IMG/VR virus record: IMGVR_UViG_3300030117_007673
Location: 62,001-126,000 of that record
Length of the DNA: 64,000 bases
DNA from: a virus
Strand: one strand, 5' to 3'
Shown here: positions 1 through 64,000 of the stretch, in pieces
Layout of the letters: the number at the start of each line of letters is the position of its first letter
How positions within the stretch are numbered: position 1 is the stretch's first letter
The notes under the pieces: generated by a model
Databases searched by the model: none
What the model saw: the letters and a program-made list of their open reading frames with translations, nothing else
What the model was told of the DNA's origin: nothing
Translations under genes and position numbers: made by a program

Positions 1-3000
1 ACAGCTGAAAGCACTGCAGGAAAAGATCTCACAATTCAGGCTGGCTCTACAACGAATGGTTCCAGTAATACTGATGGTGGTGATTTAATATTAAAAGCTG
101 GACAAGCAGACGGTACTGGAAATTCATCGATTGTGTTTCATACGCAAGTAAACGATGGTTCCGGAGATGTATCTGAGAGGATGAGGATTCATACCAATGG
201 CACTATTGGCATTGGCACCAATAATCCAACTGCAAACATGCATATTAAGCAGGGCTCATCTGGTGGACTGACGTTGTTAACGTTGCAAAACGAGGATACA
301 GACAAGAAAGCGTTGTACATTGATGCAGATAACATTGATGCAAATGTAATTGACATTGCAGCAGACGCAGTAACAACAGCTAATGTAATTGATATAACAG
401 CTGATGGTCTAACTTCCGGAGCCGCGATAAACGTCACAAGCACTAGTACAAGTACAACCGCTGGTTCTGTGTTCAAAATTGCAGCGACCGGAAATCGCGG
501 AAGCGATAGTAATGCTGTTATTGGTCTAGATCTTGATTTTGATTCTACGGCAGGAACTGCAACCAGAGCATTTAGAATTGACTCTGAACAGACAACAGGT
601 ATTGTTGCCGAGATTAATGGTGATGCCATTACGACCGGCAAGGTCATTGACATTTCAGCAGACGCCCTAACAACTGGAATAGCGTTAAACATTTCGTCCG
701 ATTCCAGCAGCACAAGCTCACGTAAATTAGCAAGCATTGTAAACGATAATACCGCTGCAGTGGGCGTAACACCCCTATACATAAAAAATGATGCGGCAAT
801 ACCGGCATCAAGTGGAGCTACTTTGTTAGTTGACGTAGACTATCAAGCTACGTCAACTCTGAGTGGCGGCGATATCACTTCGCCAGGTCTGTTCATTGAT
901 TATGACCTGACAGGGGTGATTGCATCAAGTCAATTTGCGTATCCAACGGGTATGAGAATCGATCTCCATCATAACGCTCCCACGATCAACGCGTCTGGCG
1001 TTATATCTTCAACCGGGATTGATATCAACATGGTCGGCGGCACCAGTGGGGTACAAACTGTGGATGGGATTAATGTAAATGTAGATGGAGGCGACGCCAA
1101 CACCGGGTTGTACATTGACGCTCCAGCATACGATGCCACTAACAGGCATATTAGATTGGCATCTGCAGCGGACAGTGGCGACTATTGGGAGATTGGTGTT
1201 GGTGCAGCTGGATCAACCACCATTGCCACTGTTGATGATGATGGAACAAATGCTCATTTATCTTTAAGTCTCGATGGTTATTTCGCCGTCGACACCGCGC
1301 TTGGAGTGATATTTAACGAAGCCGGCAACGATAGAGATTTCCGTATTGAATCTAATGATGAAGAATACATGTTCTTTCTTGATGCCGGCAATAATAGAAT
1401 CAGTATTGGTGATTCAACAAATGATCCTGCCGCAACACTTGAAATTACAAATCATGCTTCAGCAGGCGCAACCGGGGTTCCCTTACTTCAACTCAATAAT
1501 AACGATGTTGATAAAATTGCATTAGACATTAATGCTGCCAATACGACAGCGCCTGTAATCGACATTACTGCCGATGCAGTCGAAGATTCATACGTTATTC
1601 ATATGTCAGCGGACGCTCTAACAACCGGCGGAGCTTTATTTATTGATGACGATTCGTCTGACACTGGAACGAGATCAACGGTCGACATCCGTCAGAACCA
1701 TGCTTCAGCGACAGGAGCAACTGCATTAACGGTAATATCTGATGGTGGAAACACCGGTATGACACTTGATAAAAACGCATCTGGTACGGCAGCGCAAGAC
1801 GCAACCGCTCTGCATGTTGATTTCGATAGGACCGTTCCGGGCTCTGGAACCAACGCACATAACGATATCGGTATTAACCTGGATGTTAATTCACGAAGTC
1901 TAGGTACATCAACTGTAATTGGTATGGATATCGATGTCACTGGACATAGTGACGGGACCTCTACAGCCACTGGGCTTACAGTTGATGTGGGTTCTGCTGA
2001 CACTAATTATGCTGCACTTTTTAATGGCGGCAACGTTGGTATTGGAGCAACAGATCCAGTTTCTCTACTTGAAGTTCGAGGGCCTACTGGCACAGGAGAT
2101 GGTTGTGCTGGTGTTCTTACTATATCTACTGCGGAGACAAGTATAGTTTATAATGACGTTCTTGGTAAGCTTCATTTCCAAGCACCTAAAGAGTCCGATG
2201 GTACAGATGCGATTACAGTTGCTGCTGCTATTGAAGCTGTCGCGGATACTACTTTTGATGCTACCTCTAACTATACTAATATGTTGTTCAAACTCGGTGA
2301 ATCAGGAGCAGCCACTGAAAAGATGAAACTTTCTTACGGTGGCCATCTGCAAGTTGGTACAACATCAACTGCTGACAGCGGCCTAGAGGTAATGAACAAG
2401 GGAAATTTCCGTCGCAGTTCTGGTCGTTATTATTTGGAAGAGTTCTTCGTAAAACGCCCCCAACTAAACGCGACTATTGACGCCGTTCATACAACTGAAA
2501 CCGCTCGATCAGCCAATGAAAATTTTGAAATTACCGGACGAACAGATGGTAGTTTTTCGATTTATGACACAAATGTATTCTGGCCTAGTGTATCTGGTTC
2601 GTCGGAAGCCGGCGGAATGTCATTCATGACTATGGGCCAGGTTGGTGATCAGTGTATTATCCAGCCTCACACGGATATAGGCGCGCCCACCATAAACCAT
2701 GAGGTTGCACCTGACCAACCCATGACTGCTTGGAGCGGGATTAGTTGGAAAACAGACAAAAGTCTTCAATGGGAATGTGCGATTACCTCTGGCGATGTTT
2801 CATCCTATGGATTCTGGGCCGGTTTAGGTCAGTCTAACCCGGGAAATGCTTCATGGTCATATACAACAGATGCTGATCAAGCTTTTTTCCTTTACTGTGC
2901 GGACGATACTTTTGGAGCACTTACAACTAACGGGGCCATGCATTTTATTTATAGCGTAGGTGGTACAGATTATCTTACCAATTTAAATTTTGCCCTGTCC

Positions 3001-3264
3001 GACTATACAACGTACAGGTTTAGAATAAATATCGATGCCAATAGACGAATTAAGATACATGTAAATGACACTTGGTATGCTATAACAAGGACCCACACCG
3101 GAACAACCGCCGGCGGCGTAACAGAAAGCACTCATTATACATCCAATGCGTTAACCAATGATAAGAATTTTACTCCTTTCATTGGTATTCAATCACTTGG
3201 AGCATTCGCTTTCCCGACCCACCAAGTTCATTATCAAAAAATTAGCAGACTTATTGGATACTAG
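1..3264 (+). CDS. Repeat-rich tail-fibre-like virion protein (5' truncated)
   Basis: The frame is already open at base 1, so the true start lies upstream and at least 1087 residues are visible. The protein is built of modules that each open with a GIGxxxP-like signature (near bases 205, 1400 and 2035) followed by runs rich in T, S, D and A with the recurring pattern IDI(T/S)ADALTTG, which suggests a beta-solenoid or trimeric fibre shaft. From about base 2395 a non-repetitive region of about 290 residues, rich in aromatic residues, forms a distinct C-terminal domain, possibly a jelly-roll or lectin-like tip. Such proteins form phage tail fibres or capsid/tail appendages. It lies 18 bases before the terminase. 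The virion role is inferred from composition and context. Confidence 0.7.
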   Translation, partial: TAESTAGKDLTIQAGSTTNGSSNTDGGDLILKAGQADGTGNSSIVFHTQVNDGSGDVSERMRIHTNGTIGIGTNNPTANMHIKQGSSGGLTLLTLQNEDTDKKALYIDADNIDANVIDIAADAVTTANVIDITADGLTSGAAINVTSTSTSTTAGSVFKIAATGNRGSDSNAVIGLDLDFDSTAGTATRAFRIDSEQTTGIVAEINGDAITTGKVIDISADALTTGIALNISSDSSSTSSRKLASIVNDNTAAVGVTPLYIKNDAAIPASSGATLLVDVDYQATSTLSGGDITSPGLFIDYDLTGVIASSQFAYPTGMRIDLHHNAPTINASGVISSTGIDINMVGGTSGVQTVDGINVNVDGGDANTGLYIDAPAYDATNRHIRLASAADSGDYWEIGVGAAGSTTIATVDDDGTNAHLSLSLDGYFAVDTALGVIFNEAGNDRDFRIESNDEEYMFFLDAGNNRISIGDSTNDPAATLEITNHASAGATGVPLLQLNNNDVDKIALDINAANTTAPVIDITADAVEDSYVIHMSADALTTGGALFIDDDSSDTGTRSTVDIRQNHASATGATALTVISDGGNTGMTLDKNASGTAAQDATALHVDFDRTVPGSGTNAHNDIGINLDVNSRSLGTSTVIGMDIDVTGHSDGTSTATGLTVDVGSADTNYAALFNGGNVGIGATDPVSLLEVRGPTGTGDGCAGVLTISTAETSIVYNDVLGKLHFQAPKESDGTDAITVAAAIEAVADTTFDATSNYTNMLFKLGESGAATEKMKLSYGGHLQVGTTSTADSGLEVMNKGNFRRSSGRYYLEEFFVKRPQLNATIDAVHTTETARSANENFEITGRTDGSFSIYDTNVFWPSVSGSSEAGGMSFMTMGQVGDQCIIQPHTDIGAPTINHEVAPDQPMTAWSGISWKTDKSLQWECAITSGDVSSYGFWAGLGQSNPGNASWSYTTDADQAFFLYCADDTFGALTTNGAMHFIYSVGGTDYLTNLNFALSDYTTYRFRINIDANRRIKIHVNDTWYAITRTHTGTTAGGVTESTHYTSNALTNDKNFTPFIGIQSLGAFAFPTHQVHYQKISRLIGY

Positions 3265-3282
3265 GCTTGACAACGATGAATA

Positions 3283-4857
3283 ATGTCTTATAAACTAACA
3301 AAAAAGGAAATTACAAAAGAAGTAATTCGCTGCGGAAAAGATCCAACTTACTTTATAAATAATTATTGCAAGATATCTCATCCGATGCATGGGTTAATTC
3401 CATTTAAATTGTATGATTATCAGCAAGAACTCATTAATGATTTCAATGATTATCGTTTTAATGTTATACTAAAAGCAAGGCAGCTTGGTATTTCAACAAT
3501 TACAGCTGGTTATGTCGTATGGTTGATGATGTTTCATCGCGACAAGAACATTCTTGTTATGGCTACAAAGTTTAGCACAGCAGGAAACCTTGTTAAAAAA
3601 GTTAAAGCAATCATCAAGCACGTTCCAGCATGGATGCAGATTGCAAAAGTTGTCGTCGATAATAGAACCAGTTTTGAATTAAGTAATGGTTCTCAAATTA
3701 AAGCCTCTTCAACTTCTGGCGATGCTGGCCGTTCAGAGGCTTTGTCATTGTTAGTTATAGATGAGGCTGCCCACGTTGAAGGTTTGGACGATCTTTGGAC
3801 AGGTCTTTATCCTACGATTTCAACTGGTGGGCGCTGTATTGCTCTTTCTACGCCAAATGGTGTTGGTGGGTGGTTTTTTAAAACGTATGTCGATGCAGAG
3901 GCGAAAAGAAACGACTTCCATCCAACAAAATTAATGTGGGATACTCATCCAGACCGCGATCAAAATTGGTTCGAGAAAGAAACAAAGAATATGTCAATTC
4001 GCCAAATTGCTCAAGAGTTAGAGTGTAACTTTAATACTTCTGGTGAGACAGTGATCCACCCGGATGACTTAGTGTTTATCGAAAACAATATCAAAGAACC
4101 AAAATACAGGACTGGCTTTGATAGAAACTTTTGGATTTGGGAGGAACACAAGCCAGATAGCAACTATATGATTACTGCAGATGTAGCGAGAGGAGACGGT
4201 CAAGATTACTCTGTCTTTCACGTTTTCAAACTCGAGACAGCAGAAGTTGTAGCAGAGTATCAGGGAAAAGTAGCACCAGATATATTTGCAAATATACTTT
4301 GCGATGCGGGTAAAGAATATGGAAACTGTATGATGGTCGTTGAAAATAATTCAGTTGGATTTGCAGTGTTAGAGAAGTTGAAAGATATGGGATATCCAAA
4401 TATTTATTATTCAATCAAGTCAAGTCATGAATATATCGATCAACTAACTGCAGAGCATACATCTAATAGTGTGGCAGGGTTTACTACCTCTTTGAAGACG
4501 AGACCGATCATTGTTGCAAAAATGGAAGAATTTATAAGGAACAAGCTAATTACAACGTATTCGTCTAGGCTTTATAATGAGTTTAAGACTTTTATTTGGA
4601 ATAACGGAAAGGCACAGGCAATGAGATCAGAAAATGATGACTTAGTTATGTCTTTTGCAATCGGATGTTGGATTAAAGATACTGTGTATGTGGAAAACAA
4701 AAGAAAAATTGAAAATCAAAAAGCGTGCTTAAATTCTATGTTCAAATCTGATAACATGTTCAATACTACAATTCCGGGAATGCACGGTCACAAACAAATA
4801 AAGAAGACAAACTCAATTAAACAACAACTTGATCATTTATGGCTTCTTAAAGGATAA
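3283..4857 (+). CDS. terL: Terminase large subunit (T4 gp17-like)
   Basis: DNA-packaging motor ATPase and nuclease that drives the genome into the prohead through the portal. The 524-residue product has a Walker A-like motif KARQLGIST (residues 64-72), a Walker B motif LLVIDEAAH (about 156-164) and a coupling motif LSTPNG, followed by an RNase-H-fold nuclease half with the metal-binding start ADVARGDGQDYS near residue 297. Length and domain order match T4 gp17-type terminases. No good Shine-Dalgarno sequence precedes the ATG, so it may be translated by coupling with the upstream gene. No small subunit is present in the window. The portal gene starts 5 bases later, the usual packaging pair. 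Confidence 0.95.
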   Translation: MSYKLTKKEITKEVIRCGKDPTYFINNYCKISHPMHGLIPFKLYDYQQELINDFNDYRFNVILKARQLGISTITAGYVVWLMMFHRDKNILVMATKFSTAGNLVKKVKAIIKHVPAWMQIAKVVVDNRTSFELSNGSQIKASSTSGDAGRSEALSLLVIDEAAHVEGLDDLWTGLYPTISTGGRCIALSTPNGVGGWFFKTYVDAEAKRNDFHPTKLMWDTHPDRDQNWFEKETKNMSIRQIAQELECNFNTSGETVIHPDDLVFIENNIKEPKYRTGFDRNFWIWEEHKPDSNYMITADVARGDGQDYSVFHVFKLETAEVVAEYQGKVAPDIFANILCDAGKEYGNCMMVVENNSVGFAVLEKLKDMGYPNIYYSIKSSHEYIDQLTAEHTSNSVAGFTTSLKTRPIIVAKMEEFIRNKLITTYSSRLYNEFKTFIWNNGKAQAMRSENDDLVMSFAIGCWIKDTVYVENKRKIENQKACLNSMFKSDNMFNTTIPGMHGHKQIKKTNSIKQQLDHLWLLKG

Positions 4858-4862
4858 ATTTT

Positions 4863-6815
4863 ATGGCAAATAACAGCAACAACACAAGAAATCCTCAATC
4901 GACATTGTTCAAGAGACTTACTCGTCTCCTGTCAGGGCCGATTGTTAACTATAGAGCCCAAAATCCAAGAAAAGAAAAAAGAAGAAATCTAGATAAATAT
5001 AAATTTAGGTCAGCTAGCGGAAAACAATTTAAGAAAACAGCGTATGATCCGTTTGAAAACCTTACAGCCAATATCATGTCGAATCAAAATCGTATTGAAA
5101 GGTATGCTGATTTTGAACAGATGGAATATGAGCCAATCATTGCATCGGCATTAGACGTATACGCTGATGAGATGACAACTTCAAACGATTATAACAAACT
5201 TGTCAGCATCAAATGTCCAAATGAAGAAATTAAGGATATTCTTGAAAATCTTTATTTTGGTATTTTAAATATTGAGTTCAATCTTTTTGGTTGGTGTCGT
5301 TCAATGTGTAAATTTGGCGACTACTTTATGTACCTTGACATCGATGAAGAAATGGGAGTAAGAAATGCAATCGGACTTCCAAATGGGGAGATCGAAAGAC
5401 TTGAAGGTGAAGATCAGTCAAATCCAAACTATATTCAATATCAATGGAATTCAGGTGGTATAACTTTTGAGAATTGGCAAGTTGCTCACTTTCGTATTTT
5501 GGGAAATGATAAGTATGCGCCTTATGGAACTAGCGTCTTGGAGCCTGCTAGAAGAATTTGGAGACAATTAATTCTTTTAGAGGATGCCATGATGGCGTAT
5601 AGAATTGTGCGCGCCCCAGAACGCCGCGTATTTTATATTGATGTTGGCGGAATTGCCCCAGAAGATGTTGAACAGTTTGTTCAGAAGGCGATGACCCAAA
5701 TGAAGAGAAATCAGGTCGTTGATTCTAGCACTGGGCGTGTTGACTTGCGTTATAATCCGCTAAGCATCGAAGAAGATTATTTTATCCCTGTGAGAGGCGG
5801 AGAGACCGGCACAAAGATCGAGTCGGTTTCAGGCCAGACGCGAGGAAATGATATTGAAGATGTTAAGTATTTAAAAGACAAGTTGTTTGCTGCGCTCAAA
5901 GTTCCACAAGCTTATCTTTTTAGAGGCGAAGGGGCAGAAGAGGACAAGACGACTCTCGCGCAAAAGGATATTCGCTTCGCAAGAACAATACAGAGACTTC
6001 AGAGATCTATTATTTCAGAGCTAGAGAAAATTGGAATTGTTCATCTGTTTACCATGGGGTTCAGAGGTCAAGATCTTATCTCATTTAAATTGCACCTCAA
6101 CAATCCTTCGAAAATTGCAGAAATGCAAGAGCTTGAAAATTGGAGAACAAAATTTGAGGCTGCAAGCGCGGCGACAGAAGGTTTCTTTAGTAAGCGTTGG
6201 ATCGCAGAGCACATGTTTAATCTATCTGAAGATGAATTTCTTCGAAATCAGCGGGAACTATTTTATGATCGAAAGTTTGAAGCAGCTCTTGAGGCATCCG
6301 GCGAAGACGCCGTTACTGCAGAGGCTGGAGGCGACCTCGCAGGTGAACTTGGTGGTGAACTCGAAGGGGGCGATCTTGGAGCTGAGCTTGGTGACGAGCC
6401 CGAAGCAGAGGAGCTTGGAGGAGAAGGAGAAGGTGAAGCTTTGGCTCCTGAAGAGGGTGGCGAAGACGAACGAACAGCAATATTACCAGCGAAAAGAGAT
6501 GTAGAAGAAGAAAAAACTTCACACGAAAAGGCAAAAGGTAAACGATACTATCCTGTTGCGTCTGATAATCGAAAAAACGCTGCTTTCCAAAAGAGCATGT
6601 TAGCCCAGGGCAACAACGAAGCCGGGAAAAACACGCCCCGTAACACGTTTAAAGGATTATCTGGCATATTACAGCTAGGAAGAGGTCAGCTTGAGGAAAA
6701 AGAAACTACTTATAATGAAGAACTTAAATTATTCGAAGTTAATCATCAAGTAAGAAGTTTGATTACAGAATTGGAGTCGAAAGATAATGAAGATAAAACA
6801 CAACAAGAAGCGTAA
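4863..6815 (+). CDS. gp20: Portal protein (T4 gp20-like)
   Basis: Forms the dodecameric portal ring at the special capsid vertex, through which DNA is packaged and ejected. The 650-residue protein has a basic N-terminus and a core typical of T4-type portals (YEPIIASALDVYADE, LEPARRIWRQLILLEDAMM and the region around YLFRGEGAEEDKTTLAQ). Residues about 485-540 are a low-complexity Gly/Glu/Leu/Ala tract (DNA about 6320-6480) not needed for the fold. AAAGGA sits 7 bases before the ATG, inside the end of the terminase gene. The 3' end overlaps the next gene by 29 bases. Identity rests on the core motifs and the position between terminase and prohead protease. Confidence 0.92.
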   Translation: MANNSNNTRNPQSTLFKRLTRLLSGPIVNYRAQNPRKEKRRNLDKYKFRSASGKQFKKTAYDPFENLTANIMSNQNRIERYADFEQMEYEPIIASALDVYADEMTTSNDYNKLVSIKCPNEEIKDILENLYFGILNIEFNLFGWCRSMCKFGDYFMYLDIDEEMGVRNAIGLPNGEIERLEGEDQSNPNYIQYQWNSGGITFENWQVAHFRILGNDKYAPYGTSVLEPARRIWRQLILLEDAMMAYRIVRAPERRVFYIDVGGIAPEDVEQFVQKAMTQMKRNQVVDSSTGRVDLRYNPLSIEEDYFIPVRGGETGTKIESVSGQTRGNDIEDVKYLKDKLFAALKVPQAYLFRGEGAEEDKTTLAQKDIRFARTIQRLQRSIISELEKIGIVHLFTMGFRGQDLISFKLHLNNPSKIAEMQELENWRTKFEAASAATEGFFSKRWIAEHMFNLSEDEFLRNQRELFYDRKFEAALEASGEDAVTAEAGGDLAGELGGELEGGDLGAELGDEPEAEELGGEGEGEALAPEEGGEDERTAILPAKRDVEEEKTSHEKAKGKRYYPVASDNRKNAAFQKSMLAQGNNEAGKNTPRNTFKGLSGILQLGRGQLEEKETTYNEELKLFEVNHQVRSLITELESKDNEDKTQQEA

Positions 6816-7608
6816 TACTGCATTTCTTTATGAAGTTGTCATAAGGGAAGCAACAAAAGCAGTTGTACAAAAGGATTTTGAATTAAAAAATCAATTGATA
6901 TCGCTTTTAAAAGAACATTTTAATAAAAACACGGAGTTGGGTAAAGATTTGAGTTTATATAGAACTCTTTGTGAAACCCATGGATTAGCACCTCATAGTG
7001 CGGAAAAATTAATCTATGAAGTAAAAAAAGAACATTCGCAAATCAATAAAAAAACCTTATTCAACGAGCAGAGCGTCGTGATTAAGAAGATTAATAAGTT
7101 ATTTTCAAAATCAGTCTTTTCTAATTTTGTACCAAACTATAAAAGCTTGGCCACTGTTTATCAAATCTTCAATGAAGATACACCATTGCAGAAAAGAATT
7201 CTTCTGGAGCAGGATTTGCTTGGCAAAATGTTGACCAGCCCCGGTAAGAAGCAAGAACAGTTAAAACCAGTTAATAATTTAATTTTCAAAACTTTTGCAA
7301 AGAAGTTTAATGAGAGATATTCATCTGAACTTTTAGAAGAACAAAAAAGTCTACTTAAAAAGTATCTTCACTCCTTCGCGGATAATGGAGTCCAATTAAA
7401 AGTCTTTTTGAATGAAGAAATTGGAAGATTAAAAGAAGTAGTTTCAAATTCTTTAAAATCGCAAGATGTTGCTAGTGATTCCGAAATGATTAAGAAAACA
7501 AAACAAGTCTTGCTTATGCTTGAGGGTTTTAAGAATGAAAAAATCGACAAGAATTTAATCAATAAAGTTTATAAAATTCAGAATTTAGCTAAAGAGATAG
7601 AAGTTTAA
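6787..7608 (+). CDS. Conserved protein between portal and protease, function unknown
   Basis: A 273-residue, lysine-rich, largely helical protein starting KIKHNKKRNTAFLYE. Proteins with this N-terminus follow the portal gene in other marine T4-like phages, to my knowledge without an assigned function. In T4 the same interval encodes prohead core proteins gp67 and gp68, so a prohead core or assembly role is possible but unproven. The start overlaps the portal gene by 29 bases and has GGAG 10 bases upstream. The stop codon overlaps the next start (TAATG), indicating translational coupling. Confidence 0.8.
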   Translation: MKIKHNKKRNTAFLYEVVIREATKAVVQKDFELKNQLISLLKEHFNKNTELGKDLSLYRTLCETHGLAPHSAEKLIYEVKKEHSQINKKTLFNEQSVVIKKINKLFSKSVFSNFVPNYKSLATVYQIFNEDTPLQKRILLEQDLLGKMLTSPGKKQEQLKPVNNLIFKTFAKKFNERYSSELLEEQKSLLKKYLHSFADNGVQLKVFLNEEIGRLKEVVSNSLKSQDVASDSEMIKKTKQVLLMLEGFKNEKIDKNLINKVYKIQNLAKEIEV

Positions 7609-8147
7609 TGACCGTTAAAATAAAAATAGCAGATCTTCCAGAGCCGCCACAAGCAACAATCGAGCTTAATGCGAGAAAAGCTCTTGATGGCAACATTATG
7701 ATTTTTGATCATGAGGACATTGATATCGTTATTATGCCTGAGAAAAATAAAATCATTTCCTTTGCTAAGGAGACTCTGACTGATAAAGTGTATGATGCTC
7801 AGGATAGACTCTATAAGTTTTTAAGAAGGAAAGGTGTGATCGATAATGCTTCAGTTCAGGGAGGAAACATTTATGGCTCTCTTGAAGCAAATTTGCTAGA
7901 ATCAGTTAATGAAAAAATTAGCCCAATCGAAGTTGCTTTATACTCTATAGACAAGTTTATCGCAGAAGAAAAACCATATTTCTATAGTGAGCTTGAAAGA
8001 GAACAAGACGAGGCAGATATGTTAACAAGTCCAGACGCAGAAAATTCTACAGAACTGGGAGAAGTCCCACATGAAGAGAAGAAAGGTAGCTTAGTTCCAG
8101 GGTGGGTTAGAGGCCCATATGGTATGACATCATATTATAGGTATTAA
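7608..8147 (+). CDS. Hypothetical protein in head-assembly operon
   Basis: A 179-residue acidic protein with no motif I recognise. The first 100 residues look like a compact alpha/beta domain (hydrophobic strands around IMIFDHEDIDIVIMPE followed by helices) and the C-terminal 40 residues are polar and end in an aromatic stretch (GMTSYYRY). It is coupled to the preceding gene by a TAATG overlap and followed after one base by a small membrane protein. Its place between portal and prohead protease suggests a part in prohead assembly; this is inference from position only. Confidence 0.75.
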   Translation: MTVKIKIADLPEPPQATIELNARKALDGNIMIFDHEDIDIVIMPEKNKIISFAKETLTDKVYDAQDRLYKFLRRKGVIDNASVQGGNIYGSLEANLLESVNEKISPIEVALYSIDKFIAEEKPYFYSELEREQDEADMLTSPDAENSTELGEVPHEEKKGSLVPGWVRGPYGMTSYYRY

Positions 8148-8148
8148 A

Positions 8149-8439
8149 ATGGGGTTATTATATTTCATTCTTTGCGCCTACGGTTTAACACAAATTTTGG
8201 CGTATGGTTCAATATTCAGAAAAATAAGACCTAAACATCATTTCTTCCATTGTCCGATGTGCATTGGCTTTTGGGTTGGTGTATTTTTAGTTGGCATAAA
8301 CAGGTATACCGAACTATTTACATTTGACAATAATATCGTTAATTATTTGTTACTAGGGTGTTTGAGTTCTGGAACTTCTTATATCTTATGTACATTATTT
8401 GGAGACAATGGAGTTAAACATGACGTTAATGTTAAATAG
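8149..8439 (+). CDS. Small membrane protein with CPMC motif (DUF1360-like)
   Basis: A 96-residue protein with hydrophobic segments at residues about 2-20, 38-54 and 64-85, hence probably three membrane passes. The motif CPMCIGFWVG (Cys35, Cys38) in the second segment resembles the CxxCxGFW signature of DUF1360-type small membrane proteins, which are common in phages and Bacillus and have no settled function. It sits between head-assembly genes, one base after the preceding stop. Prohead assembly in T4 starts on the inner membrane, so a membrane-anchoring role is conceivable but speculative. Confidence 0.75.
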   Translation: MGLLYFILCAYGLTQILAYGSIFRKIRPKHHFFHCPMCIGFWVGVFLVGINRYTELFTFDNNIVNYLLLGCLSSGTSYILCTLFGDNGVKHDVNVK

Positions 8440-8457
8440 CACGATGCTAGGACAAAA

Positions 8458-8523
8458 ATGGATGCTGCAGCCGGTGCGGCGTTGTTGCAAAGGAGCCTGA
8501 CTGTATGTCTAAACTATTATTAA
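8458..8523 (+). CDS. Possible 21-residue leader ORF upstream of prohead protease
   Basis: An ATG-started ORF of 21 codons with an Ala/Leu-rich product beginning MDAAAGAALL, running across the Shine-Dalgarno and start of the protease gene in a different frame. It fills most of the only gap (65 bases) in this part of the head operon. No convincing ribosome binding site precedes it. It may be a translated leader, a tiny core peptide, or chance. Confidence 0.2.
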   Translation: MDAAAGAALLQRSLTVCLNYY

Positions 8524-9116
8524 GAGAATACTATGAGCTTTGTGAAGGTGGCGTATGCCAAGACTTTTTAACTGAAGCCGAGAAAAGAATGGTTAAGGAA
8601 GGACATGTATTCCTTACCGGCGTTATGCAAAGAGCAGACGCTAGAAATGGCAATGGCCGCGTATATCCAGGGCCTATCTTGGAAAGAGAGACTAATAACT
8701 ATAAAAAGCTTGTAAAAGAAAGAAGAGCGCTTGGAGAACTTGATCACCCAGACGATTCAGTTATCAATCTCAAAAACGCTTCTCATCTTGTGACTGATAT
8801 TTGGTGGGACCAAGGAGCGGTAATGGGTAAAATTCAAGTTCTTAATACTCCTTCAGGTCAAGTTTTAAAAGAGCTTGTTAACGCTGGAGTCAAGCTTGGA
8901 ATTTCTTCGAGAGGAATGGGCTCCGTTCATGAATCAAATGGAAATACGATTGTTGAAGACGATTTTCAATTGATTTGCTTTGATATGGTTTCTGAGCCTT
9001 CAACAACCGGAGCTTTTATGACACCACAACAAATTAATGAAAGCACAGTAAAGGGTGTGTTCACAAAGGCAGATAGAATCAATCGCGCATTGAATGATAT
9101 TCTGAGGGGAAAATGA
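8505..9116 (+). CDS. gp21: Prohead core protease (T4 gp21-like)
   Basis: Serine protease of the T4 gp21 family that matures the prohead by cutting scaffold, capsid and internal proteins. In the 203-residue sequence the expected catalytic histidine lies in GELDHP (His81), the nucleophilic serine in GISSRG (Ser134/135) and a candidate acidic residue in CFDMVSEPS (Asp160). The stretch MQRADARNGNGRVYP is typical of the family's N-terminus. AAGGAG is placed 9 bases before the ATG. It overlaps the next gene by 4 bases (ATGA). The protease matters for the putative capsid-targeting leaders noted elsewhere in this window. Confidence 0.93.
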   Translation: MSKLLLREYYELCEGGVCQDFLTEAEKRMVKEGHVFLTGVMQRADARNGNGRVYPGPILERETNNYKKLVKERRALGELDHPDDSVINLKNASHLVTDIWWDQGAVMGKIQVLNTPSGQVLKELVNAGVKLGISSRGMGSVHESNGNTIVEDDFQLICFDMVSEPSTTGAFMTPQQINESTVKGVFTKADRINRALNDILRGK

Positions 9117-9550
9117 AAAAATCAGAACTTAAAAAAGTATTAAAGCCGCTCATCAAAGAATGTATTCAGGAGGCTCTTGTTGAAGAGGGTCTGCTATCTA
9201 ATGTCATTTCTGAAGTTGTGAAAGGTTTAGGTACAACGCAGCAAGTGGTAGTTGAAGATACACGACATAAAGAAGATGAGATGAAAAAAATGCAATTGCA
9301 GGAAAAACAAAAAAGAACTCGAAAAATTAACGAGACTAGAAAGAAGATGCTAGATGCAATTGGAAGAGATTCTTATAATGGAGTTGACCTGTTTGAAGGT
9401 ACAACACCAGTGTCCAAGGCAGGGTCTGTTGGGGATTCAGTCACTCCGCAAGGTGCTCTATCTGGAGTGGATCCTAGAGACTCTGGAGTTGACATATCTT
9501 CTTTCTTGGGTAACACAAACGTTTGGAAGGCGTTGGCAGGAGGAAAATAA
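9113..9550 (+). CDS. Virion-associated-type protein with KxxLKxxIKE leader
   Basis: A 145-residue protein with a charged helical N-terminus (KKSELKKVLKPLIKE) followed by a long basic coiled-coil-like segment (residues about 50-80) and a Gly/Ser-rich tail ending WKALAGGK. The end is reminiscent of the C-terminus of the scaffold gene in this window (WKTLAGIK), suggesting a shared prohead-binding element. Starts by ATGA overlap with the protease gene. The N-terminal helix resembles those of three other proteins here (starts at 44129, 44437 and 61594). Likely a prohead core or internal protein; function not known. Confidence 0.75.
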   Translation: MKKSELKKVLKPLIKECIQEALVEEGLLSNVISEVVKGLGTTQQVVVEDTRHKEDEMKKMQLQEKQKRTRKINETRKKMLDAIGRDSYNGVDLFEGTTPVSKAGSVGDSVTPQGALSGVDPRDSGVDISSFLGNTNVWKALAGGK

Positions 9551-9766
9551 TTGAAAAAAACTATTAATGTAGAAGTTAGAGCAAGAAAAAACGAACCTAT
9601 CGAGAAGTTAATAAAAAGATTTGCAAAAAAAGTAAAAAAAGAATTTATCTTTGAAGATGTAAGAGAACGCATGTATTATGAAAAGCCATCTGAAAAGAGA
9701 ATTAGGATGAAAAAGAGAAGAAAAGCAACTTTAGACAAGTTGAAACGCAAGAAAGAAACTAATTAA
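9551..9766 (+). CDS. rpsU: Ribosomal protein bS21 homologue (phage-encoded)
   Basis: A 71-residue, strongly basic protein with the bS21 pattern: NEPIEKLIKRFAKKV near the N-terminus, then VRERMYYEKPSEKR (family: RRREFYEKPTxxR) and a lysine/arginine-rich helical tail. bS21 is a late-joining protein of the 30S subunit near the anti-Shine-Dalgarno region and affects initiation. The start is a TTG; AGGAGGA lies 6 bases before it, which decides the start. Phage copies of bS21 are known in marine viruses and may bias host ribosomes to phage messages. Its position among head genes, directly before capsid components, implies production together with virion proteins. Confidence 0.88.
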   Translation: MKKTINVEVRARKNEPIEKLIKRFAKKVKKEFIFEDVRERMYYEKPSEKRIRMKKRRKATLDKLKRKKETN

Positions 9767-9787
9767 TTAAAAAGGTAGGAGAAAACG

Positions 9788-10204
9788 ATGGCAAATTTAG
9801 AAGCACTGAGGTATCCAAGAGCTGGCATTGGAAACGTGGGTTCATATCTCGTTGGCGGTATACCCTTCCTCACTGGCTCAGGAACCATATCTGGGACAGA
9901 TGAGATGAAAATTTCATTTCCATCCATTACAAAAAAAATAACAGTGGTTAATAGGGCCGCTGCGGATTTAAGAGTGCATTTTGCCACCAATAGTGGCAAC
10001 GCACAAGTGATAGCTCATCATCAATACATCACATTGGATTCAAAAGAAGACGCAGTAGAATTTAATGTAAGAGTTAAAGAAATATTCATTACACCGGTGG
10101 CTACATCAGGTGAGTGGGAAGTGTTCGCTGAATTGACAACAGTTCCTGCAACTGAAATGTTTACGTTAACAGGTTCCGGAATAACAAACGATCCAAGTAG
10201 ATAA
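9788..10204 (+). CDS. Small virion-type structural protein
   Basis: A 138-residue, beta-rich protein starting ANLEALRYPRAGIGNVGSY, an N-terminus I associate with an unnamed structural protein in marine T4-like phages. Alternating hydrophobic strands (ISFPSITKKITVV, FNVRVKEIFITPV, WEVFAEL) point to a beta-sandwich. Strong Shine-Dalgarno (GTAGGAG). Lies between bS21 and another small beta-rich protein upstream of the scaffold gene, so a capsid decoration or head fibre role is plausible. No specific function can be assigned. Confidence 0.8.
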   Translation: MANLEALRYPRAGIGNVGSYLVGGIPFLTGSGTISGTDEMKISFPSITKKITVVNRAAADLRVHFATNSGNAQVIAHHQYITLDSKEDAVEFNVRVKEIFITPVATSGEWEVFAELTTVPATEMFTLTGSGITNDPSR

Positions 10205-10218
10205 GGAGAACATAAAAA

Positions 10219-10632
10219 ATGGGATATAACGCAGGCCGCGAAGAACTTGATGAACTGACTGTTACTGGAGGTATTACCATTGATAAGGGTTCTGCAGGTG
10301 CCGTAACCATCGACACCCCTGGCGGTTCTGGCCAGCCAAATGGAACGGTCACCGGGATGACCACCCAGCGCGCAGGAACATTCGTGGCGACGATGGCCGG
10401 CGGATTCACCTTCTCTAACAATTCAGTTATATCAATTCAGGTTAATAATAATCTGGTCGTCAGCAGCGACGTTATTGCGGTTACTGCAACCGTCCAGGTC
10501 GCCACCGGCATATTAGCTGGTTGTATCTCCATTGCCCCTTCTTCAAACTTTTTCAGGATTGGGCTGCATAATGTAGGCGGAGGCGACATTAGCCCAACCG
10601 GGACTGTTACAGTTAATTGGGTCATTCTTTAA
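10219..10632 (+). CDS. Small beta-rich structural protein
   Basis: A 137-residue protein rich in V, T, G and N with alternating pattern (SGQPNGTVTGM, AGTFVATMAGG, TGTVTVNWVIL), typical of a single beta-sandwich or jelly-roll domain as in head decoration or fibre proteins. AAGGAGAA precedes the ATG. It is co-directional with and 15 bases after the preceding structural gene and is followed by an 85-base gap holding a late-promoter motif. Codons are more GC-rich than in the neighbouring genes. Function unknown. Confidence 0.75.
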   Translation: MGYNAGREELDELTVTGGITIDKGSAGAVTIDTPGGSGQPNGTVTGMTTQRAGTFVATMAGGFTFSNNSVISIQVNNNLVVSSDVIAVTATVQVATGILAGCISIAPSSNFFRIGLHNVGGGDISPTGTVTVNWVIL

Positions 10633-10680
10633 AGTTAACAAACTCACAAATTTAATAATGGTGTTTTTATGAGTTACCTG

Positions 10681-10689
10681 ACTATTTAT
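10681..10689 (+). promoter_or_regulatory. Putative late promoter (ACTATTTAT)
   Basis: ACTATTTAT lies 28 bases before the scaffold start codon in a gap between genes. It is one of eight matches to the same element upstream of virion genes in this window and fits a -10-only phage late promoter. Confidence 0.6.
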
Positions 10690-10717
10690 TTATGACTAAT
10701 TATCAGGAGATCGATCT

Positions 10718-11713
10718 ATGTCAGACATGTTAGAACAAGCAATTATTGATGCAGAAGCTCTTAAGGAAGCAGCCTTGAAAAACGCTGAAGAACTAATCAT
10801 TGAAAAGTACTCGCGTGAAATCAAAGAAGTTGTTGATACTCTACTTGAGCAACCAGAAGAAGAACTTGGTTTAGGTGATGAAGAACCCGAAGGCCTAGGA
10901 GGTGATTTAGGCGGCGATTTGGGTCTCGATCCTGAAGCAGAAGAAGCGGGCGACACCCCAGACATGCCACCAAGTCATACAGATTCTGGAGAAAAGCTTT
11001 GCCCTTGCCCTGAGTCTGAAGTTAAAATTGATCTTTCTCAACTCGCAGAAGAGCTGGGAGAAGATATTGAAGCGGATGAGATGATTGATCGTGAAAATGA
11101 ATTGGCTCCAAAGCTTGAAGAAGATGAGAGTGATGATCTAGATGAAGAATTCCTTGCAGACCTTCTTGAGAAGCTGACCATCGATGTTAAAAATGTGCCT
11201 ACTGGTCAAGCAGGTGGTGCCTCAAATGAGACCATTGACAGAGAAAATGAAGAAATTGCACTTGCTCAAGAAGAGGTCGAAGAACTTGAAGAAGAAGACG
11301 AAGACAAAAAAGAACTTGAAGAGTCTGTAAATAGACTCGAAGAGGAAAACAAGACTCTTCTTGAGAAAAATAATAAATATAAAGATATGCTTTTGCATTT
11401 GAACGAAAAACTCGAAGAGGTTAATCTTTCAAATGCTAAGTTGTTGTACACGAATCGTGTTTTGGGTAGCACCTCCCTGAATGAGCGACAAAAATCTAAA
11501 ATTGTCGAAGCTCTATCTAAAGTCGATTCAGTTGAAGAAGCGAAAGTTATTTATGAAACGCTTCAAAGCGCAGTGGGCAGTAAACGTAAGTCTACTCCGA
11601 AATCACTGAGCGAGGCTGTTCAGCGTTCTTCAACAACTCTTCCTCGGAGAAAAGAGGAAAACCGAAGTATTCCACACAAGGATAGGTGGAAGACTTTAGC
11701 AGGTATTAAATAA
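10718..11713 (+). CDS. gp22: Prohead scaffold/core protein (T4 gp22-like)
   Basis: A 331-residue, very acidic, helical protein placed directly before the major capsid gene, as gp22 is in T4. The N-terminal 50 residues form a helix (EQAIIDAEALKEAAL), residues about 45-85 are Gly/Asp/Glu/Leu low complexity, and residues about 180-250 form a Glu-rich coiled coil. The C-terminus (SIPHKDRWKTLAGIK) resembles scaffold C-termini that contact the capsid protein. The scaffold guides capsid assembly and is then digested by the prohead protease. A late-promoter motif and AGGAG precede it. Confidence 0.85.
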   Translation: MSDMLEQAIIDAEALKEAALKNAEELIIEKYSREIKEVVDTLLEQPEEELGLGDEEPEGLGGDLGGDLGLDPEAEEAGDTPDMPPSHTDSGEKLCPCPESEVKIDLSQLAEELGEDIEADEMIDRENELAPKLEEDESDDLDEEFLADLLEKLTIDVKNVPTGQAGGASNETIDRENEEIALAQEEVEELEEEDEDKKELEESVNRLEEENKTLLEKNNKYKDMLLHLNEKLEEVNLSNAKLLYTNRVLGSTSLNERQKSKIVEALSKVDSVEEAKVIYETLQSAVGSKRKSTPKSLSEAVQRSSTTLPRRKEENRSIPHKDRWKTLAGIK

Positions 11714-11731
11714 TATAAGGAGGATTTTAAT

Positions 11732-13477
11732 ATGTCTGTTTTAGATAAACTAACTGAAGGCATCGTAAATCGTGATCTCCAGAAGGAAGGTGCTGCTCTA
11801 CTTGAAAAGTGGGAAAAGACCGGTCTTCTTGAAGGAATGAAGGATGATGCTCAACGCAGCGGTATGGCTCGTCTTCTAGAGAATCAGGCCAAGGAGCTTC
11901 TTCGCGAAGTTTCTACCATGGCTTCTGGTGATGTAGAAGGTTTTGCTGCTGTTGCTTTCCCAATTGTTCGTCGTGTATTCGGCGGGCTTATTGCTAATGA
12001 TCTTGTATCTGTGCAACCAATGAGTCTCCCATCGGGTCTCATCTTCTTCCTGGATTTCCAGGCTGCTGTGCCTAGACTCGGCTTAGAAGGTGGTGATTCC
12101 CTGTTTGGTGGCGGTGTTGTAGGCCAGTCACTTACTGGTGGTGTTGATCTTACCGGTAATAACCTTGAGGAAGGTTTTTATAACCTTAACAATGGTTATT
12201 CTTCACCGACTGCTTCAACCGCTGGTCTACCCCTAGTTGTAACTCACATTGGTGAGGTAGGTAGAGGCAACGACATTGATAAGGCAGTTCGCTACGATCC
12301 TGATCTTTCAGGTTCTGTTTGCATCGTTGCCTACTTTACTGGTAGTACCAGTACTGCACAGCTCAATATGCACAACTTGATTGGTCTTACCGACGCTGCT
12401 TCTGCGACTTATGGTCGACAGATTCGTCGTTTGACTCAAATTCAGTCTGGTTCTGCGTCTGGTCTCACTGACCCGGCGAACACTGGATTAAGAATTCAAG
12501 TTGTTTACGAGCAAACTGATGAAGCTGGTGGTGGTTCCGAAGGTCTTTCTTCGGCATTCGCAACCGAAATCACCAGTTCGAACCATGTGTTCACGTTCCC
12601 AATCAGCGATGATTTCGGTGGCACGGCTGCTGCTAATGGCACTACCAATCAGGCTCTTGGAGCTGTTGTTGGTCAGGACACTTGGCAGCTGGAAAACCAG
12701 ACGGAAATCCCTGAGATTAACATCAAAGTGGATTCTGTCTCCGTGACCGCGATGACCAAGAAGCTCAAGGCCAAATGGACCCCAGAGCTTGGTCAGGATC
12801 TCAATGCTTATCACAATCTCGATGCCGAGGTTGAGCTTACTGGTATTCTCTCCGAGCAAATTGCTCTTGAGATTGACCGCGAGATCCTTGAGGACCTTAT
12901 TAAGGGTGCAAAGGCTGGTACTTACTACTGGTCACGTCGTCCAGGTAAATTCCTCAATCGTACCACTGGTCTTCCAATTAGTGACCTCGCTAATGAGTCA
13001 CTTCTTGGTGCTGACTTCACCGGTACTGTGTCTGAATGGTATGAGACTCTTGTCGAAACCATTAATGATGTGTCTGCTCAGATCCATCGTAAGACGCTTC
13101 GCGGTGGTGCCAACTTTATCGTAGTATCCCCAGAGGTTGCTAACGTTCTCGAATTCACTTCCGGCTTCCGTGCCGATGTGACGGGTGACATTGATAAGGG
13201 TACAGTTGGTACTGTTAAGACCGGTAGTCTTAGCAAGAAATGGGATGTATACGTAGATCCTTACTTCCCCAGGAACGTTGTTCTTGTCGGTCGTAAAGGT
13301 GGCTCGTTCCTTGAGAGCGGCTATGTGTACGCCCCATATGTACCTCTCCAGGTAACGCCTACTATCTTCGGTATCGAAGACTTCGTGCCCCGTAAGGGTG
13401 TCATGACTCGATACGCCAAGAAGATGGTACGTCCTGATATGTACGGTGTAGTAGTAGTCACTGACCTACTCGGTTAA
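11732..13477 (+). CDS. gp23: Major capsid protein (T4 gp23-like)
   Basis: Main shell protein, 581 residues (T4 gp23 is 521). Family landmarks include LLEKWEKTGLLEG near the N-terminus, the segment RVFGGLIANDLVSVQPMS (equivalent to the gp23 segment ending in CGVQPM), the long central E-loop/insertion region and the end DMYGVVVVTDLLG. The N-terminal approximately 60 residues are likely removed by the prohead protease, as in T4. AAGGAGG lies 9 bases before the ATG. Codon choice is visibly more biased toward C-ending and CGT/GGT codons than in the neighbours, as expected for the most highly translated gene. A strong terminator follows. Confidence 0.95.
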   Translation: MSVLDKLTEGIVNRDLQKEGAALLEKWEKTGLLEGMKDDAQRSGMARLLENQAKELLREVSTMASGDVEGFAAVAFPIVRRVFGGLIANDLVSVQPMSLPSGLIFFLDFQAAVPRLGLEGGDSLFGGGVVGQSLTGGVDLTGNNLEEGFYNLNNGYSSPTASTAGLPLVVTHIGEVGRGNDIDKAVRYDPDLSGSVCIVAYFTGSTSTAQLNMHNLIGLTDAASATYGRQIRRLTQIQSGSASGLTDPANTGLRIQVVYEQTDEAGGGSEGLSSAFATEITSSNHVFTFPISDDFGGTAAANGTTNQALGAVVGQDTWQLENQTEIPEINIKVDSVSVTAMTKKLKAKWTPELGQDLNAYHNLDAEVELTGILSEQIALEIDREILEDLIKGAKAGTYYWSRRPGKFLNRTTGLPISDLANESLLGADFTGTVSEWYETLVETINDVSAQIHRKTLRGGANFIVVSPEVANVLEFTSGFRADVTGDIDKGTVGTVKTGSLSKKWDVYVDPYFPRNVVLVGRKGGSFLESGYVYAPYVPLQVTPTIFGIEDFVPRKGVMTRYAKKMVRPDMYGVVVVTDLLG

Positions 13478-13502
13478 TTTTCGAATTAACTGTTTTTAAT
13501 GG

Positions 13503-13546
13503 AAAACCCCAGTTTGACTTCGGTTGGACTGGGGTTTTCTCTTTTC
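13503..13546 (+). terminator. Rho-independent terminator after capsid gene
   Basis: A CCCCAGT...ACTGGGG stem (extended by AAAA/TTTT and GU pairs) closed by a TTCG tetraloop in C(TTCG)G context, followed by TTTTCTCTTTT. It separates the capsid transcript from the neck and tail genes, which have their own late-promoter motif 5 bases further on. Confidence 0.9.
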
Positions 13547-13550
13547 CAAA

Positions 13551-13559
13551 ACTATTTAA
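13551..13559 (+). promoter_or_regulatory. Putative late promoter (ACTATTTAA)
   Basis: ACTATTTA match immediately downstream of the capsid terminator and 22-30 bases upstream of the neck gene start, so it would restart transcription for the neck/tail block. Confidence 0.6.
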
Positions 13560-13581
13560 GGTGTATAGGAGAATTTAATGA

Positions 13582-14868
13582 ATGGCTGTCCCGACTCTCT
13601 CACCTTCACAAACAACAAGCGCTGTCACTCTTCCGTCAACAGGAAGCACATCAAACGTGGATTCGACAGCAGTACCATTTGGTATATACCTCAATGGCGA
13701 CGGAGCAGCCAGCTTTACGCAAGGCGCTTCAGATCAGGTCGCTTACACATATAAGAAACTTGGCGGAGACGTCTTAGACATTGAACTGACTGAGCAGAAC
13801 GTTTATTCTGCATATGAAGAAGCAGTTCTAGAATATTCTTATATCGTGAATGTACATCAAGCAAAAAATGTTCTTTCAGATGTTCTTGGTAATTCTACCG
13901 GTTCTTTTGACTCGGATGGCGAACTGAGAAGCGGCGATGCTCTTTCTTCTAGCTTGGGAGAGAATACTCCCGTAGCTTTGAAATATCCAAAGTTTAGATT
14001 TGAATACACGAAAAGAATCGGAGAGGGCTTTTCCTCAGAAGCTAATGCTGGTGGAACGGAAACGGTTTATTCAGCTTCTTTCGATATAACACAAGATGTC
14101 CAGGATTATGATCTACAGACATTGATTTCATCTTCAGCGGAAACAGCAGGAAGTCTTTTTTACAATCAAGTCGAAAATAAGAAGGTCACAATCAAGAGAG
14201 TATTTTATAAAACTCCGCAAGCCATGTGGAGATTTTTTGGTTATTATGGTGGTCTAAACACCGTTGGTAATATGTCGAACTACGGGCAATACGCCGATGA
14301 CTCAACGTTTCAAGTTGTTCCAGTCTGGCAAAATAAACTTCAGTCTTTGGGATTTGAAGATTCAATTTATACAAGAAATTCTCATTACTCATATGAGTTA
14401 CGAAATAATAAATTAAGACTCTTTCCAGTTCCGAATACTTCAGGTCCGAAAACATTTTGGGTTGAGTTCACTGTGCAAAAAGACGCTTGGGAACAATCTT
14501 CCGACAGAATTGTAAATGTAGATGGTGTCAACAACATGAATACGATTCCATTCGCAAATATCCCATATCAGAATATAAACTCTATTGGAAAACAATGGAT
14601 TAGAAGATTTGCTTTAGCTTTGACGAAGGAAATGCTTGGACATGTTCGAGGTAAATTCTCAACGATACCGATACCAGGAGAGAGTGTTACTTTGAATGCG
14701 TCCGAATTATTGAGCCAGGCAAAAGAAGAACAAGATAAACTAAGAGAAGAGTTGAAGACAACCTTGGATGAGTTGACGTATGCGAAGCTTGCAGAAACAG
14801 ACGCGGCGAAAGTAGAATCAGTCAACAACGTACAGAAAAGAGTTCCTTTGACAATATTTGTGGGGTAA
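13582..14868 (+). CDS. Neck protein (T4 gp13-like head completion)
   Basis: A 428-residue protein whose core (YTYKKLGGDVLDIELTEQ, then a helix YSAYEEAVLEYSYIV) resembles the gp13-type head-completion fold, in which short helices follow a conserved I-x-L-T motif. It lies right after the capsid gene and before a gp14-like gene, the order expected for neck genes. A Ser/Thr-rich N-terminus and a charged coiled coil (residues about 375-405) flank the core. Two ATGs overlap at the start; the second is in frame and AGGAGA is 9 bases before it. gp13 seals the head after packaging and joins it to the tail. Confidence 0.7.
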   Translation: MAVPTLSPSQTTSAVTLPSTGSTSNVDSTAVPFGIYLNGDGAASFTQGASDQVAYTYKKLGGDVLDIELTEQNVYSAYEEAVLEYSYIVNVHQAKNVLSDVLGNSTGSFDSDGELRSGDALSSSLGENTPVALKYPKFRFEYTKRIGEGFSSEANAGGTETVYSASFDITQDVQDYDLQTLISSSAETAGSLFYNQVENKKVTIKRVFYKTPQAMWRFFGYYGGLNTVGNMSNYGQYADDSTFQVVPVWQNKLQSLGFEDSIYTRNSHYSYELRNNKLRLFPVPNTSGPKTFWVEFTVQKDAWEQSSDRIVNVDGVNNMNTIPFANIPYQNINSIGKQWIRRFALALTKEMLGHVRGKFSTIPIPGESVTLNASELLSQAKEEQDKLREELKTTLDELTYAKLAETDAAKVESVNNVQKRVPLTIFVG

Positions 14869-14876
14869 GTTAAGAA

Positions 14877-15365
14877 ATGAGTGATAAATGGAAACAACCT
14901 GCTCAGCCTCCTCCTCCACTTTTTGTTGGTAAAAAGGAGAGAGATTTAGTAAAGCAAGTTAACGATGAATTGATCGAAAGAGTTGTCGGTCAGCAAGTTG
15001 TGTATTACCCTATTAGTTTAGAGTACACAAATTTTCATTCTTTATATGGAGAAGCGATTAATAAAACATTCTTGCCTCCCATCCGGGTTTATGCTCTAGT
15101 AGAATGGGAAGGTTTGGAAACTTCATGGCAAAGTAATGTAGGTATTGATAGGAACACATCAATAGTTGTTCATTTTCACAAAAGAAGACTGACAGAGGAT
15201 CAAGATTTGTTTGTAAGAGTTGGAGATTTTGTTTTGTATGGTGATATTCATTATGAGATTGTAACTTTGAACGAGCCAAAGCAATTATTTGGACAAATTG
15301 AGCACAGAATAGAGATTTCTGCTAAATGTATTCGTTCTCGCGAGGGCTTATTCGATGGCACCTAA
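14877..15365 (+). CDS. Neck protein (T4 gp14-like)
   Basis: A 162-residue protein. The segment VVYYPISLEYTNFHSLYGEA followed by a hydrophobic strand (IRVYALVEWEG) corresponds to the YYVPRE...FGED...AAYL pattern of T4 gp14, and the C-terminal half (FVRVGDFVLYGD...YEIVTLNEP...FGQ) matches the gp14 pattern GDLIYFPMDNSLFEI...LGQ. Together with gp13 it completes the neck. It overlaps the following gene by 11 bases. The N-terminus is proline-rich. Assigned by pattern similarity and order. Confidence 0.75.
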   Translation: MSDKWKQPAQPPPPLFVGKKERDLVKQVNDELIERVVGQQVVYYPISLEYTNFHSLYGEAINKTFLPPIRVYALVEWEGLETSWQSNVGIDRNTSIVVHFHKRRLTEDQDLFVRVGDFVLYGDIHYEIVTLNEPKQLFGQIEHRIEISAKCIRSREGLFDGT

Positions 15366-16224
15366 ATATGATCATACAGGAGTTGATGACACAAGCATCA
15401 TTGAAGAAAGAATCATAATGCCTTCGACAATAGAAACTATTGATGAATCTTTTTATCAATATATAAATGAGGAGTTGAATATATTTTCGACTACCAACAA
15501 GGGATGGAATAAAGTTCCAGTTATTTGGATGTCTGCAGAGAGGTCTCATCAAATTAAGAACAATAAAGATTTGAGAGACGCTAATAGTTCTCTGATACTT
15601 CCAGCCATAACAATAGAGAGGACTTCCATGGTCAAAGATCCGACCAAAAAAGGAATTTACTGGGCTCACCAGCCCCCTCCGCACCATGACAACAAAGGTG
15701 GTTCGGTAGTAATAGCCAGAAGGCTTAACCAAGACAAGACTTCTAATTTTGCTAATGCAAATGCATATGAAAAAAGAGGTCAAATTAATTTTCCAAAGAA
15801 GAATAATAAAGTTGTTTACCAGACGGTAACAATTCCTATGCCTGTGTACGTTGATGTTACCTATTCTTTAACCTTAAGAACAGAATATCAACAACAGATG
15901 AATGAAATTGTAACTCCCTTTATAACAAAAACAGGGGGAGTCAATTATTTTGTATTTAAGAAGGATGGACATACATATGAAGCTTTTATACAACAAGACT
16001 TTTCACAAGATAACAATGTTTCGAATCTTGAAGCAGAGGAAAGAAAATATCAAACCAAGGTCGATATAAAAGTTTTAGGATATCTTATCGGAGAAGACAA
16101 GAATCAGGATCAACCAAAGATAGTGGTTAGAGAAAACGCTGTAGATTACAAAATGCCGCGAGAAAGAGTGATAACTGAAGACTCTCCAGAACTTGGGGAC
16201 AAAGATACTTTTTATCGAGGCTGA
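15355..16224 (+). CDS. Tail terminator / sheath stabilisation protein (T4 gp15-like)
   Basis: A 289-residue protein with the gp15-like sequence of elements: VPVIWMSAERSHQIK, then LILPAITIER, a variable proline-rich loop, then VYVDVTYSLTLRTEYQQQMNEIV and a C-terminal strand region. T4 gp15 has the equivalent VPITYASKEH, ETILPRINLH and MIYELSIFTRYEDDMFQIVEQ elements. gp15 caps the contractile tail at the neck end. It overlaps the gp14-like gene and precedes the sheath gene, consistent with this job. Confidence 0.8.
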   Translation: MAPKYDHTGVDDTSIIEERIIMPSTIETIDESFYQYINEELNIFSTTNKGWNKVPVIWMSAERSHQIKNNKDLRDANSSLILPAITIERTSMVKDPTKKGIYWAHQPPPHHDNKGGSVVIARRLNQDKTSNFANANAYEKRGQINFPKKNNKVVYQTVTIPMPVYVDVTYSLTLRTEYQQQMNEIVTPFITKTGGVNYFVFKKDGHTYEAFIQQDFSQDNNVSNLEAEERKYQTKVDIKVLGYLIGEDKNQDQPKIVVRENAVDYKMPRERVITEDSPELGDKDTFYRG

Positions 16225-16248
16225 TATTGTCATTTCAGCATATCACAA

Positions 16249-16257
16249 ACTATTTAT
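16249..16257 (+). promoter_or_regulatory. Putative late promoter (ACTATTTAT)
   Basis: ACTATTTAT in the gap 53-61 bases upstream of the sheath gene; a partial second copy (TTATTTATAA, about 16270-16279) lies closer to the start. It probably begins the tail transcript. Confidence 0.6.
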
Positions 16258-16309
16258 TAGAGAAATCACTTATTTATAATGCATTTTTTATATGAGGAGA
16301 AATTAAAAC

Positions 16310-19204
16310 ATGCCAGCACAGAATTTTAAATTTGTTTCGCCCGGAATTTTTATTAATGAAATTGACAATTCGCAGCTTACTGCGACCCCCGAAAATATTG
16401 GACCACTTGTTATTGGACGCTCAGAAAGAGGTCCTTCACTAAGACCAGTTAAAGTTGATTCTTTTTCGGAATTTGTAGAAATTTTTGGTAATCCAATCCC
16501 CGGTGGAAAGGGCGGAGATATTTGGAGAGATGGCAACTATACGGCTCCGACATACGCTGTATATGCAGCCCAGGCATGGTTGCGAAATAATTCTCCCCTT
16601 ACTTTCATTAGACTACTTGGAGATCAGCACACAAATGCAACTTCTGCTGGATATGCCGGCTGGAAACAATCTACAGTTTCAGAAACTCCTGGTGGAGCTT
16701 ATGGGCTTTGGCTTTTTGATAGATATACAACCCCAGAGATTAGTCCATTTACTCAGGGTCAAATGACTGCTTCTCTCGGAGCTGTTTTCTATACAGATAC
16801 CAGTACTTCTCTTGTTCTCTCCGGTGGGCACTCTGCCGTAGATAGAGCAGACCCCGCAGCAGCTGCTCAAGATTGGGTAGGTGGCGCGGAAGGTCAAGGC
16901 GTTCTTCGTGGCTCAGGCTCAGCGGATAGTGACTGGGTAATGTTGATTAACGGAACAAATGGAGACAAAGGCACGGAGAAAATTAGCTTTAACTTCAATA
17001 GAAATAGTGATAAATATATTAGAAAAGTGTTCAACACCAATCCAACGCTTTTGAATTCAACTATCACCTCTGGTAACAAGTACGGTTATTGGCTTGGTGA
17101 GAGCTATGACAGTCATATTGAACATCACGGCGGATTGATTTCTTATGCTGCTATTACAGGACTCTCGTCAAAAGACTCCTCACCAAAGGATTGGTCAGAT
17201 TGGAACTTCGGCGTGAAAAGAGGTGAAACTGGCTACTTTATCGCTCAAGATTTGGGCGTTGCTTCCAACTTCAAAGCAGAGCATGCTCAGAAATTATTTA
17301 AGCTTGTAGCTCTAGATGGCGGCGAAAGTCTTCAAAAGATGGCTAAAGTATCTATTATGGATATTAAACCGTCTTCAAATGACTTCGATCCATATGGAAC
17401 ATTCACCATCGCCTTGAGACATCTTGGAGATACTGATAATGCTCCTGTGTATCTTGAAAAATTCTCAAATTGTAGTTTGAACCCTAATTCTTCAAATTAT
17501 ATCGCAAGAAAGATTGGAGATATGTATAGCGACTGGGATGATGTAGAGAAAAGATATAAGCATTACGGCGCTTATCCAAACGCCTCTAAGTTTTGTAGAG
17601 TAGTTGTTAACGATCAAGTTGCCGAAGGTGTTGCAGATGCGCGATATCTTCCAGTTGGTGTTATCGGACCTTCGAGAATGAAGACTTTCTCCTTCTCGGG
17701 AAGTGCAGAAAATACTGATAATAAATTCTTTGTAACTAGTGACTCCGATATCGTTTCTGGTGCCTCGGATACTGCTCTTTTGACAGGAAGCCAGCATCAA
17801 TTCCATCATGTTTCTGGTGCAAGCTCAAATGTTAAATGGCAATTCCCCAAACTTCCACTTCGTAACATGTCAACAGATGACGATCTTGCGAATCCGCAAT
17901 TGGCGTTCTGGGGAGTCAGAACAAATCGTAGTGGATCTACAAGATTCGATGAGAGCGTTACCGATGTGACAAGAATTGGATTCCCAGGAACCAGCGCTAC
18001 TCCAGCCTCTGTTGACTCTACCTACTTAGAAGATTCATTCATCTTCACGTTGGATGATATCGCTAGAATGTCTTCTGGCAACACTTCCGGTAGTTATCAA
18101 TATGTTTCCGGTAGTCGAACCGGTAATTTCTCTGTGTCTGCACAGAGTGGTTCTTCCTATTTGCTAGAGAATGCAAAACTAAATCGATTTACGACAGTTT
18201 TCGCTGGAGGCTTCGACGGCTTAGATGTCAAGGAAAGAGAACCATTTAGAAATACAAAATTGGGAACTACAAATTCCACTGAATTAAACAATTACGCTTT
18301 CTACTCAGTTAAAAGAGCGATTGATGCAGCCTCAGATGCAGAAGTTGTAGAATACAATTTGGCAACTATTCCAGGTGTAAACAATACCTCATTAACTGAA
18401 CATCTAATCAAAGTTTGTGAAGATCGCGGAGACGCCCTGGCAATTATCGATTTGGAGAATGACTATGTTCCAGACACAGAAGGTACTTCTGCAGAGACTA
18501 GTCGTCTTCCAGAGCCCGAACAAGCCGTAACGTCCCTAAGACAAAGAGGTCTTAACACAAGTTATGGTTGCGCTTACTTCCCATGGGTACAGATTAGAGA
18601 TACTCTCGCTAATCAATTGCTCTGGGCTCCACCTTCAGTTGTAGCTCTTGGCACCATGGCATACAGTGAAAGACAGGAAGAACTTTGGTTCGCTCCCGCA
18701 GGCTTCACCAGAGGTGGGCTTAGCGAAGGTGCCGCAGGTATTCCAGTCACTAATGTGAAAATGCAGTTGAACTCGAGAGAAAGAGATCGACTCTATGCGG
18801 CTAATATTAACCCGATTGCTTCATTCCCAGCAGAAGGTCTTGTAGTGTTTGGTCAAAAGACCCTCCAAGTAACACCATCTGCTCTTGATAGAGTCAATGT
18901 TCGTCGTCTGCTAATTCACCTCAAGAAGGAAGTTTCTAGAATTGCAGCCACTACATTGTTCGAGCAAAATGTGCAATCAACTTGGAATAGATTTGCCGGT
19001 CAGGTTGAAGTATTCCTTAACGATGTTAAATCTGGCTTAGGTTTGACGGACTTCAGGGTCGTATTGGATGAAACTACGACGACTCCTGAATTAGTTGATA
19101 GAAACATTCTTTACGCAAAGGTATTCCTTAAACCGGCCCGCGCTATTGAGTTCATCGCTTTGGACTTTGTTATCACCGATACAGGTGCATCATTCGCAGA
19201 TTAA
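16310..19204 (+). CDS. gp18: Contractile tail sheath protein (T4 gp18-like), oversized
   Basis: Sheath subunit that contracts to drive the tube through the host envelope. The N-terminus (VSPGIFINEIDNSQL) and the end (AIEFIALDFVITDTG) are characteristic of the sheath superfamily, as are GLVVFGQKTL and the LIHLKKEVSRIAATTLFEQN helix in the conserved C-terminal region. At 964 residues it is about 300 longer than T4 gp18 (659); the surplus lies in the middle (residues about 150-620), where sheath proteins carry surface-exposed insertion domains. GAGGAGA precedes the ATG. Tube gene follows. Confidence 0.93.
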   Translation: MPAQNFKFVSPGIFINEIDNSQLTATPENIGPLVIGRSERGPSLRPVKVDSFSEFVEIFGNPIPGGKGGDIWRDGNYTAPTYAVYAAQAWLRNNSPLTFIRLLGDQHTNATSAGYAGWKQSTVSETPGGAYGLWLFDRYTTPEISPFTQGQMTASLGAVFYTDTSTSLVLSGGHSAVDRADPAAAAQDWVGGAEGQGVLRGSGSADSDWVMLINGTNGDKGTEKISFNFNRNSDKYIRKVFNTNPTLLNSTITSGNKYGYWLGESYDSHIEHHGGLISYAAITGLSSKDSSPKDWSDWNFGVKRGETGYFIAQDLGVASNFKAEHAQKLFKLVALDGGESLQKMAKVSIMDIKPSSNDFDPYGTFTIALRHLGDTDNAPVYLEKFSNCSLNPNSSNYIARKIGDMYSDWDDVEKRYKHYGAYPNASKFCRVVVNDQVAEGVADARYLPVGVIGPSRMKTFSFSGSAENTDNKFFVTSDSDIVSGASDTALLTGSQHQFHHVSGASSNVKWQFPKLPLRNMSTDDDLANPQLAFWGVRTNRSGSTRFDESVTDVTRIGFPGTSATPASVDSTYLEDSFIFTLDDIARMSSGNTSGSYQYVSGSRTGNFSVSAQSGSSYLLENAKLNRFTTVFAGGFDGLDVKEREPFRNTKLGTTNSTELNNYAFYSVKRAIDAASDAEVVEYNLATIPGVNNTSLTEHLIKVCEDRGDALAIIDLENDYVPDTEGTSAETSRLPEPEQAVTSLRQRGLNTSYGCAYFPWVQIRDTLANQLLWAPPSVVALGTMAYSERQEELWFAPAGFTRGGLSEGAAGIPVTNVKMQLNSRERDRLYAANINPIASFPAEGLVVFGQKTLQVTPSALDRVNVRRLLIHLKKEVSRIAATTLFEQNVQSTWNRFAGQVEVFLNDVKSGLGLTDFRVVLDETTTTPELVDRNILYAKVFLKPARAIEFIALDFVITDTGASFAD

Positions 19205-19227
19205 TTAAGGATTTTTTATTACGCTTT

Positions 19228-19235
19228 ACTATTTA
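19228..19235 (+). promoter_or_regulatory. Putative late promoter (ACTATTTA)
   Basis: ACTATTTA in the 56-base gap between sheath and tube genes, 26-33 bases upstream of the tube start. It could supply extra tube mRNA. Confidence 0.55.
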
Positions 19236-19260
19236 GCTTTGAAGAGGAGACAACAAAACA

Positions 19261-19785
19261 ATGGCAAATAATAGATTTTGGGCCGATAGTAGACTAGAGC
19301 CAAAAAGGCAGCATAGGTGGCTTCTTTTTATAGGTGGGCGGGCAAAGATCCCCGCGTACATCATCAAAAAGGTTGATAAACCAAAGATTACAGTTAACTC
19401 AACTGAGCATAAGTTTTTTGGTCACTCCTTCTTCTACCCAGGTCATGTTACTTGGGATCAAACAGCAGTAACGCTTGTTGATCCTATTGACCCGGACACT
19501 TCCAATATTCTTTATGGAGCTATTCGTGCGGCAGGTTATGATCCTCCCACTGATAGAGATGGAGACGCCCCTCACACCGTATCAAAGGCGAAAGCCACGA
19601 ATCATTTAGGTCAGATTAGACTCCAGCAAATGGATCCTGATAATAAGCCAGTTGAAACTTGGAAATTATTCAATCCATGGATCTTAGATGTAGCCTGGGG
19701 ATCGCTTGATTATTCGTCTGACGATATGGTAGAGCTTCAGGTGACTTTCCGTTACGATTATGCTACCTATAAGCGAGGCGGATAA
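19261..19785 (+). CDS. gp19: Tail tube protein (T4 gp19-like)
   Basis: A 174-residue protein following the sheath gene. Features of tube proteins include the N-terminal RHRW-like segment (KRQHRWLLFIGG), FYPGHVTWDQTAVTLVDP and a C-terminal beta pattern LDVAWGSLDYSSDDMVELQVTFRYDYA. It is close in length to T4 gp19 (163). It polymerises on the tape measure into the inner tube. GAGGAGA Shine-Dalgarno upstream. A short gap separates it from the tail-assembly gene. Confidence 0.9.
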   Translation: MANNRFWADSRLEPKRQHRWLLFIGGRAKIPAYIIKKVDKPKITVNSTEHKFFGHSFFYPGHVTWDQTAVTLVDPIDPDTSNILYGAIRAAGYDPPTDRDGDAPHTVSKAKATNHLGQIRLQQMDPDNKPVETWKLFNPWILDVAWGSLDYSSDDMVELQVTFRYDYATYKRGG

Positions 19786-19801
19786 TAACTAAGAGGTAAT
19801 T

Positions 19802-20650
19802 ATGACAGTTAGAAATAACGAGGATCGAGTAGGTGCTCCGATCCAAGACAGCGCTCCTGTAGAGCAAATGGCACAAAGCAATGAAACTTTTTCATTCGCC
19901 ACACCTACCGAATTTGTTGATTTACCAACAAAGGGTAAGTGCTATCCTGAAGGTCATCCACTGTACAACCAAGAGACAGTGGAGATTCGTTACATGACCG
20001 CAAAAGACGAGGATATTTTAACCTCCCAATCTCTTTTAAAGAAGGGGTTGGCAATTGACAGGCTCTTGCAGAATGTCATTGTCGACAAAAGTATAAAAGT
20101 TGGCGAACTTTACACAGGCGATAAAAATGCCATTCTTATTGCAGCAAGAATCACAGGGTATGGTGAAGATTATTCTGCCAATTTAACCTGTCCAGCTTGC
20201 GGTCATGTTGAGAGACATGATTTTAATTTGTCTGATGTAAGGATTAACCACGGAGAAGATGAAGTGCCCGGCGTTACGAGAACGAAGAACAATACTTTTG
20301 TTTTTGAATTGCCTAAAAGTAAAGTGTCAGTTGAAGTAAAGATGATAACCGGACTTGAAGAGAAAAAGTTGTCTGACTTGGCTGAAAAGCGTAAAAAGTT
20401 AAAAATGCCTGAAGCTCCCTTGACGGACCAATTCAGATCTATAATCGTGTCCGTCAACGGACACACAAGCAAAGACGCTTTAGAGTCTTTTATTGAAAAT
20501 ATGCCGGCACTTGATTCCAAATATCTCAGGGGAATGTACGCTAGAATCACTCCCAATGTAGACATGACGCAAGTTGTAACTTGCTCTAATTGCTCTAGTG
20601 AATCGGAGGTACAGATACCGTTCACGGTAGACTTTTTTTGGCCTAAGTGA
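19802..20650 (+). CDS. Zinc-ribbon tail-assembly / baseplate-hub protein (T4 gp26-like), frame-0 product
   Basis: A 282-residue protein resembling the T4 baseplate hub assembly family (gp26/gp51-type): VDLPTKGKCYPEGHPL and EIRYMTAKDEDILTS near the N-terminus, and a zinc ribbon from CPACG (Cys130, Cys133) and CSNC near residue 263. It sits exactly between tail tube and tape measure, the position of tail-assembly chaperones in most long-tailed phages. The frame closes shortly after a run of seven T (20633-20639); the +1 frame then continues for 61 codons with family-like sequence, so a longer frameshifted product is likely (see next entry). Confidence 0.8.
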   Translation: MTVRNNEDRVGAPIQDSAPVEQMAQSNETFSFATPTEFVDLPTKGKCYPEGHPLYNQETVEIRYMTAKDEDILTSQSLLKKGLAIDRLLQNVIVDKSIKVGELYTGDKNAILIAARITGYGEDYSANLTCPACGHVERHDFNLSDVRINHGEDEVPGVTRTKNNTFVFELPKSKVSVEVKMITGLEEKKLSDLAEKRKKLKMPEAPLTDQFRSIIVSVNGHTSKDALESFIENMPALDSKYLRGMYARITPNVDMTQVVTCSNCSSESEVQIPFTVDFFWPK

Positions 20651-20825
20651 TGAGTATATAGAGCAAGTGTATGAGACATTCTTCTTTTTAAAGTATCATG
20701 GAGGATTCAGTTTTACCGAAGCTTATAACCTTCCGGTCAAAATTAGAGCATGGTTCACTCAAAGATTAATCAATCAACTCGAAACAGAGCGAGAAGAAGT
20801 AGAAAAGGCGCAAGGAAAGAGATAA
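20640..20825 (+). CDS. +1 frameshift extension of the tail-assembly protein
   Basis: Open frame without its own good start, entered if ribosomes slip +1 (or -2) on TTT TTT TGG: the P-site tRNA-Phe can re-pair on the same TTT one base on, and the next codon is GGC. It adds 61 residues starting GLSDEYIEQVYETFFFLKYH and ending in a charged helix (EREEVEKAQGKR). The segment GGFSFTEAYNLPVKIRAWF is clearly protein-like. The fusion would be about 340 residues. Alternatives are a homopolymer sequencing error or a separate gene from the GTG at 20667. Tail-assembly chaperone frameshifts are conserved in tailed phages, supporting real expression. Confidence 0.75.
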   Translation, partial: GLSDEYIEQVYETFFFLKYHGGFSFTEAYNLPVKIRAWFTQRLINQLETEREEVEKAQGKR

Positions 20826-20839
20826 AATAGTATTTCAAA

Positions 20840-20848
20840 ACTATTTAT
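20840..20848 (+). promoter_or_regulatory. Putative late promoter (ACTATTTAT)
   Basis: ACTATTTAT 20-28 bases upstream of the next small tail gene, in a 42-base gap, so it may start the transcript that contains the tape measure. Confidence 0.55.
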
Positions 20849-20867
20849 GGTTTAGAGGACCAATTTT

Positions 20868-21206
20868 ATGGCAAAGCTAAACGAAGACAAAATTTCAGAA
20901 GTAACAATTGATTTCTCAAAGATCAGAGATAAGAGAATTGATGAAAGTTATTTGACACAACTTGGTACTGTTGTTGGGTACGCCTTGGAAAAGATGTTTG
21001 CAGGAGCTGGAACTCTATTGAATGTCCGTGGAACTAATGCGGAAATTGGAGCGTTCTTAACCGCCCTGACAGCGGAAAAAAATTACCTTCAAAAGTTTAT
21101 GCAATATGGACTTGGAGACAAAAAGACTTATGAGTCTCGTTATAAGTTAGACTCTGCCGTTAAGAATTTTGAAAGAGAAACCGGTTTAAAGTGGCCGATG
21201 AAATAA
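20868..21206 (+). CDS. Small tail-assembly-region protein, unknown
   Basis: A 112-residue helical protein with no recognised domain, placed between the tail-assembly protein and the tape measure. It starts AKLNEDKISEVTIDFSKI and contains a central hydrophobic helix (GTVVGYALEKMFAGAGTLL). AGAGGA precedes the ATG. Position suggests a second chaperone or tape-measure partner; this is inference only. Confidence 0.75.
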   Translation: MAKLNEDKISEVTIDFSKIRDKRIDESYLTQLGTVVGYALEKMFAGAGTLLNVRGTNAEIGAFLTALTAEKNYLQKFMQYGLGDKKTYESRYKLDSAVKNFERETGLKWPMK

Positions 21207-21218
21207 GGGGCTTAACCG

Positions 21219-23840
21219 ATGGCAGATGAAAAAGACATAAAAGCTGAATTAAAAGTACAAGAATTACAAAAAGTAAGAGCTGATTTTATAAAGAAAGAAT
21301 TGGAAGCTCAAGAGAAGCTTACAAAATTAAAAAATAAATATGTTTCAGAATTAGATCTAGAAATACAGAGAAGAAAAACCGTTGCTGAGCTTGACGAAGA
21401 ATACGTAGATGTGCTAATGGCCACAAACGAATCGTTAAAATCTCAGTTAGAAACTAGAAAACAGAACCTCGAAAAAGCCATCGAAGAGGGGAAAATTACT
21501 GCACAGCAGCAAAAAGCCGACGAAGAAAAAATAGCGCATCTCGAAGCGATGAACGCGCTCACCAAAGAACAACGTGAAGAGTTAGCTAAGGAGTACTCCG
21601 AAAGAGTCAAAATCAATCAAGAGTTTGAAAAGACTGTTGGCCATGCCACCGCCTTTGGCAAAAGAATGACTGGTCTTCTCGGATTGGGGATAGACTTCGG
21701 TGATACATTTATTGGAGGGCTTGCGAATTCAGGCAAGCTAATGCTAGATTTAACTGCCAAATCAGGAAATCTTGGTAAAGTTATGAGTAGCAAACTGATG
21801 TCAATGGGGCCGCAGCTTCTTGGGTTGGTGGCGACTAGAACAGAGGAGCTTTTTACAGCTACAGATAGTCTGGTTTCAGGTTTTGTTAGGGCAACCGGAG
21901 CAAATGAAGAATTTAGAGATTCTTTGATCGATGGAATGAATGCGGCTCGTGGAATGGGCCTATCCATTCAAAATGCAGGTGTGGCAACGCAGGCACTTTT
22001 TGAAAGCACAGTAGCGTTCAGAAGGGCTTCGGCACAAGGTCGAGAAAGCATGATTCTTTTCACCTCTACTTTAGAACAAGCAGGTGTAGACTCGCAAGCG
22101 ACAGCCAGAAACATACAAATACTTTCTAAGACCTTGAATATAGCCGGTGAGGATGCGGCAAAAGAAGCGAGTAAATTGGTGACGCTAGCCACAAGTATTG
22201 GACGACCAATAAGTCAAGTTTCCGCTGACTTTGCAGAGGCCGCAAGTACCATTTCTGCGCACGGTCAAGATATGATGCAGGTCTTTTCAGAGTTATCCGC
22301 AGCTTCAGAGGCAACAGGGTTGTCGATGGGTAATTTGTTGGGAATCGCAGCGCAATTTGACACTTTTGATTCTGCAGCATCTGCTGTTGGTAGATTAAAC
22401 AGTATTATGGGTGGACCATATCTCAACAGTATTGAGATGGTATATATGAGTGAATCCGAAAGAATCAGGGCAATGCTTGAAGCAACAGAATTGTCTGGCG
22501 TGTCTTTTGAATCAATGAGTAGGCTTGAGAGAAGGGCCTTCGCTGCTGCCGCCGGTATTACTGATATGGCGCAAGCCAATGAGTTGTTCTCTGGTGGCCT
22601 CGCCGCATATGATGATGCTCAAGCAAGAGCAGATCTTAATGCCGCTTCACAGGAAAAGTTAGCCGAGTTGGCGAAAGAGTCTACAACAATGTTTGAAAAT
22701 CTTTCGAACGCGTTAAATGCGTTAGCAGTGAGCATGGCACCGATTATAAACGTTTTTAGGTTAATGATTGAGGGACTGTCAATGTTTCTAAATCTTGGTG
22801 ATGGACTTATAGGCAAGCTTGTTGGTATCGGCGTTGCGATGAAGAGCGTAATTGTCTCTTTCAAACTTTTAATGATAGGCATGGCTAAACTCATACCTGT
22901 CTCTATGCAATGGAATATGATTGCAGCCATGTTGACAGCTAAACAAAGTTTCTTGGCCCTTAAAACTACTCTTGCCACGATAGCTCAAAAGGCCTACGCC
23001 GCCGCAATTGCAAAATGGAATGCTGTAAGTATATTACAAAAAGCTTTAATGATTGCGACTATACCACTATTAGCTGCAAAAACCGCCGGAACTATGTTGA
23101 TGACCGGCGCTTGGGGCTTAGCAAAGATAGCGGTGACAGCCTTTGGTATTGCTTTTAATGTAGCTACACTTGGCATACCTCTTCTAATTGCGGGAATTGT
23201 TGCAGCTATTGTAGGTATAGTTTACTACTGGGATGAAGTGACAGCAGCCTTTGGCACTGGGTTTGATTTTATTGCTGGTAAATTCAGCGATTTGGGAGCG
23301 TTTGTAAAAAACATGTTCACTGACGTCGGAACATTTTTGTTAGGACTGGTAGATTTATGGTTCCTTCCCCTACGAACGCTTATTAACAGTGTCCTTGGTG
23401 GAATAAATCTTGTCGCCGGCGCAGTGGGAAGCGATATGAAATTGAAACTTATACCAACAGTGACCGAAATGGCTGGAATGCAAGAGGGCGGCACGTTGAC
23501 TCAAGGATCTGCAATTGTAGGTGAGACAGCTGGCGGGCCTGAGTTGCTTACAAACACTCCTGCAGGTCCAAAGATCACACCATTGCCAGGTGGAGGTAAA
23601 GGTATAAATTCTGGAGCAAATCTTGTAGCCGCGCTGCAGGAAAACACAGCAACAATGAAGGCAATGATGGCTGCAACAGGCGGAGGAGGAGGAGGAGAAG
23701 GTGGAGATAGGCCAGCAGAGATAGTCGTAAATATGGGAACTCAACAACTTCGATTAGCCGCGAGAGTTCTTAATGGTGCAATTAATAATCTTCCCGAGAA
23801 GGACATTGCGCTTAGATATGACGGCGTAGGGAGAGCGTAG
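21219..23840 (+). CDS. Tail tape measure protein
   Basis: An 873-residue protein with an N-terminal coiled coil (residues 1-140), a helical middle, several hydrophobic helices (residues about 540-690; two or three could cross a membrane) and a glycine-rich C-terminal part with GGTLTQGSAIVGETAGGPELL, a motif seen at the end of many tape measures. Length, helical content, hydrophobic segments and place after tube and assembly genes identify it. It sets tail length and is expelled during ejection. At roughly 1.5 angstrom per residue the tail would be about 130 nm, a rough inference. Confidence 0.88.
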   Translation: MADEKDIKAELKVQELQKVRADFIKKELEAQEKLTKLKNKYVSELDLEIQRRKTVAELDEEYVDVLMATNESLKSQLETRKQNLEKAIEEGKITAQQQKADEEKIAHLEAMNALTKEQREELAKEYSERVKINQEFEKTVGHATAFGKRMTGLLGLGIDFGDTFIGGLANSGKLMLDLTAKSGNLGKVMSSKLMSMGPQLLGLVATRTEELFTATDSLVSGFVRATGANEEFRDSLIDGMNAARGMGLSIQNAGVATQALFESTVAFRRASAQGRESMILFTSTLEQAGVDSQATARNIQILSKTLNIAGEDAAKEASKLVTLATSIGRPISQVSADFAEAASTISAHGQDMMQVFSELSAASEATGLSMGNLLGIAAQFDTFDSAASAVGRLNSIMGGPYLNSIEMVYMSESERIRAMLEATELSGVSFESMSRLERRAFAAAAGITDMAQANELFSGGLAAYDDAQARADLNAASQEKLAELAKESTTMFENLSNALNALAVSMAPIINVFRLMIEGLSMFLNLGDGLIGKLVGIGVAMKSVIVSFKLLMIGMAKLIPVSMQWNMIAAMLTAKQSFLALKTTLATIAQKAYAAAIAKWNAVSILQKALMIATIPLLAAKTAGTMLMTGAWGLAKIAVTAFGIAFNVATLGIPLLIAGIVAAIVGIVYYWDEVTAAFGTGFDFIAGKFSDLGAFVKNMFTDVGTFLLGLVDLWFLPLRTLINSVLGGINLVAGAVGSDMKLKLIPTVTEMAGMQEGGTLTQGSAIVGETAGGPELLTNTPAGPKITPLPGGGKGINSGANLVAALQENTATMKAMMAATGGGGGGEGGDRPAEIVVNMGTQQLRLAARVLNGAINNLPEKDIALRYDGVGRA

Positions 23841-23842
23841 AA

Positions 23843-24589
23843 ATGGCAATTAATGAATTTAAACATGGTGATAGATCAGATATTCTAGCCAACAAAGAGA
23901 ATCTGACTATTGATATTTACAGTGTTGTAACTAAGAGAAACGTCAAGTTTAAGGCTTTTATAACACAGTTTATTGATTCTTTTGATACCAATTATGATGA
24001 TGAGTTTTTTGGGGGCAATATCGAGCCAAGTAAAAAAATGACTTCTGTTGTCCGAAAGATTTCTTTAGGATGGGATGTTGTTGCGAATGGTGTTGATGAA
24101 GCAAAAGAAAACACACAGCGTGCTTCTGCTTTGTTCCAGATGCTATACCCAAAGAGGACGCTTGAAGATGGTCAGTTTTTCGCACAAAGCGGTGGCACAC
24201 CACTTTTTAAGATTAGATTTTTAAATTTGATTGGAAAAGCCGGAATGCCATGGGGTCCAGCCAGCACTAGTGGCTTGTTGGGGTACTTGGATGGGCTTTC
24301 GTATGATGTTGATCCGACGATGGGATTTTTCAAAAACCCAAATAATCACAACGAAGTATATCCGCAATATATTAAATTTTCTTGTATGTTTTATCCTCAA
24401 AACATAATTCCTCCATCTCACGTAGAAGGCGAGGAAGGATTTAATCTGGATAAGTATCCTTATCAGACGGATCCGAAATTCTCAAATAGAACACCCTCTA
24501 CTCCCACAGGAGATCCGGGAGATAGTCAACAAAGTACAGCTGTCGACAACCTTTTACAATCGACTCTTGAAGGATTAGGTTTTGGATAA
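23843..24589 (+). CDS. Baseplate / tube-initiation-type protein
   Basis: A 248-residue protein immediately after the tape measure. Sequence features such as TKRNVKFKAFITQFIDSF, GIxxxP-poor beta strands and GLSYDVDPTMGFF are similar in style to tube-cap/tube-initiator proteins (T4 gp48/gp54), which also follow the tape measure in T4, but I cannot confirm homology by eye. The last 40 residues are polar and probably disordered. It overlaps the next gene by one base (TAATG). Confidence 0.65.
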   Translation: MAINEFKHGDRSDILANKENLTIDIYSVVTKRNVKFKAFITQFIDSFDTNYDDEFFGGNIEPSKKMTSVVRKISLGWDVVANGVDEAKENTQRASALFQMLYPKRTLEDGQFFAQSGGTPLFKIRFLNLIGKAGMPWGPASTSGLLGYLDGLSYDVDPTMGFFKNPNNHNEVYPQYIKFSCMFYPQNIIPPSHVEGEEGFNLDKYPYQTDPKFSNRTPSTPTGDPGDSQQSTAVDNLLQSTLEGLGFG

Positions 24590-24930
24590 TGGGTATTAGA
24601 ACATCAAATAAAAACAAAGTAGTAAACGACTCAGAGATATATAAAAATTCTGAGATGTTTAAAAACAGGGGAGTGAAACAAGTTACTCAATATACAACAC
24701 CCAACATAAGGCACCCAAATGCGGAAGAGATGAAAAGATTCATGGTTATAAACCATATATGGAAGATTGGAGACAGATTTTATAAACTTGCATATGAACA
24801 CTATGGAGATTCAAAGTATTGGTGGGTCATAGCCTGGTTTAATCAAAAACCTTTAGAGTCTGACTTTAAAATTGGAGACATCGTACTCATTCCAAAACCT
24901 TTGGAAGAAGCATTAACTTATTTCGAGTGA
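24589..24930 (+). CDS. LysM-like baseplate protein (T4 gp53-like)
   Basis: A 113-residue protein. Its second half (IWKIGDRFYKLAYEHYGDSKYWWVIA, broken here as IWKIGDRFYKLA...YWWVIAWFN...FKIGDIVLIPKP) is a LysM-like fold as found in the gp53-type baseplate wedge protein and in phage X-like proteins. Such domains dock baseplate or hub parts rather than bind cell wall. It is coupled to the previous gene by TAATG and followed by a large baseplate gene. Confidence 0.7.
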   Translation: MGIRTSNKNKVVNDSEIYKNSEMFKNRGVKQVTQYTTPNIRHPNAEEMKRFMVINHIWKIGDRFYKLAYEHYGDSKYWWVIAWFNQKPLESDFKIGDIVLIPKPLEEALTYFE

Positions 24931-24938
24931 GAAAATAA

Positions 24939-27623
24939 ATGACAGAACCAGTACCACCAAATGATAAAAAGAAAGTCATACCTGCTTTTTCGGAGCAGTG
25001 TTTTCTTGTGGATTTCATTGACGTTATTTCTGGATGGAAAGGAGTTGCCTTGCCGCAGAAATATAATAATCTTATTTTAACCGATCCAAAAACTCCACAC
25101 TCTGGCCTATTTTTAAACAAACTTCTGTCTACAGCAAACGCACAAGAGTTTTTGGATGACTTACCGAGAGTGGTTGCGTCCGACTTGAAGCCAAACGTTG
25201 AAATCTTCAAGGTGATTGGCGACAGGGAATATAGACTGCCCCTTGCAGGAGCAAGAGATGAACTAGATTTTAGCGAAACTCAACAAGATGCTGTTTCTTT
25301 GAAATCTTTCAACTGGAATTACTTAGGAACGCAGCCCGCAGAAGTTGATTATTTTATTGATTGCAACATGGTGTTGCATTTTGCTAGTGCTGAAGCATTT
25401 TTTAAAGAATATGAGGTTGCCGATAAGGATTCGAATACTAACGCTACAAGAAAAGCTGTTTATTCTTTTAGAGATTTGATTGTCCGTCGACGTACTAATC
25501 AGAAAGATGAGCAACCCGTTGTTGCTGGAAACGAACATTTAGAATACGACCCAAAAGCTTTCAGGATCAAAGCTAAAATTAGCTACAGAGCGGACATTAA
25601 TGCGATGAGAGAAAAATTTGGTGGCAACGCCGCCCGTGCTCAGAAGTTTCGTGATTTCCTGCAAGCCAGTACAGTGGAATTATTCTTAACTCTGAAGAAA
25701 CACACTTTTACTCCTTTATCAAAACAAGTAACTGAAACTTCATTTGATTTATCGATTGATTATAATGGCGCTGTCGAAAATGCATTTTTAATGCCGAAGT
25801 CGAACATACTAATCCCACCATTATCCGGAAAAGAACAAAAAAAAGCTCAAGACGCAAAAAAGAGATTGGAAGAATTGACAATCAGTAAATTAAAGGGTTT
25901 AAGTTTGACGTCTGAACAGGCAGAAAGAGTAAGCAGGCTATCTTTGGAAAAGCTTGAGGGAAATGAGGACATAGACGATCTCGAGGTAAAGGTGTTTGGC
26001 AAGGATTCGACGCAGCTTATCGGAACAAGCGATCAGGAAAAGAAAGCCGAAGCCATTTTAGAATTTTTAAAAGAAAAAGCAGGTCTCGAAAAAGAAGTTC
26101 AAAATGTGATCATGTCTGAGCAAAAACAACTTGATGCTTATGGAAGGGTAATTAGAAAGTTGCACCAGCAAAAAAAGATTTATCATATGAATATAAGAAA
26201 TGATGATTTGTCTAGATGGTTTTCTGCAAGAGCTGATTTTGAACAAGTCAGTCCCGCCAAGCTTGAGATAATGAGAAAAAATGTTAGAAAAAATTGTAAT
26301 CCTCCAGACGGAGGAACTCCTAATAGTGATGAATGTAAAAAAGCCAGAGACGAGCTTGAAGCATTTCTTAAAAAGCGATCAGATTATGGACTTGCGTTAA
26401 GGGATCTGAATGATTTTATACAAGCTGCGGGTCCTCCAGTCCCCGCTGAAAAGAACAACGAACAGAGAGACGACTTAACCAAAAAAGTTAATGAAGCGGA
26501 GAGTCAAACGGAACGTGACGAAGCTATAGATAGTTACAAGAAAGAACTTATAGAAATGGATGCGCCTCTCTCCGATTCTGGAACAAGACCTGTTATGTTC
26601 TTCTATTATGGAGATCTTTTGGACGCTGTTATTGATTTTTTGCAAGAATATCGAACGGAATTGGGCTTAGATATATGGGGAACTGAAAATCCGGAAGGCA
26701 AGCTTAAATTTTTATTAGGAAATATAGAATACAATCATCCAAAAACTAATGAGCCAAGAACTGTTAATTTGGCTAAAGTGCCGATTTCTCTGGAACTGTG
26801 GGATCAGTGGTGGCTAGATCGTGTCATCCGTCCGCAAAGAGAGAATTATCTTTTTAAAGCTTTCCTTCGAGACAGCATGAGCACTTTGGTTAAAAACGCA
26901 TTCACCAACAGGTGTAAGATTCGTGGTCAAGTTCTCAACAAAATCAATGTTAATATAGATCATGTGCCTATTAAAAACTCAGATGTAAGACTTCGTTGTG
27001 ATAAGGGGGTTTGTTATTATACGTATCTGCCTAAAAGCATAACAGAGAAACCTACTAATGAACAACGAGAACGTTCAGGGGTAGATGGAGAGATTGTTTT
27101 CATATATGCTCCCAGCAACAATCCGGGTTATTTACGAGGCGAAAAACAAGAGGATAATAAAAGCGGTATATATCACATCAGCGCTGTTGGTGGAGAAAAT
27201 AAGCCTATTAAATCTATTGATTTCACTAAAACAGATCAACCTTTTTTCTTGGAAGCGAAAGCGGAAAAATCAGGCATATTGGACGATGATATACAGATGA
27301 GCGAACCTTATAATTGTAGTTTTGCAGCATTTGGCCATACTGTTTGGAGACCAGGAAAGTATATATACATGTATTTCCCACTTAGTTGGTTTAGTAAAAA
27401 ACAATCAATGATGTTGGGACTGGGAGGGTATTATTTGATGACTAAAGCTTCGAATTATATACAAAGGACAGGAAAAAGATATACTTGGGATAGTCAAATA
27501 GAGTGTAAATGGGAAACTTTTGCCAACACCAATCCTAAGCCTGTGTCTAACGAACTATCTGATGTCGAAGCACCACCTACACCACCTAAACTTGCCCCTG
27601 CAGAGGTAGATGTCTCGGTGTAG
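24939..27623 (+). CDS. Large baseplate-region protein, unknown
   Basis: An 894-residue protein in the baseplate block. Residues 1-290 appear to be mixed alpha/beta, residues about 295-530 are highly charged and helical, probably long coiled coils (KKAQDAKKRLEEL, KKAEAILEFLKEKAGLEKE), and the C-terminal 350 residues are again alpha/beta with many aromatics (TVWRPGKYIYMYFPLSWF). The tail (EAPPTPPKLAPAEVDVSV) is proline-rich. No family was recognised. Size and place suggest a hub or wedge component. The coiled-coil middle is unusual for a T4 baseplate subunit. Confidence 0.75.
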   Translation: MTEPVPPNDKKKVIPAFSEQCFLVDFIDVISGWKGVALPQKYNNLILTDPKTPHSGLFLNKLLSTANAQEFLDDLPRVVASDLKPNVEIFKVIGDREYRLPLAGARDELDFSETQQDAVSLKSFNWNYLGTQPAEVDYFIDCNMVLHFASAEAFFKEYEVADKDSNTNATRKAVYSFRDLIVRRRTNQKDEQPVVAGNEHLEYDPKAFRIKAKISYRADINAMREKFGGNAARAQKFRDFLQASTVELFLTLKKHTFTPLSKQVTETSFDLSIDYNGAVENAFLMPKSNILIPPLSGKEQKKAQDAKKRLEELTISKLKGLSLTSEQAERVSRLSLEKLEGNEDIDDLEVKVFGKDSTQLIGTSDQEKKAEAILEFLKEKAGLEKEVQNVIMSEQKQLDAYGRVIRKLHQQKKIYHMNIRNDDLSRWFSARADFEQVSPAKLEIMRKNVRKNCNPPDGGTPNSDECKKARDELEAFLKKRSDYGLALRDLNDFIQAAGPPVPAEKNNEQRDDLTKKVNEAESQTERDEAIDSYKKELIEMDAPLSDSGTRPVMFFYYGDLLDAVIDFLQEYRTELGLDIWGTENPEGKLKFLLGNIEYNHPKTNEPRTVNLAKVPISLELWDQWWLDRVIRPQRENYLFKAFLRDSMSTLVKNAFTNRCKIRGQVLNKINVNIDHVPIKNSDVRLRCDKGVCYYTYLPKSITEKPTNEQRERSGVDGEIVFIYAPSNNPGYLRGEKQEDNKSGIYHISAVGGENKPIKSIDFTKTDQPFFLEAKAEKSGILDDDIQMSEPYNCSFAAFGHTVWRPGKYIYMYFPLSWFSKKQSMMLGLGGYYLMTKASNYIQRTGKRYTWDSQIECKWETFANTNPKPVSNELSDVEAPPTPPKLAPAEVDVSV

Positions 27624-27657
27624 ACTTTTTTAACTGATATATTCCTAGGAGACGATC

Positions 27658-29025
27658 ATGGCAGAAACACTTTCATTATTTCGAAACAAAAAATTTTATA
27701 AGCAATACTCTTATCCACTGGTGGGTACGAAGGGGGGAAGCTTCCCAAAGCCAATGGATTTTTGGTACGAGAAGACTTTATATGGAAGAGTAGACGAAAG
27801 ACAAAATCCTATTTATATTTCGATGGTTGATACAGCGAGGTTTAAACAAATACACCCTAGTAAACCAATCTTTATTTTAAATTTTGTTGCCGATGCATTC
27901 TTTTCTTTTCAGAGGCATTTTAGAAAAGCGATATCTACTGGGAGGCTAAATAAAAATAGTGTCTTGGTAGATTTAGAAGCTGAAAAAGGCTTTGTAGATA
28001 TGCGAAGTTCTTATGGGGACTACAGGCAAACTGTATCAGATGTCATGGTTGACAGTTTCTTGTCCTTGCCACAGCATAATGATGACATAGAAAATTTTGA
28101 TGATTTTTTGGCCAAGTTTGTTGAATTTGTAAAGAAATATTCTAACCTAATGCCTTTTACCCAATCTGGTTATATCAAGTCGCAATATTGCACTCCTCTA
28201 ATTAGCGGGTTAGTAATCGAGATAGGTAATGAAGATCATACAGATGACACAGTAAAGGAGAGGTGGCTTTCGGATCCTAATTACGAATTTTATGCCAAAG
28301 AATCTAGAAAATTTGGATTCATAGTAGACAAAAACGCACCATGGAGATTGGTTGCAAATATTATGTCGCCAAGAATGCAAAATTTTATGCGTAAGATTGA
28401 CTGGGAAGCTTTGTTGAGAGAAGTTTCAATAATTCAGCCGAATAAAGATTATGGCTCAAAAGCTCTTTTCACTGGGCAGTTATCCGCCGGCGGGAATTAT
28501 ACAGAGTCTCCTAGGAGTTTGTTCAATCATTACTATACCCGCTCTTACAAAACAGATGTACCTGAGATAAAGCAACTGTTGCTTGAAACTTATGAAAAGT
28601 TTTATGATAAATACCCAACATTGAAGAAGATTAAAACAAAAATGTGTTCCGATTTAAACAAAATATCCAGCAAGACGATTGCCAGACCCGAACCGCAGGA
28701 TGTCGCAACTTTGTTGAATACAAGTTCCAATCTTCAATGGACTCAAACATGTTTCGAGATCAGGCTTATAGAGGAAAAAAGAAATATAAATGATAGAGCT
28801 TTTGAACGCATAATGACAACCTTTAAAACATTGTCTGCTCAAGAGGAGAAAAATAAGGTTGACAAAGGTTTCCCATTGTGGTATCTTAATCAAGCAGTGA
28901 AAGGTTTTCCCAAGCTTGTTTTCCCAGTTACCGCAATCGAGCTTATGCCTACTTTCGCTAATCCGATTATTTTTAAGCCTTTCACCCCTATTAGTATTCC
29001 CGAGATGGCACCAAAAGAAGTTTAA
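27658..29025 (+). CDS. Hypothetical structural-region protein
   Basis: A 455-residue protein rich in aromatic residues (LFRNKKFYKQYSYPLVG at the start) without a recognised domain. It is the last gene before the replication block and shares direction and spacing with the baseplate genes (TAGGAGA before the ATG). Similar long proteins with this N-terminus occur in marine myoviruses, to my knowledge unassigned. A baseplate, fibre-assembly or virion role is a guess from position. Confidence 0.7.
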   Translation: MAETLSLFRNKKFYKQYSYPLVGTKGGSFPKPMDFWYEKTLYGRVDERQNPIYISMVDTARFKQIHPSKPIFILNFVADAFFSFQRHFRKAISTGRLNKNSVLVDLEAEKGFVDMRSSYGDYRQTVSDVMVDSFLSLPQHNDDIENFDDFLAKFVEFVKKYSNLMPFTQSGYIKSQYCTPLISGLVIEIGNEDHTDDTVKERWLSDPNYEFYAKESRKFGFIVDKNAPWRLVANIMSPRMQNFMRKIDWEALLREVSIIQPNKDYGSKALFTGQLSAGGNYTESPRSLFNHYYTRSYKTDVPEIKQLLLETYEKFYDKYPTLKKIKTKMCSDLNKISSKTIARPEPQDVATLLNTSSNLQWTQTCFEIRLIEEKRNINDRAFERIMTTFKTLSAQEEKNKVDKGFPLWYLNQAVKGFPKLVFPVTAIELMPTFANPIIFKPFTPISIPEMAPKEV

Positions 29026-29028
29026 AAA

Positions 29029-30228
29029 TTGTTATTTCAAACATTAGACAATAAACATAAATGCATAGGAGTATATTATGACGGAAATCTTTACTTCAAT
29101 AATGACCTTCCTGAAGGAATTAGTGAGACGTGGAGCTATGCATCTTTCCTCTCAGATAGAGAGGTTAGATACGGCCATCTGCAGTGCGCTGGTAAGTCTC
29201 TTGATGATGTTTGCCCCGATAATCTAAAAGATGACTGGGAAGAGATCAATAAAAAACTAAAAGCATATATGAGATCTCTTTTTATATCAAAAGTGTCTTT
29301 AGATGACAATTGCTTTTACGACCTAGTGCCGGAAAAGTTTTTATTGGAATTCTGTGAAATAAAAAACAAGATCACAAAACACGTTTTTCAAAATTTTTTG
29401 CCGCCCAAAAATTTGAGATTTTTGACTTTATTAACAAAGGTAGTCGAAGACATAAATCAGCAAAAACTCAATATCGACATTGACGAATTCAAGCCACATC
29501 TTGCTGAGTATAAGGCGAGACAATGGAGAAAGAAAATTGAAAAGCTAGAGCCTTATATCAGGTATGACATATTTGGTACAAAAACAGGAAGATTGACAAC
29601 AAAGAAATATAGTTTTCCAATTCTTACTTTTCCGAAAAAATATCGTTCTATTGTTAAGCCAAATAACGACTTATTTGTCGAGCTGGATTATAACGGCGCA
29701 GAGTTGAGAACTTTGTTGGCTTTATCAGACAAGAAACAACCAACGATGGACATTCATGAGTGGAACAGACGTTATTTGCCGGGGAAAAAGATTTCATCAC
29801 GGCAAGAGGTTAAAAATTCTATTTTTGCTTGGCTGTACAATTCTAAAAAACACCCAAATGAAGAACTGTTGAGAAAAATGTATGACAAGGACAAAGTTTT
29901 GAATGACTATTGGGATGGTGAGATGGTCCGAACTTGCTTCAATAGAGAGATACCAGCCGATAAACATCATGCGTTGAACTACATTATTCAGAGCACCTGC
30001 GCGGATCTTATTTTGCAAAAAACGATTAAGATTTATGATATATTAAAAGATAGGAAATCTAATATTGCCTTTTGTGTGCATGACAGCATAGTTATTGACT
30101 TGCACGCAGATGATAAACACCTTATGAAAGATATTATAGATGAATTCGCAAGCACTAGATTTGGAAGGTTCAAAACAAGCGTTAAGACTGGAAAAGATTT
30201 TGGAAACTTGAAGGAGCTTATATCGTAA
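29029..30228 (+). CDS. Compact family A DNA polymerase (polymerase domain only)
   Basis: A 399-residue protein with family A motifs: TGRLTT (residues 186-191), motif A ELDYNGAELR (catalytic Asp220), motif B with Arg258, Lys262 and Tyr270 (RQEVKNSIFAWLYN; the usual Gly after Tyr is Asn) and motif C CVHDSIVID (His351, Asp352). Catalytic aspartates are intact. There is no 3'-5' exonuclease domain and the N-terminal 180 residues are unfamiliar. The separate 5'-3' exonuclease gene downstream could supply the missing Pol I activity. Start is TTG with a poor ribosome site; no in-frame ATG exists nearby. T4-type phages usually use a family B enzyme. Confidence 0.85.
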   Translation: MLFQTLDNKHKCIGVYYDGNLYFNNDLPEGISETWSYASFLSDREVRYGHLQCAGKSLDDVCPDNLKDDWEEINKKLKAYMRSLFISKVSLDDNCFYDLVPEKFLLEFCEIKNKITKHVFQNFLPPKNLRFLTLLTKVVEDINQQKLNIDIDEFKPHLAEYKARQWRKKIEKLEPYIRYDIFGTKTGRLTTKKYSFPILTFPKKYRSIVKPNNDLFVELDYNGAELRTLLALSDKKQPTMDIHEWNRRYLPGKKISSRQEVKNSIFAWLYNSKKHPNEELLRKMYDKDKVLNDYWDGEMVRTCFNREIPADKHHALNYIIQSTCADLILQKTIKIYDILKDRKSNIAFCVHDSIVIDLHADDKHLMKDIIDEFASTRFGRFKTSVKTGKDFGNLKELIS

Positions 30229-31073
30229 TGGACACTGTGATTGGGTTGGGTCAAGCAGGCTGTAATATTGCTGATGAGTTTGCAAAATATGACCAATATA
30301 AAATATTCAAGATTGATTGTGGTTTGGAAGGGTTACAACAAGAAGGGGTATATGATATGCCATGGCAGGACAGCCCGGAGAGATATGAGGAAAAATGTCC
30401 GGATTTAAGTAAATTTTTTAAAGATGTGACAGGCGAGGTGCTTTTTGTTTTAGGAGGCTCCGGTAATATTTCTGGAGCGGCTCTTTCTATATTAAAACAC
30501 CTGAAACATTGCGATATAAATATATTGTATATTAGGCCCGATTTAGAGTCGATTACAGTAACTAAAGTAAGGCAAGAGTGGGTTGTTTTCAATATTCTTC
30601 AGGAATACGCCAGATCCGGAGTCTTCAAAAGAATTTATCTAGTCGACAATTCAAAGGTGGAAGAATACTTAGGAGATGTTCCTGTAATAGGGTATTATGA
30701 AAGACTAAACAATATGATCGCATCAACGCTTCACATGATCAATGTGTACGACCATATTGAGCCAGTTGTCGATACTTTCTCCAGGCCATTGTCTGGTCGA
30801 AGAGTTTCAACAATTGGATTTTATGATGAAAAAAATAATGAAAATAAATTATTTTATTTACTTGACAATGTTGGCGAAATGCGCTATTATTATGCTATCA
30901 ATAAAGAAAAGTTAGAAACTGATGGAGATATTTTGAAGAAAATTAGAGAACAGATTAAGAGCGAAGTAGAGACAAGTTACGGCATATTCTCAACCAATTA
31001 TGACCAAGATTATGTCTACACAGTTGCACACTCGTCAGATATTCAACAACAAAAAAGCGAAAAAAACGCTTGA
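30228..31073 (+). CDS. Divergent tubulin/FtsZ-like GTPase homologue
   Basis: A 281-residue protein whose landmarks run in the order of FtsZ: VIGLGQAGCN (residues 4-13; FtsZ GVGGGGGN), a strand FKIDCGLEGLQ (FtsZ NTDAQAL), the signature-loop equivalent VLGGSGNISGAAL (74-86; FtsZ GGGTGTGAAP), INILYIRPD (VAVVTKPF), IYLVDNSKVEEYLG (TIPNDKLLKV) and a helix ending MINVYDHIEPVVD where FtsZ has the T7 loop. The GTP-binding loop is poorer in glycine than usual. It is shorter than FtsZ and lacks a clear acidic C-tail. Coupled to the polymerase gene by TAATG. Phage tubulins (PhuZ) centre and carry phage DNA and capsids; a similar role is inferred only. Confidence 0.65.
   Translation: MDTVIGLGQAGCNIADEFAKYDQYKIFKIDCGLEGLQQEGVYDMPWQDSPERYEEKCPDLSKFFKDVTGEVLFVLGGSGNISGAALSILKHLKHCDINILYIRPDLESITVTKVRQEWVVFNILQEYARSGVFKRIYLVDNSKVEEYLGDVPVIGYYERLNNMIASTLHMINVYDHIEPVVDTFSRPLSGRRVSTIGFYDEKNNENKLFYLLDNVGEMRYYYAINKEKLETDGDILKKIREQIKSEVETSYGIFSTNYDQDYVYTVAHSSDIQQQKSEKNA
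30862..30890 (+). promoter_or_regulatory. Possible sigma70 promoter inside the tubulin-like gene
   Basis: TTGACA, 17 bases, TATTAT. It would direct transcription toward the SSB gene about 270 bases downstream, in addition to the better promoter nearer that gene. Being inside a coding region it could be chance. Confidence 0.35.
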
Positions 31074-31098
31074 CAAACAGAATTCATTGTGTTATGAT
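31070..31098 (+). promoter_or_regulatory. Sigma70-type promoter for the SSB operon
   Basis: TTGACA, 17-base spacer, TATGAT in the 84-base gap before the SSB gene. The -35 overlaps the stop codon of the tubulin-like gene. Confidence 0.8.
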
Positions 31099-31157
31099 GG
31101 ATACAGCAGAATAAGAGATTAGTTATTCTGACTTTACTCAAAAATAAGGAGAAAAAC

Positions 31158-31898
31158 ATGGGTATTGATATGGAAAAAATGCGCGCCAGACGGCAAGCGC
31201 TAGATAACAAAAATGGCAATGGGCGAGAGAACTTTTGGCGTCCCCAAGATGGGGAGACAACGGTTCGAATCGTTCCTACAGCTGACGGCGATCCTTTTAA
31301 GGATTTCTGGTTTCATTACAACGTTGGTAATGCACCAGGATTCCTAAGTCCAAAGAAGAACTTTGGAGAAGAGGATGCACTTGATTCTTTTGTTCGTAAG
31401 CTCTATAAGGAGGGTACGGAGGAGAGTATTAAGATGGCCAAATCTTTGTCTGCTAGACAGCGCTTCTTTGCCCCCGTGGTAGTTCGCGGAGAAGAAGATA
31501 AGGGCGTGCGTATTTGGGGCTTTGGCAAGATGGCTTATGAAAAGCTGCTAAATCTTGTTCTTAACCCTGAATATGGCGATATTACAGATTCTGAAACAGG
31601 AACAGATCTTGTAATTCGCTATGGCAAACCGGCAGGGGCTTCTTTCCCTCAAACGGAGATTACCCCTCGCCGCCGGCCCTCACCTTTGTGCGAGGATGAA
31701 TCACAATGTGCGGAATGGTTGGACACTATTCCAAACCTTGATGAACTCTTTGAGCGCAAAAGCCCAGGAGAGGTCGAAGCTATTCTTGATGAATATTTAT
31801 CGGGTAATGTCGATGATAATTCTTCTGATAACGTAGAGAAATATAATGCCGAATCTGGAGATTCGGTAGATAAGGCTTTTTCCGAGCTTCTATCGTAA
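31158..31898 (+). CDS. Single-stranded DNA-binding protein (T4 gp32-like)
   Basis: A 246-residue protein with basic N-terminus, an OB-fold core (TTVRIVPTADGDPFKDFWFHY, shown here by its start TTVRIVPTADGD) and a long acidic C-terminal tail ending DKAFSELLS, the layout of gp32-type SSBs in which the acidic tail recruits replication proteins. The Cys/His zinc-binding motif of T4 gp32 is not evident. AAGGAG precedes the ATG and a strong sigma70-type promoter lies upstream, so it is probably abundant early. It heads a block with UvsX and nucleases. Residue CEDESQC may form a metal or disulfide element. Confidence 0.85.
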   Translation: MGIDMEKMRARRQALDNKNGNGRENFWRPQDGETTVRIVPTADGDPFKDFWFHYNVGNAPGFLSPKKNFGEEDALDSFVRKLYKEGTEESIKMAKSLSARQRFFAPVVVRGEEDKGVRIWGFGKMAYEKLLNLVLNPEYGDITDSETGTDLVIRYGKPAGASFPQTEITPRRRPSPLCEDESQCAEWLDTIPNLDELFERKSPGEVEAILDEYLSGNVDDNSSDNVEKYNAESGDSVDKAFSELLS

Positions 31899-31965
31899 GT
31901 TCTCTCTCACCCGCAGGGAGGCACGGGGCTACAGGTGTCTCAAATATTTAAAGGAGGTTAAAATA

Positions 31966-32259
31966 ATGAAAATTTATACTACTATTTTACTAACGATGTT
32001 TATCGGTGCATGCACTGGTAATACAAGCGTTGTCGAGAAGCCAGCTGGCGCTCAACTAGACCAGAAATATGAAGTGGAAGGTCAATCTGGCAGCTCTGTT
32101 GGGATTTCTCCCGAGTTGGAGGAAAAGATACAGAAGGCAATTAAAGAAAGAGCACCTAAAAGTGCTAATTCGTCAGAAGTTGTTCCAACAGTTGTTGTAA
32201 CACCTGAAGTCGAACCTGATGTTGAAACATCAGTTACCAAAGTCCCAGAAAAGGAGTAA
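31966..32259 (+). CDS. Small phage lipoprotein
   Basis: A 97-residue protein with a lipoprotein signal: KIYTTILLTMFIGAC, in which IGAC is the lipobox and Cys16 the lipidation site. The mature part is polar, with a helix (SPELEEKIQKAIKER) and a Val/Pro/Glu-rich C-terminus, probably unstructured. AAAGGAGG gives a strong ribosome site. It lies between SSB and UvsX, an odd place for a membrane protein. Phage lipoproteins commonly block superinfection or act in lysis (Rz1); early location favours superinfection exclusion, but this is inference. Confidence 0.75.
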   Translation: MKIYTTILLTMFIGACTGNTSVVEKPAGAQLDQKYEVEGQSGSSVGISPELEEKIQKAIKERAPKSANSSEVVPTVVVTPEVEPDVETSVTKVPEKE

Positions 32260-32271
32260 TAGGATTTAATT

Positions 32272-33441
32272 ATGGCGAGAAAAGCAAAAAATAAAGCAGG
32301 CAAACTTTCTATGTCAGATATGCGTAGCCTTATCAACAAAAAGGCGGGGATGTCTGTTGCACACGATTTAACTAATAATAACCCAACAGAGGTGAAGGAT
32401 TGGATTCCAACCGGATCTCGATGGCTGGATTCTATTATTTGTCGTGGAAAGCTCACCGGTATTCCAGTAGGGAAAGTTGTTGAAATCGCTGGTTTGGAAG
32501 CGACAGGGAAGTCTTACATGGCTGCTCAGGTCGCTGCAAATGCCCAGAAGATGGGTGTTGATGTAATCTATTTTGATTCTGAATCAGCAATCGATCCAAC
32601 TTTCTTGGAAAGAACCGGATGTGACCTAGAAAACTTGCTTTATATTCAAGCTCAGAGCGTTGAGTTCGTGCTTGAAACAATTGAAGATCTTCTCGCTAAT
32701 AATGATAATCGTATGCTCTTTATTTGGGACAGTCTTGCTCTGACTCCATCCGTTAGTGATGTCGAAGGCGATTTCAACCCTCTCTCATCAATGGCCGTAA
32801 AGGCCAGAATACTCGCCAAGGGAATGTCCAAACTAACTGTTCCGATTGCGAATAGTCAGTCTACATTCTTAGTTCTTAATCAACTTAAGACAAACATCAC
32901 TAGAAGCCCCTCTGAGGCTATGGTTGAGCCTTATATGACGCCTGGTGGAAAAGCCATGATCTATGCGTACTCTCTCCGTATTTGGCTTACAGGAAGAAAA
33001 TCAAAGGCCAGCTATGTCCTCGACGAAAGAGGGTTTAGGGTGGGGTCAGAGGTCAAGGCTACTCTCAAAAAGAGTCGCTTTGGCACCCAAGGAAGACAAG
33101 CAAGTTTTAAAATTTTATGGGGAGAACAAATCGGTGTTCAAGATGAAGAGAGTTGGTTCGAAGCAATCAAGGGATCAGAACATCTTAAACAAAGTGGAGC
33201 GTGGTATACGCTTCTATATAAAGATGGCTCAGAAGATAAGTTTCAGCCATCAAAATGGAAAAATATGTTGACAAACGAGAAGTTTCGTGATAGAGTATTA
33301 GATATAATGGATGAAGAGGTCATCCTTAAATTTGATAAACGACAAGGCGAAGCAGCAGACTTTTATGATATTGAAAACGAAGATAACGAAGAAAACACGC
33401 AGCTATCTGTCGTTGGCCAAGAGGATGGCTCTGCAGAGTGA
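32272..33441 (+). CDS. uvsX: UvsX/RecA-type recombinase
   Basis: A 389-residue RecA-superfamily strand-exchange ATPase. Walker A is GLEATGKS (residues 74-81), the catalytic Glu region is YFDSESA (100-106) and Walker B is MLFIWDSLA (148-156); VLNQLKTNITRSP corresponds to the RecA loop 2/motif region. T4-type phages use UvsX for recombination-dependent replication and repair. The C-terminus is acidic. It starts 13 bases after the lipoprotein gene and its 3' end overlaps the deaminase gene in another frame. Confidence 0.93.
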   Translation: MARKAKNKAGKLSMSDMRSLINKKAGMSVAHDLTNNNPTEVKDWIPTGSRWLDSIICRGKLTGIPVGKVVEIAGLEATGKSYMAAQVAANAQKMGVDVIYFDSESAIDPTFLERTGCDLENLLYIQAQSVEFVLETIEDLLANNDNRMLFIWDSLALTPSVSDVEGDFNPLSSMAVKARILAKGMSKLTVPIANSQSTFLVLNQLKTNITRSPSEAMVEPYMTPGGKAMIYAYSLRIWLTGRKSKASYVLDERGFRVGSEVKATLKKSRFGTQGRQASFKILWGEQIGVQDEESWFEAIKGSEHLKQSGAWYTLLYKDGSEDKFQPSKWKNMLTNEKFRDRVLDIMDEEVILKFDKRQGEAADFYDIENEDNEENTQLSVVGQEDGSAE

Positions 33442-33772
33442 TTCTGGCCGAGCCTGCCACGGAGCAGTCCTTGTCAGGGGTGGCAAAATCATAAACGCTG
33501 GACATAACAAGTGGGCATATTCGTCCTTCGGAAAAAGATTCAGACACAGAGATAAAGGCATCTCAACGTTGCACGCAGAACTAGCAACAGTGCTCAACTT
33601 AGATCGTTCTATTACACAGGGGGCAGACATATATGTTGTCAGAGTAAACAGCAAGGGTAAGTTCAAGATGAGCAAGCCTTGCCCAATGTGCGAGACAGCG
33701 CTTAAACATGTCGGAATAAAAAGAGTATACTATACAACAGATAACGGAGACTTGGAGTATTACAAACTATGA
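33365..33772 (+). CDS. CMP/dCMP-deaminase-family protein
   Basis: Zinc-dependent deaminase fold: LHAELATVL (zinc His and catalytic Glu) and CPMC (two zinc Cys), with the upstream strand HGAVLVRGGKIINAGHN. dCMP deamination would feed dTMP synthesis together with the dUTPase of this phage, though the substrate cannot be read from sequence and a nucleic-acid deaminase is possible. The chosen ATG gives 135 residues and overlaps the UvsX gene by 77 bases; the frame stays open to an ATG at 33311 and another at 33419 is also possible. The overlap makes the true start uncertain. Confidence 0.8.
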   Translation: MILKTKITKKTRSYLSLAKRMALQSDSGRACHGAVLVRGGKIINAGHNKWAYSSFGKRFRHRDKGISTLHAELATVLNLDRSITQGADIYVVRVNSKGKFKMSKPCPMCETALKHVGIKRVYYTTDNGDLEYYKL

Positions 33773-33809
33773 ATATGTTCGCAATTGAAAAGGAGTGTCA
33801 GGTTATCTA

Positions 33810-34070
33810 ATGGAAGAGAGATTTTTAAAGGAACTATCAGAATATTTTCCAAAAATGAAATTTTCACTTATCAATAAGGATATCAGCAACGAGGGCTACG
33901 TGCCCTTTAGTTACAAAGAGAGTCAAACCCTCAAAGCAGGGAGAAAGAAGCTTAAAATATCATGGAGCCCTCCAATATCAGAGATTAAAAGCGAAGAATA
34001 TTATCAAAGGCTTATGAACGAGTGCATAGACGAAGTTGATAAGCTCTATCCAAAAAGGAAATGGTTTTGA
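33810..34070 (+). CDS. Hypothetical protein
   Basis: An 86-residue protein starting MEERFLKELSEYFPK with a strand-rich middle (KLKISWSPPISEI) and a helical end (ECIDEVDKLYPKRKWF). No family recognised. An upstream in-frame GTG (33795) is an alternative start; the ATG is preferred because AGGAG and AGG both lie upstream of it. Overlaps the exonuclease gene by 10 bases. Confidence 0.7.
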   Translation: MEERFLKELSEYFPKMKFSLINKDISNEGYVPFSYKESQTLKAGRKKLKISWSPPISEIKSEEYYQRLMNECIDEVDKLYPKRKWF

Positions 34071-35032
34071 AAAGAGTATTAATAATTGACGCTCTCAACA
34101 TTTATTTGAGAGCTTACATATCCAACCCTTCAATCGCGTTGAATGGGCAACCCATCGGAGGGGCTTTTGGGTTTCTAAAATCTCTTCAGAAATATTGTAG
34201 AGAGATGAAGCCAGACCACATTGTGGTTTGTTGGGACGGGCCTGACGGAAGCAGGAAGAGAAAGACGATGCACAAAGGCTATAAGGACGGCAGAAAACCT
34301 GTTCGTCTCAATCGCAATGTTCGCATTATGTCAGAGGAAGAGGAACAGAACAATAAAGTATGGCAACAGCAGAGATTGATAACATATCTCAATTGTTTGC
34401 CAGTTTCTCAGATCATGATTGAGAAAATTGAAGCAGATGACATTATTAGTTATGTGTCACAAATGCCACACTTCAAGGATGCTCAAAAAGTTATTGTTTC
34501 TAGTGATAAGGACTTTTATCAGCTTTGCAATGATAAAACAGTGGTATATAGGCCTGTCCAAAATCAGTTCATAAACGCCAATAGGCTAGTGGAAACTTTT
34601 GGCATCCATCCGAATAACTTCGCCCTCGCAAGGGCTATTTGCGGCGATAAGAGCGACAATTTAGACGGTGTAGGGGGTGCAGGCCTTAAGACCGTTGCTA
34701 AGCGGTTTCCGTTCCTCTCAGAGGCAAATACGCACGAGATAAACACCCTCCTGAAGGCATGCGAAGACGTTGAGAAGCCACTAAAAGTTCATCATAATAT
34801 TCTTAGCGGAGAAGCTAAAATACAGAGAAATTATAAGATGATGCAACTTTATACTCCTCTTATTTCAGTGCAAGCAAGTCAGAAGATCAAGTATGCAATC
34901 AAAGAGATGACACCAGAATTGAACAAAACTCAGTGCATCGGATTGATGATTGAAGATGGTATTGGTGCATATGATTGGTCAGAAATGTTTGCAACAATGA
35001 AAAGAATTTGCTTGACAACAAGCGAAAAGTGA
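34061..35032 (+). CDS. 5'-3' exonuclease / flap endonuclease
   Basis: A 323-residue FEN/PIN-like nuclease: LIIDALN (residues 7-13), KPDHIVVCWDGPDGSRKR, the acidic cluster EADDIIS, VIVSSDKDFYQL and the helix-hairpin region GDKSDNLDGVGGAGLKT. All metal-binding aspartates are present. It processes RNA primers and flaps and complements the exonuclease-less family A polymerase. It is longer than the Pol I exonuclease domain and similar to T4 RNase H-type or T7-type phage exonucleases. Starts inside the end of the preceding gene. Confidence 0.9.
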   Translation: MVLKRVLIIDALNIYLRAYISNPSIALNGQPIGGAFGFLKSLQKYCREMKPDHIVVCWDGPDGSRKRKTMHKGYKDGRKPVRLNRNVRIMSEEEEQNNKVWQQQRLITYLNCLPVSQIMIEKIEADDIISYVSQMPHFKDAQKVIVSSDKDFYQLCNDKTVVYRPVQNQFINANRLVETFGIHPNNFALARAICGDKSDNLDGVGGAGLKTVAKRFPFLSEANTHEINTLLKACEDVEKPLKVHHNILSGEAKIQRNYKMMQLYTPLISVQASQKIKYAIKEMTPELNKTQCIGLMIEDGIGAYDWSEMFATMKRICLTTSEK

Positions 35033-35040
35033 TATATAAT
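35012..35040 (+). promoter_or_regulatory. Consensus sigma70 promoter for the nuclease/methylase pair
   Basis: TTGACA, 17 bases, TATAAT, a perfect consensus. The -35 lies in the last codons of the exonuclease gene; the -10 is just beyond its stop, about 29 bases before the endonuclease start. Confidence 0.85.
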
Positions 35041-35068
35041 GGTGTTCATAATATAAATGAGGTTATTG

Positions 35069-35569
35069 ATGAGTCCTGAAGAGAAGTTTTCACAGTTGTA
35101 CGAAGAGATGGCGACATTATGCGAAAAGCAAGGATGGGGAGATCCTTTTTCATACGCTAGATCAAAAGAGATTTATGCTGCGAATGCTTTAGGGCATGAT
35201 GTTGCGGAGACTTTTAGTGGCGCAGACGCATACAGAAAAGGGCAACCTTGTGAGTACAAGTCAACAACAGACAAAAGTTGTAAGGGCTCCTATACTGGAG
35301 TTTCCGTGCAATCGACCTGGGAAGAGCAGGTCAAATATTTGGCGAACGAAAAAATCGCACCTTATGAGCATTATTACAATCGTTTCGAAAAAGGAAGGTT
35401 GGTTGAGTCTTGGATGGTGCCTGGCGACGTAGTTCATAAAATCTTGTTGCCAAAGTTTAAAAAGAAGTATCCAACTGTTTTGAGCAAAAAAGATCCTCGC
35501 CTGAGTGCGAGTATGAGCTGGACAGAAATTCAAAAATATGGCACGAAGGTGGAACTTGAGCGACGTTAA
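35069..35569 (+). CDS. Putative PD-(D/E)xK restriction-type endonuclease
   Basis: A protein of 166 residues (170 from the upstream ATG at 35057). The motif GADAYRKGQPCEYKST carries Asp, then Glu-x-Lys at the spacing of PD-(D/E)xK nucleases (Asp57, Glu66, Lys68 in the longer form). A downstream segment (YTGVSVQSTWEEQVKYL) may supply DNA contacts. It overlaps by 32 bases an N4/N6 methyltransferase gene, the standard pairing of a type II restriction-modification system, and the pair has a perfect sigma70 promoter. Start 35069 is favoured by GAGG 6 bases upstream. No homologue is named with certainty. Confidence 0.6.
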   Translation: MSPEEKFSQLYEEMATLCEKQGWGDPFSYARSKEIYAANALGHDVAETFSGADAYRKGQPCEYKSTTDKSCKGSYTGVSVQSTWEEQVKYLANEKIAPYEHYYNRFEKGRLVESWMVPGDVVHKILLPKFKKKYPTVLSKKDPRLSASMSWTEIQKYGTKVELERR

Positions 35570-36425
35570 AATCCTCAACAAAGAAGGGTTAGAATTCTTA
35601 TCTGACATTCCAGATAATTCTATAGATCTCATTCTAACTGACCCTCCTTATATAACATCCAGGAAAAGTGGGATGGATAAGTGGGTCGATCATGTTGCCA
35701 GACAAGATAGCTCTGGTTCGATTAATATAATGACAGAAGATAGTTGGAATAAATACAAAACCAAAGAACAATGGGATGATTGGTTTAGTAATGGAAAAGT
35801 TCCAGAAGAAAAAAGAGACAAAAAGCTGCAAGAGTTAAAAAATAACTATCTTAAATACGGCAGCATCTATGGTAAAAAATATGCAGTTAAAACCGACTAC
35901 GGTAAATGGGACTCTGAATTTACTATGGAAAAGCTTCAACTATTTATCAGCCATTTTCATCGTGTTCTCAAAGATGGAGGCACATGTATAATATTCTTCG
36001 ATCTTTGGAAAATTTCTTATCTTAAAGAACAACTTGAGAATGTTAAATTTAAGCAAATAAGATTTATCGAATGGATCAAAACCAATCCACAGCCAGTCAA
36101 CAGTAGTGTCAATTATCTTACTAACTGTAGAGAGATTGCACTGCTTGGAATCAAGAAGAGTAAACCCACTTTTAACAGTAAATACGACAAAGGAATCTAC
36201 GAGTACCCAATTTATGGAGGAAAGGATAGGTTTCACCCAACACAGAAAAGCTTGCCATTGTTTGAAGATTTAATTAAGAAGCATTCAAACGAAGGTGATA
36301 TTATTTTAGATTGTTTTCTCGGATCCGGCACGACAGCACTAGCTGCCCGTAAAACGGGGAGAAAATTTATCGGTTGCGAACTGGATCAAAACTTTTTCAA
36401 AAAAACACTTGACAGAATGAAATAG
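35538..36425 (+). CDS. DNA N6-adenine/N4-cytosine methyltransferase
   Basis: A 295-residue site-specific DNA methylase. Motif IV DPPY (residues 35-38) precedes motif I FLGSGTTALAA near the C-terminus, the beta-type order of the N6_N4_Mtase family, and FHPTQKSLPLFEDLI is the typical motif between. A basic central region with a KEEKRDKK-like stretch may be the target-recognition part. It is coupled to the putative endonuclease. It could protect phage DNA from the partner nuclease or from host restriction. Start: ATG used here; a TTG at 35556 with AGGTGG before it is also possible. Confidence 0.88.
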   Translation: MARRWNLSDVKILNKEGLEFLSDIPDNSIDLILTDPPYITSRKSGMDKWVDHVARQDSSGSINIMTEDSWNKYKTKEQWDDWFSNGKVPEEKRDKKLQELKNNYLKYGSIYGKKYAVKTDYGKWDSEFTMEKLQLFISHFHRVLKDGGTCIIFFDLWKISYLKEQLENVKFKQIRFIEWIKTNPQPVNSSVNYLTNCREIALLGIKKSKPTFNSKYDKGIYEYPIYGGKDRFHPTQKSLPLFEDLIKKHSNEGDIILDCFLGSGTTALAARKTGRKFIGCELDQNFFKKTLDRMK

Positions 36426-36437
36426 TTTTGATATAGT
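36409..36437 (+). promoter_or_regulatory. Sigma70-type promoter for the ParB-like gene
   Basis: TTGACA, 17 bases, TATAGT; the -35 is inside the last codons of the methylase gene and the -10 just after its stop, about 70 bases before the next start. Confidence 0.75.
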
Positions 36438-36507
36438 ACTTGTATGTTCTCAAATAATACGAGAACGTTTTATTCTTAAAATCAATTAAAAATAAAGGAG
36501 AAATTTA

Positions 36508-37554
36508 ATGAATAGCCGACAATTCAATGAAAAGACAAAAGTCGACCCCCATTTTCATAGGAAATGTTTTTGGACAAATGTCAATAACGTAAACATTTCC
36601 GAAGAAGATGATCAAATCAGAGACGGAGGAATCGTTGATTCTCATGTGTCAGATCTTGCGAGTCAGATTTTTATGGACGGTCAAAAAATTCCTATTACTG
36701 TCGAATCAGATGGCAATGGAGGTTGGAACGCCGTAGATGGAAGTCATCGCATTGGCGGGGTAAAGCTTAATGATAAAGCGCATCCAGGAGAGGGTTATGA
36801 CCAAATTTTCGTTTACGAAGAAAAATTCAGTTCTGAAGCGGAAAGGGTCTTGTACCAAAAGGATTCCAACGAGCATTTAGTTGCTAAGAAGAACCATGTC
36901 AACGATGCAGTTGCTTCAATCAGAAAGCTGATGGAGATGAAAAACGATCCCAACGTTCCTGACGTTCTTCAAAGGGACATATCCACCGAGACGGATCCTA
37001 AATGTTATATGAAGGACCTTGAAGCTTGGATTAAGGATAACTATAGTTTCACAAGTAGGGAGTATAAGAGCATTCTCAAAAAGGTGACAAGTGATTATAC
37101 CAACAGTAAGGTTAAGAACTACACCAAGCCTGGTCTTGTCGAAGAATTCTCGACTAATAATACTATAGGATGGGTCGGGGGAAAGGCTGGAGATGAGAGC
37201 AATGGCTATGTTTTATACCCTGTGAATCAAGCAAGCCATATTTTTCCAAATATTACTGGCAACTCTTATAAAAAGAAGACCAAGAACAAGAATATCCAAT
37301 CGGTAGTTGTTCTATGGGAAGGTAACACTGTTGGAAAAGAAGGTTGCCATATTGATGATTACCGACGCAAGTTGGTTGAAAGCATCAATGAGGTTAATCA
37401 ATCTCATCTTCTCAAGAGAGGCATGAAGCTCGTCGACAAGGTGTTTCTTGCACCTCAGAAGATTGGCGATGTGAAGGAAAATTTAAATTCTTTCTACGAA
37501 GTGCCTTACAACAATGGCAGTTTTTCTGTCAACCTCCCCAGAAAGGGTTGGTGA
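36508..37554 (+). CDS. ParB/Srx-fold protein
   Basis: A 348-residue protein whose N-terminal part has the ParB/sulfiredoxin pattern: VSDLASQIFMDGQKIPITVE followed by VDGSHRIGG (residues 77-81 DGSHR), the phosphate-binding motif of this superfamily. Relatives include ParB CTPases, nucleases and the DGQHR proteins of DNA-modification systems. The C-terminal 200 residues are unfamiliar. It is an independent unit with its own promoter, an AAAGGAG ribosome site and a terminator. Its location just after a nuclease/methylase pair suggests a DNA-related or regulatory role. Confidence 0.65.
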   Translation: MNSRQFNEKTKVDPHFHRKCFWTNVNNVNISEEDDQIRDGGIVDSHVSDLASQIFMDGQKIPITVESDGNGGWNAVDGSHRIGGVKLNDKAHPGEGYDQIFVYEEKFSSEAERVLYQKDSNEHLVAKKNHVNDAVASIRKLMEMKNDPNVPDVLQRDISTETDPKCYMKDLEAWIKDNYSFTSREYKSILKKVTSDYTNSKVKNYTKPGLVEEFSTNNTIGWVGGKAGDESNGYVLYPVNQASHIFPNITGNSYKKKTKNKNIQSVVVLWEGNTVGKEGCHIDDYRRKLVESINEVNQSHLLKRGMKLVDKVFLAPQKIGDVKENLNSFYEVPYNNGSFSVNLPRKGW

Positions 37555-37576
37555 TCTTTGATAGTTTAGTAGATGT

Positions 37577-37606
37577 GCCCAGCCATGAATTTCATGGCTG
37601 GGCTTT
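37577..37606 (+). terminator. Rho-independent terminator
   Basis: GCCCAGCCAT / ATGGCTGGGC stem (10 bp, extendable) with loop GAATTTC, followed by TTTCT. It ends the ParB-like transcript just 3 bases before the tRNA. Confidence 0.8.
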
Positions 37607-37608
37607 CT

Positions 37609-37682
37609 ACGCCCGTAGTTTAGTAGGTTAGAGCGCCACTCTTATAAGGTGGAAGTCCCTGGTTCAAGTCCAGGCGGGCGTA
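37609..37682 (+). tRNA. tRNA-Ile (anticodon UAU)
   Basis: A complete 74-nt cloverleaf: acceptor ACGCCCG/CGGGCGT (7 bp), D-arm with A14, G18 and G19, anticodon stem CCACT/GGTGG around loop CTTATAA (anticodon TAT, reading AUA), variable loop AAGTC, T-stem CCTGG/CCAGG around TTCAAGT, discriminator A. The CCA end is not encoded. AUA is frequent in this AT-rich phage and many bacteria read it with a CAU anticodon modified by TilS, so a UAU tRNA would help phage translation. Confidence 0.9.
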
Positions 37683-37698
37683 CTCAATAAGGACAATT

Positions 37699-39081
37699 AT
37701 GACAAAAGAAGAGAGAGTAGATTTTTCAAAATATGGCAAGGACTTCCAAGAGAAGCTTTGCCAACTGATTCTGCAAGACAGAATGTTTTGCGATCAGATT
37801 GAAGAAGTTTTAGATATACAGTTTTTGGAATTGAGATACCTTCGAGTATTTGTGCAAAAGGTATTTCAGTATAGGATTAAATACGAAGTTCATCCAACGA
37901 CTCGCACAATGCTTACTTTGATGCGTTCTGAGTTGGATGATGAGAACGACGCGACACAAAAGCAAGTAAGAGATTATTTCTCCAGAATTTATAAGTCCGA
38001 CATGGAAGTTGAGGGGGAAGAGTATATCAAAGATACTGCTCTTGACTTCTGTAAAAAACAAGTCTTGAAAGAAGCCATGCTGAAAAGCGTCGGCCTTCTT
38101 AAAAACTCCTCTTTTGATGAGATATCTAACACAATCAATGAAGCTCTTAAATTAGGGTCTGATAATAATTTTGGTTACGATTATTTGAAAGATTTTGAAC
38201 AAAGATTTGAAATTAAAGTCAGGAACCCTGTTTCAACAGGCTGGGATCATATTGACAGGCTTTCCAAGGGTGGCTTAGGAAGAGGGGAGCTTGGAGTTGT
38301 TATTGCCCCTACTGGTGCTGGCAAATCAATGGTATTGGTTCATCTCGGTGCGCAAGCCGTTAAAGCAGGCAAGAATGTTGTTCACTATACCTTGGAATTA
38401 GCTGATACTGTGGTGGCGTCAAGATATGATAGTTGTATAACTGGAGTACAGCTTTCAGATTTGTTTACTTTCAAAGAGCAGATTTATGAAACTGTTCAAG
38501 ATCTTGACGGTGGCTTAATTGTGAAGGAATATCCAACAAAGTCCGCTTCAACTAGGACTCTAGAGAATCACCTCGAAAAATTGAGACAGCGTGATTTTAA
38601 AATTGACATGATCCTCGTTGATTACGGGGATCTTTTGAAACCAAATGTTATCCGAAAAGAGAAAAGAATGGAGTTAGAATCTACTTACGAAGAGTTAAGA
38701 GCGATAGCTCAAAAATTCAGCTGTCCAGTTTGGACAGCATCGCAAACTAATAGGTCCGGATTGAATGCTGAAGTCATAACAATGGAATCAATTTCAGAAG
38801 CGTTTAATAAATGCTTTGTTGCTGATTTTATCTTTTCGGTTTCCCGGACTATTGATGACAAAAATGCGAACACAGGAAGAATGTTTGTGGCTAAGAATAG
38901 ATTCGGTCCAGATGGACTTATTTATCCTTTACTAATGGACACTTCAAATGTTAAAATAGAAGTGTTGGAACCAACGGGTGAGACAGTTAATGATATTGTT
39001 GTTAAGTCAGCAAAAGAACAGGCAGAAGTACTAAAAGAAAAATACAAGGAGTTTAAAAATGGGAGAAAAGAAGGTGTTTGA
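37699..39081 (+). CDS. Replicative DNA helicase (DnaB / T4 gp41-like)
   Basis: A 460-residue RecA-fold hexameric helicase. An N-terminal helical domain (about 170 residues) is followed by GWDHIDRLSKGGLGRGEL, Walker A APTGAGKS (203-210), VHYTLELA, Walker B IDMILVDYGDLL and VWTASQTNRSG (motif H3/H4). It lacks an obvious fused primase. Unwinds the replication fork ahead of the phage polymerase. No separate primase or loader was recognised in the window. The 3' end overlaps the RNR gene by 23 bases. Confidence 0.9.
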   Translation: MTKEERVDFSKYGKDFQEKLCQLILQDRMFCDQIEEVLDIQFLELRYLRVFVQKVFQYRIKYEVHPTTRTMLTLMRSELDDENDATQKQVRDYFSRIYKSDMEVEGEEYIKDTALDFCKKQVLKEAMLKSVGLLKNSSFDEISNTINEALKLGSDNNFGYDYLKDFEQRFEIKVRNPVSTGWDHIDRLSKGGLGRGELGVVIAPTGAGKSMVLVHLGAQAVKAGKNVVHYTLELADTVVASRYDSCITGVQLSDLFTFKEQIYETVQDLDGGLIVKEYPTKSASTRTLENHLEKLRQRDFKIDMILVDYGDLLKPNVIRKEKRMELESTYEELRAIAQKFSCPVWTASQTNRSGLNAEVITMESISEAFNKCFVADFIFSVSRTIDDKNANTGRMFVAKNRFGPDGLIYPLLMDTSNVKIEVLEPTGETVNDIVVKSAKEQAEVLKEKYKEFKNGRKEGV

Positions 39082-41491
39082 CAGTGAAGAAGTTAAGGTA
39101 GCTACGCTAGAATATTTTAAGCAAGATAATTTGGCGACTAATGTTTGGATGACAAAATATGCTTTAAAAAACAAGAAAGGTCAGTTTGTTGAAAAAACTC
39201 CTGACGACATGCATAACCGACTAGCTGATGAGTTTGCTAGAATGGAGGAAAAGTTCGGAGGAGATTTGGCACTAGAAAGAGAAGAGATTTATGAGTTGTT
39301 AAAGGACTTTAAATATATCGTCCCACAAGGCTCCCCTATGATGGGTATTGGCAACAACTATGTGAACGTGTCTTTATCCAATTGTGTCGTTGTGGACTCT
39401 CCGAAAGATAATATCTCTTCAATTATGGATTCAGGTAAACATCTTGCCAATCTTTTCAAGCGCCGTTGTGGTGTTGGTCTTGATATCTCTGAACTCCGTC
39501 CCGAAAATGCCCCTGTAAACAACTCTGCTGGAACTACAACAGGGGCGTGGTCTTTTGCTGATTTTTACTCTTATGTCTGTCGTATGATTGGGCAGAATGG
39601 TCGACGTGGCGCTTTGATGATCACAATGGACGTGAGACATCCTGATATCGAGCAGTTTGTTGCAATGAAGCATGATCTGACAAAAGTAACAGGAGCAAAT
39701 GTTTCAGTTAAAATAAGTGATGACTTCATGAAAGCAGTTGAGAACAAAGAAAAGTTTACTTTGCAGTTCCCTGTCGAATCAGACAAGCCTTCGATCACTA
39801 AAGAGATCGAAGCAGGTGAATTGTGGGATCTTATCGTTGAGTCAGCGACAAAAACTGCAGAACCTGGGCTTATGATGTGGGATAACATCGTAAACAACCT
39901 GCCAGCGGAGAGTTATGCTGATGTTGGCTTTAAGACGATTACAACTAACCCTTGTGGAGAAATCCCTCTTTCTGCTTATGATAGTTGTCGATTGATTTCT
40001 ATTAATCTTAAGAACTTGGTAAAGAACCCCTTTAAAAAACCAGAGTTTGATTTTGATAAGTTACACGAAGTAGCTAGCAAGGCGATGAGATTATCAGATG
40101 ATCTTGTGGAGCTTGAAATCGAAAAACTTGAAAACATTATTAAAGTGTGCGATACAAAGGATGAGAGGCAGTTGTGGAAATCTCTTTTGAAGGCCTGTAA
40201 AGATGGAAGAAGAACAGGCCTAGGCACACATGGGTTAGCAGATGCTATCGCGTGTATGAACCTAAAATATGATTCGAAAGAGGCAGTAGAGGTAATTGAT
40301 AAAATTTATGAGACTTTGAGAGATGCTGCCTATTTGGAGAGCGTTAGTTTGGCCATGGAACGCGGAGCCTTTGGCGTCTTCGATTGGGACAAGGAAAAAG
40401 ACAACGAATATATCAAAAGGCTGCCAAAGAACATTCGTGAGGCGATTGAACAGTACGGAAGAAGAAATATTTCAATTCTTACCAATGCTCCAACAGGATC
40501 AGTTTCGATTATGTCTCAAACAAGTTCAGGACTTGAGCCAGTGTTTCGCAACTCTTACAGAAGAAGACGAAAGCTTTCTCATAACGAAAAAGATGTCACG
40601 CCGGATTTTGTTGATGAACTTGGAGATAAATGGTTGGAATATAATGTATTTCACCACAATCTGCAGGAATATATGGACTTGCTGGAGACAGAAGAGATTC
40701 CTGACTTTTTCGTCGAGAGCGATCAAATTGATTGGCCCAAGAGAGTAGATATTCAGGCTGCAATCCAAAAGAGCATTGATCATTCGATTAGTTCAACAAT
40801 TAACCTACCAAAGGGTACAGACCCCAGTGTTGTTGGCGAGCTTTATTTCGAAGGATGGAAAAAGGGACTAAAAGGTATCACAGTATATGTAGATGGAAGC
40901 AGAACTGGCGTTCTTGTGACTGATAACCAAGAAGCCGAGAAACAGTTTCCTCAAAACGGAGCACCTAAACGCCCAGAGGAGCTTCCTTGTGATATTCACC
41001 ACACTACAATTCAGGGTGAGAAGTGGACAATATTGGTTGGCTTATATGATAATAAACCATATGAAGTTCTTGGAGGTTTGTCTAACTTAATCGAGATTCC
41101 AAAGAAGCACAAGAAAGGAGTATTGTCAAAGCATAGCTTTAAGACAAAAAACAATCGCTATGACTTAACAATTGGAGAGGGAGACGATGAATTTGTAATT
41201 AAAGATGTTGTGACAGTCTTTGATAACCCAACAAATTCGGCATTCACAAGAATGATCTCTCTATCTCTTCGTCACGGTGCTAAGCCAAGTTTCTTGGTTG
41301 AACAGTTGCAAAAAGATCGAGACAGCGACATGTTCAGTTTTTCAAGGTGTGTTGCTAGAATTATGAAAAATTATATTCAGGATGGCGAGGTGCCCAGCGA
41401 CAAGGAGTGTCCTGCGTGCGGCGCAGAGACTTTAATCTATCAGGATGGCTGCGTTACTTGCTCCACCTGCGGTTATGCAAAATGTGGTTGA
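39059..41491 (+). CDS. nrdJ: Ribonucleotide reductase, class II (B12-dependent)
   Basis: An 810-residue reductase that makes dNTPs from ribonucleotides. Features include SLSNCVVVDS (active-site Cys), NPCGEIPLSAYDSC (catalytic region), TNAPTGSVSIMSQTSSGLEP and a C-terminal zinc/redox tail CPACG...CSTCGYAKCG. The absence of an adjacent beta subunit and the CxxCG tail point to the adenosylcobalamin-dependent class II enzyme, which works without oxygen-dependent radical formation but needs vitamin B12 from the host. The phage glutaredoxin (59020) or a host thioredoxin could be its reductant. Starts inside the helicase gene. Confidence 0.9.
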   Translation: MGEKKVFDSEEVKVATLEYFKQDNLATNVWMTKYALKNKKGQFVEKTPDDMHNRLADEFARMEEKFGGDLALEREEIYELLKDFKYIVPQGSPMMGIGNNYVNVSLSNCVVVDSPKDNISSIMDSGKHLANLFKRRCGVGLDISELRPENAPVNNSAGTTTGAWSFADFYSYVCRMIGQNGRRGALMITMDVRHPDIEQFVAMKHDLTKVTGANVSVKISDDFMKAVENKEKFTLQFPVESDKPSITKEIEAGELWDLIVESATKTAEPGLMMWDNIVNNLPAESYADVGFKTITTNPCGEIPLSAYDSCRLISINLKNLVKNPFKKPEFDFDKLHEVASKAMRLSDDLVELEIEKLENIIKVCDTKDERQLWKSLLKACKDGRRTGLGTHGLADAIACMNLKYDSKEAVEVIDKIYETLRDAAYLESVSLAMERGAFGVFDWDKEKDNEYIKRLPKNIREAIEQYGRRNISILTNAPTGSVSIMSQTSSGLEPVFRNSYRRRRKLSHNEKDVTPDFVDELGDKWLEYNVFHHNLQEYMDLLETEEIPDFFVESDQIDWPKRVDIQAAIQKSIDHSISSTINLPKGTDPSVVGELYFEGWKKGLKGITVYVDGSRTGVLVTDNQEAEKQFPQNGAPKRPEELPCDIHHTTIQGEKWTILVGLYDNKPYEVLGGLSNLIEIPKKHKKGVLSKHSFKTKNNRYDLTIGEGDDEFVIKDVVTVFDNPTNSAFTRMISLSLRHGAKPSFLVEQLQKDRDSDMFSFSRCVARIMKNYIQDGEVPSDKECPACGAETLIYQDGCVTCSTCGYAKCG

Positions 41492-41515
41492 CATTTTCAC
41501 AGAAATTAGTATAAT
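41488..41515 (+). promoter_or_regulatory. Sigma70-type promoter for the GroES-like gene
   Basis: TTGACA, 16 bases, TATAAT, 23 bases upstream of the GroES-like start codon; the -35 overlaps the RNR stop. Confidence 0.8.
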
Positions 41516-41538
41516 AGTATAATAAAGAAGGAGTTAAG

Positions 41539-41814
41539 ATGAAATTTGAACCTAGAAATAGACACTTGCTAGTGATGAAAGTTGAGAAAGAAGAGGAGCA
41601 GCAACCTAGCGTGTTGGTCCCAGACGGTTACGCGAAAACCGAAGAGTATACACTTTTGAAAGTTTTGGACTTAAGTCCAGATTGTTCAAAGGTAGCAAGG
41701 AAGAATGAAAAGGTCATTGTCCCCACTCATTTAATTCAAGATGTTGAAGTAGATGGAGAAAATTTCTCAATTGTTCTGGAAAATCATATTTGCGGAGTGG
41801 TGTATAATAAATGA
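41539..41814 (+). CDS. GroES / T4 gp31-like co-chaperonin
   Basis: A 91-residue protein with the GroES layout: KFEPRNRHLLVMKVE (GroES: IRPLxDRVLVKxxE), a mobile-loop position (EQQPSVLVPDGY), LLKVLDLSPD (GroES VVAVGxG), a strand VIVPTH and the end VEVDGENFSIVLENHICGVV (GroES: VKxDGEEYLIxxExDILAV). The match in order and length is good although glycine positions are divergent. It would cap GroEL chambers and, like T4 gp31, allow folding of the capsid protein; the phage GroEL gene lies 14 kb away. Overlaps the lysin gene by 4 bases (ATGA). Confidence 0.8.
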   Translation: MKFEPRNRHLLVMKVEKEEEQQPSVLVPDGYAKTEEYTLLKVLDLSPDCSKVARKNEKVIVPTHLIQDVEVDGENFSIVLENHICGVVYNK

Positions 41815-42299
41815 TACCGACATACGCTGAAATAATTTGTACTGCTATAATATCACTTGGAATGCCTAACGCACATTATGCTTGCACGCATATGGAGACT
41901 GTTGTTGAGGTTGCCGAGGAATACGATTTAGATCCGATACTGCTGACTGCTCTAATCCATGTAGAAAGTCGATGGACTCCAAGAGCCAAAAGTCGAACAG
42001 GGGCTTGTGGACTAACTCAGGTTATTCCAAAGTTCACAAGAAAATTTGGCTACGTTGGATGCAGGATGTTGAAGAGAAGGCCGAAACTAGCGATCAGGAA
42101 AGGTGGCCAAATATTGAGTTATTGGATTAAAAATTACGGCAAAGGAAGTGTTAAAGTAGGCCTTTGTGCATATAACGCTGGTTATCGATGCAGAGGTAGG
42201 CATGCGGATAGGACAGGTTTACAATATTCCAAGAAAGTAATTGCTTATTTCAAAAACATCCGTGAAGAGATGACTCCCGGCTGTAAATACCGTGACTAA
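41811..42299 (+). CDS. Lytic transglycosylase (SLT-type endolysin)
   Basis: A 162-residue soluble-lytic-transglycosylase-like enzyme that cleaves peptidoglycan. Motifs are ALIHVESRW (catalytic Glu52), TGACGLTQVIP and LCAYNAGYRC. A hydrophobic N-terminus (AEIICTAIISLGMP) may act as a signal or anchor (SAR-like). Several cysteines (10, 25, 66, 84, 138, 147, 157 approximately) suggest disulfides in the periplasm. No adjacent holin is obvious. It may be the lysis enzyme or a virion-associated muralytic enzyme. Confidence 0.85.
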   Translation: MIPTYAEIICTAIISLGMPNAHYACTHMETVVEVAEEYDLDPILLTALIHVESRWTPRAKSRTGACGLTQVIPKFTRKFGYVGCRMLKRRPKLAIRKGGQILSYWIKNYGKGSVKVGLCAYNAGYRCRGRHADRTGLQYSKKVIAYFKNIREEMTPGCKYRD

Positions 42300-43203
42300 T
42301 CTGGATCATCATATATATGAAATTGATGAGCTGGTAATAGGCAATAGTTTAGAGGCTGTAAGTTATTGCTATCTTAATGAAAAGAATTTAATCCTGAATA
42401 GCGTAAGAAAGCCATACTTTTTTGATTTTTTTGACGAAAACACATGTTTGGAAAAATATATTATTGAGACTATAGAATATGAACTCTCTACTGTAGATGG
42501 CGTCAAGAAAGTCGGAGCCTCCAAATTAGAAGTTTGGGAAAAGTTGGTTTTTCACCTTTCTCTAGCAGGTTTGATTCCGCTGGCAGATAAAGTTTATTCA
42601 ATAAGAATAGAAGATGACAATTTAGTCAAAGTTACAACTAAAAATTCTAGAGTGGCAAGATTTAAATTCAATAGTTTGAGAATTTTTGATACAGAGAACA
42701 TAGCAGGGTTTGATTTAATGCAAGGCACTGGAAAATATAAAGTTGTTGATTGGGTTAATGTTCGCTCTGGCATGAAACATAAATATGATTATTTTAAAAC
42801 CGAAGATGATTTCGTGAAGGAAGTATACTTTTACCCTTCGCGACGAATGGGTTCAGGTGAAAATGATGACAGGAAAGACCTCGTTTCAGTTTCGTATCTC
42901 ACCAAAGAACAAATGGACGATTTTGAATATTCAGATACCTATGTTAAGTTTAAAGTATTGAGCTTGATGAAAGAAGCCGGAATAAAGGGACCTAAGAATG
43001 GCCGGCGTCGAGATAATCCAGATAAGTGGGCATATCATTCAATAAAAATAGAACCTTCTTCTAGAGAAATTCGTATGATCGAGAAGCAAAAGCATGAGAA
43101 CGAAGAATCGCTTATATTTGATGATAGGTGCGAAAGAAACATATATCAAGCATACGATCCGGAAAACAATTATTTGCATAAAGTTAATGAATATTTGAGA
43201 TGA
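42292..43203 (+). CDS. Hypothetical protein with nucleotide-binding-like N-terminus
   Basis: A 303-residue protein starting with GTG. The N-terminus (YEIDELVIGNSLEAVSYCYLN) resembles the first strand-loop-helix of a Rossmann-like fold, but the loop is not glycine-rich. The rest has no recognised domain; the region GPKNGRRRDNPDKW is basic. It overlaps both neighbours by 4-8 bases, so it is coupled with the lysin and with the nucleotidyltransferase-like gene. Similar proteins occur in marine phages without known function. Confidence 0.7.
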   Translation: MTNLDHHIYEIDELVIGNSLEAVSYCYLNEKNLILNSVRKPYFFDFFDENTCLEKYIIETIEYELSTVDGVKKVGASKLEVWEKLVFHLSLAGLIPLADKVYSIRIEDDNLVKVTTKNSRVARFKFNSLRIFDTENIAGFDLMQGTGKYKVVDWVNVRSGMKHKYDYFKTEDDFVKEVYFYPSRRMGSGENDDRKDLVSVSYLTKEQMDDFEYSDTYVKFKVLSLMKEAGIKGPKNGRRRDNPDKWAYHSIKIEPSSREIRMIEKQKHENEESLIFDDRCERNIYQAYDPENNYLHKVNEYLR

Positions 43204-44096
43204 TGGAAAGTGGTATGAACATACAAGCCTCTTTTCACTTGGCAGGCATAGTTCCAGTTGCAGGACAACCATTGGATTTTAGCCTTCCTTTGCATGACTC
43301 TTGTATACCAATTGCTCCTGACTATCTCGCTGTGGAACGCGCAGTGGTTGAGTGCGCTTATGCTGGCTGTGAGACAATTTGGATTGTTTGTCACGATGAT
43401 ATGCAGCCCCTTATTCGTCATCGAATTGGTGAGATGATCGAAGATCCAGTTTGGCTTGGAAGAAATATGGATCCGAGACCATCTGAAACAAGAAAACAAA
43501 TTCCAATTTATTATGTCCCAATCCATCCGAAAGACCGAGATAAGAGAGACTGTCTAGGGTGGAGTGTTTTGTATGGAGCTTTGGTCGCATATAGCATCAG
43601 TAAGAAAATAAGTACGTATGTTATACCAAATAGATATTATACGGCATTTCCATATGGAGTTTACCCGCCGGAAATATTGAGAGCTTACAGGAAGCAAATA
43701 TCTAGTGAGAGGCAATTTGTTCTGTCTTTTTTAAATACGACTATAAAAGATGGAGAATATTTAGGCTTTACATTTGACGCAGAAGACTTTAAAAATTGCA
43801 GACGAAAATTAAGAGAGGAGGGAACTGGCAGATATGTTCCAGGAGAAGGCATGACAGAGAAAATGTTACCAATTGAAGATAGATGGTCTGCAAGACACTT
43901 TCCTATCGAACAAGTATTCAGTTCTCTGGACTTTAAAGGTGCCTTGGATCTGGAAGTTGACTGGTACTTCAAAATTGACAATTGGGAAGATTATTGTGAA
44001 TATATGGGGTCAGAGATGAGAAAAGGTATAAAGAGGCCATCAAAAGCTCTGTTTGACTACCATGAGTGGAGCCCAATTGGAAAGGACAATTTATAA
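43200..44096 (+). CDS. Nucleotidyltransferase-like protein (GT-A fold, tentative)
   Basis: A 298-residue protein. AGIVPVAGQPLDFSLPLHD near the start, ERAVVECAYAGCETIWIVCHD and the later GWSVLYGALVAY resemble the strand order of sugar-nucleotidyltransferases (GlmU-type: AAGxGTR, AL-xxGxxxI-VV, GTAHALL-like). The canonical GxGTRM loop is replaced by VAGQPLDF, so catalysis is uncertain. It might activate a sugar for DNA or envelope modification. Coupled to the upstream gene by ATGA. Assignment rests on pattern only. Confidence 0.5.
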   Translation: MMESGMNIQASFHLAGIVPVAGQPLDFSLPLHDSCIPIAPDYLAVERAVVECAYAGCETIWIVCHDDMQPLIRHRIGEMIEDPVWLGRNMDPRPSETRKQIPIYYVPIHPKDRDKRDCLGWSVLYGALVAYSISKKISTYVIPNRYYTAFPYGVYPPEILRAYRKQISSERQFVLSFLNTTIKDGEYLGFTFDAEDFKNCRRKLREEGTGRYVPGEGMTEKMLPIEDRWSARHFPIEQVFSSLDFKGALDLEVDWYFKIDNWEDYCEYMGSEMRKGIKRPSKALFDYHEWSPIGKDNL

Positions 44097-44128
44097 GCTT
44101 TTTTGAATTAATGGAACTAATTAATAGT

Positions 44129-44437
44129 ATGAAAATAACCAAATCACAACTAAAACAAATCATTAAAGAGGAGCTTGAGAAAGCCCTCAGTGAAAGAGGC
44201 TTTGGCGAGGGCGAACCAGCAAAGGACGAATGGTCTAAGAAAAAGAATGTTAGTCTTGAAGAAGAGGACGAAGAAGATATAGAAGAAAAGAAGCTTACAA
44301 AACCAGAAAAAAAAGAAAAAGAGAGACTGGTCAAGGGTATGAAAGACAAAAAAGATGATTTTGAAAAACGTTATCCTGGGCGCGGGGAAGAAGTCATGTA
44401 CGCTACGGCGACAAAAATGGCGAAAAAAAGAAAATAA
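44129..44437 (+). CDS. Small charged protein with KITKSQLKQIIKEEL leader
   Basis: A 102-residue protein, almost wholly charged, beginning KITKSQLKQIIKEELEKAL, then an acidic patch and a basic end with YPGRGEEVMYATATKMAKK, an ending I associate with small proteins of marine T4-like phages. The leader is shared in pattern with three other genes here and is proposed as a capsid-targeting signal. The reading frame extends upstream into the previous gene to 44066; the ATG at the leader is preferred because it restores the shared N-terminus. Function unknown. Confidence 0.7.
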   Translation: MKITKSQLKQIIKEELEKALSERGFGEGEPAKDEWSKKKNVSLEEEDEEDIEEKKLTKPEKKEKERLVKGMKDKKDDFEKRYPGRGEEVMYATATKMAKKRK

Positions 44438-45249
44438 TGGCCTTAACTAAGAAACAATTTAAACAAATTCTTGTAAAAGAACTGGAAGATGCTTTCAGGA
44501 CTTTCGACAGAGATGACTGGCTCAAAAGAGCTTGTCCCGGGCCAAAGTGCCCAGATGATGAAGAAGGTGGTGAAAAATTATCAAAACAAACTCCTCTGTC
44601 TGTGACGAAGCAGCAAAAGGAAGTGCCAGAACTTGAAATGAAGCCTGGCGTATGGGAACAGTCATTTAGATTATATTTACAAAAAGTTATGAAACTATCT
44701 CCCGAACATGCCGAAAGACTAGCAGGAAATGTTTATGGCGCTCTCAAAGCTAGAAAGATACCCGTTGCTGAATCAAATCTATATCAAGCGACCGAGGAAG
44801 TATTGTCAGAAAAGATGCAAAAAGTCTCAAGTCGAAAAGACGTGAAAAAACTTGCAGCAGCAGGACTCAAGCCTGGAGGCATCTTTAATCGAGGGGGAAA
44901 TTCGTGGTTTGCTTGGAACCCAGAAGGAAGCGAAGTTAGAAAATATACTGATAAAAAATTGGCAATGGCGTGGGCAGGTCAGAATAAAAAGAAACCCGAA
45001 GAAAGAAAGCCTGTCACGGCGACGGGTGAATTCTCCGAAAAAGATCTTGGCCTAGTTGGGAGAATTGTAATGAAACACGTTCAAAGACGCGCCAGTGATG
45101 ACCCGGATTTCATGGAAAAATTCACTAGTGAAGTCGATTTGCAGAAAAAGTTTATTAAAGATTTGGAAAAGATAATTATCAGGCAAATGGCACGTCGTCA
45201 ATATGAAAAAGATGAAATTAAAAAAGCCTTGGCTGAAGATAGAAAATAA
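44437..45249 (+). CDS. Hypothetical protein with related N-terminal leader
   Basis: A 270-residue basic protein starting ALTKKQFKQILVKELEDAF, the same leader pattern as its upstream neighbour. A CPGPKCP motif follows (residues about 34-40). Middle: helical (QSFRLYLQKVMKLSPEHAERL), then a small glycine-rich module (GGIFNRGGNSWFAWNPEGSEV) that might be SH3/WD-like, then a charged helical C-terminus. No family recognised. It starts one base within the previous stop (AATGG). Possible internal virion protein (inference). Confidence 0.7.
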   Translation: MALTKKQFKQILVKELEDAFRTFDRDDWLKRACPGPKCPDDEEGGEKLSKQTPLSVTKQQKEVPELEMKPGVWEQSFRLYLQKVMKLSPEHAERLAGNVYGALKARKIPVAESNLYQATEEVLSEKMQKVSSRKDVKKLAAAGLKPGGIFNRGGNSWFAWNPEGSEVRKYTDKKLAMAWAGQNKKKPEERKPVTATGEFSEKDLGLVGRIVMKHVQRRASDDPDFMEKFTSEVDLQKKFIKDLEKIIIRQMARRQYEKDEIKKALAEDRK

Positions 45250-45297
45250 AGTAAATTAAATAATTTACAAACTATGTACTCCGGTGGAGTTATAAAA

Positions 45298-45381
45298 ATG
45301 ATTGAAAAAATAGAGTTCGTCTCGGTAATAATAGGGGCGCTCGGCATTATTGCCAGCGCTTCTTTTTTGTTATTTATATAA
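45298..45381 (+). CDS. 27-residue membrane peptide
   Basis: A short ORF in a 205-base gap: a charged start (MIEKIEF) and one hydrophobic segment (VSVIIGALGIIASASFLLFI), the classic layout of a single-pass micropeptide. GGTGGAG lies 8 bases before the ATG and an ACTATGTA element (one mismatch from the late-promoter motif) is 20 bases upstream at 45271. It could be a holin-like or lysis-associated peptide given the lysin 3 kb upstream, but no homology is claimed. Confidence 0.5.
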   Translation: MIEKIEFVSVIIGALGIIASASFLLFI

Positions 45382-45392
45382 AAATAAAATAC

Positions 45393-45421
45393 TTGACACG
45401 AAGAAGTAGTTGTGTTATATT
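45393..45421 (+). promoter_or_regulatory. Sigma70-type promoter for the DnaE gene
   Basis: TTGACA, 17 bases, TATATT, 34 bases upstream of the DnaE start codon (RBS AGAGG). Confidence 0.8.
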
Positions 45422-45454
45422 ACCTGAGCAGTTAAATAATAGAGGTAATTATAA

Positions 45455-48400
45455 ATGACTAAAATCCCTTTTGTTGGATTACACGCACACAGCGGTTTGA
45501 GTTTGAATGATGGTCTAGGATACCCCCAAGACCATATGGATTTCGCCTATGAGAATGGCTCAGATGCCCTTGCTTTGACCGATCATGGACATATGAATGG
45601 TCTACCCTATCAAGTGCTGCACGCACGCAAAATGAAGGCAGAGGGCAAAAACTTTAAGCCGATCTTTGGAGTTGAAGCGTACTTCAATCCTTCTCTAGAG
45701 CAATGGCGAGAAGAATATGAAAAGGCAAAACAAGAAAAGAAAAAGGGAATTAAGAAGGATATAGAACTATCTATTGAGGACGAGAGGGCTTCAAAACAGA
45801 AGGTTGTAGATATACTCAAAAAGAGGAATCACCTAATTCTGATCGCTCAGAATCAAACGGGCTTGAACAATATATTCAAGCTTGTGTCGGAGAGTTATAA
45901 AGATGAAAACTTTTATAGATACCCTAGAATTGATTATAAGCTTCTTGACTTATATAGTGATGGAGTTATTGCCTCTAGTGCTTGTCTTGGTGGTGTTTAT
46001 GCTGGTGATTATTGGGACTATCGTGACGTTGGCAGTGACGCTATTCTAGACGCTATGCGTCAGACAACGAAGCGTATGAAGGACATATTTGGAGAACGGT
46101 GGTTCGGTGAGATTCAATGGAACAATATTCCTGAACAGCACGAACTTAACCAGTATATTATTCAGGTTTGTAAGGAATATGATGTAGAGCTTATTTCAAC
46201 TGCTGACAGTCATTACCCAACTCCTGACGCTTGGAAGGATAGAGAACTATATAAAAGGATTGGATGGCTGGGTAAGGGTGGTCTGCCAGAATACATGTCT
46301 TCTGAGCTTCCCTCTGGAGTTGAAGAAATTGGGTATGAGCTTTATCCCAAAAATGGCGAACAGATGTGGGAATCGTACCACAAGTATTCAAAACTGGTTG
46401 GTTTTGATTATGATGATGAGCTAGTTATGGATTCGATTAAAAGAACAGACTACATTGCTCATGATCTTATTGAAGATTTTATGCCCGATAATGAAGTTAG
46501 ACTTCCAAGTTTTGTTGTGCCCGCAGGCAAGACAGACATTCAAGCTTTGACAGAGGACTGCCTGACAGGTCTGAAAGAAAAAGGCCTAGGCGATAAGGAA
46601 GGGTACATTGATAGGCTCAAGGAAGAACTCTTTGTTATTCGGGACCGTGGATTTGCCAAGTATTTCTTGACTATGAAGGCGATTGCAGACAAAGCTGCCT
46701 CTGTTCAACTGACAGGTCCCGGTCGAGGTTCTGCTGCAGGTTCTCTTGTAGCTTACGTACTTGATATCACACAGGTTGATCCTATCAAGCACGGGCTTTT
46801 GTTCTCAAGGTTCTTGCGTAAGGATGCAACAGATTATCCTGATATTGATTATGATGTAAGCGATCCAATGGAAGTGAAGGAAATGTTGATCGAAGAATGG
46901 GGAGACGACACAGTTGCTCCTATTTCAAACTACAACACCCTTCAGTTGCGTTCGCTTATCAAAGATGTCTCAAAGTTCTATGATGTGCCGTTTACAGAAG
47001 TTAATACTGTAACTGGCAAGATGATCTTCGAAGCAACCCCGATTGCAAAGAAGGTCCATGGTATTAAGTCTGGTGTTTATACTCCAACCTTCGAGGAGGT
47101 TATGGAATACTCGGAGACTTTGAAGAAGTTCCTTAACAAGTACCCTCACGTCAAAACTCATATTGAGGCCCTTCTAGGGCAGGTTAGGAGCGTCTCTAGG
47201 CACGCAGGAGGCGTCGTTGTAGGCGAGAACCTAGACAAGTGGATGCCGCTTGTAAACAGTGGCGGCGTGCGGCAAACCCCTTGGTCTGAGGGGCAGAATG
47301 TAAGACATCTTGAACCTCTTGGCTTTATTAAGTTTGATATTCTTGGTCTGGCTTCTTTGAGAATGATTGAAGGTTCTATCAGGCATATTCTGAAAAGACA
47401 TCATGGCATCGACGATCCAACTTTCGAGGATGTAAAGAAGTTTTACAATGAAAAGCTTCATCCCGATGTTATCAACTTCAATGACCAGAATGTATACAGG
47501 AATGTGTTTCAGAAAGGTAATTGGACAGGTATCTTCCAGTTTACAGAAAAAGGAGCACAGGAGTTTTGTAAAAAGGCGAAGCCGAAAAATTTGATTGATA
47601 TTTCTGCTATCACTTCAATCTATCGCCCAGGTCCTCTTGGAGCGGATGTTGATAAATCTTATGTGGATGCAAAGAGAGATCCAGGAAGTGTAGAATATAT
47701 CAACAAACTTGTAAAGGATGTTACAAAAGAAACTTATGGCTTCTTGATTTTCCAAGAACAGATTGCTCTACTGGCTCACAAGTTGGGTAAAGACATTTCT
47801 CTTGATGAAGGCAACGCCCTACGAAAGTATCTAACTAAGAAAGGCTCTGGCGATGCTACAAAGAAGAAAGAAAAGATTTATAGCAAGTTCGTTGAAGGCT
47901 GTATTGAAAAGAAACTATCGATGGGCCAAGCCGACAAGCTTTGGCAGACGTTCGAATACTTCTCTGGATATGGGTTCAACAAGTCGCACGCTGTTAGTTA
48001 CAGTATTCTTAGTTACCAGTGCGCATGGCTGCTGAATTACTATTCTGTTGAATGGACCGCAGCCTTCCTTGATAAAGAACCAGAGAGTAGAAAAGAAAAG
48101 GCTATCAACATTGCTAAGTCGATGGGCTTCAAGATTCAACCTCTTGACATTAATTCTTCTGGAACTGTGTGGGAGATCTCAGATGACGGTAAAACTCTTA
48201 TCCAACCTTTGACTTCAATCAAGGGTCTTGGAGACAAGGCTATTGAACAGATTTTGAACCATAGGCCGTTTAATACTGTGGAAGAATTACTTTTTAATGA
48301 CGATATCGTCTACAGCAAACTAAATAAAAAGGCACTTGATGTTCTTGTGCGTAGTGGGACCTTAGACAGCTTGATTGATGATAGATTCTCAGGAAGGAAA

Positions 48401-48862
48401 CATTTCTGGTCTGCGGCAGTTGTTGACCGGCCTAAGAAAGAAAAGAAGCTACATGAAAACATTGAGCTTTACAGACCTGAAGGAGACTTCACCGTTGAGG
48501 AGAGAATTGCCAACAAGGCGACTTTGACTGGTGTTTTTCCAATTGAACTTGTCTTGAATGACGAAATCAAAGCGAAGCTGGATGAATACTTTGTTCCGCC
48601 CATCGCTGATTATGACAAAGATCTGCAAGTAGTGTGGTTTATTCCTCGAGAGATAATTAAAAGAAAGACCAAGAATGGTAAAGAATATTGGATTGTCAAT
48701 GTAATTGATTCAACAAGTAACCAAACTACGATTAGATGTTGGGGTGTAAAAGAGAAAGATGTTATTCATATTAATCGGCCTTACATGTGTAAGATTGACT
48801 ACAGTGAGCAATGGGGTTTCTCTTCGAGATCCATAAAACATAATTGGAGATTGTTGGGATAA
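45455..48862 (+). CDS. dnaE: DNA polymerase III alpha subunit (family C, DnaE-type)
   Basis: An 1135-residue replicative polymerase with full domain order: PHP domain (VGLHAHSGLSLNDG, ALALTDHGHMNGL), palm with GPGRGSAAGSLVAYVL and catalytic aspartates in YPDIDYDVSDP, the third Asp region FDILGLASLRMIE, fingers (IYRPGPLGADVD, YGFLIFQEQIALLAH, YGFNKSHAVSYSILSY), a helix-hairpin-helix (SIKGLGDKAIEQIL) and a C-terminal OB-like region. Catalytic residues appear intact. It is close to bacterial DnaE in length (about 1160). It has its own promoter. Encoding a family C replicase is unusual for T4-type phages, and the genome also carries a family A enzyme. No clamp or clamp loader is seen in the window. 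Confidence 0.95.
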   Translation: MTKIPFVGLHAHSGLSLNDGLGYPQDHMDFAYENGSDALALTDHGHMNGLPYQVLHARKMKAEGKNFKPIFGVEAYFNPSLEQWREEYEKAKQEKKKGIKKDIELSIEDERASKQKVVDILKKRNHLILIAQNQTGLNNIFKLVSESYKDENFYRYPRIDYKLLDLYSDGVIASSACLGGVYAGDYWDYRDVGSDAILDAMRQTTKRMKDIFGERWFGEIQWNNIPEQHELNQYIIQVCKEYDVELISTADSHYPTPDAWKDRELYKRIGWLGKGGLPEYMSSELPSGVEEIGYELYPKNGEQMWESYHKYSKLVGFDYDDELVMDSIKRTDYIAHDLIEDFMPDNEVRLPSFVVPAGKTDIQALTEDCLTGLKEKGLGDKEGYIDRLKEELFVIRDRGFAKYFLTMKAIADKAASVQLTGPGRGSAAGSLVAYVLDITQVDPIKHGLLFSRFLRKDATDYPDIDYDVSDPMEVKEMLIEEWGDDTVAPISNYNTLQLRSLIKDVSKFYDVPFTEVNTVTGKMIFEATPIAKKVHGIKSGVYTPTFEEVMEYSETLKKFLNKYPHVKTHIEALLGQVRSVSRHAGGVVVGENLDKWMPLVNSGGVRQTPWSEGQNVRHLEPLGFIKFDILGLASLRMIEGSIRHILKRHHGIDDPTFEDVKKFYNEKLHPDVINFNDQNVYRNVFQKGNWTGIFQFTEKGAQEFCKKAKPKNLIDISAITSIYRPGPLGADVDKSYVDAKRDPGSVEYINKLVKDVTKETYGFLIFQEQIALLAHKLGKDISLDEGNALRKYLTKKGSGDATKKKEKIYSKFVEGCIEKKLSMGQADKLWQTFEYFSGYGFNKSHAVSYSILSYQCAWLLNYYSVEWTAAFLDKEPESRKEKAINIAKSMGFKIQPLDINSSGTVWEISDDGKTLIQPLTSIKGLGDKAIEQILNHRPFNTVEELLFNDDIVYSKLNKKALDVLVRSGTLDSLIDDRFSGRKHFWSAAVVDRPKKEKKLHENIELYRPEGDFTVEERIANKATLTGVFPIELVLNDEIKAKLDEYFVPPIADYDKDLQVVWFIPREIIKRKTKNGKEYWIVNVIDSTSNQTTIRCWGVKEKDVIHINRPYMCKIDYSEQWGFSSRSIKHNWRLLG

Positions 48863-48867
48863 AAAAC

Positions 48868-48896
48868 TTGACAACTTAACAAAACAATGGTATAAA
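48868..48896 (+). promoter_or_regulatory. Sigma70-type promoter for the dUTPase operon
   Basis: TTGACA, 17 bases, TATAAA, ending about 9 bases before the dUTPase start, so the -10 overlaps the Shine-Dalgarno region AAGGAG; the transcript leader would be extremely short, or the promoter is used for a leaderless message. Confidence 0.6.
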
Positions 48897-48905
48897 GGAG
48901 ATATG

Positions 48906-49382
48906 ATGAAACTTAAATTTTACAGAATTAGACAAGAAGCTAAAATGCCGGTTAGGGCGCATTCAATTGATGCGGGAATGGATTTGTTTTATTGTCCAGA
49001 TAAGCAATCCAAAGATGACTGTTATTGGGAGCCAGAGGGCGAGTATAAGATTCCACCAGGAGAGTCTTGCTTGGTCCCAACAGGTCTCAAAGTATCAGTG
49101 CCGGAAAACTATATGCTCGAGGTTAAAAACAAATCAGGCATCGCCCACAAGCAAAAGTTAATTGTTGGAGCATGCGTTGTTGACCCAGGTTATACCGGAG
49201 AAATCTTTGTGAACCTTCACAACATCGGTGGCTCAACAAGAACAATCCAACCGGGCCAGAAAGTAGCACAAGCTGTATTGGTTCCAATTTCCACTTGTGA
49301 GGTTGAGGAAACAACAGATGATCCTTCAAACACAGAAACATCAAGGTCATCAGGCGGCTTTGGAAGCACGGGGCTGACATGA
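48906..49382 (+). CDS. dut: dUTP diphosphatase
   Basis: A trimeric-type dUTPase of 158 residues that removes dUTP and supplies dUMP. The five family motifs are visible: DAGMDLFY, NKSGIA, GACVVDPGYTGEIFVNLHN, QKVAQAVLVPI and RSSGGFGSTG. A loop of about 20 residues after motif 1 (CPDKQSKDDCYWEPEGEY) is longer than in E. coli. The second of two tandem ATGs is preferred because AAGGAG is 5 bases before it. The stop overlaps the following methylase start (ATGA). Confidence 0.92.
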   Translation: MKLKFYRIRQEAKMPVRAHSIDAGMDLFYCPDKQSKDDCYWEPEGEYKIPPGESCLVPTGLKVSVPENYMLEVKNKSGIAHKQKLIVGACVVDPGYTGEIFVNLHNIGGSTRTIQPGQKVAQAVLVPISTCEVEETTDDPSNTETSRSSGGFGSTGLT

Positions 49383-49876
49383 ACGAAAAAACTATGAAGA
49401 CAATGTTCTCCTCTAAAACAGAAGAGTGGGAAACACCACAAGATCTATTTGACTATTTGGACTTTCAATACAATTTTACACTTGATCCTTGCGCTACCAA
49501 AAAGACCGCGAAGTGTGAAAAATATTATACAAGAGAAGATGATGGGTTAAGTAAGAGTTGGGAAGGGGAATCAGTCTTTATGAACCCTCCTTACGGTCGC
49601 GATATCAAGCATTGGATCAAAAAGGCGTATGAAGAAGGGCAAAAGCCCAATACAATAGTGGTTTGCTTGATTCCTTCTAGAACAGATACAAAGTATTGGC
49701 ACGAATATTGTATGAAAGCGTGGAATATTCACTTTGTTAAAGGTCGTCTTAAGTTTAAGAATGAGCATGCTGGTAATAACTCGGCTCCATTTCCTTCTGC
49801 TGTTATCGTTTTTAAGGATACGAAAGGATGCGGTGCTCACGGCCTGATCAACCTATCATCTTTGGAAGTGCGATGA
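49379..49876 (+). CDS. Phage DNA N6-adenine methyltransferase (Dam-type)
   Basis: A 165-residue protein of the phage Dam family: FSSKTEEWETPQDLFDYL at the start, FTLDPCAT, motif NPPYGR (residues 69-73) and FVKGRLKFKNEHAGNNSAPFPSAVIVF. It methylates adenine and can protect phage DNA from host enzymes; it may also mark replicated strands. It is distinct from the beta-type methylase at 35538. Coupled on both sides by ATGA overlaps. Confidence 0.9.
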   Translation: MNEKTMKTMFSSKTEEWETPQDLFDYLDFQYNFTLDPCATKKTAKCEKYYTREDDGLSKSWEGESVFMNPPYGRDIKHWIKKAYEEGQKPNTIVVCLIPSRTDTKYWHEYCMKAWNIHFVKGRLKFKNEHAGNNSAPFPSAVIVFKDTKGCGAHGLINLSSLEVR

Positions 49877-50157
49877 CGAAAGCAACAAAAAAAATAGAAA
49901 GAAATATGAGAAAGGCTAAAAAAAGACAGGCCGAAAAAGACTTAAAAGAAAAAGTCGGAATGTTTTCAAGATTGGAAGATTTTTGTCTAGTTTGTGAAAA
50001 ACCATTTGACAAACAGAACAAAGAAATGGTACAATCATGGTATGTTATTGTTAGAGAAGAAAAAGGGCAAGTTAATTTATATTGTCCCGAGTGCTGGAGT
50101 AGAGCTACCGGCATAGTTAAACAATTAAAAGAGGAAATGAATGAAGAAAAGTCTTAG
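49873..50157 (+). CDS. Small zinc-finger-like protein
   Basis: A 94-residue protein: a lysine-rich N-terminal helix (ERNMRKAKKRQAEKDLKEK) followed by CLVCEKPFD and CPECW, probably four zinc-binding cysteines. The family is common in marine phages; function unknown, perhaps nucleic-acid or translation related. The ATG inside the ATGA overlap is preferred over an upstream in-frame start at 49828. It overlaps the next gene by 17 bases. Confidence 0.75.
   Translation: MTKATKKIERNMRKAKKRQAEKDLKEKVGMFSRLEDFCLVCEKPFDKQNKEMVQSWYVIVREEKGQVNLYCPECWSRATGIVKQLKEEMNEEKS
50006..50035 (+). promoter_or_regulatory. Possible sigma70 promoter inside the zinc-finger gene
   Basis: TTGACA, 18 bases, TACAAT, about 105 bases upstream of the IMPDH/GMPR-family gene. 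Spacing is slightly long and the site is inside a coding region. Confidence 0.35.
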
Positions 50158-51142
50158 TTTTGATGATGTTTTATTGGAGCCAAAATATTCAGATATAGAA
50201 AGTAGAGCGCAGATTGATGTATCGAATTATTTAGATGAATATACATATTTGAGCCTGCCTGTTGTCGCGAGCCCTATGGATACTGTTACTGAGACTGAAA
50301 TGGCGACTGCGATAAGTAAAGTTGGCGGCCTAGGCGTGATTCACAGGTATAATACCATTGAAGAGCAAGTAATACTAGCCAAGAAAACAAAAGGCCATGT
50401 TGCAGCTGCGATTGGCGTCACCGGAGATTACGAAGCCCGTGCTGCCTCTTTGGTCGAGGCTGGTTGTCGTATCTTATGTTTGGATGTCGCACACGGTCAT
50501 CACGCATTGGTTCGCACTGCATTGAAAACACTCAGGCAAAATCTTGGAGACAAAATTCACTTGATGGCTGGTAATGTTGCGACACTTGAAGCCTTTAATG
50601 ATTTGGCAGATTGGGGTGCAGACAGTATCAGAGTCGGTATAGGAGGAGGATCTATTTGTAGTACAAGAATTAATACTGGACACGGGGTACCTACTCTTCA
50701 ATCAGTAATGGATTGTGCGCGCTCCAACAGAGATGCAAAATTAATTGCTGATGGTGGGATCAGGAATGCAGGCGATATTGTGAAAGCTCTTGCGGCAGGT
50801 GCAGATTTTGTTATGCTCGGCTCGATGTTGGCCGGCACTGATGAATCACCAGGAGAAATATTCAAGAGCGAGAATAAGAAGTATAAAGTTTATAGGGGGA
50901 TGGCTTCCAGGTCTGCGCAAATGGACTGGAGGGGAAAGTCATCTTCGCCTGAAGGCGTATCAACGACAATTCCATATAAAGGTTCTGTTGTTGACATCCT
51001 TCAGGATATTGCTGGAAACGTTAAGAGTGGATTTTCCTATACTGGTGTTCAAAATCTGAAAGATCTTCAATCGAAGGCTACATTTTTACGACAGACCCCC
51101 GCAGGCCAACTTGAAAGTTCAACTCATATTTTGAGGCGCTGA
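50141..51142 (+). CDS. IMP dehydrogenase / GMP reductase family enzyme
   Basis: A 333-residue TIM-barrel enzyme without CBS domains. Motifs include [23 protein letters not shown], the catalytic loop [15 protein letters not shown] (Cys173), [11 protein letters not shown] and [11 protein letters not shown] followed by [11 protein letters not shown]. The last motif resembles both the IMPDH flap (EGxxxxVPYKG) and GMP reductase. It interconverts purine nucleotides, either raising GMP (IMPDH) or recycling it (GMPR); the length is closer to GMPR and the YRGM motif closer to IMPDH. Part of the nucleotide block with dUTPase, deaminase and RNR. Confidence 0.85.
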
Positions 51143-51474
51143 TGTCTTACAAGTTTAGAAAAGCTGAAAAGCAAGTTTGTTTTGAAGATTTTGATAAAAA
51201 GCATGCCGATTTAAAAATCAGATTACATTACGATGGATTAAGACAGAATGAGTTTTTCAGATTGATGATGAGAAAATATATCAACAAGGATGTTAACATG
51301 ATGAATATTATTGATGAGTATAAGGAGCAAAAAGGAAATCAAAGCGTATTGAACAGAAAGAAATCAAAACGATTAATTGAAAAGGGTAGAGATTTACAGG
51401 ATGCGTTTGCTCTAAATCCGGATGATGTTGAAAGCATATTCGATCTTTTGGAAAAGGAGTATCCAGAATTATGA
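51142..51474 (+). CDS. Conserved small phage protein, unknown
   Basis: A 110-residue protein (SYKFRKAEKQVCFEDFDKK at the start) with a helical middle (RQNEFFRLMMRKYINKD) that could be a ribbon-helix-helix or DNA-binding helix, and a charged C-terminus. It recurs in marine T4-like phages without a known function. Its start overlaps the previous stop (TGATG) and its end overlaps the sigma-like gene (ATGA), so these are co-translated. Confidence 0.7.
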   Translation: MSYKFRKAEKQVCFEDFDKKHADLKIRLHYDGLRQNEFFRLMMRKYINKDVNMMNIIDEYKEQKGNQSVLNRKKSKRLIEKGRDLQDAFALNPDDVESIFDLLEKEYPEL

Positions 51475-51707
51475 AAAGTTGTTGTAACTGTTGCATAGTT
51501 AATGACGTCGGGTGCCCTATTGAAGATTGTAGACATTGGATTGACTATGAGGATGATTTGAATTGTTCGCTCATAGCGGTTGAGAAGCATGGAACTATGA
51601 CTTTAAGAGAAGTTTCAGACAGAATGGGTATAACTTTTGTTAGAGTTAAGCAAATACAGGACAAGTCTTTAAAAAAGTTTATGACTCGCATTAATAAGGA
51701 AAAATAA
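51471..51707 (+). CDS. Small Cys-rich protein with sigma70 region 4-like helix-turn-helix
   Basis: A 78-residue protein. Residues about 44-70 (TLREVSDRMGITFVRVKQIQ) match the helix-turn-helix of sigma factor region 4 (LREIGxRLGISRERVRQIE), which binds -35 DNA. The N-terminal 35 residues hold seven cysteines (4, 5, 7, 8, 15, 20, 32), likely a zinc-binding domain. There is no region 2, so it cannot be a complete sigma factor. It could be a transcription coactivator like T4 gp33/gp55 parts or an independent regulator. It is the last gene before a late-promoter motif. Confidence 0.7.
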   Translation: MKSCCNCCIVNDVGCPIEDCRHWIDYEDDLNCSLIAVEKHGTMTLREVSDRMGITFVRVKQIQDKSLKKFMTRINKEK

Positions 51708-51741
51708 TTAATAGGTTATTGAGCTTTTTGTTGTTTGGTGA

Positions 51742-51750
51742 ACTATTTAT
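51742..51750 (+). promoter_or_regulatory. Putative late promoter (ACTATTTAT)
   Basis: ACTATTTAT in the 84-base gap, 42-50 bases before the acidic repeat protein gene and 35 bases after the stop of the sigma-like gene. Confidence 0.6.
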
Positions 51751-51791
51751 TTTGAAATGTAAAACTATCTGCTACCACAGGAGAAAATCAA

Positions 51792-52484
51792 ATGAGCAAC
51801 AAAAGTTTACTTAAGGAAAACACCATCCGCCGTTTTATGAAACTGGCTTCAATCGGACCTCTCACCGAAACCTTCGTTGATAAAATCAAGGAAGAAGAAG
51901 AAGAACTCGAAGAGGGAGGATACGGCATGCCCAGTATGCCAGGCAAACACGACGATGAAATGGATCCTGAAATGCCGGAAGAGCCCGGGCTCGAGCCAGG
52001 TGCCGAAGAAGAGGCTCCATTAGATCTTCCACCAGAGGGTGAAGAAGACGCAGGCCTAGGCCTTACTCCTGAAGTAGCTGAAGAGGTAGCAGAGAAGTTA
52101 GCTAGTGGTTTTGCTAGTGTTGTTGAAGATGCGTTAGGCGTCGAAGGTCTTATGAGCGTTGAGAAGGAAGGGGATATGGATATGGAAGAGCCTCCAATGG
52201 AAGAACCCCCAATGGAAGAACCTCCAATGGATGATCCGCTTGATGACAAAGAGGACATGATGCAGGAAGAAGAAGAGACGGTACAAGAGGAAGAAGAAGT
52301 CGTGCAAGAAGACGACGAGGAGTTCCTCAATGAGATTACTAAGAAAATCGTAGAGCGCCTTCTTGATCAGAAGAAAAAAGAAAATGCTGAAAAAGAGGCA
52401 CAATCCGTGAAGGAAAATTACGTAGAAAAGCTCAGCGAGCAAATTATAGATCGTATTTTCTCCGCATCAAAAAAAGATAAATAA
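51792..52484 (+). CDS. Acidic repeat-containing virion-type protein
   Basis: A 230-residue protein with a hydrophobic/basic leader (SLLKENTIRRFMKLASIG), an acidic, Pro/Gly/Met-rich middle including MEEPP repeats, and a charged coiled-coil C-terminus ending SASKKDK. The leader LLKENTIRRFMKLA recurs at the start of other proteins in marine T4-like phages and may be a capsid-targeting sequence. It has a late promoter motif and AGGAGA. Probably an internal/prohead protein or scaffold accessory; function not shown. Confidence 0.75.
   Translation: MSNKSLLKENTIRRFMKLASIGPLTETFVDKIKEEEEELEEGGYGMPSMPGKHDDEMDPEMPEEPGLEPGAEEEAPLDLPPEGEEDAGLGLTPEVAEEVAEKLASGFASVVEDALGVEGLMSVEKEGDMDMEEPPMEEPPMEEPPMDDPLDDKEDMMQEEEETVQEEEEVVQEDDEEFLNEITKKIVERLLDQKKKENAEKEAQSVKENYVEKLSEQIIDRIFSASKKDK
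52182..52241 (+). repeat. Tandem 15-nt repeat encoding MEEPP
   Basis: Three near-perfect units of ATGGAAGARCCYCCA (in frame, MEEPP) plus a degenerate fourth (MDDPL), inside the acidic protein gene. The array is likely to vary in length by slippage. Confidence 0.9.
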
Positions 52485-52493
52485 GAGGTATCC

Positions 52494-52883
52494 ATGCCAG
52501 AAGGCATGAATGAATTTTTATGGTTTATAATTGGAGTTTTCTCCTACAGGATTGTAGCGGGATTACTTCAGTATGGCCAATTAGCTGCATTGTTTGAAGA
52601 GCAGCTGCATCACATATTAAAATTGTTAGATATTATGTCGAAAGATCTTGACAATACTCTCGAAATGAAGTATAGTGCTATGAGAGATGCTGGCGTTCAC
52701 GAAGAAGAAGTAAAGATTGTTAGAGATAAAGATAATAAATTATTACAACTTTGGAGAGAAACGACAATCGCCCGCATAATTACTCATTGGCCGGGGCTTT
52801 ATAAAAAGCTCATACAATTCAACAACTGGAGAGAAGCGATGAACTATGTCAGAAGAGCTAAAAAGAAAGTTGTTGCAAAATAG
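52494..52883 (+). CDS. Small membrane-anchored protein, unknown
   Basis: A 129-residue protein with one N-terminal membrane helix (EFLWFIIGVFSYRIVAGLL) and a charged, helical remainder (DIMSKDLDNTLEMKY... TRPGLYKKLI-like). It resembles a conserved unassigned protein in marine phages. GAGGT precedes the ATG. Directly follows the acidic virion-type gene, so it could be late-expressed with it. Confidence 0.7.
   Translation: MPEGMNEFLWFIIGVFSYRIVAGLLQYGQLAALFEEQLHHILKLLDIMSKDLDNTLEMKYSAMRDAGVHEEEVKIVRDKDNKLLQLWRETTIARIITHWPGLYKKLIQFNNWREAMNYVRRAKKKVVAK
52648..52676 (+). promoter_or_regulatory. Sigma70-type promoter inside the membrane-protein gene
   Basis: TTGACA, 17 bases, TATAGT, about 250 bases upstream of the next two genes (unknown and ClpP-like). 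A weaker second candidate, TTGCAA-17-TAACAT, sits at 52873-52901. Confidence 0.45.
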
Positions 52884-52923
52884 AGAGGAATGTGCTAACA
52901 TGAAAAATAAAAAGGAGAATGAA

Positions 52924-53214
52924 GTGAAAGCTGTAATTTGGAAAGTATTTTCCAATGAAGAAGGAAATCATTATCGATTACAAATAGAGGGTATAAAAGG
53001 CAAGCGTATGAAAAAGAAGGTTATGTCTGCTGTTGATGGCTGGAAACACGTTGGTCATGGGTGGACGAAGGATGATAGAGAAACTCTTTTGCTAACAAGA
53101 AAATTCAAGGAGCCAAATTCTTGGCTAACTTGGGCTCAAGAATTTCCATTTGAAATACTAGAGTTGAATAGAAACGGAAAGGAAAAGAAGATCAAAAACA
53201 GGAGGATTGATTGA
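52924..53214 (+). CDS. Hypothetical protein upstream of clpP
   Basis: A 96-residue protein (KAVIWKVFSNEEGNHYRLQIE at the start, shown here by KAVIWKVFSNEEG), basic, with a glycine/tryptophan-containing middle (SAVDGWKHVGHGW) and a C-terminal RRID. No family recognised. The GTG start is favoured by AAAGGAG 6 bases upstream; longer alternatives in frame start at 52846 and 52900. It overlaps the ClpP-like gene by 4 bases. Confidence 0.6.
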   Translation: MKAVIWKVFSNEEGNHYRLQIEGIKGKRMKKKVMSAVDGWKHVGHGWTKDDRETLLLTRKFKEPNSWLTWAQEFPFEILELNRNGKEKKIKNRRID

Positions 53215-53891
53215 AAAAACTTAACGAAGAAACACAAGAGGAAACCACAGAGGCCACAGAAACTACAGAGCCGCAGGAGACAGACTTGTCTCAATTTCTG
53301 CTACTGAATGATGTGAATCCTGAACCAGCGAAACTCAGACTGATTGGGTTGTACGGCGAAGTCGACGAAGAGCGCGCCGCTGAAACAACTTTCTCATTGA
53401 TGGCGCTTAAAGAAATGGGAAAAAGAGAAGAGCGAGAAGATCCTGAAGACCCTGAATCTGAAATCTTGACGACTTACGATCCTTTGAACTTTATTATATC
53501 AACTTGGGGAGGGTCTGCTGCTGACATGTTTTCAATTTATGATACAATGAGAATGGTCAGAGAAGATTGCGAAATATCTACCTTGGGGCTTGGCAAAGTT
53601 ATGTCGGCAGGAGTTCTGCTGTTGGCTGCCGGAACTAAAGGCAAGAGAAAAATTGGTCAAAACTGCAGACTTATGCTTCACGGTGTCTCAGCTGGTCAAC
53701 ATGGCAACATCTCAGATCTTGAAAATGAGATGGCAGAGGCAAAGTGGACTCAAAGTAGATTGGTTAGTTGCTTGGCAGAAGAATCAAGCATGACTAAGAA
53801 ACACCTCAAGAAACTCTTAGCCAAAAGGATGAATGTTTACCTCACGGCAGAAGAGGCAATAGAATTAGGAATTGCGGACGAAATCGTTTAG
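53211..53891 (+). CDS. clpP: ClpP-like serine protease
   Basis: A 226-residue ClpP-fold protein with an acidic N-terminal extension (residues 1-30, rich in Glu/Thr). The nucleophile lies in MSAGVLLLAAG (Ser132) and the His in MLHGVSAG (His157). The third position, usually Asp in RDRFLSA, is Asn in RMNVYLTA (Asn208), so the canonical triad is incomplete. STWGGSAADMFSIYDTM is the usual oligomerisation region. Phage ClpP-like proteins serve in head maturation or host proteolysis. TTG start with AGGAGG 5 bases upstream. Confidence 0.85.
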   Translation: MKKLNEETQEETTEATETTEPQETDLSQFLLLNDVNPEPAKLRLIGLYGEVDEERAAETTFSLMALKEMGKREEREDPEDPESEILTTYDPLNFIISTWGGSAADMFSIYDTMRMVREDCEISTLGLGKVMSAGVLLLAAGTKGKRKIGQNCRLMLHGVSAGQHGNISDLENEMAEAKWTQSRLVSCLAEESSMTKKHLKKLLAKRMNVYLTAEEAIELGIADEIV

Positions 53892-53909
53892 TGGGAACTA
53901 ATTATAAGC

Positions 53910-55340
53910 ATGGATATTAAAGAAAGAATCGACAAAAGGTTCAACAAAGAAGTTCTAAATTTTCAGAGACTTCTTGAGATGATTGAACAACAGCTTGACA
54001 GCCCTGAAGTGTTGGAGGAAAAGAAAGAGGGCGGAAGATTTAGTATGACTATTCCTCTTCCCTCGTTTTCTCCAACTGAGGCGTGGGGAGACCCTGAGTC
54101 GGTAGATAGAGAACACATATTGAAAGTGTTTTCTGTTGTTCGCGGCGGTAGAGATATAAAGTCGAAGCTTCAAAATATTAACAACTTTCTCGATCCTTCG
54201 GCAGCGGCAAGAAAAAGATCACCAGGCGTTATTATAAACATGATGATGGTGGTTGAAGCGCTTCAAGCGACTTTGAACGACTTTAATGAAAGTGCGGCTG
54301 GGTTTGTATTTGAGGCTTTCATGTCTGCGCTAACAGGCGGGAAACAAATCACTGGAAAAATTGGAGGAACGCTCCCCATCGAAGACTTTGTGGCGTTCTC
54401 TGATTATGGTGAAGACTCAGGTGTTCCCGTTAGTCTCAAGCTTTTGACCCTTGGGGGACCTACTAAAGGAAGTTATACTAATTTAGTTGATTATCTTGTA
54501 GTCAGGGGCGCACCGATGATAAAATACATCGTAGCTTACAAAGTCGTAGAAAGTGATGCTAATGTAGGGGAATTGCAATTTTGGGAATTTGAAGTTAACA
54601 GAGAAAACTTTGTTCACTTTATTGAAGGAGTCGGCGGAGGAGAAAAGCTTTTAAAAGGTGTTGAAAGATCGTTACTTAAGCAACTTGCAGCCAATTATGG
54701 TCAAAGTAATGACAAATCCGATCAACTAGAGTTGGCTCAGGCATTATTACAAACGAATGGATACACCGGAGGGCTGATCGAAGACTTCCTCAAAACAGGC
54801 GGGCTTACCCCTGAAGAAGAAATGGATACTTGGTCTGATGAACAATGGGATGCCTATAGAAAATCTCAAGAGAAAAAACAAAAGAAAAGAGAAAGAGATA
54901 TTGAACGCGGCACTGCGAAAACTATGGCATTGGCAAAGCCGGAAGAAGAACAAACAGGTGAGCTAGAAATAAATGAATCATTTCACCAAAGAGAAAAAAG
55001 ATTGTTGCAGGAGGCGTTACTTCTTGAAGGTTCAGACGGAGCTACACAATGGAAGGCGACCATGAAACAGCTCGGAGATTTAGGCTCCGTGATAAAGCTC
55101 GACTCTTATGGTGTAATCGATTTATCTCAATCAAGAATAGATCAGGTAGCAGAGGTTTATATCGCAAAGCTTCAAGGCAGTGTTATGATGCTTCTTGAGA
55201 AGACAAAGAGTTTGGCTGAAAACATTGGCTCATACTTCCGTGAGGAAAGAAGAAACAAGGCTAACGCTGCCGCTGAGATAGCAAAGTCTGATGCAGAAGA
55301 AATTCGCACAGGTATGGAAAAAGATCCAAGATACAATTAA
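53910..55340 (+). CDS. Large helical virion-type protein, unknown
   Basis: A 476-residue, mostly helical protein. Residues 1-250 look like a compact helical/beta domain (FEAFMSALTGGKQITGKIGG), residues about 300-350 a charged linker (RKSQEKKQKKRERDIERG), and the C-terminus a helical bundle. It may be an internal or capsid-associated protein common in marine T4-like phages, but I recognise no specific family. ESFHQREKRLLQEALLLEGS near residue 355 has the look of a prohead-protease cut region. No Shine-Dalgarno is obvious. Confidence 0.7.
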   Translation: MDIKERIDKRFNKEVLNFQRLLEMIEQQLDSPEVLEEKKEGGRFSMTIPLPSFSPTEAWGDPESVDREHILKVFSVVRGGRDIKSKLQNINNFLDPSAAARKRSPGVIINMMMVVEALQATLNDFNESAAGFVFEAFMSALTGGKQITGKIGGTLPIEDFVAFSDYGEDSGVPVSLKLLTLGGPTKGSYTNLVDYLVVRGAPMIKYIVAYKVVESDANVGELQFWEFEVNRENFVHFIEGVGGGEKLLKGVERSLLKQLAANYGQSNDKSDQLELAQALLQTNGYTGGLIEDFLKTGGLTPEEEMDTWSDEQWDAYRKSQEKKQKKRERDIERGTAKTMALAKPEEEQTGELEINESFHQREKRLLQEALLLEGSDGATQWKATMKQLGDLGSVIKLDSYGVIDLSQSRIDQVAEVYIAKLQGSVMMLLEKTKSLAENIGSYFREERRNKANAAAEIAKSDAEEIRTGMEKDPRYN

Positions 55341-55346
55341 AAACAC

Positions 55347-55375
55347 TTGACATTTAGTGTATAATGCCTTATAAT
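55347..55375 (+). promoter_or_regulatory. Sigma70-type promoter for groEL
   Basis: TTGACA, 17 bases, TATAAT, 26 bases upstream of the groEL start. A second TATAAT-like hexamer 7 bases after the -35 is too close to pair. Confidence 0.85.
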
Positions 55376-55400
55376 GTATATAACAAAATAGAGGTTAAAC

Positions 55401-56972
55401 ATGACAAAGAAATATGACTCAGGCCCTTCTCTGCAAGAGAAGATTCTGAAAGGTATTGACACTCTGGCTGACAACGTAGCGTCTACGCTCGGGCCTAGAG
55501 GTCGGAATGTTATCTTACACAAGAAGGGCTCCAATCCGATTATCACAAAGGATGGCGTGACTATTTCAAAGTTTGTTGATCTTGAAGATCCTTTTGAAAA
55601 TGTAGGAGCGCAAATTATCAAACAAGTCGCTGCGCGAACAGCAGATGAGTGTGGGGATGGCACAACAACCTCCACAGTGTTGGCCCGGGCATTGTTGCGA
55701 GAGACACAGAAATACATCGTAGCTGGCTCTTCTCCTGTAGAGATGAAGAGAGGCATGGACAAGGCTGTTTTGGCCATTGTAGGGCGATTAGAGGAGATGT
55801 CAAAGCCTATTTCTAGTGTGGAGGACATCGAACACATTGCGACTATCTCTGCAAACGGGGATAAGACAATTGGCAAATTGATCGCTAGCGCAGTTGAAGC
55901 TGCCGGCAAAGACGGTTCTATAAGTATTGAAGAAGCGCGCTCTGTAGAGACGAGCCTGGATCTTGTCGAAGGATTCAGATTTGATTCCGGCTATGTGTCT
56001 TCTCAATTTATCACAGATGAGCGTAGAGGCGCTGTAAAATATAACGAACCTTTGGTTCTGGTGACAGATTATGACATCGAGGCTGTTGATCAACTCCTCC
56101 CGGTGTTGGAGTTCGTTGCTAGAGAGAACAGGCCATTGGTTATTGTTTGTGAGAACATTGAAGGACAAGCTTTGGCTGCAGTTATCATGAACGCCATTAG
56201 GGGAACAATGAAGGTGACAGCTGTAAAGGCTCCACGTTATGGAGAGGAGAGAAGAAATATTCTTAAGGATTTGGCATTGTCTGTTGGCGCGGCTTTTGTT
56301 TCCAGAGATTCAGGGTTGCAGTTGAGAGACACAAAACTGTCTCATCTTGGAACTGCAAAGACTGTGGATATAGTAAAAAATGGAACTACTTTCGTTGGAG
56401 GGAAGGGCGACTTCGAAGAGATTGATAAGAAGATTGAGGCTTTGAAAGTTGAACTAGAACAGACAGATTCCCTGTATGAGTGTGAAAGGATTCAAGATAG
56501 AATCACAAGACTAGCTAGCGGGATTGCAATTATTCGAGTTGGTGGCGCTACGGAAATCGAAATGATCGAGAAGAGACATAGAGTTGAAGATGCTCTAGAA
56601 GCTGTTCATTCAGCACAGCAAGAGGGAATTGTTCCCGGTGGTGGTGTAGCTATAGTTAGAGCTTCTGCCAATCTGGAACTTGAGCTTGATAACGAGGATC
56701 AGGAGATTGGAGCAAAAATTGTATCCGAAGCTGTGAAGTCTCCAATTAAACAGATGGCTAAAAACGCAGGTGAGTCTCAGGATCTTATTTTGTATGAAGT
56801 TTTGTCACTGCATGGTAACGATGGTAGAGACTTTACGACTGGAGAAATTGTAGATATGTTAGAAGTGGGCATCATTGACCCCGCAAAAGTTACTAAAGCA
56901 GCGATTCAAAATGCTGTCTCCGCTGTATCGACATTAATTACTACAAATTATGCAATTATCGAGAACGATTAG
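55401..56972 (+). CDS. groEL: GroEL chaperonin
   Basis: A 523-residue 60-kDa chaperonin, essentially full length. ATPase residues are in place: GPRGRNVILHKKGS (nucleotide loop), KDGVTISK (Asp51), ECGDGTTTSTVL (Asp86) and the late Asp of VEDALEAVHSAQQ; the hinge VPGGGVA is conserved. The glycine/methionine GGM tail of bacterial GroEL is missing; it ends IIEND. With the phage GroES-like gene it would form a dedicated folding chamber, for example for capsid or other proteins. Few phages encode GroEL. It has a strong sigma70 promoter and no adjoining groES. Confidence 0.95.
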   Translation: MTKKYDSGPSLQEKILKGIDTLADNVASTLGPRGRNVILHKKGSNPIITKDGVTISKFVDLEDPFENVGAQIIKQVAARTADECGDGTTTSTVLARALLRETQKYIVAGSSPVEMKRGMDKAVLAIVGRLEEMSKPISSVEDIEHIATISANGDKTIGKLIASAVEAAGKDGSISIEEARSVETSLDLVEGFRFDSGYVSSQFITDERRGAVKYNEPLVLVTDYDIEAVDQLLPVLEFVARENRPLVIVCENIEGQALAAVIMNAIRGTMKVTAVKAPRYGEERRNILKDLALSVGAAFVSRDSGLQLRDTKLSHLGTAKTVDIVKNGTTFVGGKGDFEEIDKKIEALKVELEQTDSLYECERIQDRITRLASGIAIIRVGGATEIEMIEKRHRVEDALEAVHSAQQEGIVPGGGVAIVRASANLELELDNEDQEIGAKIVSEAVKSPIKQMAKNAGESQDLILYEVLSLHGNDGRDFTTGEIVDMLEVGIIDPAKVTKAAIQNAVSAVSTLITTNYAIIEND

Positions 56973-56983
56973 TCAGCAGCCGA

Positions 56984-56992
56984 ACTATTTAT
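56984..56992 (+). promoter_or_regulatory. Putative late promoter (ACTATTTAT)
   Basis: ACTATTTAT in the 41-base gap between groEL and the coiled-coil membrane protein, 22-30 bases before its start. Confidence 0.6.
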
Positions 56993-57013
56993 TTTCGAAG
57001 GAGAAAGGTATAA

Positions 57014-57286
57014 ATGGATTCTCAAGCTGAAACAGCTCTTCTTGAACTGAATGGGAAATTTGAACGGATGTTGGATAATATTGAAATAGTTAAGGAAAAG
57101 CAGGAAGAAATGGCCGAAGATATTGCTAAAATCAAGGAGGCTGTTTATAATCCTGACTCTGGCATATATGCTAGAATTAGAGAGCTTGAAAGTTTCAAGA
57201 GGCAGGTCTCGAAAGTTTTGTGGATTGTTGTAACCACATTAATTGGTCTGGGAATGCATCAAGTTTTAAGCGCGCAAATGGGTTAG
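57014..57286 (+). CDS. Coiled-coil and membrane protein (holin/XhlA-like layout)
   Basis: A 90-residue protein with an N-terminal coiled coil (ELNGKFERMLDNIEIVKEKQ, residues about 10-45), a second helix and a single hydrophobic segment near the C-terminus (VLWIVVTTLIGLGMHQVL). The coiled coil plus one C-terminal transmembrane helix is the layout of XhlA/hemolysin-like phage proteins associated with lysis, and of virion-anchored proteins. It is under a late promoter motif with AAGGAG. Function is inferred by layout only. Confidence 0.65.
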   Translation: MDSQAETALLELNGKFERMLDNIEIVKEKQEEMAEDIAKIKEAVYNPDSGIYARIRELESFKRQVSKVLWIVVTTLIGLGMHQVLSAQMG

Positions 57287-57290
57287 GAAA

Positions 57291-57944
57291 ATGACTATTC
57301 GCAGGTACTATAGTAAGTACAAAAAAATAAAGAAACCAAAAGTAAAAGATGATTCTATTTTAGAACGCATCGAGAACATTTTAAAAATTCCATTCGTATT
57401 TGGAAGCACGAAACAGTTTCTAGAATCAATCTACGAGCAATACAATAAGAATGGAAGTTTGACAGAGGCTCAATTAAACGCTGTAAATAAAATAGACAAA
57501 AAGTATTCTGAGGAGACGGTAGTGGATTATGATAGATGGAAAGGAGAGTACGACGAAGAAAAGAAAGAAGTCGCACAAATTTGCGCCTTTTATTATAAGA
57601 ACAACCCTCCTTATTTCAAGGAACTGTCAGAGAAAATATTGAGCGACCCGGATTTTGTTCCAACGGAAAAACAATTTAATTCCATGTGTAAAAACAAATT
57701 CACTGAAAAGGTGATCCGAGAAACAAGATCAGAGCCAAAATTTAAAGTTGGCCAACTCGTCCAGGGTAGAAAGAATGCACCAATTAAAATAAGAGATTCT
57801 TATTTTTCAGTTATCGAAACCGGAGCAGAACCAGTTATAAGCGCGGCTAAGGGAGCGAAGGTGTATACATTGTTGCCTCTAGGTAAGACACAGGTTGTAA
57901 ACTGTGAAGAGAGGTTTTTGAAAAAGGCGCAAAAAATAACTTGA
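57291..57944 (+). CDS. Hypothetical protein
   Basis: A 217-residue basic protein with a lysine-rich start (TIRRYYSKYKKIKKPK), an inferred helical middle and a C-terminal beta-rich domain (KFKVGQLVQGRKNAPI) that could be an SH3/KOW-like module. No family recognised. It overlaps its successor's promoter: the TTGACA -35 lies at its stop codon. Confidence 0.65.
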   Translation: MTIRRYYSKYKKIKKPKVKDDSILERIENILKIPFVFGSTKQFLESIYEQYNKNGSLTEAQLNAVNKIDKKYSEETVVDYDRWKGEYDEEKKEVAQICAFYYKNNPPYFKELSEKILSDPDFVPTEKQFNSMCKNKFTEKVIRETRSEPKFKVGQLVQGRKNAPIKIRDSYFSVIETGAEPVISAAKGAKVYTLLPLGKTQVVNCEERFLKKAQKIT

Positions 57945-57969
57945 CAAATATATACAATTAGTGTATAAT
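57941..57969 (+). promoter_or_regulatory. Sigma70-type promoter for the small-gene run
   Basis: TTGACA, 17 bases, TATAAT, 31 bases before the 59-residue small gene; perfect consensus. Confidence 0.88.
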
Positions 57970-57999
57970 TTTCACATATAGACAAAAAAGGAGTAAATA

Positions 58000-58179
58000 A
58001 TGTCACAAATTGAATCACCATCACAAGCAGTTAATCTCTTGCTTCAAGGAGTACAAGTTGCACAAAAACGCGGAGCGTATAGTCTAGAAGAGGCTTCTCT
58101 GCTATCTTCCGCAGTAAGCTTTTTAACAGCTAATAACGCAAACGAAGAGCCAGAGGCTGACAAAGAAGAGAAAGAATAG
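58000..58179 (+). CDS. 59-residue conserved-type small protein
   Basis: A small ORF directly under a perfect promoter with AAGGAG 5 bases upstream. The product has an amphipathic helix (QAVNLLLQGVQVAQKRGAY) and an acidic tail (EEPEADKEEKE). The pattern NLL.GVQVAQKRGAYSLEEA recurs in small marine-phage proteins of unknown function. The strong promoter and ribosome site say it is well expressed early. Confidence 0.75.
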   Translation: MSQIESPSQAVNLLLQGVQVAQKRGAYSLEEASLLSSAVSFLTANNANEEPEADKEEKE

Positions 58180-58188
58180 GGAGTCACA

Positions 58189-58509
58189 ATGTACATAAAA
58201 ATGGGAATCTCCATGGAACTTGAAGAAGTTCCAGAGAAGTTAATTGAATATCTTTCAGATGCTGAAGATAATCTTTTGGCAAAGTCGGAAAATTTGAAAA
58301 ACAGCTTGAAACAAAGAGTTATCGATCCAGGGGTTATTACTGAAATAAACTCTATTAAAAAGGAGTTATCGAAATTTGAACAGGTCCTTCAAGATTGTTC
58401 CGAAGTTATAACTTCTTATAATGAAGTTATGCTGCAGCAAAAAGCAGCGTACCTCGAAAGGATGGGGCCACAGGAGCCTCCTACGGTACCCTTGGAGACA
58501 GATCGTTAA
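58189..58509 (+). CDS. Hypothetical helical protein
   Basis: A 106-residue protein, mostly helical and acidic (DAEDNLLAKSENLKNSLKQ), with a proline-rich end (PQEPPTVPLETDR). AGGGAG before the ATG. It overlaps the next gene by one base (TAATG). No function known. Confidence 0.65.
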   Translation: MYIKMGISMELEEVPEKLIEYLSDAEDNLLAKSENLKNSLKQRVIDPGVITEINSIKKELSKFEQVLQDCSEVITSYNEVMLQQKAAYLERMGPQEPPTVPLETDR

Positions 58510-58730
58510 TGGCACTTGATTTCATGAAAGGCGATTTAGTTTTTATACCTTCAGAGGTCACTCTCTTGCAATTCCGACATAGTTTTGAACACCCTAATAA
58601 ATTTATGAAGACTGAGAAACCTGGCCATGCTTTGTTGGCTAAGAATGAAGATGGGACTTATTATAAAGTACTTTATGAAGGTCAATACTGGTTTGTCAAT
58701 AAAAATAACGTGTATGAGTGTAGGCAATGA
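58509..58730 (+). CDS. Small SH3-like protein
   Basis: A 73-residue beta-rich protein (KGDLVFIPSEVTLLQF, YYKVLYEGQYWFVNKNNVY) with the strand pattern of an SH3-type barrel. Overlaps both neighbours by 1-4 bases. Function unknown. Confidence 0.6.
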   Translation: MALDFMKGDLVFIPSEVTLLQFRHSFEHPNKFMKTEKPGHALLAKNEDGTYYKVLYEGQYWFVNKNNVYECRQ

Positions 58731-59017
58731 TTGTTAAATTAACAGAGGTATATGAAACAGGAAGAGGTTGGGAAGGAACTGAATATTCCTTTAGAGAGAT
58801 CTTCGTTAACCCTGAACACATAGTGTGTCTAAGGGAAGATGAAAAATATAAAAGACTTTTATTGGAGAACCAATTAGGGGATTTGAATAAAAACCAGACA
58901 TTTACTAGAGTATACATGAACAGGGGCCAGTCTGGTATTGATGTTGTAGTTGTTGGCGAACCGTCACACATACAAGAGAGATTAGGCCTAGCTACAAAAC
59001 AATTATTAAGAGGTTAA
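58727..59017 (+). CDS. Small protein, FlbD-like pattern
   Basis: A 96-residue protein with VNPEHIVCLREDEKYKRLLLE and TRVYMNRGQSGIDVVVVGEP, whose layout resembles the FlbD-type fold (NPxxIxxI...Tx(V/I)xxxxG) found in flagellar operons and phages. The resemblance is weak. Starts by ATGA-type overlap with the previous gene. Confidence 0.55.
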   Translation: MIVKLTEVYETGRGWEGTEYSFREIFVNPEHIVCLREDEKYKRLLLENQLGDLNKNQTFTRVYMNRGQSGIDVVVVGEPSHIQERLGLATKQLLRG

Positions 59018-59019
59018 AA

Positions 59020-59295
59020 ATGGTTGAAAAACATTACGTTTTAGTGGTAAAAAGTTCCTGCGAATATTGTCAGGAATCTATAGAGCTTTTGAAAGATAAA
59101 AATAAGTCATTTATTTACACCGACATGGAACACGCAACGCAAGTATTAGAAGAGACTAAGAAGCAGAGCGATTGGCAAACAGTTCCTATGATTTGGGAAC
59201 AGCTTGTAGATTGGAGCAATCCGGCACAACAGGTTATGTCAAACGAGTTCATTGGCGGTTATTCAGATCTGAAAGAAAGGTTGGGCAATGATTAA
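59020..59295 (+). CDS. Glutaredoxin
   Basis: A 91-residue thioredoxin-fold protein. Active site CEYC (Cys14, Cys17), the cis-Pro motif QTVPMIW, and FIGGYSDLKERL near the C-terminus fit glutaredoxins. T4-type phages encode a glutaredoxin to reduce ribonucleotide reductase; class II RNR here could use it. It overlaps the next gene by 8 bases. Confidence 0.85.
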   Translation: MVEKHYVLVVKSSCEYCQESIELLKDKNKSFIYTDMEHATQVLEETKKQSDWQTVPMIWEQLVDWSNPAQQVMSNEFIGGYSDLKERLGND

Positions 59296-59731
59296 GTGTG
59301 ATTTGAGGCAGATGCGAGAATTTCATTCCGCACTGACTAGCTACGGTTCGAAAAAGCTGAGAAAAGGTTTATATTCTAACAGTAATTTTTTCAGTATAAA
59401 AGGGTATGGTAGAGAGAAGTGGGTTGTAATTGTACATATCGACGTTGATCACGAAATGTATCTATCTGAAGGTTTAACTAAAGATGAAATAGTAAGCGGC
59501 TGTATCGAGCATCTGAATCAGGCACCTCCTCGCAAAAAGTACGCCAAGAAGACGCCAAAACCTCTTTATGGTGAATTGGCTCCACATAGAGTTTTTTTCA
59601 AGAAGGACGAACAAGGGCCTTATATAGAGGCATACCTCACAACAAACCAGAGAAAAAATAAGAATTTTTGGAGCGAAGGCAGAGCGTTTAAAAAGAAGAG
59701 GAATAAAAAAACTAAGAGCAATAGTCCGTGA
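59288..59731 (+). CDS. Hypothetical protein
   Basis: A 147-residue protein with a small alpha/beta N-terminal part (WVVIVHIDVDHEMYL) and a very basic C-terminus (FKKKRNKKTKSNSP), the latter possibly for nucleic-acid or membrane binding. No family recognised. Coupled to both neighbours by overlaps. Confidence 0.65.
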   Translation: MIKCDLRQMREFHSALTSYGSKKLRKGLYSNSNFFSIKGYGREKWVVIVHIDVDHEMYLSEGLTKDEIVSGCIEHLNQAPPRKKYAKKTPKPLYGELAPHRVFFKKDEQGPYIEAYLTTNQRKNKNFWSEGRAFKKKRNKKTKSNSP

Positions 59732-60609
59732 AAGATAAAGAAAGATACAAAACGAATTTTGAATCTTTTGTAGAATTGTTAGATTCATGTAACGACCAAG
59801 CAAGTATTTTGAAAGTTGTTAAAAATGATGATGCTTCTTTCTACCTAAACGGCGGCGTCGATGATTTTGATGTCATATACGCACAATTGACCCGTACTGC
59901 ACAAAAAATTCTTTCAAATATTAAAACTCTAGAAATAAATAAAGAAGTGGAAAAGATTGATAATATTTTAGATGTGGGGTCTGATTTTAAACATGTTCTT
60001 GCTTGCACAACATTTTTCAATTGTTTTTGTTTAGATCCTGTAGTTAACGATAACAAGACTTTTGAAGATTTGGGGATATCTTTTTTTCGTGGCGAGGCAC
60101 AAAAAATACCTTTCAAAAATAATTATTTTCCTATCGTTACCAGTCTTCACGCAATTGAGCATTTTGGATTAGGGAGGTATGGAGACACTATCGACCCCCT
60201 AGGAGATATCAAGGGGTTAAAAGAAATGCATAGAGTACTTAAGCCAGGTGGAATAGCATTATTTGGCGTCCCAGTAACTACTAGATCCAGAGAAAGAGTT
60301 GTTTTTAACGTAGAAAGACTTTATTCTGTCTCAACATTCAATAAAATGTTGAAAGACGCTGGTTTTGAAGGCAGTATATATAGATCTTTAGTTGTGCCTG
60401 CAATCTCAGGAGAGTTCCCCAGTCTCAAGCAAAGTAAATTTTATAACAGATCAGAAATAATTTTAAAAAACATGAGTGATCAGCAAATTGACGATTTTGT
60501 TGATCACTTTATAGAAATTATGATTGATGGGGTTCGAAATGGCTACTCGGATCCGACTATAGAACACGTCGAGGCTGCATATTTTATAGGAGTGAAAAAA
60601 TGCGGGTAA
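59728..60609 (+). CDS. SAM-dependent methyltransferase (DUF268-like)
   Basis: A 293-residue Rossmann-type methyltransferase. ILDVGSDFKHVL is the SAM-binding loop, and HAIEHFGLGRYGDTIDP...GLKEMHRVLKPGGIALFGVPV matches DUF268-type enzymes, usually linked to surface-glycan or lipid modification. Preceded by a GTG start. Target unknown; nucleotide-sugar or envelope modification is possible, and the nucleotidyltransferase-like gene (43200) might belong to the same process. Confidence 0.75.
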   Translation: MKDKERYKTNFESFVELLDSCNDQASILKVVKNDDASFYLNGGVDDFDVIYAQLTRTAQKILSNIKTLEINKEVEKIDNILDVGSDFKHVLACTTFFNCFCLDPVVNDNKTFEDLGISFFRGEAQKIPFKNNYFPIVTSLHAIEHFGLGRYGDTIDPLGDIKGLKEMHRVLKPGGIALFGVPVTTRSRERVVFNVERLYSVSTFNKMLKDAGFEGSIYRSLVVPAISGEFPSLKQSKFYNRSEIILKNMSDQQIDDFVDHFIEIMIDGVRNGYSDPTIEHVEAAYFIGVKKCG

Positions 60610-60612
60610 GTC

Positions 60613-60972
60613 ATGAGTGACAGAAAAAAGTATTATTCTTTGCCTCTGGAGCAATGCTTCGAAAGAATTGAAGAATGCTATGATATAAGTAAAATGTTAA
60701 AGACTTATATAAAAGATAGAGCCGATGATGATGAGTCCTGGAATTCAGATTTAATGACGTTGTTGTGTGAATACTACGCCATAAACTCTAGATATTTAGA
60801 AGTTATGAATGAAATAATACTGACTCCAACTTCTACAAGCGAAAAGACTGGAGAAGAAGTAGTTCTCGTAGAGGGTCAAAAGTACGCCTTGTTGACATCT
60901 TATTCCAAGCTTATGATTTCAGACGAAATGGAACTAAAACATAACTACAGAGTCCATTTATTTATGCAATAG
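60613..60972 (+). CDS. Hypothetical protein
   Basis: A 119-residue, acidic, helical protein (LPLEQCFERIEECYDI at the start) without a recognised domain. It follows the methyltransferase by 3 bases and precedes a promoter. Function unknown. Confidence 0.6.
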   Translation: MSDRKKYYSLPLEQCFERIEECYDISKMLKTYIKDRADDDESWNSDLMTLLCEYYAINSRYLEVMNEIILTPTSTSEKTGEEVVLVEGQKYALLTSYSKLMISDEMELKHNYRVHLFMQ

Positions 60973-60975
60973 GGG

Positions 60976-61003
60976 TTGACTTTCTTTTTATAGTTATTAT
61001 ACT
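60976..61003 (+). promoter_or_regulatory. Sigma70-type promoter for hsp20
   Basis: TTGACT, 16 bases, TATACT, 36 bases before the Hsp20 start codon; AGGAGG ribosome site. Confidence 0.75.
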
Positions 61004-61038
61004 ATACTTGAACAAAGCTAACATAGGAGGAATATACC

Positions 61039-61476
61039 ATGGCATCACTTGTTCGTTTTTCAGATCCGTTTTCGGATTTCACTAAACTATTTGACGACTT
61101 CTTGACACCAACAAGGAGCACGTTTGATAGAGACTTTTTTCATCCGCAGATCTTTAATAAGACTGCGCCCTCTGTGGAGGTTTACGATACTGATGAAGCT
61201 CACATGATCGAAGTTGCAGCTCCAGGCTTGAACAGAGAAAAGCTCAAAGCATCTCTGGAAGAAGGGGTTTTAACATTGTCGTACACAAACGATCAAAAAG
61301 AAGAAGAAGGAGATTATCGTAAGCATTCTTTTAGCTCATTTAAGCGATCTTGGACGGTACCGGAAGGGACTGTTGCTGGAGACGTTAGTGCTGAATATAA
61401 GGATGGAATTCTTTCTGTTACAGTTAAGAAACCTGAAGTCCAAAAAATTCCTGCACAAGAGATTGATATCACTTAA
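61039..61476 (+). CDS. Small heat-shock protein Hsp20
   Basis: A 145-residue alpha-crystallin chaperone. The crystallin core has VYDTDEAHMIEVAAPG, LNREKLKASLEEGVLTLS and EYKDGILSVTVKK (the A-x-x-x-n-G-v-L motif), followed by a C-terminal anchor (PAQEIDIT, in which the I-x-I motif is present). It prevents aggregation and can pass substrates to GroEL. Common in cyanophages. Own promoter and terminator, so a monocistronic unit. Confidence 0.92.
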   Translation: MASLVRFSDPFSDFTKLFDDFLTPTRSTFDRDFFHPQIFNKTAPSVEVYDTDEAHMIEVAAPGLNREKLKASLEEGVLTLSYTNDQKEEEGDYRKHSFSSFKRSWTVPEGTVAGDVSAEYKDGILSVTVKKPEVQKIPAQEIDIT

Positions 61477-61502
61477 TACCTGCTTCATTATTTTGTGACT
61501 AT

Positions 61503-61531
61503 GGGAGGCACGAAAGTGCCTCCCTTTTTTT
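61503..61531 (+). terminator. Rho-independent terminator after hsp20
   Basis: Perfect stem GGGAGGCAC / GTGCCTCCC with a GAAA tetraloop, followed by seven T. Confidence 0.95.
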
Positions 61532-61552
61532 GTTCTATTAATGGATAAATTG

Positions 61553-61561
61553 ACTATTTAT
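61553..61561 (+). promoter_or_regulatory. Putative late promoter (ACTATTTAT)
   Basis: ACTATTTATA 33-41 bases before the next gene, right after the Hsp20 terminator, so the next block is a separate unit. Confidence 0.6.
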
Positions 61562-61593
61562 AAATGAAGTTATGTTTTTTGCGAGAACTGTAA

Positions 61594-61968
61594 ATGAAAA
61601 ATAAAATATCAGAAGAAAGATTAAGAAAAATCATTCGAGAGGCGCTTGATAAAAGCAATCTTCGAGAAGCTGTGGCACCGAGTGTCTTTGAGTCTGAATG
61701 TGTTTTGACAGTTCCGCTTAATGAAAATGTTACAGACATCCTCACTAAAATGCGCGCAGTGGAGAGTGTTACAATCGTCAACATCATGCCTGGAGGAGGT
61801 AAGAGTATCGGAAGAGATCTCGAAACTCTTGATGTTAAAATTAAATTTGTTAAGGGCGCATATTCAGTAAAACAACGCCTCGCGATTATACTTTCAAAAT
61901 TTAAGAGAGTAAAAGGAGTTGTGGGCTTCTCGGTAAAAAAGACAAGGAAGTTAGAAGATTATCGGTGA
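61594..61968 (+). CDS. Small protein with KIxxERLRKIIRE leader, unknown
   Basis: A 124-residue protein starting KNKISEERLRKIIREALDK, the same charged helical leader class as 9113, 44129 and 44437, then a small alpha/beta domain (VTDILTKMRAVESVTIVNIM; VKQRLAIILSKFKRVKGVVGF), ferredoxin- or ACT-like in pattern. A late promoter motif precedes it. The stop overlaps the next start. Possibly packaged into the head by the leader; inference. Confidence 0.7.
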   Translation: MKNKISEERLRKIIREALDKSNLREAVAPSVFESECVLTVPLNENVTDILTKMRAVESVTIVNIMPGGGKSIGRDLETLDVKIKFVKGAYSVKQRLAIILSKFKRVKGVVGFSVKKTRKLEDYR

Positions 61969-62381
61969 ACAAAATAATTCATAATTGGAGAAATTATTTA
62001 ATGGAAAAAGATTTAAGAGCAGCGATGGCGGTAGTTTTAAATGATAAGAAAGATGTGTTAATATTAAAAAGGATGGAAGCCGCCGGATGGATGCCTGGCA
62101 AATGGGGACTTCCAGGTGGCCACATTGAGAAAGGAGAATTATCCGAAGACGCAGCTGCGCGAGAGACTAAAGAAGAGACGAATTTGTCTTTAAGCAATTT
62201 AAAGCAACTTGTGCAACGCGGTCAGGCAATGATCTATTGTTCGAACTCATATGCTGGAGATGTCGAAATAGACTTTGAACATACCGATTGGGCATGGGCA
62301 CCCTATGATGAATTAGACAATTATGATACAACGCCCGGATTAAAAGATACAGTTAGGCTAGCACTGGAGAAGCTAAAATGA
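61965..62381 (+). CDS. Nudix hydrolase with N-terminal targeting-like leader
   Basis: A 138-residue Nudix enzyme. The box GGHIEKGELSEDAAARETKEE (shown by GGHIEKGE and RETKEE, residues about 51-71) carries the metal-binding glutamates. The first 14 residues, NKIIHNWRNYLMEK, precede the catalytic fold and resemble the leader of the next gene. Starting at GTG 61965 keeps this leader; an ATG at 62001 with GGAG upstream would give only the Nudix domain. Nudix enzymes hydrolyse nucleoside diphosphate derivatives such as oxidised dNTPs or RNA caps. Coupled to both neighbours. Confidence 0.85.
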   Translation: MNKIIHNWRNYLMEKDLRAAMAVVLNDKKDVLILKRMEAAGWMPGKWGLPGGHIEKGELSEDAAARETKEETNLSLSNLKQLVQRGQAMIYCSNSYAGDVEIDFEHTDWAWAPYDELDNYDTTPGLKDTVRLALEKLK

Positions 62382-63913
62382 GCGACATGAAATTGATAAT
62401 GGAGAACTGGAGAGGTTATGTAAATGTTCTAGATAGTTCCTTGCAGCAAGCCGAACTTGAGTGCGATGATGCAAAATCAGATACAATATATTTGATTAAA
62501 GAAAACAAAATCAAGGAAACTTCGTTTTCACTATTGATGGAAAAGTATGATAGGGATGAGATCTCCACTGAAAAATTAGGCAAAATATTAGAGGAGTCTG
62601 TTGAATACGAACGCCAGAAGCTTCTTAATGAGGGAGTGCTGGATGTTTTGAAAAAGTCATGGGCTGAGTGGAAGAAAGATGCACCACCTGAAGAGCTAGG
62701 CAAAATTGCAAAGGCTCAATGGCGTGCGCGCCAAGCTTTGTATGTATTTACATACGGAGCAGCAGCCAAAGCTATAAGATTCGTCAGAGGTGTAATTAAA
62801 AAGCTTGTAGGAACTGTGGGTGGCTATCTTAAAAAGGTATTCCCGCTCACGAAGAATCCACCCAAACAATCGGTTGCTGTAAAATTACTTAAGCAGGCTC
62901 TCAAATTGGCGGGATATGTTGGGAAAGTGTTGAAAGGTGCCGCAAAAGCTTTAGGCGCTATTGTGAAGCCAGTTGTTAAATTATTAAGTAACCCAGTCGT
63001 CAAAAACGCTCTCATGGTGGCCTGTGTTGCTGTGCTCATCGTTTCAATGGTAATGCCAACTGCCCTTGTTGCAGCGCCGGCGTTTTTGGTACCCATGGCC
63101 ACCCGACGCGTTGCCGTCGCCACAGCCAAAAAAGCTATTGGCCTTGAAGAGCAGGAAGAGTCACTCGATGAGGACGTTGGTGATCTTGGCGAGGCAGCAA
63201 TTGGGTGGGGATTTACAATTGGAGAGTTCACAGAGCAAATTTACGATCAAATGTCCTTAGACGAAATAGGGAAAGCAATGGATATATTGGCTACGCAAAT
63301 TGGCGATGCAACTGTCGACAAAAGAGTCATCCGATCAACTATAGAAAATGTTGTTATCAGTCCTGATGGAACAGAAGTAGTAGACTATTCAAATAAAGTC
63401 TGGATTGGCAATAGCAATGAACTGGTCGCTCAGCAGCTGCGCGCACTAGAAGAGTTAAAACAATTGGCACTTCATAGAAAATATGATAAGGCTATAAGTG
63501 TCATACCTCTCGGACTTGACTCTTCAATGGATGCCATGGACAATATCGTTAGAAATACGTTGGCAGCTGCGAAGTTTCATTGCGAAGATGATCCAGCTGC
63601 ATGCAAAGGTGCATCAAAATTTGTTACAGAGATTAATGTTCTTTCGAATTCATCATTAAAAAGCGATATCGCAGTTTTCTCTCAACAAACCAGAGAGTTC
63701 GCAAAAGTCAGTGGCGAGATAGTGAAAGACGAAATATCCTACACCGGGACGAAGGCTATGTCTGGCGACGTCGCAAGTCGCACGTATGTTTCTAGAGCAG
63801 GCTCTGTTGATCCTGGACAACCCGAATTAATTGAACCCGGACAAGTCGGTCCCAAAGGTAGAGAGGTCACTGACACAACGAATATAAGGACAAGGACAAG
63901 GGCAAAAAGCTAA
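62378..63913 (+). CDS. Large protein with leader and amphipathic/hydrophobic middle
   Basis: A 511-residue protein beginning SDMKLIMENWRGYVN, a leader resembling that of the preceding Nudix gene. Residues about 110-240 are basic and hydrophobic helices (KAIRFVRGVIKKLVG; VCVAVLIVSMVMPTALVAAP) that might insert in membranes; the C-terminal 250 residues are polar. Layout (leader, membrane-active region, polar body) suggests an ejected internal virion protein, but no homology is established. The Gly/Pro/Arg-rich end (PELIEPGQVGPKGRE) may be unstructured. Confidence 0.65.
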   Translation: MSDMKLIMENWRGYVNVLDSSLQQAELECDDAKSDTIYLIKENKIKETSFSLLMEKYDRDEISTEKLGKILEESVEYERQKLLNEGVLDVLKKSWAEWKKDAPPEELGKIAKAQWRARQALYVFTYGAAAKAIRFVRGVIKKLVGTVGGYLKKVFPLTKNPPKQSVAVKLLKQALKLAGYVGKVLKGAAKALGAIVKPVVKLLSNPVVKNALMVACVAVLIVSMVMPTALVAAPAFLVPMATRRVAVATAKKAIGLEEQEESLDEDVGDLGEAAIGWGFTIGEFTEQIYDQMSLDEIGKAMDILATQIGDATVDKRVIRSTIENVVISPDGTEVVDYSNKVWIGNSNELVAQQLRALEELKQLALHRKYDKAISVIPLGLDSSMDAMDNIVRNTLAAAKFHCEDDPAACKGASKFVTEINVLSNSSLKSDIAVFSQQTREFAKVSGEIVKDEISYTGTKAMSGDVASRTYVSRAGSVDPGQPELIEPGQVGPKGREVTDTTNIRTRTRAKS

Positions 63914-63914
63914 A

Positions 63915-64000
63915 ATGATCACTCTCTACAACATTATAAAGAAAATACAAAACAGAGCACCAGAAATTATTTTTGTTGTGTTCGTGAGCCTACTTGGATA
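63915..64000 (+). CDS. Start of an ORF cut by the window end
   Basis: ATG-started ORF that is still open at the last base: a short charged/polar start (ITLYNIIKKIQNRAPE) then a hydrophobic run (IIFVVFVSLLG), likely the start of a membrane protein. It begins one base after the preceding stop. Confidence 0.6.
   Translation, partial: MITLYNIIKKIQNRAPEIIFVVFVSLLG

What the first reader, a model, noticed from the sequence alone, without database searches (positions are those of the whole stretch)
20633..20825. +1 (or -2) frameshift extending the tail-assembly protein
The gp26-like gene in the tail-chaperone position ends just after seven T; the +1 frame continues for 61 codons with protein-like sequence and no start of its own, and P-site tRNA-Phe can slip exactly from TTT to TTT before TGG. 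Frameshifted tail-assembly chaperones are conserved in long-tailed phages, but mostly -1; +1 or -2 are rarer. A T4-type phage with this arrangement is notable.
Basis: partly seen in the sequence, partly recalled or inferred. Interest (0 to 1): 0.75.

Follow-up and report, generated by a model that had tools for sequence, protein, structure and literature searches.

The report
Plus-one frameshift in tail-assembly chaperone
An uncultured T4-type phage most likely makes a short and a long form of its tail-assembly chaperone from one gene by letting some ribosomes skip one base at TTT-TGG, a signal kept almost unchanged in more than 200 relatives; the two-form chaperone is known in T4-like phages, but this conserved forward (+1) version appears to be a new variant.

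Summary
The gp26-like gene (19802-20650; PF12322) ends GAC-TTT-TTT-TGG-CCT-AAG-TGA. The +1 frame opens at 20631, right after a TAG, and runs to 20825 with no start codon before GTG 20667, inside the conserved core. The signal is real: 120+ distinct relatives (<90% identical) keep [T/C]TT-TGG; the slip codon is TTT in 121 of 121 Phe cases, against about 77% at other conserved Phe positions; codon periodicity moves from frame 0 to frame +1 at this site. Variants TTT-CTT-TGG and TTC-TTT-TGG fit +1 P-site slippage and argue against -2 slippage, polymerase slippage and assembly error. Best reading: a +1 programmed frameshift making TAC-N (282 aa) and TAC-NC (340 aa), the lambda G/GT pair, between tail tube and tape measure. 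Cyanophages, KVP40, phiM12 and phiW-14 carry the related extension in the -1 frame after T_TTT_TTY; T4 has two genes, 26 and 51. Short/long chaperone pairs in T4-like phages are published (Vladimirov 2022, not readable here). The +1 YTT_TGG class and the direction switch within one family were not found in the papers searched. No protein-level evidence exists. New variant of a known kind.

The parts
19802..20650 (+). gp26-like gene = short chaperone form (TAC-N), 282 aa, ends VDFFWPK*
   Evidence: PF12322 E=2.6e-19; phrog_150 baseplate hub 6.1e-21; AlphaFold model pLDDT 87
20628..20630 (+). TAG stop that closes the +1 frame just upstream of the slip site, so the extension cannot be entered from an upstream start
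20633..20641 (+). slip site TTT TTT TGG: P-site TTT 20636-20638 slips +1 to TTT 20637-20639; A-site TGG 20639-20641
   Evidence: sequence; invariant in the clade apart from TTC at the first and CTT at the second codon
20648..20650 (+). 0-frame stop TGA of the short form
20640..20825 (+). +1-frame extension (TAC-C), 61 codons plus stop TAA; long form = residues 1-279 + 61 = 340 aa
   Evidence: homologous +1 extensions in Mel-JY01 (E=2e-5) and about 230 contigs; frame-periodicity switch
16310..19204 (+). tail sheath (gp18-like), context
   Evidence: phrog_23 4.3e-67
19261..19785 (+). tail tube (gp19-like), context
   Evidence: phrog_4542 7e-26
20868..21206 (+). 112-aa ORF of unknown function between chaperone and tape measure, context
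   Evidence: no family match
21219..23840 (+). tape measure protein, context
   Evidence: phrog_167 8.1e-6

Best explanation
[quoted passage not shown] Most ribosomes read to TGA 20648 and make the 282-aa short form. A minority stall with Phe-tRNA on TTT 20636-38 in the P site and the UGG Trp codon in the A site, slip one base forward onto TTT 20637-39, read GGC CTA..., and make a 340-aa long form carrying a 61-residue C-terminal extension. By analogy with lambda gpG/gpGT, many short and few long copies coat the tape measure protein encoded just downstream, and the extension recruits the gp19-like tube protein; neither form stays in the virion. Shown here: the site, the conserved change of coding frame, homology of the short form to T4 gp26/gp51, and gene order. 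Inferred: that the shift happens in cells, its efficiency, the role of the Trp codon, and the binding partners.
For: Junction and extension conserved in about 150 + 78 viral contigs and 9 MAG contigs. Slip codon TTT in 121/121 Phe cases plus 3 CTT among 124 sequences <90% identical; six other conserved Phe columns are 72-85% TTT. The lowest-information codon position is third-of-frame-0 upstream and third-of-frame-+1 downstream (0.47 and 0.55 bits), and likewise in the second clade. The window's +1 ORF cannot be entered by initiation before GTG 20667. Gene order tube-chaperone-tape measure (the same in immuto and SP-15). PF12322 also matches T4 gp26 and gp51. Profile comparison: window extension to second +1 clade E=6.8e-14, to cyanophage -1 extension 2e-4, and cyanophage extension to T4 gp51 tail 1.9e-10. 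Among PDB matches to the short-form model, all weak, are HK97 tail assembly chaperone 2ob9 (rank 2, prob 0.47, E 0.59) and YqbN 3klu (rank 24).
Against: No mass spectrometry, ribosome profiling or reporter data. No conserved stimulator found: SD-like motif upstream in only 19 of 121, downstream folding mean z -0.23, window itself z -0.39. The direct profile match of the window-clade extension to the T4 gp51 tail fails; the link runs through the cyanophage extensions. PDB fold matches are not significant. Sequences share ancestry, so 121/121 is not 121 independent trials.
Confidence: 0.88

Rival explanations
1. The extension is a separate small gene translated by termination-reinitiation, as annotated (gp51) in cyanophages and KVP40.
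For: Annotated so in P-SSM2, S-PM2 and KVP40, with an ATG just after the gp26 stop; TGATG overlap at 20648-20652 in the window.
Against: The window's ATG 20651 is in the wrong frame and dies after three codons. No start codon lies between TAG 20628 and GTG 20667, inside the conserved core. In 26 of 120 relatives no ATG/GTG/TTG lies between the upstream +1 stop and the core. In the -1 group HTVC008M and L277/L279-L281 lack the ATG but keep the heptamer. Slip codons are kept beyond protein need.
Confidence: 0.05
2. -2 frameshifting on the T7 run, as in phage Mu.
For: Same downstream frame; seven T allow P-site re-pairing two bases back.
Against: Relatives with TTT-CTT-TGG (4 in the first set, 34 in the second clade) and TTC-TTT-TGG (6) keep the +1 re-pairing (YTT to TTT) but break -2 re-pairing.
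Confidence: 0.04
3. Polymerase slippage on T7, or an assembly error in the T run.
For: T7 is a slippage-prone run, and no raw reads were available.
Against: The same T7 stands in 144 of 154 separately assembled contigs; variants with runs of only 3-4 T keep the same frame relation.
Confidence: 0.03

Closest known systems
T4-like tail assembly chaperones, T4 gp26 (short) and gp51 (long); frameshifted versions in other T4-like phages (Vladimirov, Gautam and Davidson 2022, Virology 566:9-15; known here only through citing papers PMC12846349 and PMC10885494)
   Same: Same family PF12322; short form plus a C-terminal extension; tail-gene location; extension related through the cyanophage versions.
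   Different: T4 uses two genes. The cyanophage, KVP40, phiM12 and phiW-14 junctions are -1 at T_TTT_TTY; here the shift is +1 at YTT_TGG.
Lambda gpG/gpGT and other long-tailed-phage chaperone pairs
   Same: [quoted passage not shown] a 2016 review called this widely conserved 'except T4' (PMC5009743).
   Different: Lambda shifts -1; different protein family. A +1 case is suggested for haloarchaeal myovirus HSTV-2 in the same review, and forward shifts are in the PRFect training set (350 forward, 2368 backward sites).
E. coli prfB (RF2) +1 site CUU_UGA and influenza PA-X UCC_UUU_CGU
   Same: P-site YUU slipping +1 before a slow A-site codon; some relatives here have exactly CTT-TGG, and Streptococcus phage GXN1 has TTC-TTT-CGT.
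   Different: RF2 uses a stop codon and an upstream SD-like stimulator (own knowledge); here the A-site codon is Trp UGG and no stimulator is conserved.

Membership tests
Frameshifted tail assembly chaperone (TAC-N/TAC-NC) | gene between major tail (tube) protein and tape measure | tested here: met
   tube 19261-19785 and tape measure 21219-23840
Frameshifted tail assembly chaperone (TAC-N/TAC-NC) | overlapping downstream frame without its own start, entered at a slippery sequence conserved in relatives | tested here: met
Frameshifted tail assembly chaperone (TAC-N/TAC-NC) | both products made, long form the minority, absent from virions | not testable with these tools
   needs mass spectrometry or a reporter
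Frameshifted tail assembly chaperone (TAC-N/TAC-NC) | fold like a known TAC | tested here: inconclusive
   HK97 TAC 2ob9 second in the PDB list, E 0.59, prob 0.47
T4 gp26/gp51 family (PF12322) | profile match over the curated cut-off | tested here: met
   70.2 bits against cut-off 24.5; T4 gp26 and gp51 also match
T4 gp26/gp51 family (PF12322) | extension homologous to the gp51 C-terminus | tested here: inconclusive
   no direct match; linked through cyanophage extensions, E=2e-4 and 1.9e-10
-1 heptanucleotide (X_XXY_YYZ) frameshift | extension in the -1 frame after such a heptamer | tested here: not met
   extension is in the +1 frame; TTT_CTT_TGG and TTC_TTT_TGG variants
RF2-type +1 site | upstream SD-like stimulator and in-frame stop at the A site | tested here: not met
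   A site is TGG; SD-like motif in only 19/121

The most novel reading that the evidence does not exclude
A large, mostly uncultured half of the T4-type chaperone family uses a stimulator-free +1 frameshift at YUU_UGG, and the direction of a conserved programmed frameshift has switched (-1 to +1 or back) at the same Phe-Phe position of one gene family while a related C-terminal domain was kept, with a third branch (T4) splitting the two forms into separate genes.
Probability: 0.7. Interest if true: 0.65.

Novelty: new variant of a known kind. Interest (0 to 1): 0.5.

Why it matters
It gives a natural series (-1 site, +1 site, two separate genes, one possible in-frame fusion) for a single assembly gene, so the question of what fixes frameshift direction and product ratio can be tested by comparing homologues. 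It also defines a +1 signal (YUU_UGG) that searches for -1 heptamers would miss, and corrects phage annotations in which the extension is called a separate or truncated gene.

Tried and rejected
Separate gene with its own start: rejected as the main route. -2 shift and polymerase slippage: rejected by CTT and TTC variants. SD-like stimulator or downstream hairpin: not conserved. Link of the extension to DUF6760: only E 0.016-0.062, left as a lead; the plasmid collection gave no relatives, so contractile injection systems were not tested. Direct profile link of the window extension to the T4 gp51 tail failed. A multi-family alignment was too diverse for the contig scan. A full-length long-form fold was not made because the four-letter word TTTT also occurs elsewhere in frame. 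Exact slip codon in the SP-15/LIS04/GXN1 group (TTT-NNN or NCC-CGA) remains unresolved. The key prior paper (Vladimirov 2022) is not held.

Full report
Observation. The gene at 19802-20650 ends ...GTA GAC TTT TTT TGG CCT AAG TGA and the +1 frame continues from 20640 to 20825 (61 codons). In the +1 frame a TAG at 20628-20630 stands directly before the T run, and the first possible start is GTG 20667, inside the conserved core; ATG 20651 is in the third frame and stops after three codons. The 14-mer around the site is unique in the window.

Identity. The short form matches PF12322 (T4 base plate protein, 70 bits) and phrog_150 (baseplate hub); its neighbours are a gp18-like sheath, a gp19-like tube and a tape measure protein. 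The phage is T4-type by its gp23 (9e-72), gp20 (5e-74) and T4-type terminase. The record is a 132 kb virus contig, host unknown. T4 gp26 and gp51 both match PF12322; in gp51 the match covers residues 1-201 of 249, leaving about 48 residues as a C-terminal extension.

Conservation in relatives. Microcystis phage Mel-JY01 and Flavobacterium phage immuto have the same arrangement with the extension in the +1 frame. Two scans of IMG/VR gave 152 relatives. In this set, with Mel-JY01 and immuto added, the site is TTT-TTT-TGG in 144 of 154, TTC-TTT-TGG in 6 and TTT-CTT-TGG in 4. One contig, L093, keeps the site but has a frame disruption further downstream in the extension. A second clade, found with immuto as query, has 78 usable loci: TTT-TTT-TGG 40, TTT-CTT-TGG 34, TTT-CTA-TGG 4, all with +1 extensions. 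Nine MAG contigs, including a contig labelled WOR-3 chromosome, add eight TTT-TTT-TGG sites and one TTT-TTT-TTC.

Tests for a real frame change. Among 124 sequences less than 90% identical, the slip codon is Phe in 121, always TTT, and CTT in the other three. Six other conserved Phe columns of the same gene have 72-85% TTT, so codon bias does not explain it. Per-position information content shows the weakest codon position moving from the third position of frame 0 (0.47 bits upstream) to the third position of frame +1 (0.55 bits downstream), while the frame-0 third position becomes the strongest (1.52). The second +1 clade shows the same, and cyanophages move to the -1 frame. Selection on protein sequence therefore acts on frame 0 up to the site and on frame +1 after it.

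Direction and mechanism. CTT-TGG and TTC-TTT-TGG variants allow P-site re-pairing one base forward (YTT to TTT) but not two bases back, and have runs too short for efficient polymerase slippage; 144 separate assemblies with T7 argue against a base-count error. TGG follows in every window-clade member examined. No SD-like element (19/121) or downstream structure (mean z -0.23; window z -0.39) is conserved. The likely mechanism is P-site Phe (or Leu) slippage with the Trp codon waiting in the A site, resembling the RF2 CUU_UGA and PA-X UUU_CGU sites without their other features. This step is inferred, not shown.

Wider family. P-SSM2, S-PM2, HTVC008M, KVP40, phiM12 and phiW-14 have one PF12322 gene each, ending ...TTT TTY... 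with a -1 extension. In the cyanophage-type set (L202-L281) the gene has NNT-TTT-TTC just before its stop in 79 of 80; the exception is L251. The codon before is always AGT, TCT, GCT or AAT although gene-wide use of GCT and TCT among their synonyms is 31% and 54%. These extensions match the T4 gp51 tail (E=1.9e-10) and, more weakly, the window-clade extension (E=2e-4). T4, phage 31 and P4-3 carry separate genes 26 and 51, and RB43 has two PF12322 genes. SP-15, LIS04 and GXN1 are +1; RAS14 and LR756511 are -1. A quick tree puts the T4-type -1 and split members in one half and all +1 members together with RAS14 and LR756511 in the other, with three state changes at minimum; long branches make the deep order unsure. 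The direction has changed at least once.

Function. The short-form model (pLDDT 87) finds SP-15, CP220 and other T4-type hub proteins among predicted viral structures. In the PDB no match is significant, but HK97 tail assembly chaperone 2ob9 is second (E 0.59) and YqbN 3klu is also listed. With gene order and the lambda precedent (PMC5009743), tail-assembly chaperone is the best reading. [quoted passage not shown]

What is known. The 2016 recoding review excepted T4 from the conserved G-T frameshift. Vladimirov et al. [quoted passage not shown] citing papers say that some T4-like phages carry separate short and long (fusion) genes, and that poly-T -1 signals occur in TAC-N genes of T4-like phages. 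I could not read that paper; my recollection that it assigns genes 26 and 51 and a frameshift in several groups agrees with these citations. So the short/long pair and the split in T4 are not new. The conserved +1 class at YTT_TGG and the direction switch were not found in the papers searched.

Verdict. It is a new variant of a known kind; no protein-level proof exists.

Noticed in passing
L251 (IMGVR 3300049043_000112, 236 kb): A cyanophage-type relative has TCT-TTT-TGG-TTA-GGA-ATG: short form and extension are fused in frame (299 aa open frame), and no second PF12322 gene was found on the contig. A +1 slip at TTT-TGG would there meet TAG at once and make the short form; it could also be a sequencing indel.
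   Followed up: partly
L363, L364, L365 (P-SSM2, KVP40, S-PM2): The C-terminal extension is annotated as a separate small gene 'baseplate hub assembly catalyst' (gp51); the KVP40 note says it resembles 40 aa at the C-terminus of T4 gp51.
   Followed up: yes
L004:3833-3943, L007:3327-3446, L001:4300-4536: Public annotations call internal or upstream-started pieces of the extension separate hypothetical genes in immuto, SP-15 and Mel-JY01.
   Followed up: partly
L005:3203-3220: Streptococcus phage GXN1 has GAA-TTC-TTT-CGT-CCC-CGA at the junction; UUU_CGU equals the core of the influenza PA-X +1 site, but CCC-CGA is a second candidate.
   Followed up: no
L379 (Winogradskyella MAG contig): One +1 relative has TTT-TTT-TTC-CCT instead of TTT-TTT-TGG, so the Trp codon is not strictly required across the family.
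   Followed up: no
window 20640-20822; L143:3845-4018; L011:3842-4039: The extension matches DUF6760 weakly (E 0.016-0.062) at the same offset in three members; DUF6760 is, from memory, found in extracellular contractile injection systems, so those may carry the same chaperone pair.
   Followed up: partly
window 55401-56972 and 39059-41491: The phage encodes a GroEL-type chaperonin (phrog_5725, 1.6e-141) and a ribonucleotide reductase large subunit (phrog_84, 2.3e-117).
   Followed up: no
L373 (CP070664.1, 2762488-2771261): A 50% identical copy of the gene with the same slip site lies in a contig labelled WOR-3 bacterium chromosome: a prophage or a chimeric MAG.
   Followed up: no
L093: Slip site kept, but the extension changes frame about 30 nt further on, probably a sequencing indel in that contig.
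   Followed up: partly

Follow-up and report, generated by a model that had tools for sequence, protein, structure and literature searches.

A diverged protein family of the tubulin superfamily, apparently dedicated to a DNA polymerase of phages

The stretch of DNA analysed here, called the window below, comprises 64,000 nucleotides (positions 62,001 to 126,000) of the IMG/VR virus record IMGVR_UViG_3300030117_007673, which has 132,130 bases. The replication block of this phage harbours a gene for a divergent protein with a predicted tubulin/FtsZ fold, named TUB in the following, which lies between the genes for a short family A DNA polymerase (PolA) and a single-strand DNA-binding protein (SSB). 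The features of the locus, in window coordinates, are:

28859 to 28887, plus strand: sigma-70 promoter-like site (TTGACA-17-TATCTT), about 140 nt before PolA
29029 to 30228, plus strand: PolA, short family A DNA polymerase (399 aa) that shares an operon with TUB invariably
30228 to 31073, plus strand: TUB, divergent tubulin/FtsZ-fold protein of 281 aa, recognised from its open reading frame, family alignment, AlphaFold2 models and dN/dS
31070 to 31098, plus strand: sigma-70 promoter-like site (TTGACA-17-TATGAT), which overlaps the TUB stop codon and starts the SSB unit
31158 to 31898, plus strand: SSB, the next recognised gene past TUB in nearly all loci
32272 to 33441, plus strand: UvsX-type recombinase

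The virion genes of the window phage belong to T4-like families, including terminase (phrog_2), portal (phrog_213), gp23-type capsid (phrog_138) and sheath (phrog_23), which confirms the T4-like virus presumed in the initial annotation. The presence of gp23-type capsid and sheath families is T4-type, in contrast to the nucleus-forming jumbo phages that carry PhuZ. The nearest annotated phages by capsid protein include Flavobacterium phage immuto, Microcystis phage Mel-JY01 and Rhodothermus phage RM378. No relative of TUB was found in the polA-ssb region of immuto and Mel-JY01, nor in the first 50 kb of RM378.

The start codon of TUB shares one nucleotide, the final base, with the stop codon of PolA (TAATG), and the coupled start proposed earlier from the sequence was thus borne out. 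A first search of IMG/VR returned 393 relatives (pattern-matched stretches), and a second one at least 592 stretches. Mean column identity was 48% in an alignment of 40 divergent members, and the median dN/dS was 0.05 in the 8 pairs compared. Given these many relatives, the column identity and the dN/dS, TUB is a real gene and no chance open reading frame. TUB was present in 16 of 16 large records, the window genome and 15 of 15 others, the latter picked for carrying TUB; the fairer figure comes from the search that starts from PolA, in which TUB was present in 60 of the 60 loci with room. Far from being a one-virus oddity, TUB is universal in a large group of T4-like marine viruses that are uncultured, and a tubulin-fold protein is accordingly a core gene of this phage group.

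The TUB family escapes the Pfam cut-off, PHROGs and the annotated phages. A tblastn search of 50,697 phage records, those of PhuZ phages among them, gave no relative. PDB sequence searches with the single TUB protein and with the family profile gave nothing relevant, and no published description of the family was found in literature searches. Its altered signature loops explain why the usual searches missed the family. The sole match in a bacterial genome, in the WOR-3 MAG CP070664.1 (L089:2514-7873), is a piece of phage replication DNA between runs of N that most likely got there through a scaffolding error, and a cellular origin of TUB was rejected on this ground.

In each of the 145 loci with room, PolA lies directly upstream of TUB; downstream, the first recognised gene is SSB in 160 out of 161 loci. 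The catalytic residues of PolA are invariant among 11 divergent members. The divergence of TUB follows that of PolA with a partial correlation of 0.44 (half-sampling range 0.29-0.63), compared with about 0.10 for SSB or UvsX in the same analysis of four neighbouring genes. Since TUB adjoins PolA and SSB alike, adjacency alone poorly explains a co-divergence restricted to PolA. Sigma-70-like sites were found within 100 nt before PolA in 80 of 150 loci (shuffled sequences gave 3.6), and 75 of 152 loci have one between TUB and SSB (shuffled sequences gave 7.2); just before TUB, such sites were present in only 2 of 72 loci. As promoter-like sites precede PolA and SSB and rarely TUB, PolA and TUB look like a bicistronic unit under its own conserved promoter-like site.

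By reading of the loci, many of them, such as L057, L139 and L162, possess a small MazG-like gene with the motif NKLVRDKIPEI between PolA and TUB. No TubR-like partner was seen among the neighbours that were read, the genes inserted between PolA and TUB looking like MazG-type pyrophosphohydrolases on reading, and those after TUB being small and membrane-like or of no assigned kind.

AlphaFold2 predicted the window TUB from 12 family sequences with a pLDDT of 89.8 and a pTM of 0.90, three of the five models of this job being poor (58-67). A divergent member, predicted from 40 sequences, reached 91.6-92.6 across all five models, and the order of structural elements was essentially the same in both proteins. 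The models show the GTPase-domain sandwich, the core helix H7 and a C-terminal activation domain. In Foldseek against the PDB, the matches of the window TUB started with CetZ (3zid), TubZ (4ei7) and FtsZ, the best E-value being 3.4e-13; the list of the divergent member was headed by FtsZ (6e-13). All 50 PDB matches listed for each model were FtsZ, CetZ, TubZ or tubulin, with E-values of about 1e-12 to 1e-10 and TM-scores by query of up to 0.73. In the viral structure library, an uncultured phage provided the best match, a protein annotated as FtsZ, and PhuZ of Noxifer was among the seven matches with E < 0.001.

Sequence profiles alone do not link TUB to FtsZ. Pfam Tubulin (PF00091) scored 14.5 bits where 33 are required, over residues 4-26 only. 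With hhalign, the TUB family reached a probability of 2% against FtsZ; against PhuZ it reached 42%, in a match centred on the T1 loop, so that the profile comparison proposed earlier gave a weak match on the PhuZ side and no link on the FtsZ side. A second tubulin of the same phages, used as positive control, joined FtsZ at 95.5%; against this value, the superfamily membership of TUB rests on predicted structure. Judged by its models, TUB is a highly diverged family of the tubulin/FtsZ superfamily. The fold claimed in the initial annotation is thereby supported in two AlphaFold2 models, and the listed Foldseek matches to the PDB come from the tubulin superfamily only. Membership in another Rossmann family was rejected, as the Pfam matches to TrkA_N, MurD-like and dehydrogenase domains were stray and weak, in one or two members each.

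Residue conservation was computed over 174 sequences of the family, and the relevant elements of TUB, all on the plus strand of the window, are:

30240 to 30263: T1 loop, residues 5-12 (IGLGQAGC); G6, G8 and G11 100%, C12 94%
30453 to 30479: T4 phosphate loop, residues 76-84 (GGSGNISGA), degenerate compared with GGGTGTG, placed by conservation and profile alignment
30600 to 30617: end of H5, residues 125-130 (QEYARS), with Q125, R129 and S130 invariant; helix 111-129 in the model
30648 to 30650: N141, the asparagine of T6, 95% conserved and falling on N165 of E. coli FtsZ in the profile alignment
30693 to 30752: core helix H7, residues 156-175, placed by model, conservation and profile alignment
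30759 to 30761: E178, a possible T7 remnant and the sole semi-conserved acid after H7 (E 55%, D 20%)

The T1 loop of the family reads GLGxAGC and is of the superfamily type GxGGxG. The sequence GGG, TG, S or T, and G has been named as the signature of the tubulin/FtsZ superfamily (PMC2875224). This T4 signature, GGGTG(S/T)G, is gone from the TUB family, with GxSGx(I/V)SG in its place. The glycine-poor loop GGSGNISG (residues 76-83) pointed out in the initial annotation proved to be a family trait (G77 91%, G79 94%, S82 87%, G83 83%). In FtsZ, the residues N165, F182 and N186 touch the guanine base. Besides N141, the H7 residues Y157 (67%) and N161 (97%) of TUB fall on E. coli FtsZ F182 and N186, in a profile alignment of low overall probability. 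No canonical T7 motif NxDxxD/E was found after H7 in the 174 sequences, and the placement of T7 and of E178 depends on the alignment. Of the seven landmarks described earlier as running in correct order, T1, a degenerate T4, T6 and H7 are present in that order, while the catalytic T7 was not confirmed. Residues Q125, R129, S130, H169 and M170 are 99-100% conserved, and at the end of H7, H169, M170 and N172 reach 97-100%. Judging by fold topology, H5 and H7 would both be expected to end on the face opposite the nucleotide.

Three out of the 16 large records encode a second tubulin/FtsZ-like protein of 346-402 aa, and the window genome does not. Its genes are:

L263, 2155 to 3363, minus strand: second tubulin
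L264, 2387 to 3481, minus strand: second tubulin
L265, 2305 to 3345, minus strand: second tubulin

This second tubulin belongs to the same virus group and the same superfamily as TUB. Unlike TUB, it is sporadic, lies away from PolA, is linked to FtsZ by profile, and carries the canonical GGGGGTGS and a DSKD-type T7. The family comprises 223 related stretches in IMG/VR, and no relative was found in annotated phage records. In L263 the gene adjoins one resembling the gene at window positions 8505-9116. The second tubulin could do a cytoskeletal job in its carriers.

Phage tubulins have been held to be a mark of Chimalliviridae or nucleus-forming jumbo phages, plus a handful elsewhere (PMC11835377). 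Similar to PhuZ and the TubZ of phiKZ, TUB is phage-encoded and combines a tubulin/FtsZ fold with a T1 loop, around which the weak profile match lies. TUB is shorter, with 281 aa compared with 314-344 aa in eight PhuZ proteins. PhuZ possesses a catalytic aspartate motif in T7 and a long acidic C-terminal tail (PMC3678025), whereas TUB lacks this T7 motif and has about 12 residues past the last strand in place of a long tail. TUB also belongs to a T4-like phage and is paired with PolA, instead of being carried by a nucleus-forming jumbo phage. With FtsZ, TUB shares the overall fold (TM-scores by query of 0.71-0.73 to several S. aureus FtsZ structures) and, in the low-probability profile alignment, the base-contact asparagines. 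It differs from FtsZ in a shorter C-terminal domain, in its changed T4 signature and in having no canonical T7, and identity in structural alignments is 12-18%. CetZ and TubZ are the first two structural matches of the window TUB, and the searches of PDB sequences gave no family link to them. TubZ normally sits with TubR, whereas TubR was not found among the TUB neighbours read. The divergent FtsZ-superfamily families FtsZl1 and FtsZl2, defined by genome context, are cellular and linked to membrane remodelling (PMC2875224); they keep GGGTG(S/T)G, whereas the TUB family is viral and has lost this motif.

The invariable partner PolA points to a role of TUB in replication, be it in place of a spindle function or alongside one. 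We propose that TUB would be the dedicated partner of the short PolA, both proteins being produced from one bicistronic unit by coupled translation. TUB would bind a guanine nucleotide in the pocket formed by T1, T4, T6 and H7 and self-associate head to tail, its far face (R129, S130, H169, M170, N172) packing against the nucleotide of the neighbouring subunit. The resulting assembly may gather or position PolA and the replicating DNA. With no canonical acid pair in T7, TUB would be expected to hydrolyse its nucleotide slowly or not at all and to form a stable assembly instead of a dynamic one. We give about an even chance to TUB being a PolA partner of tubulin fold that binds a guanine nucleotide and forms oligomers where replication takes place; nucleotide binding, assembly, contact to PolA and the role in replication are inferred. 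The stronger form, a stable and stoichiometric polymerase partner, and thus a tubulin inside the replication machinery of widespread marine T4-like phages, is tentative and on balance rather doubtful. PolA and TUB, as neighbouring genes, may share a history without contact between their products, and nucleotide binding could be lost, judging from the degenerate T4 and T7 sequences. The obligate pairing of TUB with PolA connects a cytoskeletal fold to DNA replication in a concrete and testable way.

The initial annotation had suggested a spindle or partition function. A cytoskeleton of the PhuZ or TubZ type would use GTP to drive dynamic filaments, by which the phage DNA is centred, segregated or moved, and TUB would lie in the replication block merely as an early gene. 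The fold shared with TubZ and CetZ, which head the Foldseek list of the window TUB, the Noxifer PhuZ among the viral structural matches and the conserved nucleotide pocket are consistent with such a system. Nevertheless, TUB lacks a canonical T7 and a long C-terminal tail, its T4 loop is degenerate, and it is obligately tied to PolA; no TubR-like small gene was present among the neighbours read, no relative was found by tblastn in the records of PhuZ phages, and some of the same phages already possess a second, canonical tubulin. The spindle or partition role was therefore not borne out, the profile match to PhuZ being weak and centred on T1 and the invariable partner being PolA. We consider this explanation unlikely, and the analogy with PhuZ possible, but not favoured.

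Less probable still, the tubulin fold may have been recruited into a non-polymerising accessory subunit, a monomer that has given up assembly and serves PolA as a nucleotide sensor or clamp-like factor. The small size of TUB, its reduced C-terminal domain, the altered T4 and T7, the pairing with PolA, and models in which the helix between H7 and the next strand is missing agree with a monomer. However, the ends of H5 and H7, which would form the far face, are as invariant as the pocket, as an assembling tubulin would keep them. The weakest candidate is antagonism of host FtsZ, with TUB as a decoy of tubulin fold that would cap the host protein or co-polymerise with it and halt division during infection; phages attack FtsZ, and a poison subunit would fit an FtsZ-like fold that has a face with a pocket but shows no recognisable T7. 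TUB, however, is paired and co-diverges with PolA rather than with host-takeover genes and is under strong purifying selection (dN/dS about 0.05). The reading of TUB as an oligomerising partner of PolA is preferred over these alternatives.

The genome that encodes the short PolA also possesses a 1135-aa DnaE-type polymerase with a PHP domain (window positions 45455-48862), whose family is present in 13 of the 15 other large records. Further small genes were found around SSB. Between TUB and SSB, the loci L009, L010, L013, L089, L143 and L151 harbour small membrane-protein-like open reading frames with conserved GHCE or GRCE and CQCE. Between SSB and UvsX, the window encodes a small lipoprotein-like open reading frame (31966-32259), which few related loci have. 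A conserved protein of 130-150 aa is encoded near SSB in immuto, Mel-JY01 and an uncultured 484-kb phage (L181:1346-1801, L182:5675-6064, L183:3764-4171). In immuto and Mel-JY01 it occupies the slot between PolA and SSB, where TUB sits in the window group; homology of this slot protein to TUB was unsupported (hhalign probability 0.2%). The window also encodes a phage GroEL-type chaperonin at positions 55401-56972.

Follow-up and report, generated by a model that had tools for sequence, protein, structure and literature searches.

A small exonuclease-less family A DNA polymerase beside a DnaE polymerase in a marine T4-like phage lineage

Phages that encode a DNA polymerase mostly encode one each. 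The phage analyzed in the present work, a member of a marine T4-like (far-T4) lineage in which a DnaE is found instead of the family B replicase of T4, encodes two intact polymerases, a small enzyme of family A and a DnaE of family C. This pair is a further well-supported example of a class described in 2024 (PMC11348598), and it is common to the whole virus lineage. Yutin et al. 2024 (PMC11348598) reported the small enzymes of that class, named divPolA1, from 14 phages, including immuto, whose genomes also encode a regular polymerase belonging to family A, B or C. The divPolA1 enzymes are characterized by a lost or inactive exonuclease, a truncated thumb, retained catalytic residues in the palm and a conserved replication neighbourhood downstream, and the neighbourhoods of the regular polymerases in the same phages also encode GroEL/GroES (PMC11348598). 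Yutin et al. inferred that divPolA1 participates in replication and described the part played by the regular polymerases as “less obvious” (PMC11348598); a literature search for the name divPolA1 found no paper beyond theirs and its preprint. What is new in the present analysis is its scale, a clade-by-clade contrast, an analysis of PHP and exonuclease domains, the selection results and a tree of DnaE.

The window, by which is meant the whole 64,000-nucleotide stretch of DNA that was analyzed, covers positions 62001-126000 of a linear source record of 132,130 bp, and one strand carries nearly all of its genes. The record is shorter than its relatives (147-204 kb) and linear, and may be incomplete, which limits the claims of absence made below. 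T4-like structural genes in the record encode Gp23, the sheath, the portal protein Gp20, the prohead protease and the terminase. The nearest named phages by capsid protein are Flavobacterium phage immuto, Microcystis phage Mel-JY01 and Rhodothermus phage RM378, the last a far-T4 phage (for the far-T4 background see PMC4360716), and two uncultured phage assemblies are also among the nearest. Outside the window, positions 1-14443 of the full record hold a cluster of genes for sugar and surface functions (glycosyltransferases, NeuB, a cytidylyltransferase, asparagine synthase and a PIG-L deacetylase). The features of the window on which the argument draws are these:

11732..13477, plus strand, T4-type major capsid protein Gp23, which marks the T4-like kinship
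29029..30228, plus strand, small family A DNA polymerase lacking an exonuclease, homologous to divPolA1, 399 aa, an uninterrupted ORF with a TTG start
30228..31073, plus strand, protein of 281 aa whose gene lies between those of PolA and SSB and shares one base with the PolA gene, conserved in the marine clade
31158..31898, plus strand, single-strand DNA binding protein (SSB), gp32-like, phrog_1192
32272..33441, plus strand, UvsX/RecA-like recombinase
34061..35032, plus strand, 5'-3' exonuclease on a separate gene, with Pol I/FEN-type nuclease domains
37699..39081, plus strand, DnaB-like replicative helicase
39059..41491, plus strand, ribonucleotide reductase large subunit
45455..48862, plus strand, DnaE (C-family) DNA polymerase, 1135 aa, an uninterrupted ORF
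55401..56972, plus strand, GroEL-type chaperonin, downstream of DnaE

The small family A polymerase (PolA) matches the Pfam family DNA_pol_A above the curated cut-off, and its motif residues are R188, D220, E225 and R227 (the last three in motif A), R258, K262, F266 and Y270 (motif B), N317 and Q321, and H351 and D352 (motif C), each of which is invariant in a set of 20 PolAs reaching down to 35% identity. By motif position we take these residues to correspond, in the order listed, to R668, D705, E710, R712, R754, K758, F762, Y766, N845, Q849, H881 and D882 of the Klenow fragment. The Glu of motif C is replaced by Ser in the window, and either Ser or Glu is found in relatives. An AlphaFold model of the protein (mean pLDDT 91) matches Bst Pol I with a Z of about 25 over 358-378 residues, model residues 1-395 lying on chain residues 316-876, so that PolA shares with bacterial Pol I (Klenow, Bst Pol I) both its fold and its palm and finger residues; unlike Pol I, it is a stand-alone polymerase with a shortened N-terminal part and no 3'-5' exonuclease, and the 5' nuclease is on a gene of its own. 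The initial annotation had described a 399-residue enzyme with intact catalytic residues and no proofreading domain, and at the level of sequence this description holds: the 3'-5' exonuclease families PF01612 and PF00929 are matched neither in PolA nor elsewhere in 10 records that include the phage genome. Residue 1 of the model aligns onto the region of Bst Pol I that holds the vestigial exonuclease, so that a shortened vestige of this domain may have been retained. A separate 3'-5' exonuclease gene serving PolA was also considered and was rejected, because the neighbouring genes at 27658-29025 and 30228-31073 gave no match and neither family occurs in the 10 records.

The relationship to divPolA1 was established with a profile (HMM) of the marine PolAs, which detects the small PolA of immuto with an E of 6.8e-17 (1e-4 by tblastn). 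The two systems are alike in having a homologous small PolA with an intact palm and a lost exonuclease, replication genes downstream of it, a regular polymerase and GroEL/GroES. They differ in that the PolA of the window is only about 20% identical to that of immuto, and in that its motifs A and C (DYNGAEL and HDS) are nearer to those of Pol I than are the DFDGYHL and YDA of immuto.

The DnaE matches the Pfam families DNA_pol3_alpha, finger, PHP and HHH above curated cut-offs, and its catalytic residues D463, D465 and D628, which correspond to D401, D403 and D555, the three catalytic Asp residues of the E. coli enzyme, are invariant among 69 DnaEs. Alignment to the DnaEs of Taq and M. tuberculosis identifies nine metal ligands in the PHP domain (H10, H12, D19, H44, E74, H126, C177, D251 and H253), each kept in 68-69 of the 69 relatives. 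The nine-ligand pattern is found in PolC and most DnaE1 enzymes and is absent in DnaE3 (Timinskas et al., PMC3919608). The claim that the PHP and palm motifs are complete is thus borne out, and proofreading by the PHP domain, which had been proposed as a possibility, is plausible because all nine ligands are present. The enzyme resembles bacterial DnaE1 and the DnaE-like Pol III alpha subunits of Bacillus, Streptomyces and Rhodococcus phages in its catalytic Asp residues, its nine PHP ligands and its order of PHP, palm, fingers, HhH and OB-like domains; it differs from them in an identity of about 30%, in forming its own branch, and at its C-terminal end. In the predicted model, whose overall confidence is low (mean pLDDT 71, pTM 0.44), the strands of the OB-like beta-barrel lie between residues 1059 and 1125 of 1135, and the S-G-x-L-D landmark is followed by 168 residues, compared with about 230-330 in the sampled bacterial DnaEs. 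Because the barrel stands at the end of the protein and so few residues follow the landmark, the bacterial C-terminal domain past the OB fold seems to be missing. The canonical beta-clamp motif Q-x-x-L-F was not found after the HhH domain of DnaE; a conserved N-I-E-L-Y at residues 1002-1006 has the same offset (35) as most of the bacterial motifs found and is a candidate clamp motif, in a degenerate form at the end of a predicted helix.

The initial annotation had proposed that the DnaE gene might have been captured from a host, and a tree was computed from the marine phage DnaEs, 45 bacterial DnaEs from among the matches listed and 7 DnaEs of other phages, a sample in which alpha- and gamma-proteobacteria are not represented. 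The marine phage DnaEs are united in a single long-stemmed branch (SH-aLRT 100), and every bacterial sequence falls on one side of a branch with a support of 100, leaving the phage clade outside all 45. A recent capture from a sampled bacterial lineage is not supported. The broader proposal, that the gene was recently captured from a bacterial host and is redundant with the host Pol III, accounts for the bacterial type of the enzyme and the bacterial order of its C-family domains, and is nevertheless highly improbable given the monophyly, long stem and outside position of the phage clade, its identity of about 30% to bacterial DnaE, and the presence of DnaE throughout the marine clade. The retention of all nine PHP ligands also speaks against it, since the DnaE1 of alpha-, beta- and gamma-proteobacteria never has all nine (Timinskas et al., PMC3919608).

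Both genes are under strong purifying selection and are maintained. Against its closest relatives PolA has a dN of 0.06-0.10 and a dS of 1.7-2.4, and DnaE a dN of 0.03-0.05 and a dS of 0.7-2.2 (Nei-Gojobori); these figures refer to the closest relatives, synonymous sites being saturated in further ones. With catalytic residues invariant and dN far below dS, neither gene looks inactivated, and the original reading, that family A and family C are each represented by an intact polymerase, is upheld by the uninterrupted frames, the Pfam matches, the motifs and the selection results together. That one of the two is a decaying relic could be argued only from the shortening of the small PolA and the Ser in its motif C, and is so improbable in the face of the strong purifying selection, the invariant catalytic residues of both enzymes and the lack of stop codons in relatives that we reject it on selection and motifs.

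The small PolA heads a block in which it is followed by SSB, UvsX, the 5' exonuclease, which the initial annotation had correctly recognized as a separate gene, and DnaB. This block is collinear in all 80 IMG/VR loci, drawn from three clades, that have at least 9 kb of sequence downstream of the small PolA, of which 12.5 kb was examined: SSB and UvsX are called in 80 loci each, the 5' exonuclease in 79 and DnaB in 75, the five missing DnaB calls being marine loci in which the gene lies beyond the 12.5 kb or was undetected. The 281-aa protein that follows PolA is present in 31/31 marine-clade loci and was not seen at that place in the other two clades; its N-terminus gives a weak Tubulin/FtsZ match (E 0.043, below the cut-off), and a sequence comparison with solved structures found no relative. 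A ParB-like gene at 36508-37554, with few relatives among the marine loci, lies upstream of the helicase between a DNA methyltransferase and a tRNA-Ile (anticodon tat). The DnaE gene is flanked by a GroES-like co-chaperonin at 41539-41814 (a weak Cpn10 match) and by GroEL at 55401-56972, with Hsp20 and Clp-protease matches nearby.

A DnaG-like primase is encoded outside the window, at positions 49145-50086 of the full record, and also in five large relatives. A search of the genome for a clamp and clamp loader, which the initial annotation had suggested, was carried out: it found no sliding clamp of the T4 (gp45) or bacterial beta type, and neither a clamp loader nor a ligase was detected among the scanned ORFs of the record, which is possibly incomplete. 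A family B replicase, named beforehand as the finding that would speak against the original reading, occurs neither in the 132,130-bp record nor in 22 related records, any of which may be incomplete. The phage is thus like T4 in its capsid type, portal, sheath, gp32-like SSB, UvsX and DnaB-like helicase, and unlike T4 in that a gp43 family B polymerase and a gp45-type clamp were not found in it or in its relatives.

The distribution of the two polymerases across the clades shows a constant small PolA and a changing partner. The small PolA is also present in 16 of the 19 records found via DnaE, and the three without it are records of at most 77 kb. Conversely, DnaE is present in 5/5 marine-clade records of 147-204 kb that were found via the small PolA alone, and was not seen in two records of only 89 and 106 kb; no family B polymerase was found in the marine-clade records retrieved in this way. 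In immuto and Mel-JY01, too, the block begins with a homologue of the small PolA. Eight records of the immuto clade (102-167 kb) have neither DnaE nor PolB, and a second, full PolA is found in 6/6 records of at least 126 kb, that of immuto itself having a 3'-5' exonuclease domain. In the Mel-JY01 clade, PolB is found in 7/9 records and DnaE in none. A tree of the helicase and one of PolA divide the sequences into the same three clades, and within a clade the second polymerase is of a single kind. The small PolAs of the other two clades (locus 13552-14778 for Mel-JY01, locus 1-1326 for immuto) have D[YF]D[AG][FY]H as motif A and YDA as motif C; they retain the catalytic Asp residues but have neither the usual Glu of motif A nor the usual His of motif C, and these motif differences suggest that the activity of the small PolA may differ between clades. 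In RM378 the small PolA was not detected; read by eye, the gene annotated there as “similar to DNA polymerase I” resembles a 5' exonuclease, and the “DNA polymerase” gene resembles the exonuclease part of family B. The 484-kb uncultured phage LR756508 (locus LR756508.1:47415-48068) has a small PolA together with a distinct DnaE-like frame, very divergent and only 574 aa long, which is perhaps split, recoded or interrupted, and which is perhaps an independent pairing of families A and C.

From these observations we infer that DnaE is probably the replicase, proofreading with its PHP domain, and the small PolA an accessory polymerase for gap filling or recombination. DnaE would most likely copy the genome, and its own PHP domain would most likely do the proofreading because no DEDD exonuclease was found; since no clamp was found and the domain after the OB fold is seemingly absent, its processivity would need the clamp of the host or an unrecognised phage clamp. 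The small PolA would probably be a low-processivity member of the SSB-UvsX-5' exonuclease-DnaB block, most likely filling gaps once the separate 5' exonuclease has removed primers, as a Pol I divided over two genes, and/or extending recombination intermediates with UvsX. In favour of this division of labour, which resembles the bacterial one proposed in the initial annotation, are the constraint on both genes, the conserved order of the block, the variation of the second polymerase while the small PolA stays, the agreement between the PolA and helicase trees, the DnaG-like primase, the nine PHP ligands and the participation in replication that Yutin et al. ascribe to divPolA1; against it, the small PolA and not DnaE sits in the replisome gene block, and the regular polymerases had the less obvious role for Yutin et al. 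(PMC11348598). The assignment of the copying roles, the activity of the PHP domain and the use of a host clamp belong to the inferred part of the model.

The same constancy of the small PolA and its invariable place in the block, with a second polymerase that lies elsewhere and changes family, a contrast also noted by Yutin et al. (PMC11348598), could mean that the core polymerase of the replisome is the small PolA, with DnaE as an auxiliary for repair, host takeover or late synthesis. We consider this unlikely: an enzyme of 399 aa with no exonuclease and no clamp found would have to replicate a 130-200 kb genome without proofreading, which would be unusual, and in every clade a second polymerase is retained whose family is known for replication, this second enzyme having an exonuclease domain in immuto and an intact PHP site in the present phage. 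It is slightly more doubtful that the small PolA extends primers or serves one strand and then hands over to DnaE, in the manner of Pol alpha; its kept linkage to SSB and helicase, the separate DnaG-like primase and its constancy beside differing main polymerases would agree with such a role, although the linkage fits recombination or gap filling equally well.

Beyond the preferred division of labour between a replicative DnaE and an accessory small PolA, there is some chance, albeit a modest one, that divPolA1 is the constant and essential core of the far-T4 replisome, extending primers or acting on one strand at an obligatory two-polymerase fork into which a main replicase from family A, B or C would be plugged as an exchangeable part. 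A small polymerase that stays fixed while a large one swaps between families A, B and C constitutes a natural experiment that can separate the indispensable components of a replication fork from the exchangeable ones, and a DnaE with an intact PHP domain, in a genome in which no DEDD proofreader was detected, provides a test case for proofreading by PHP.
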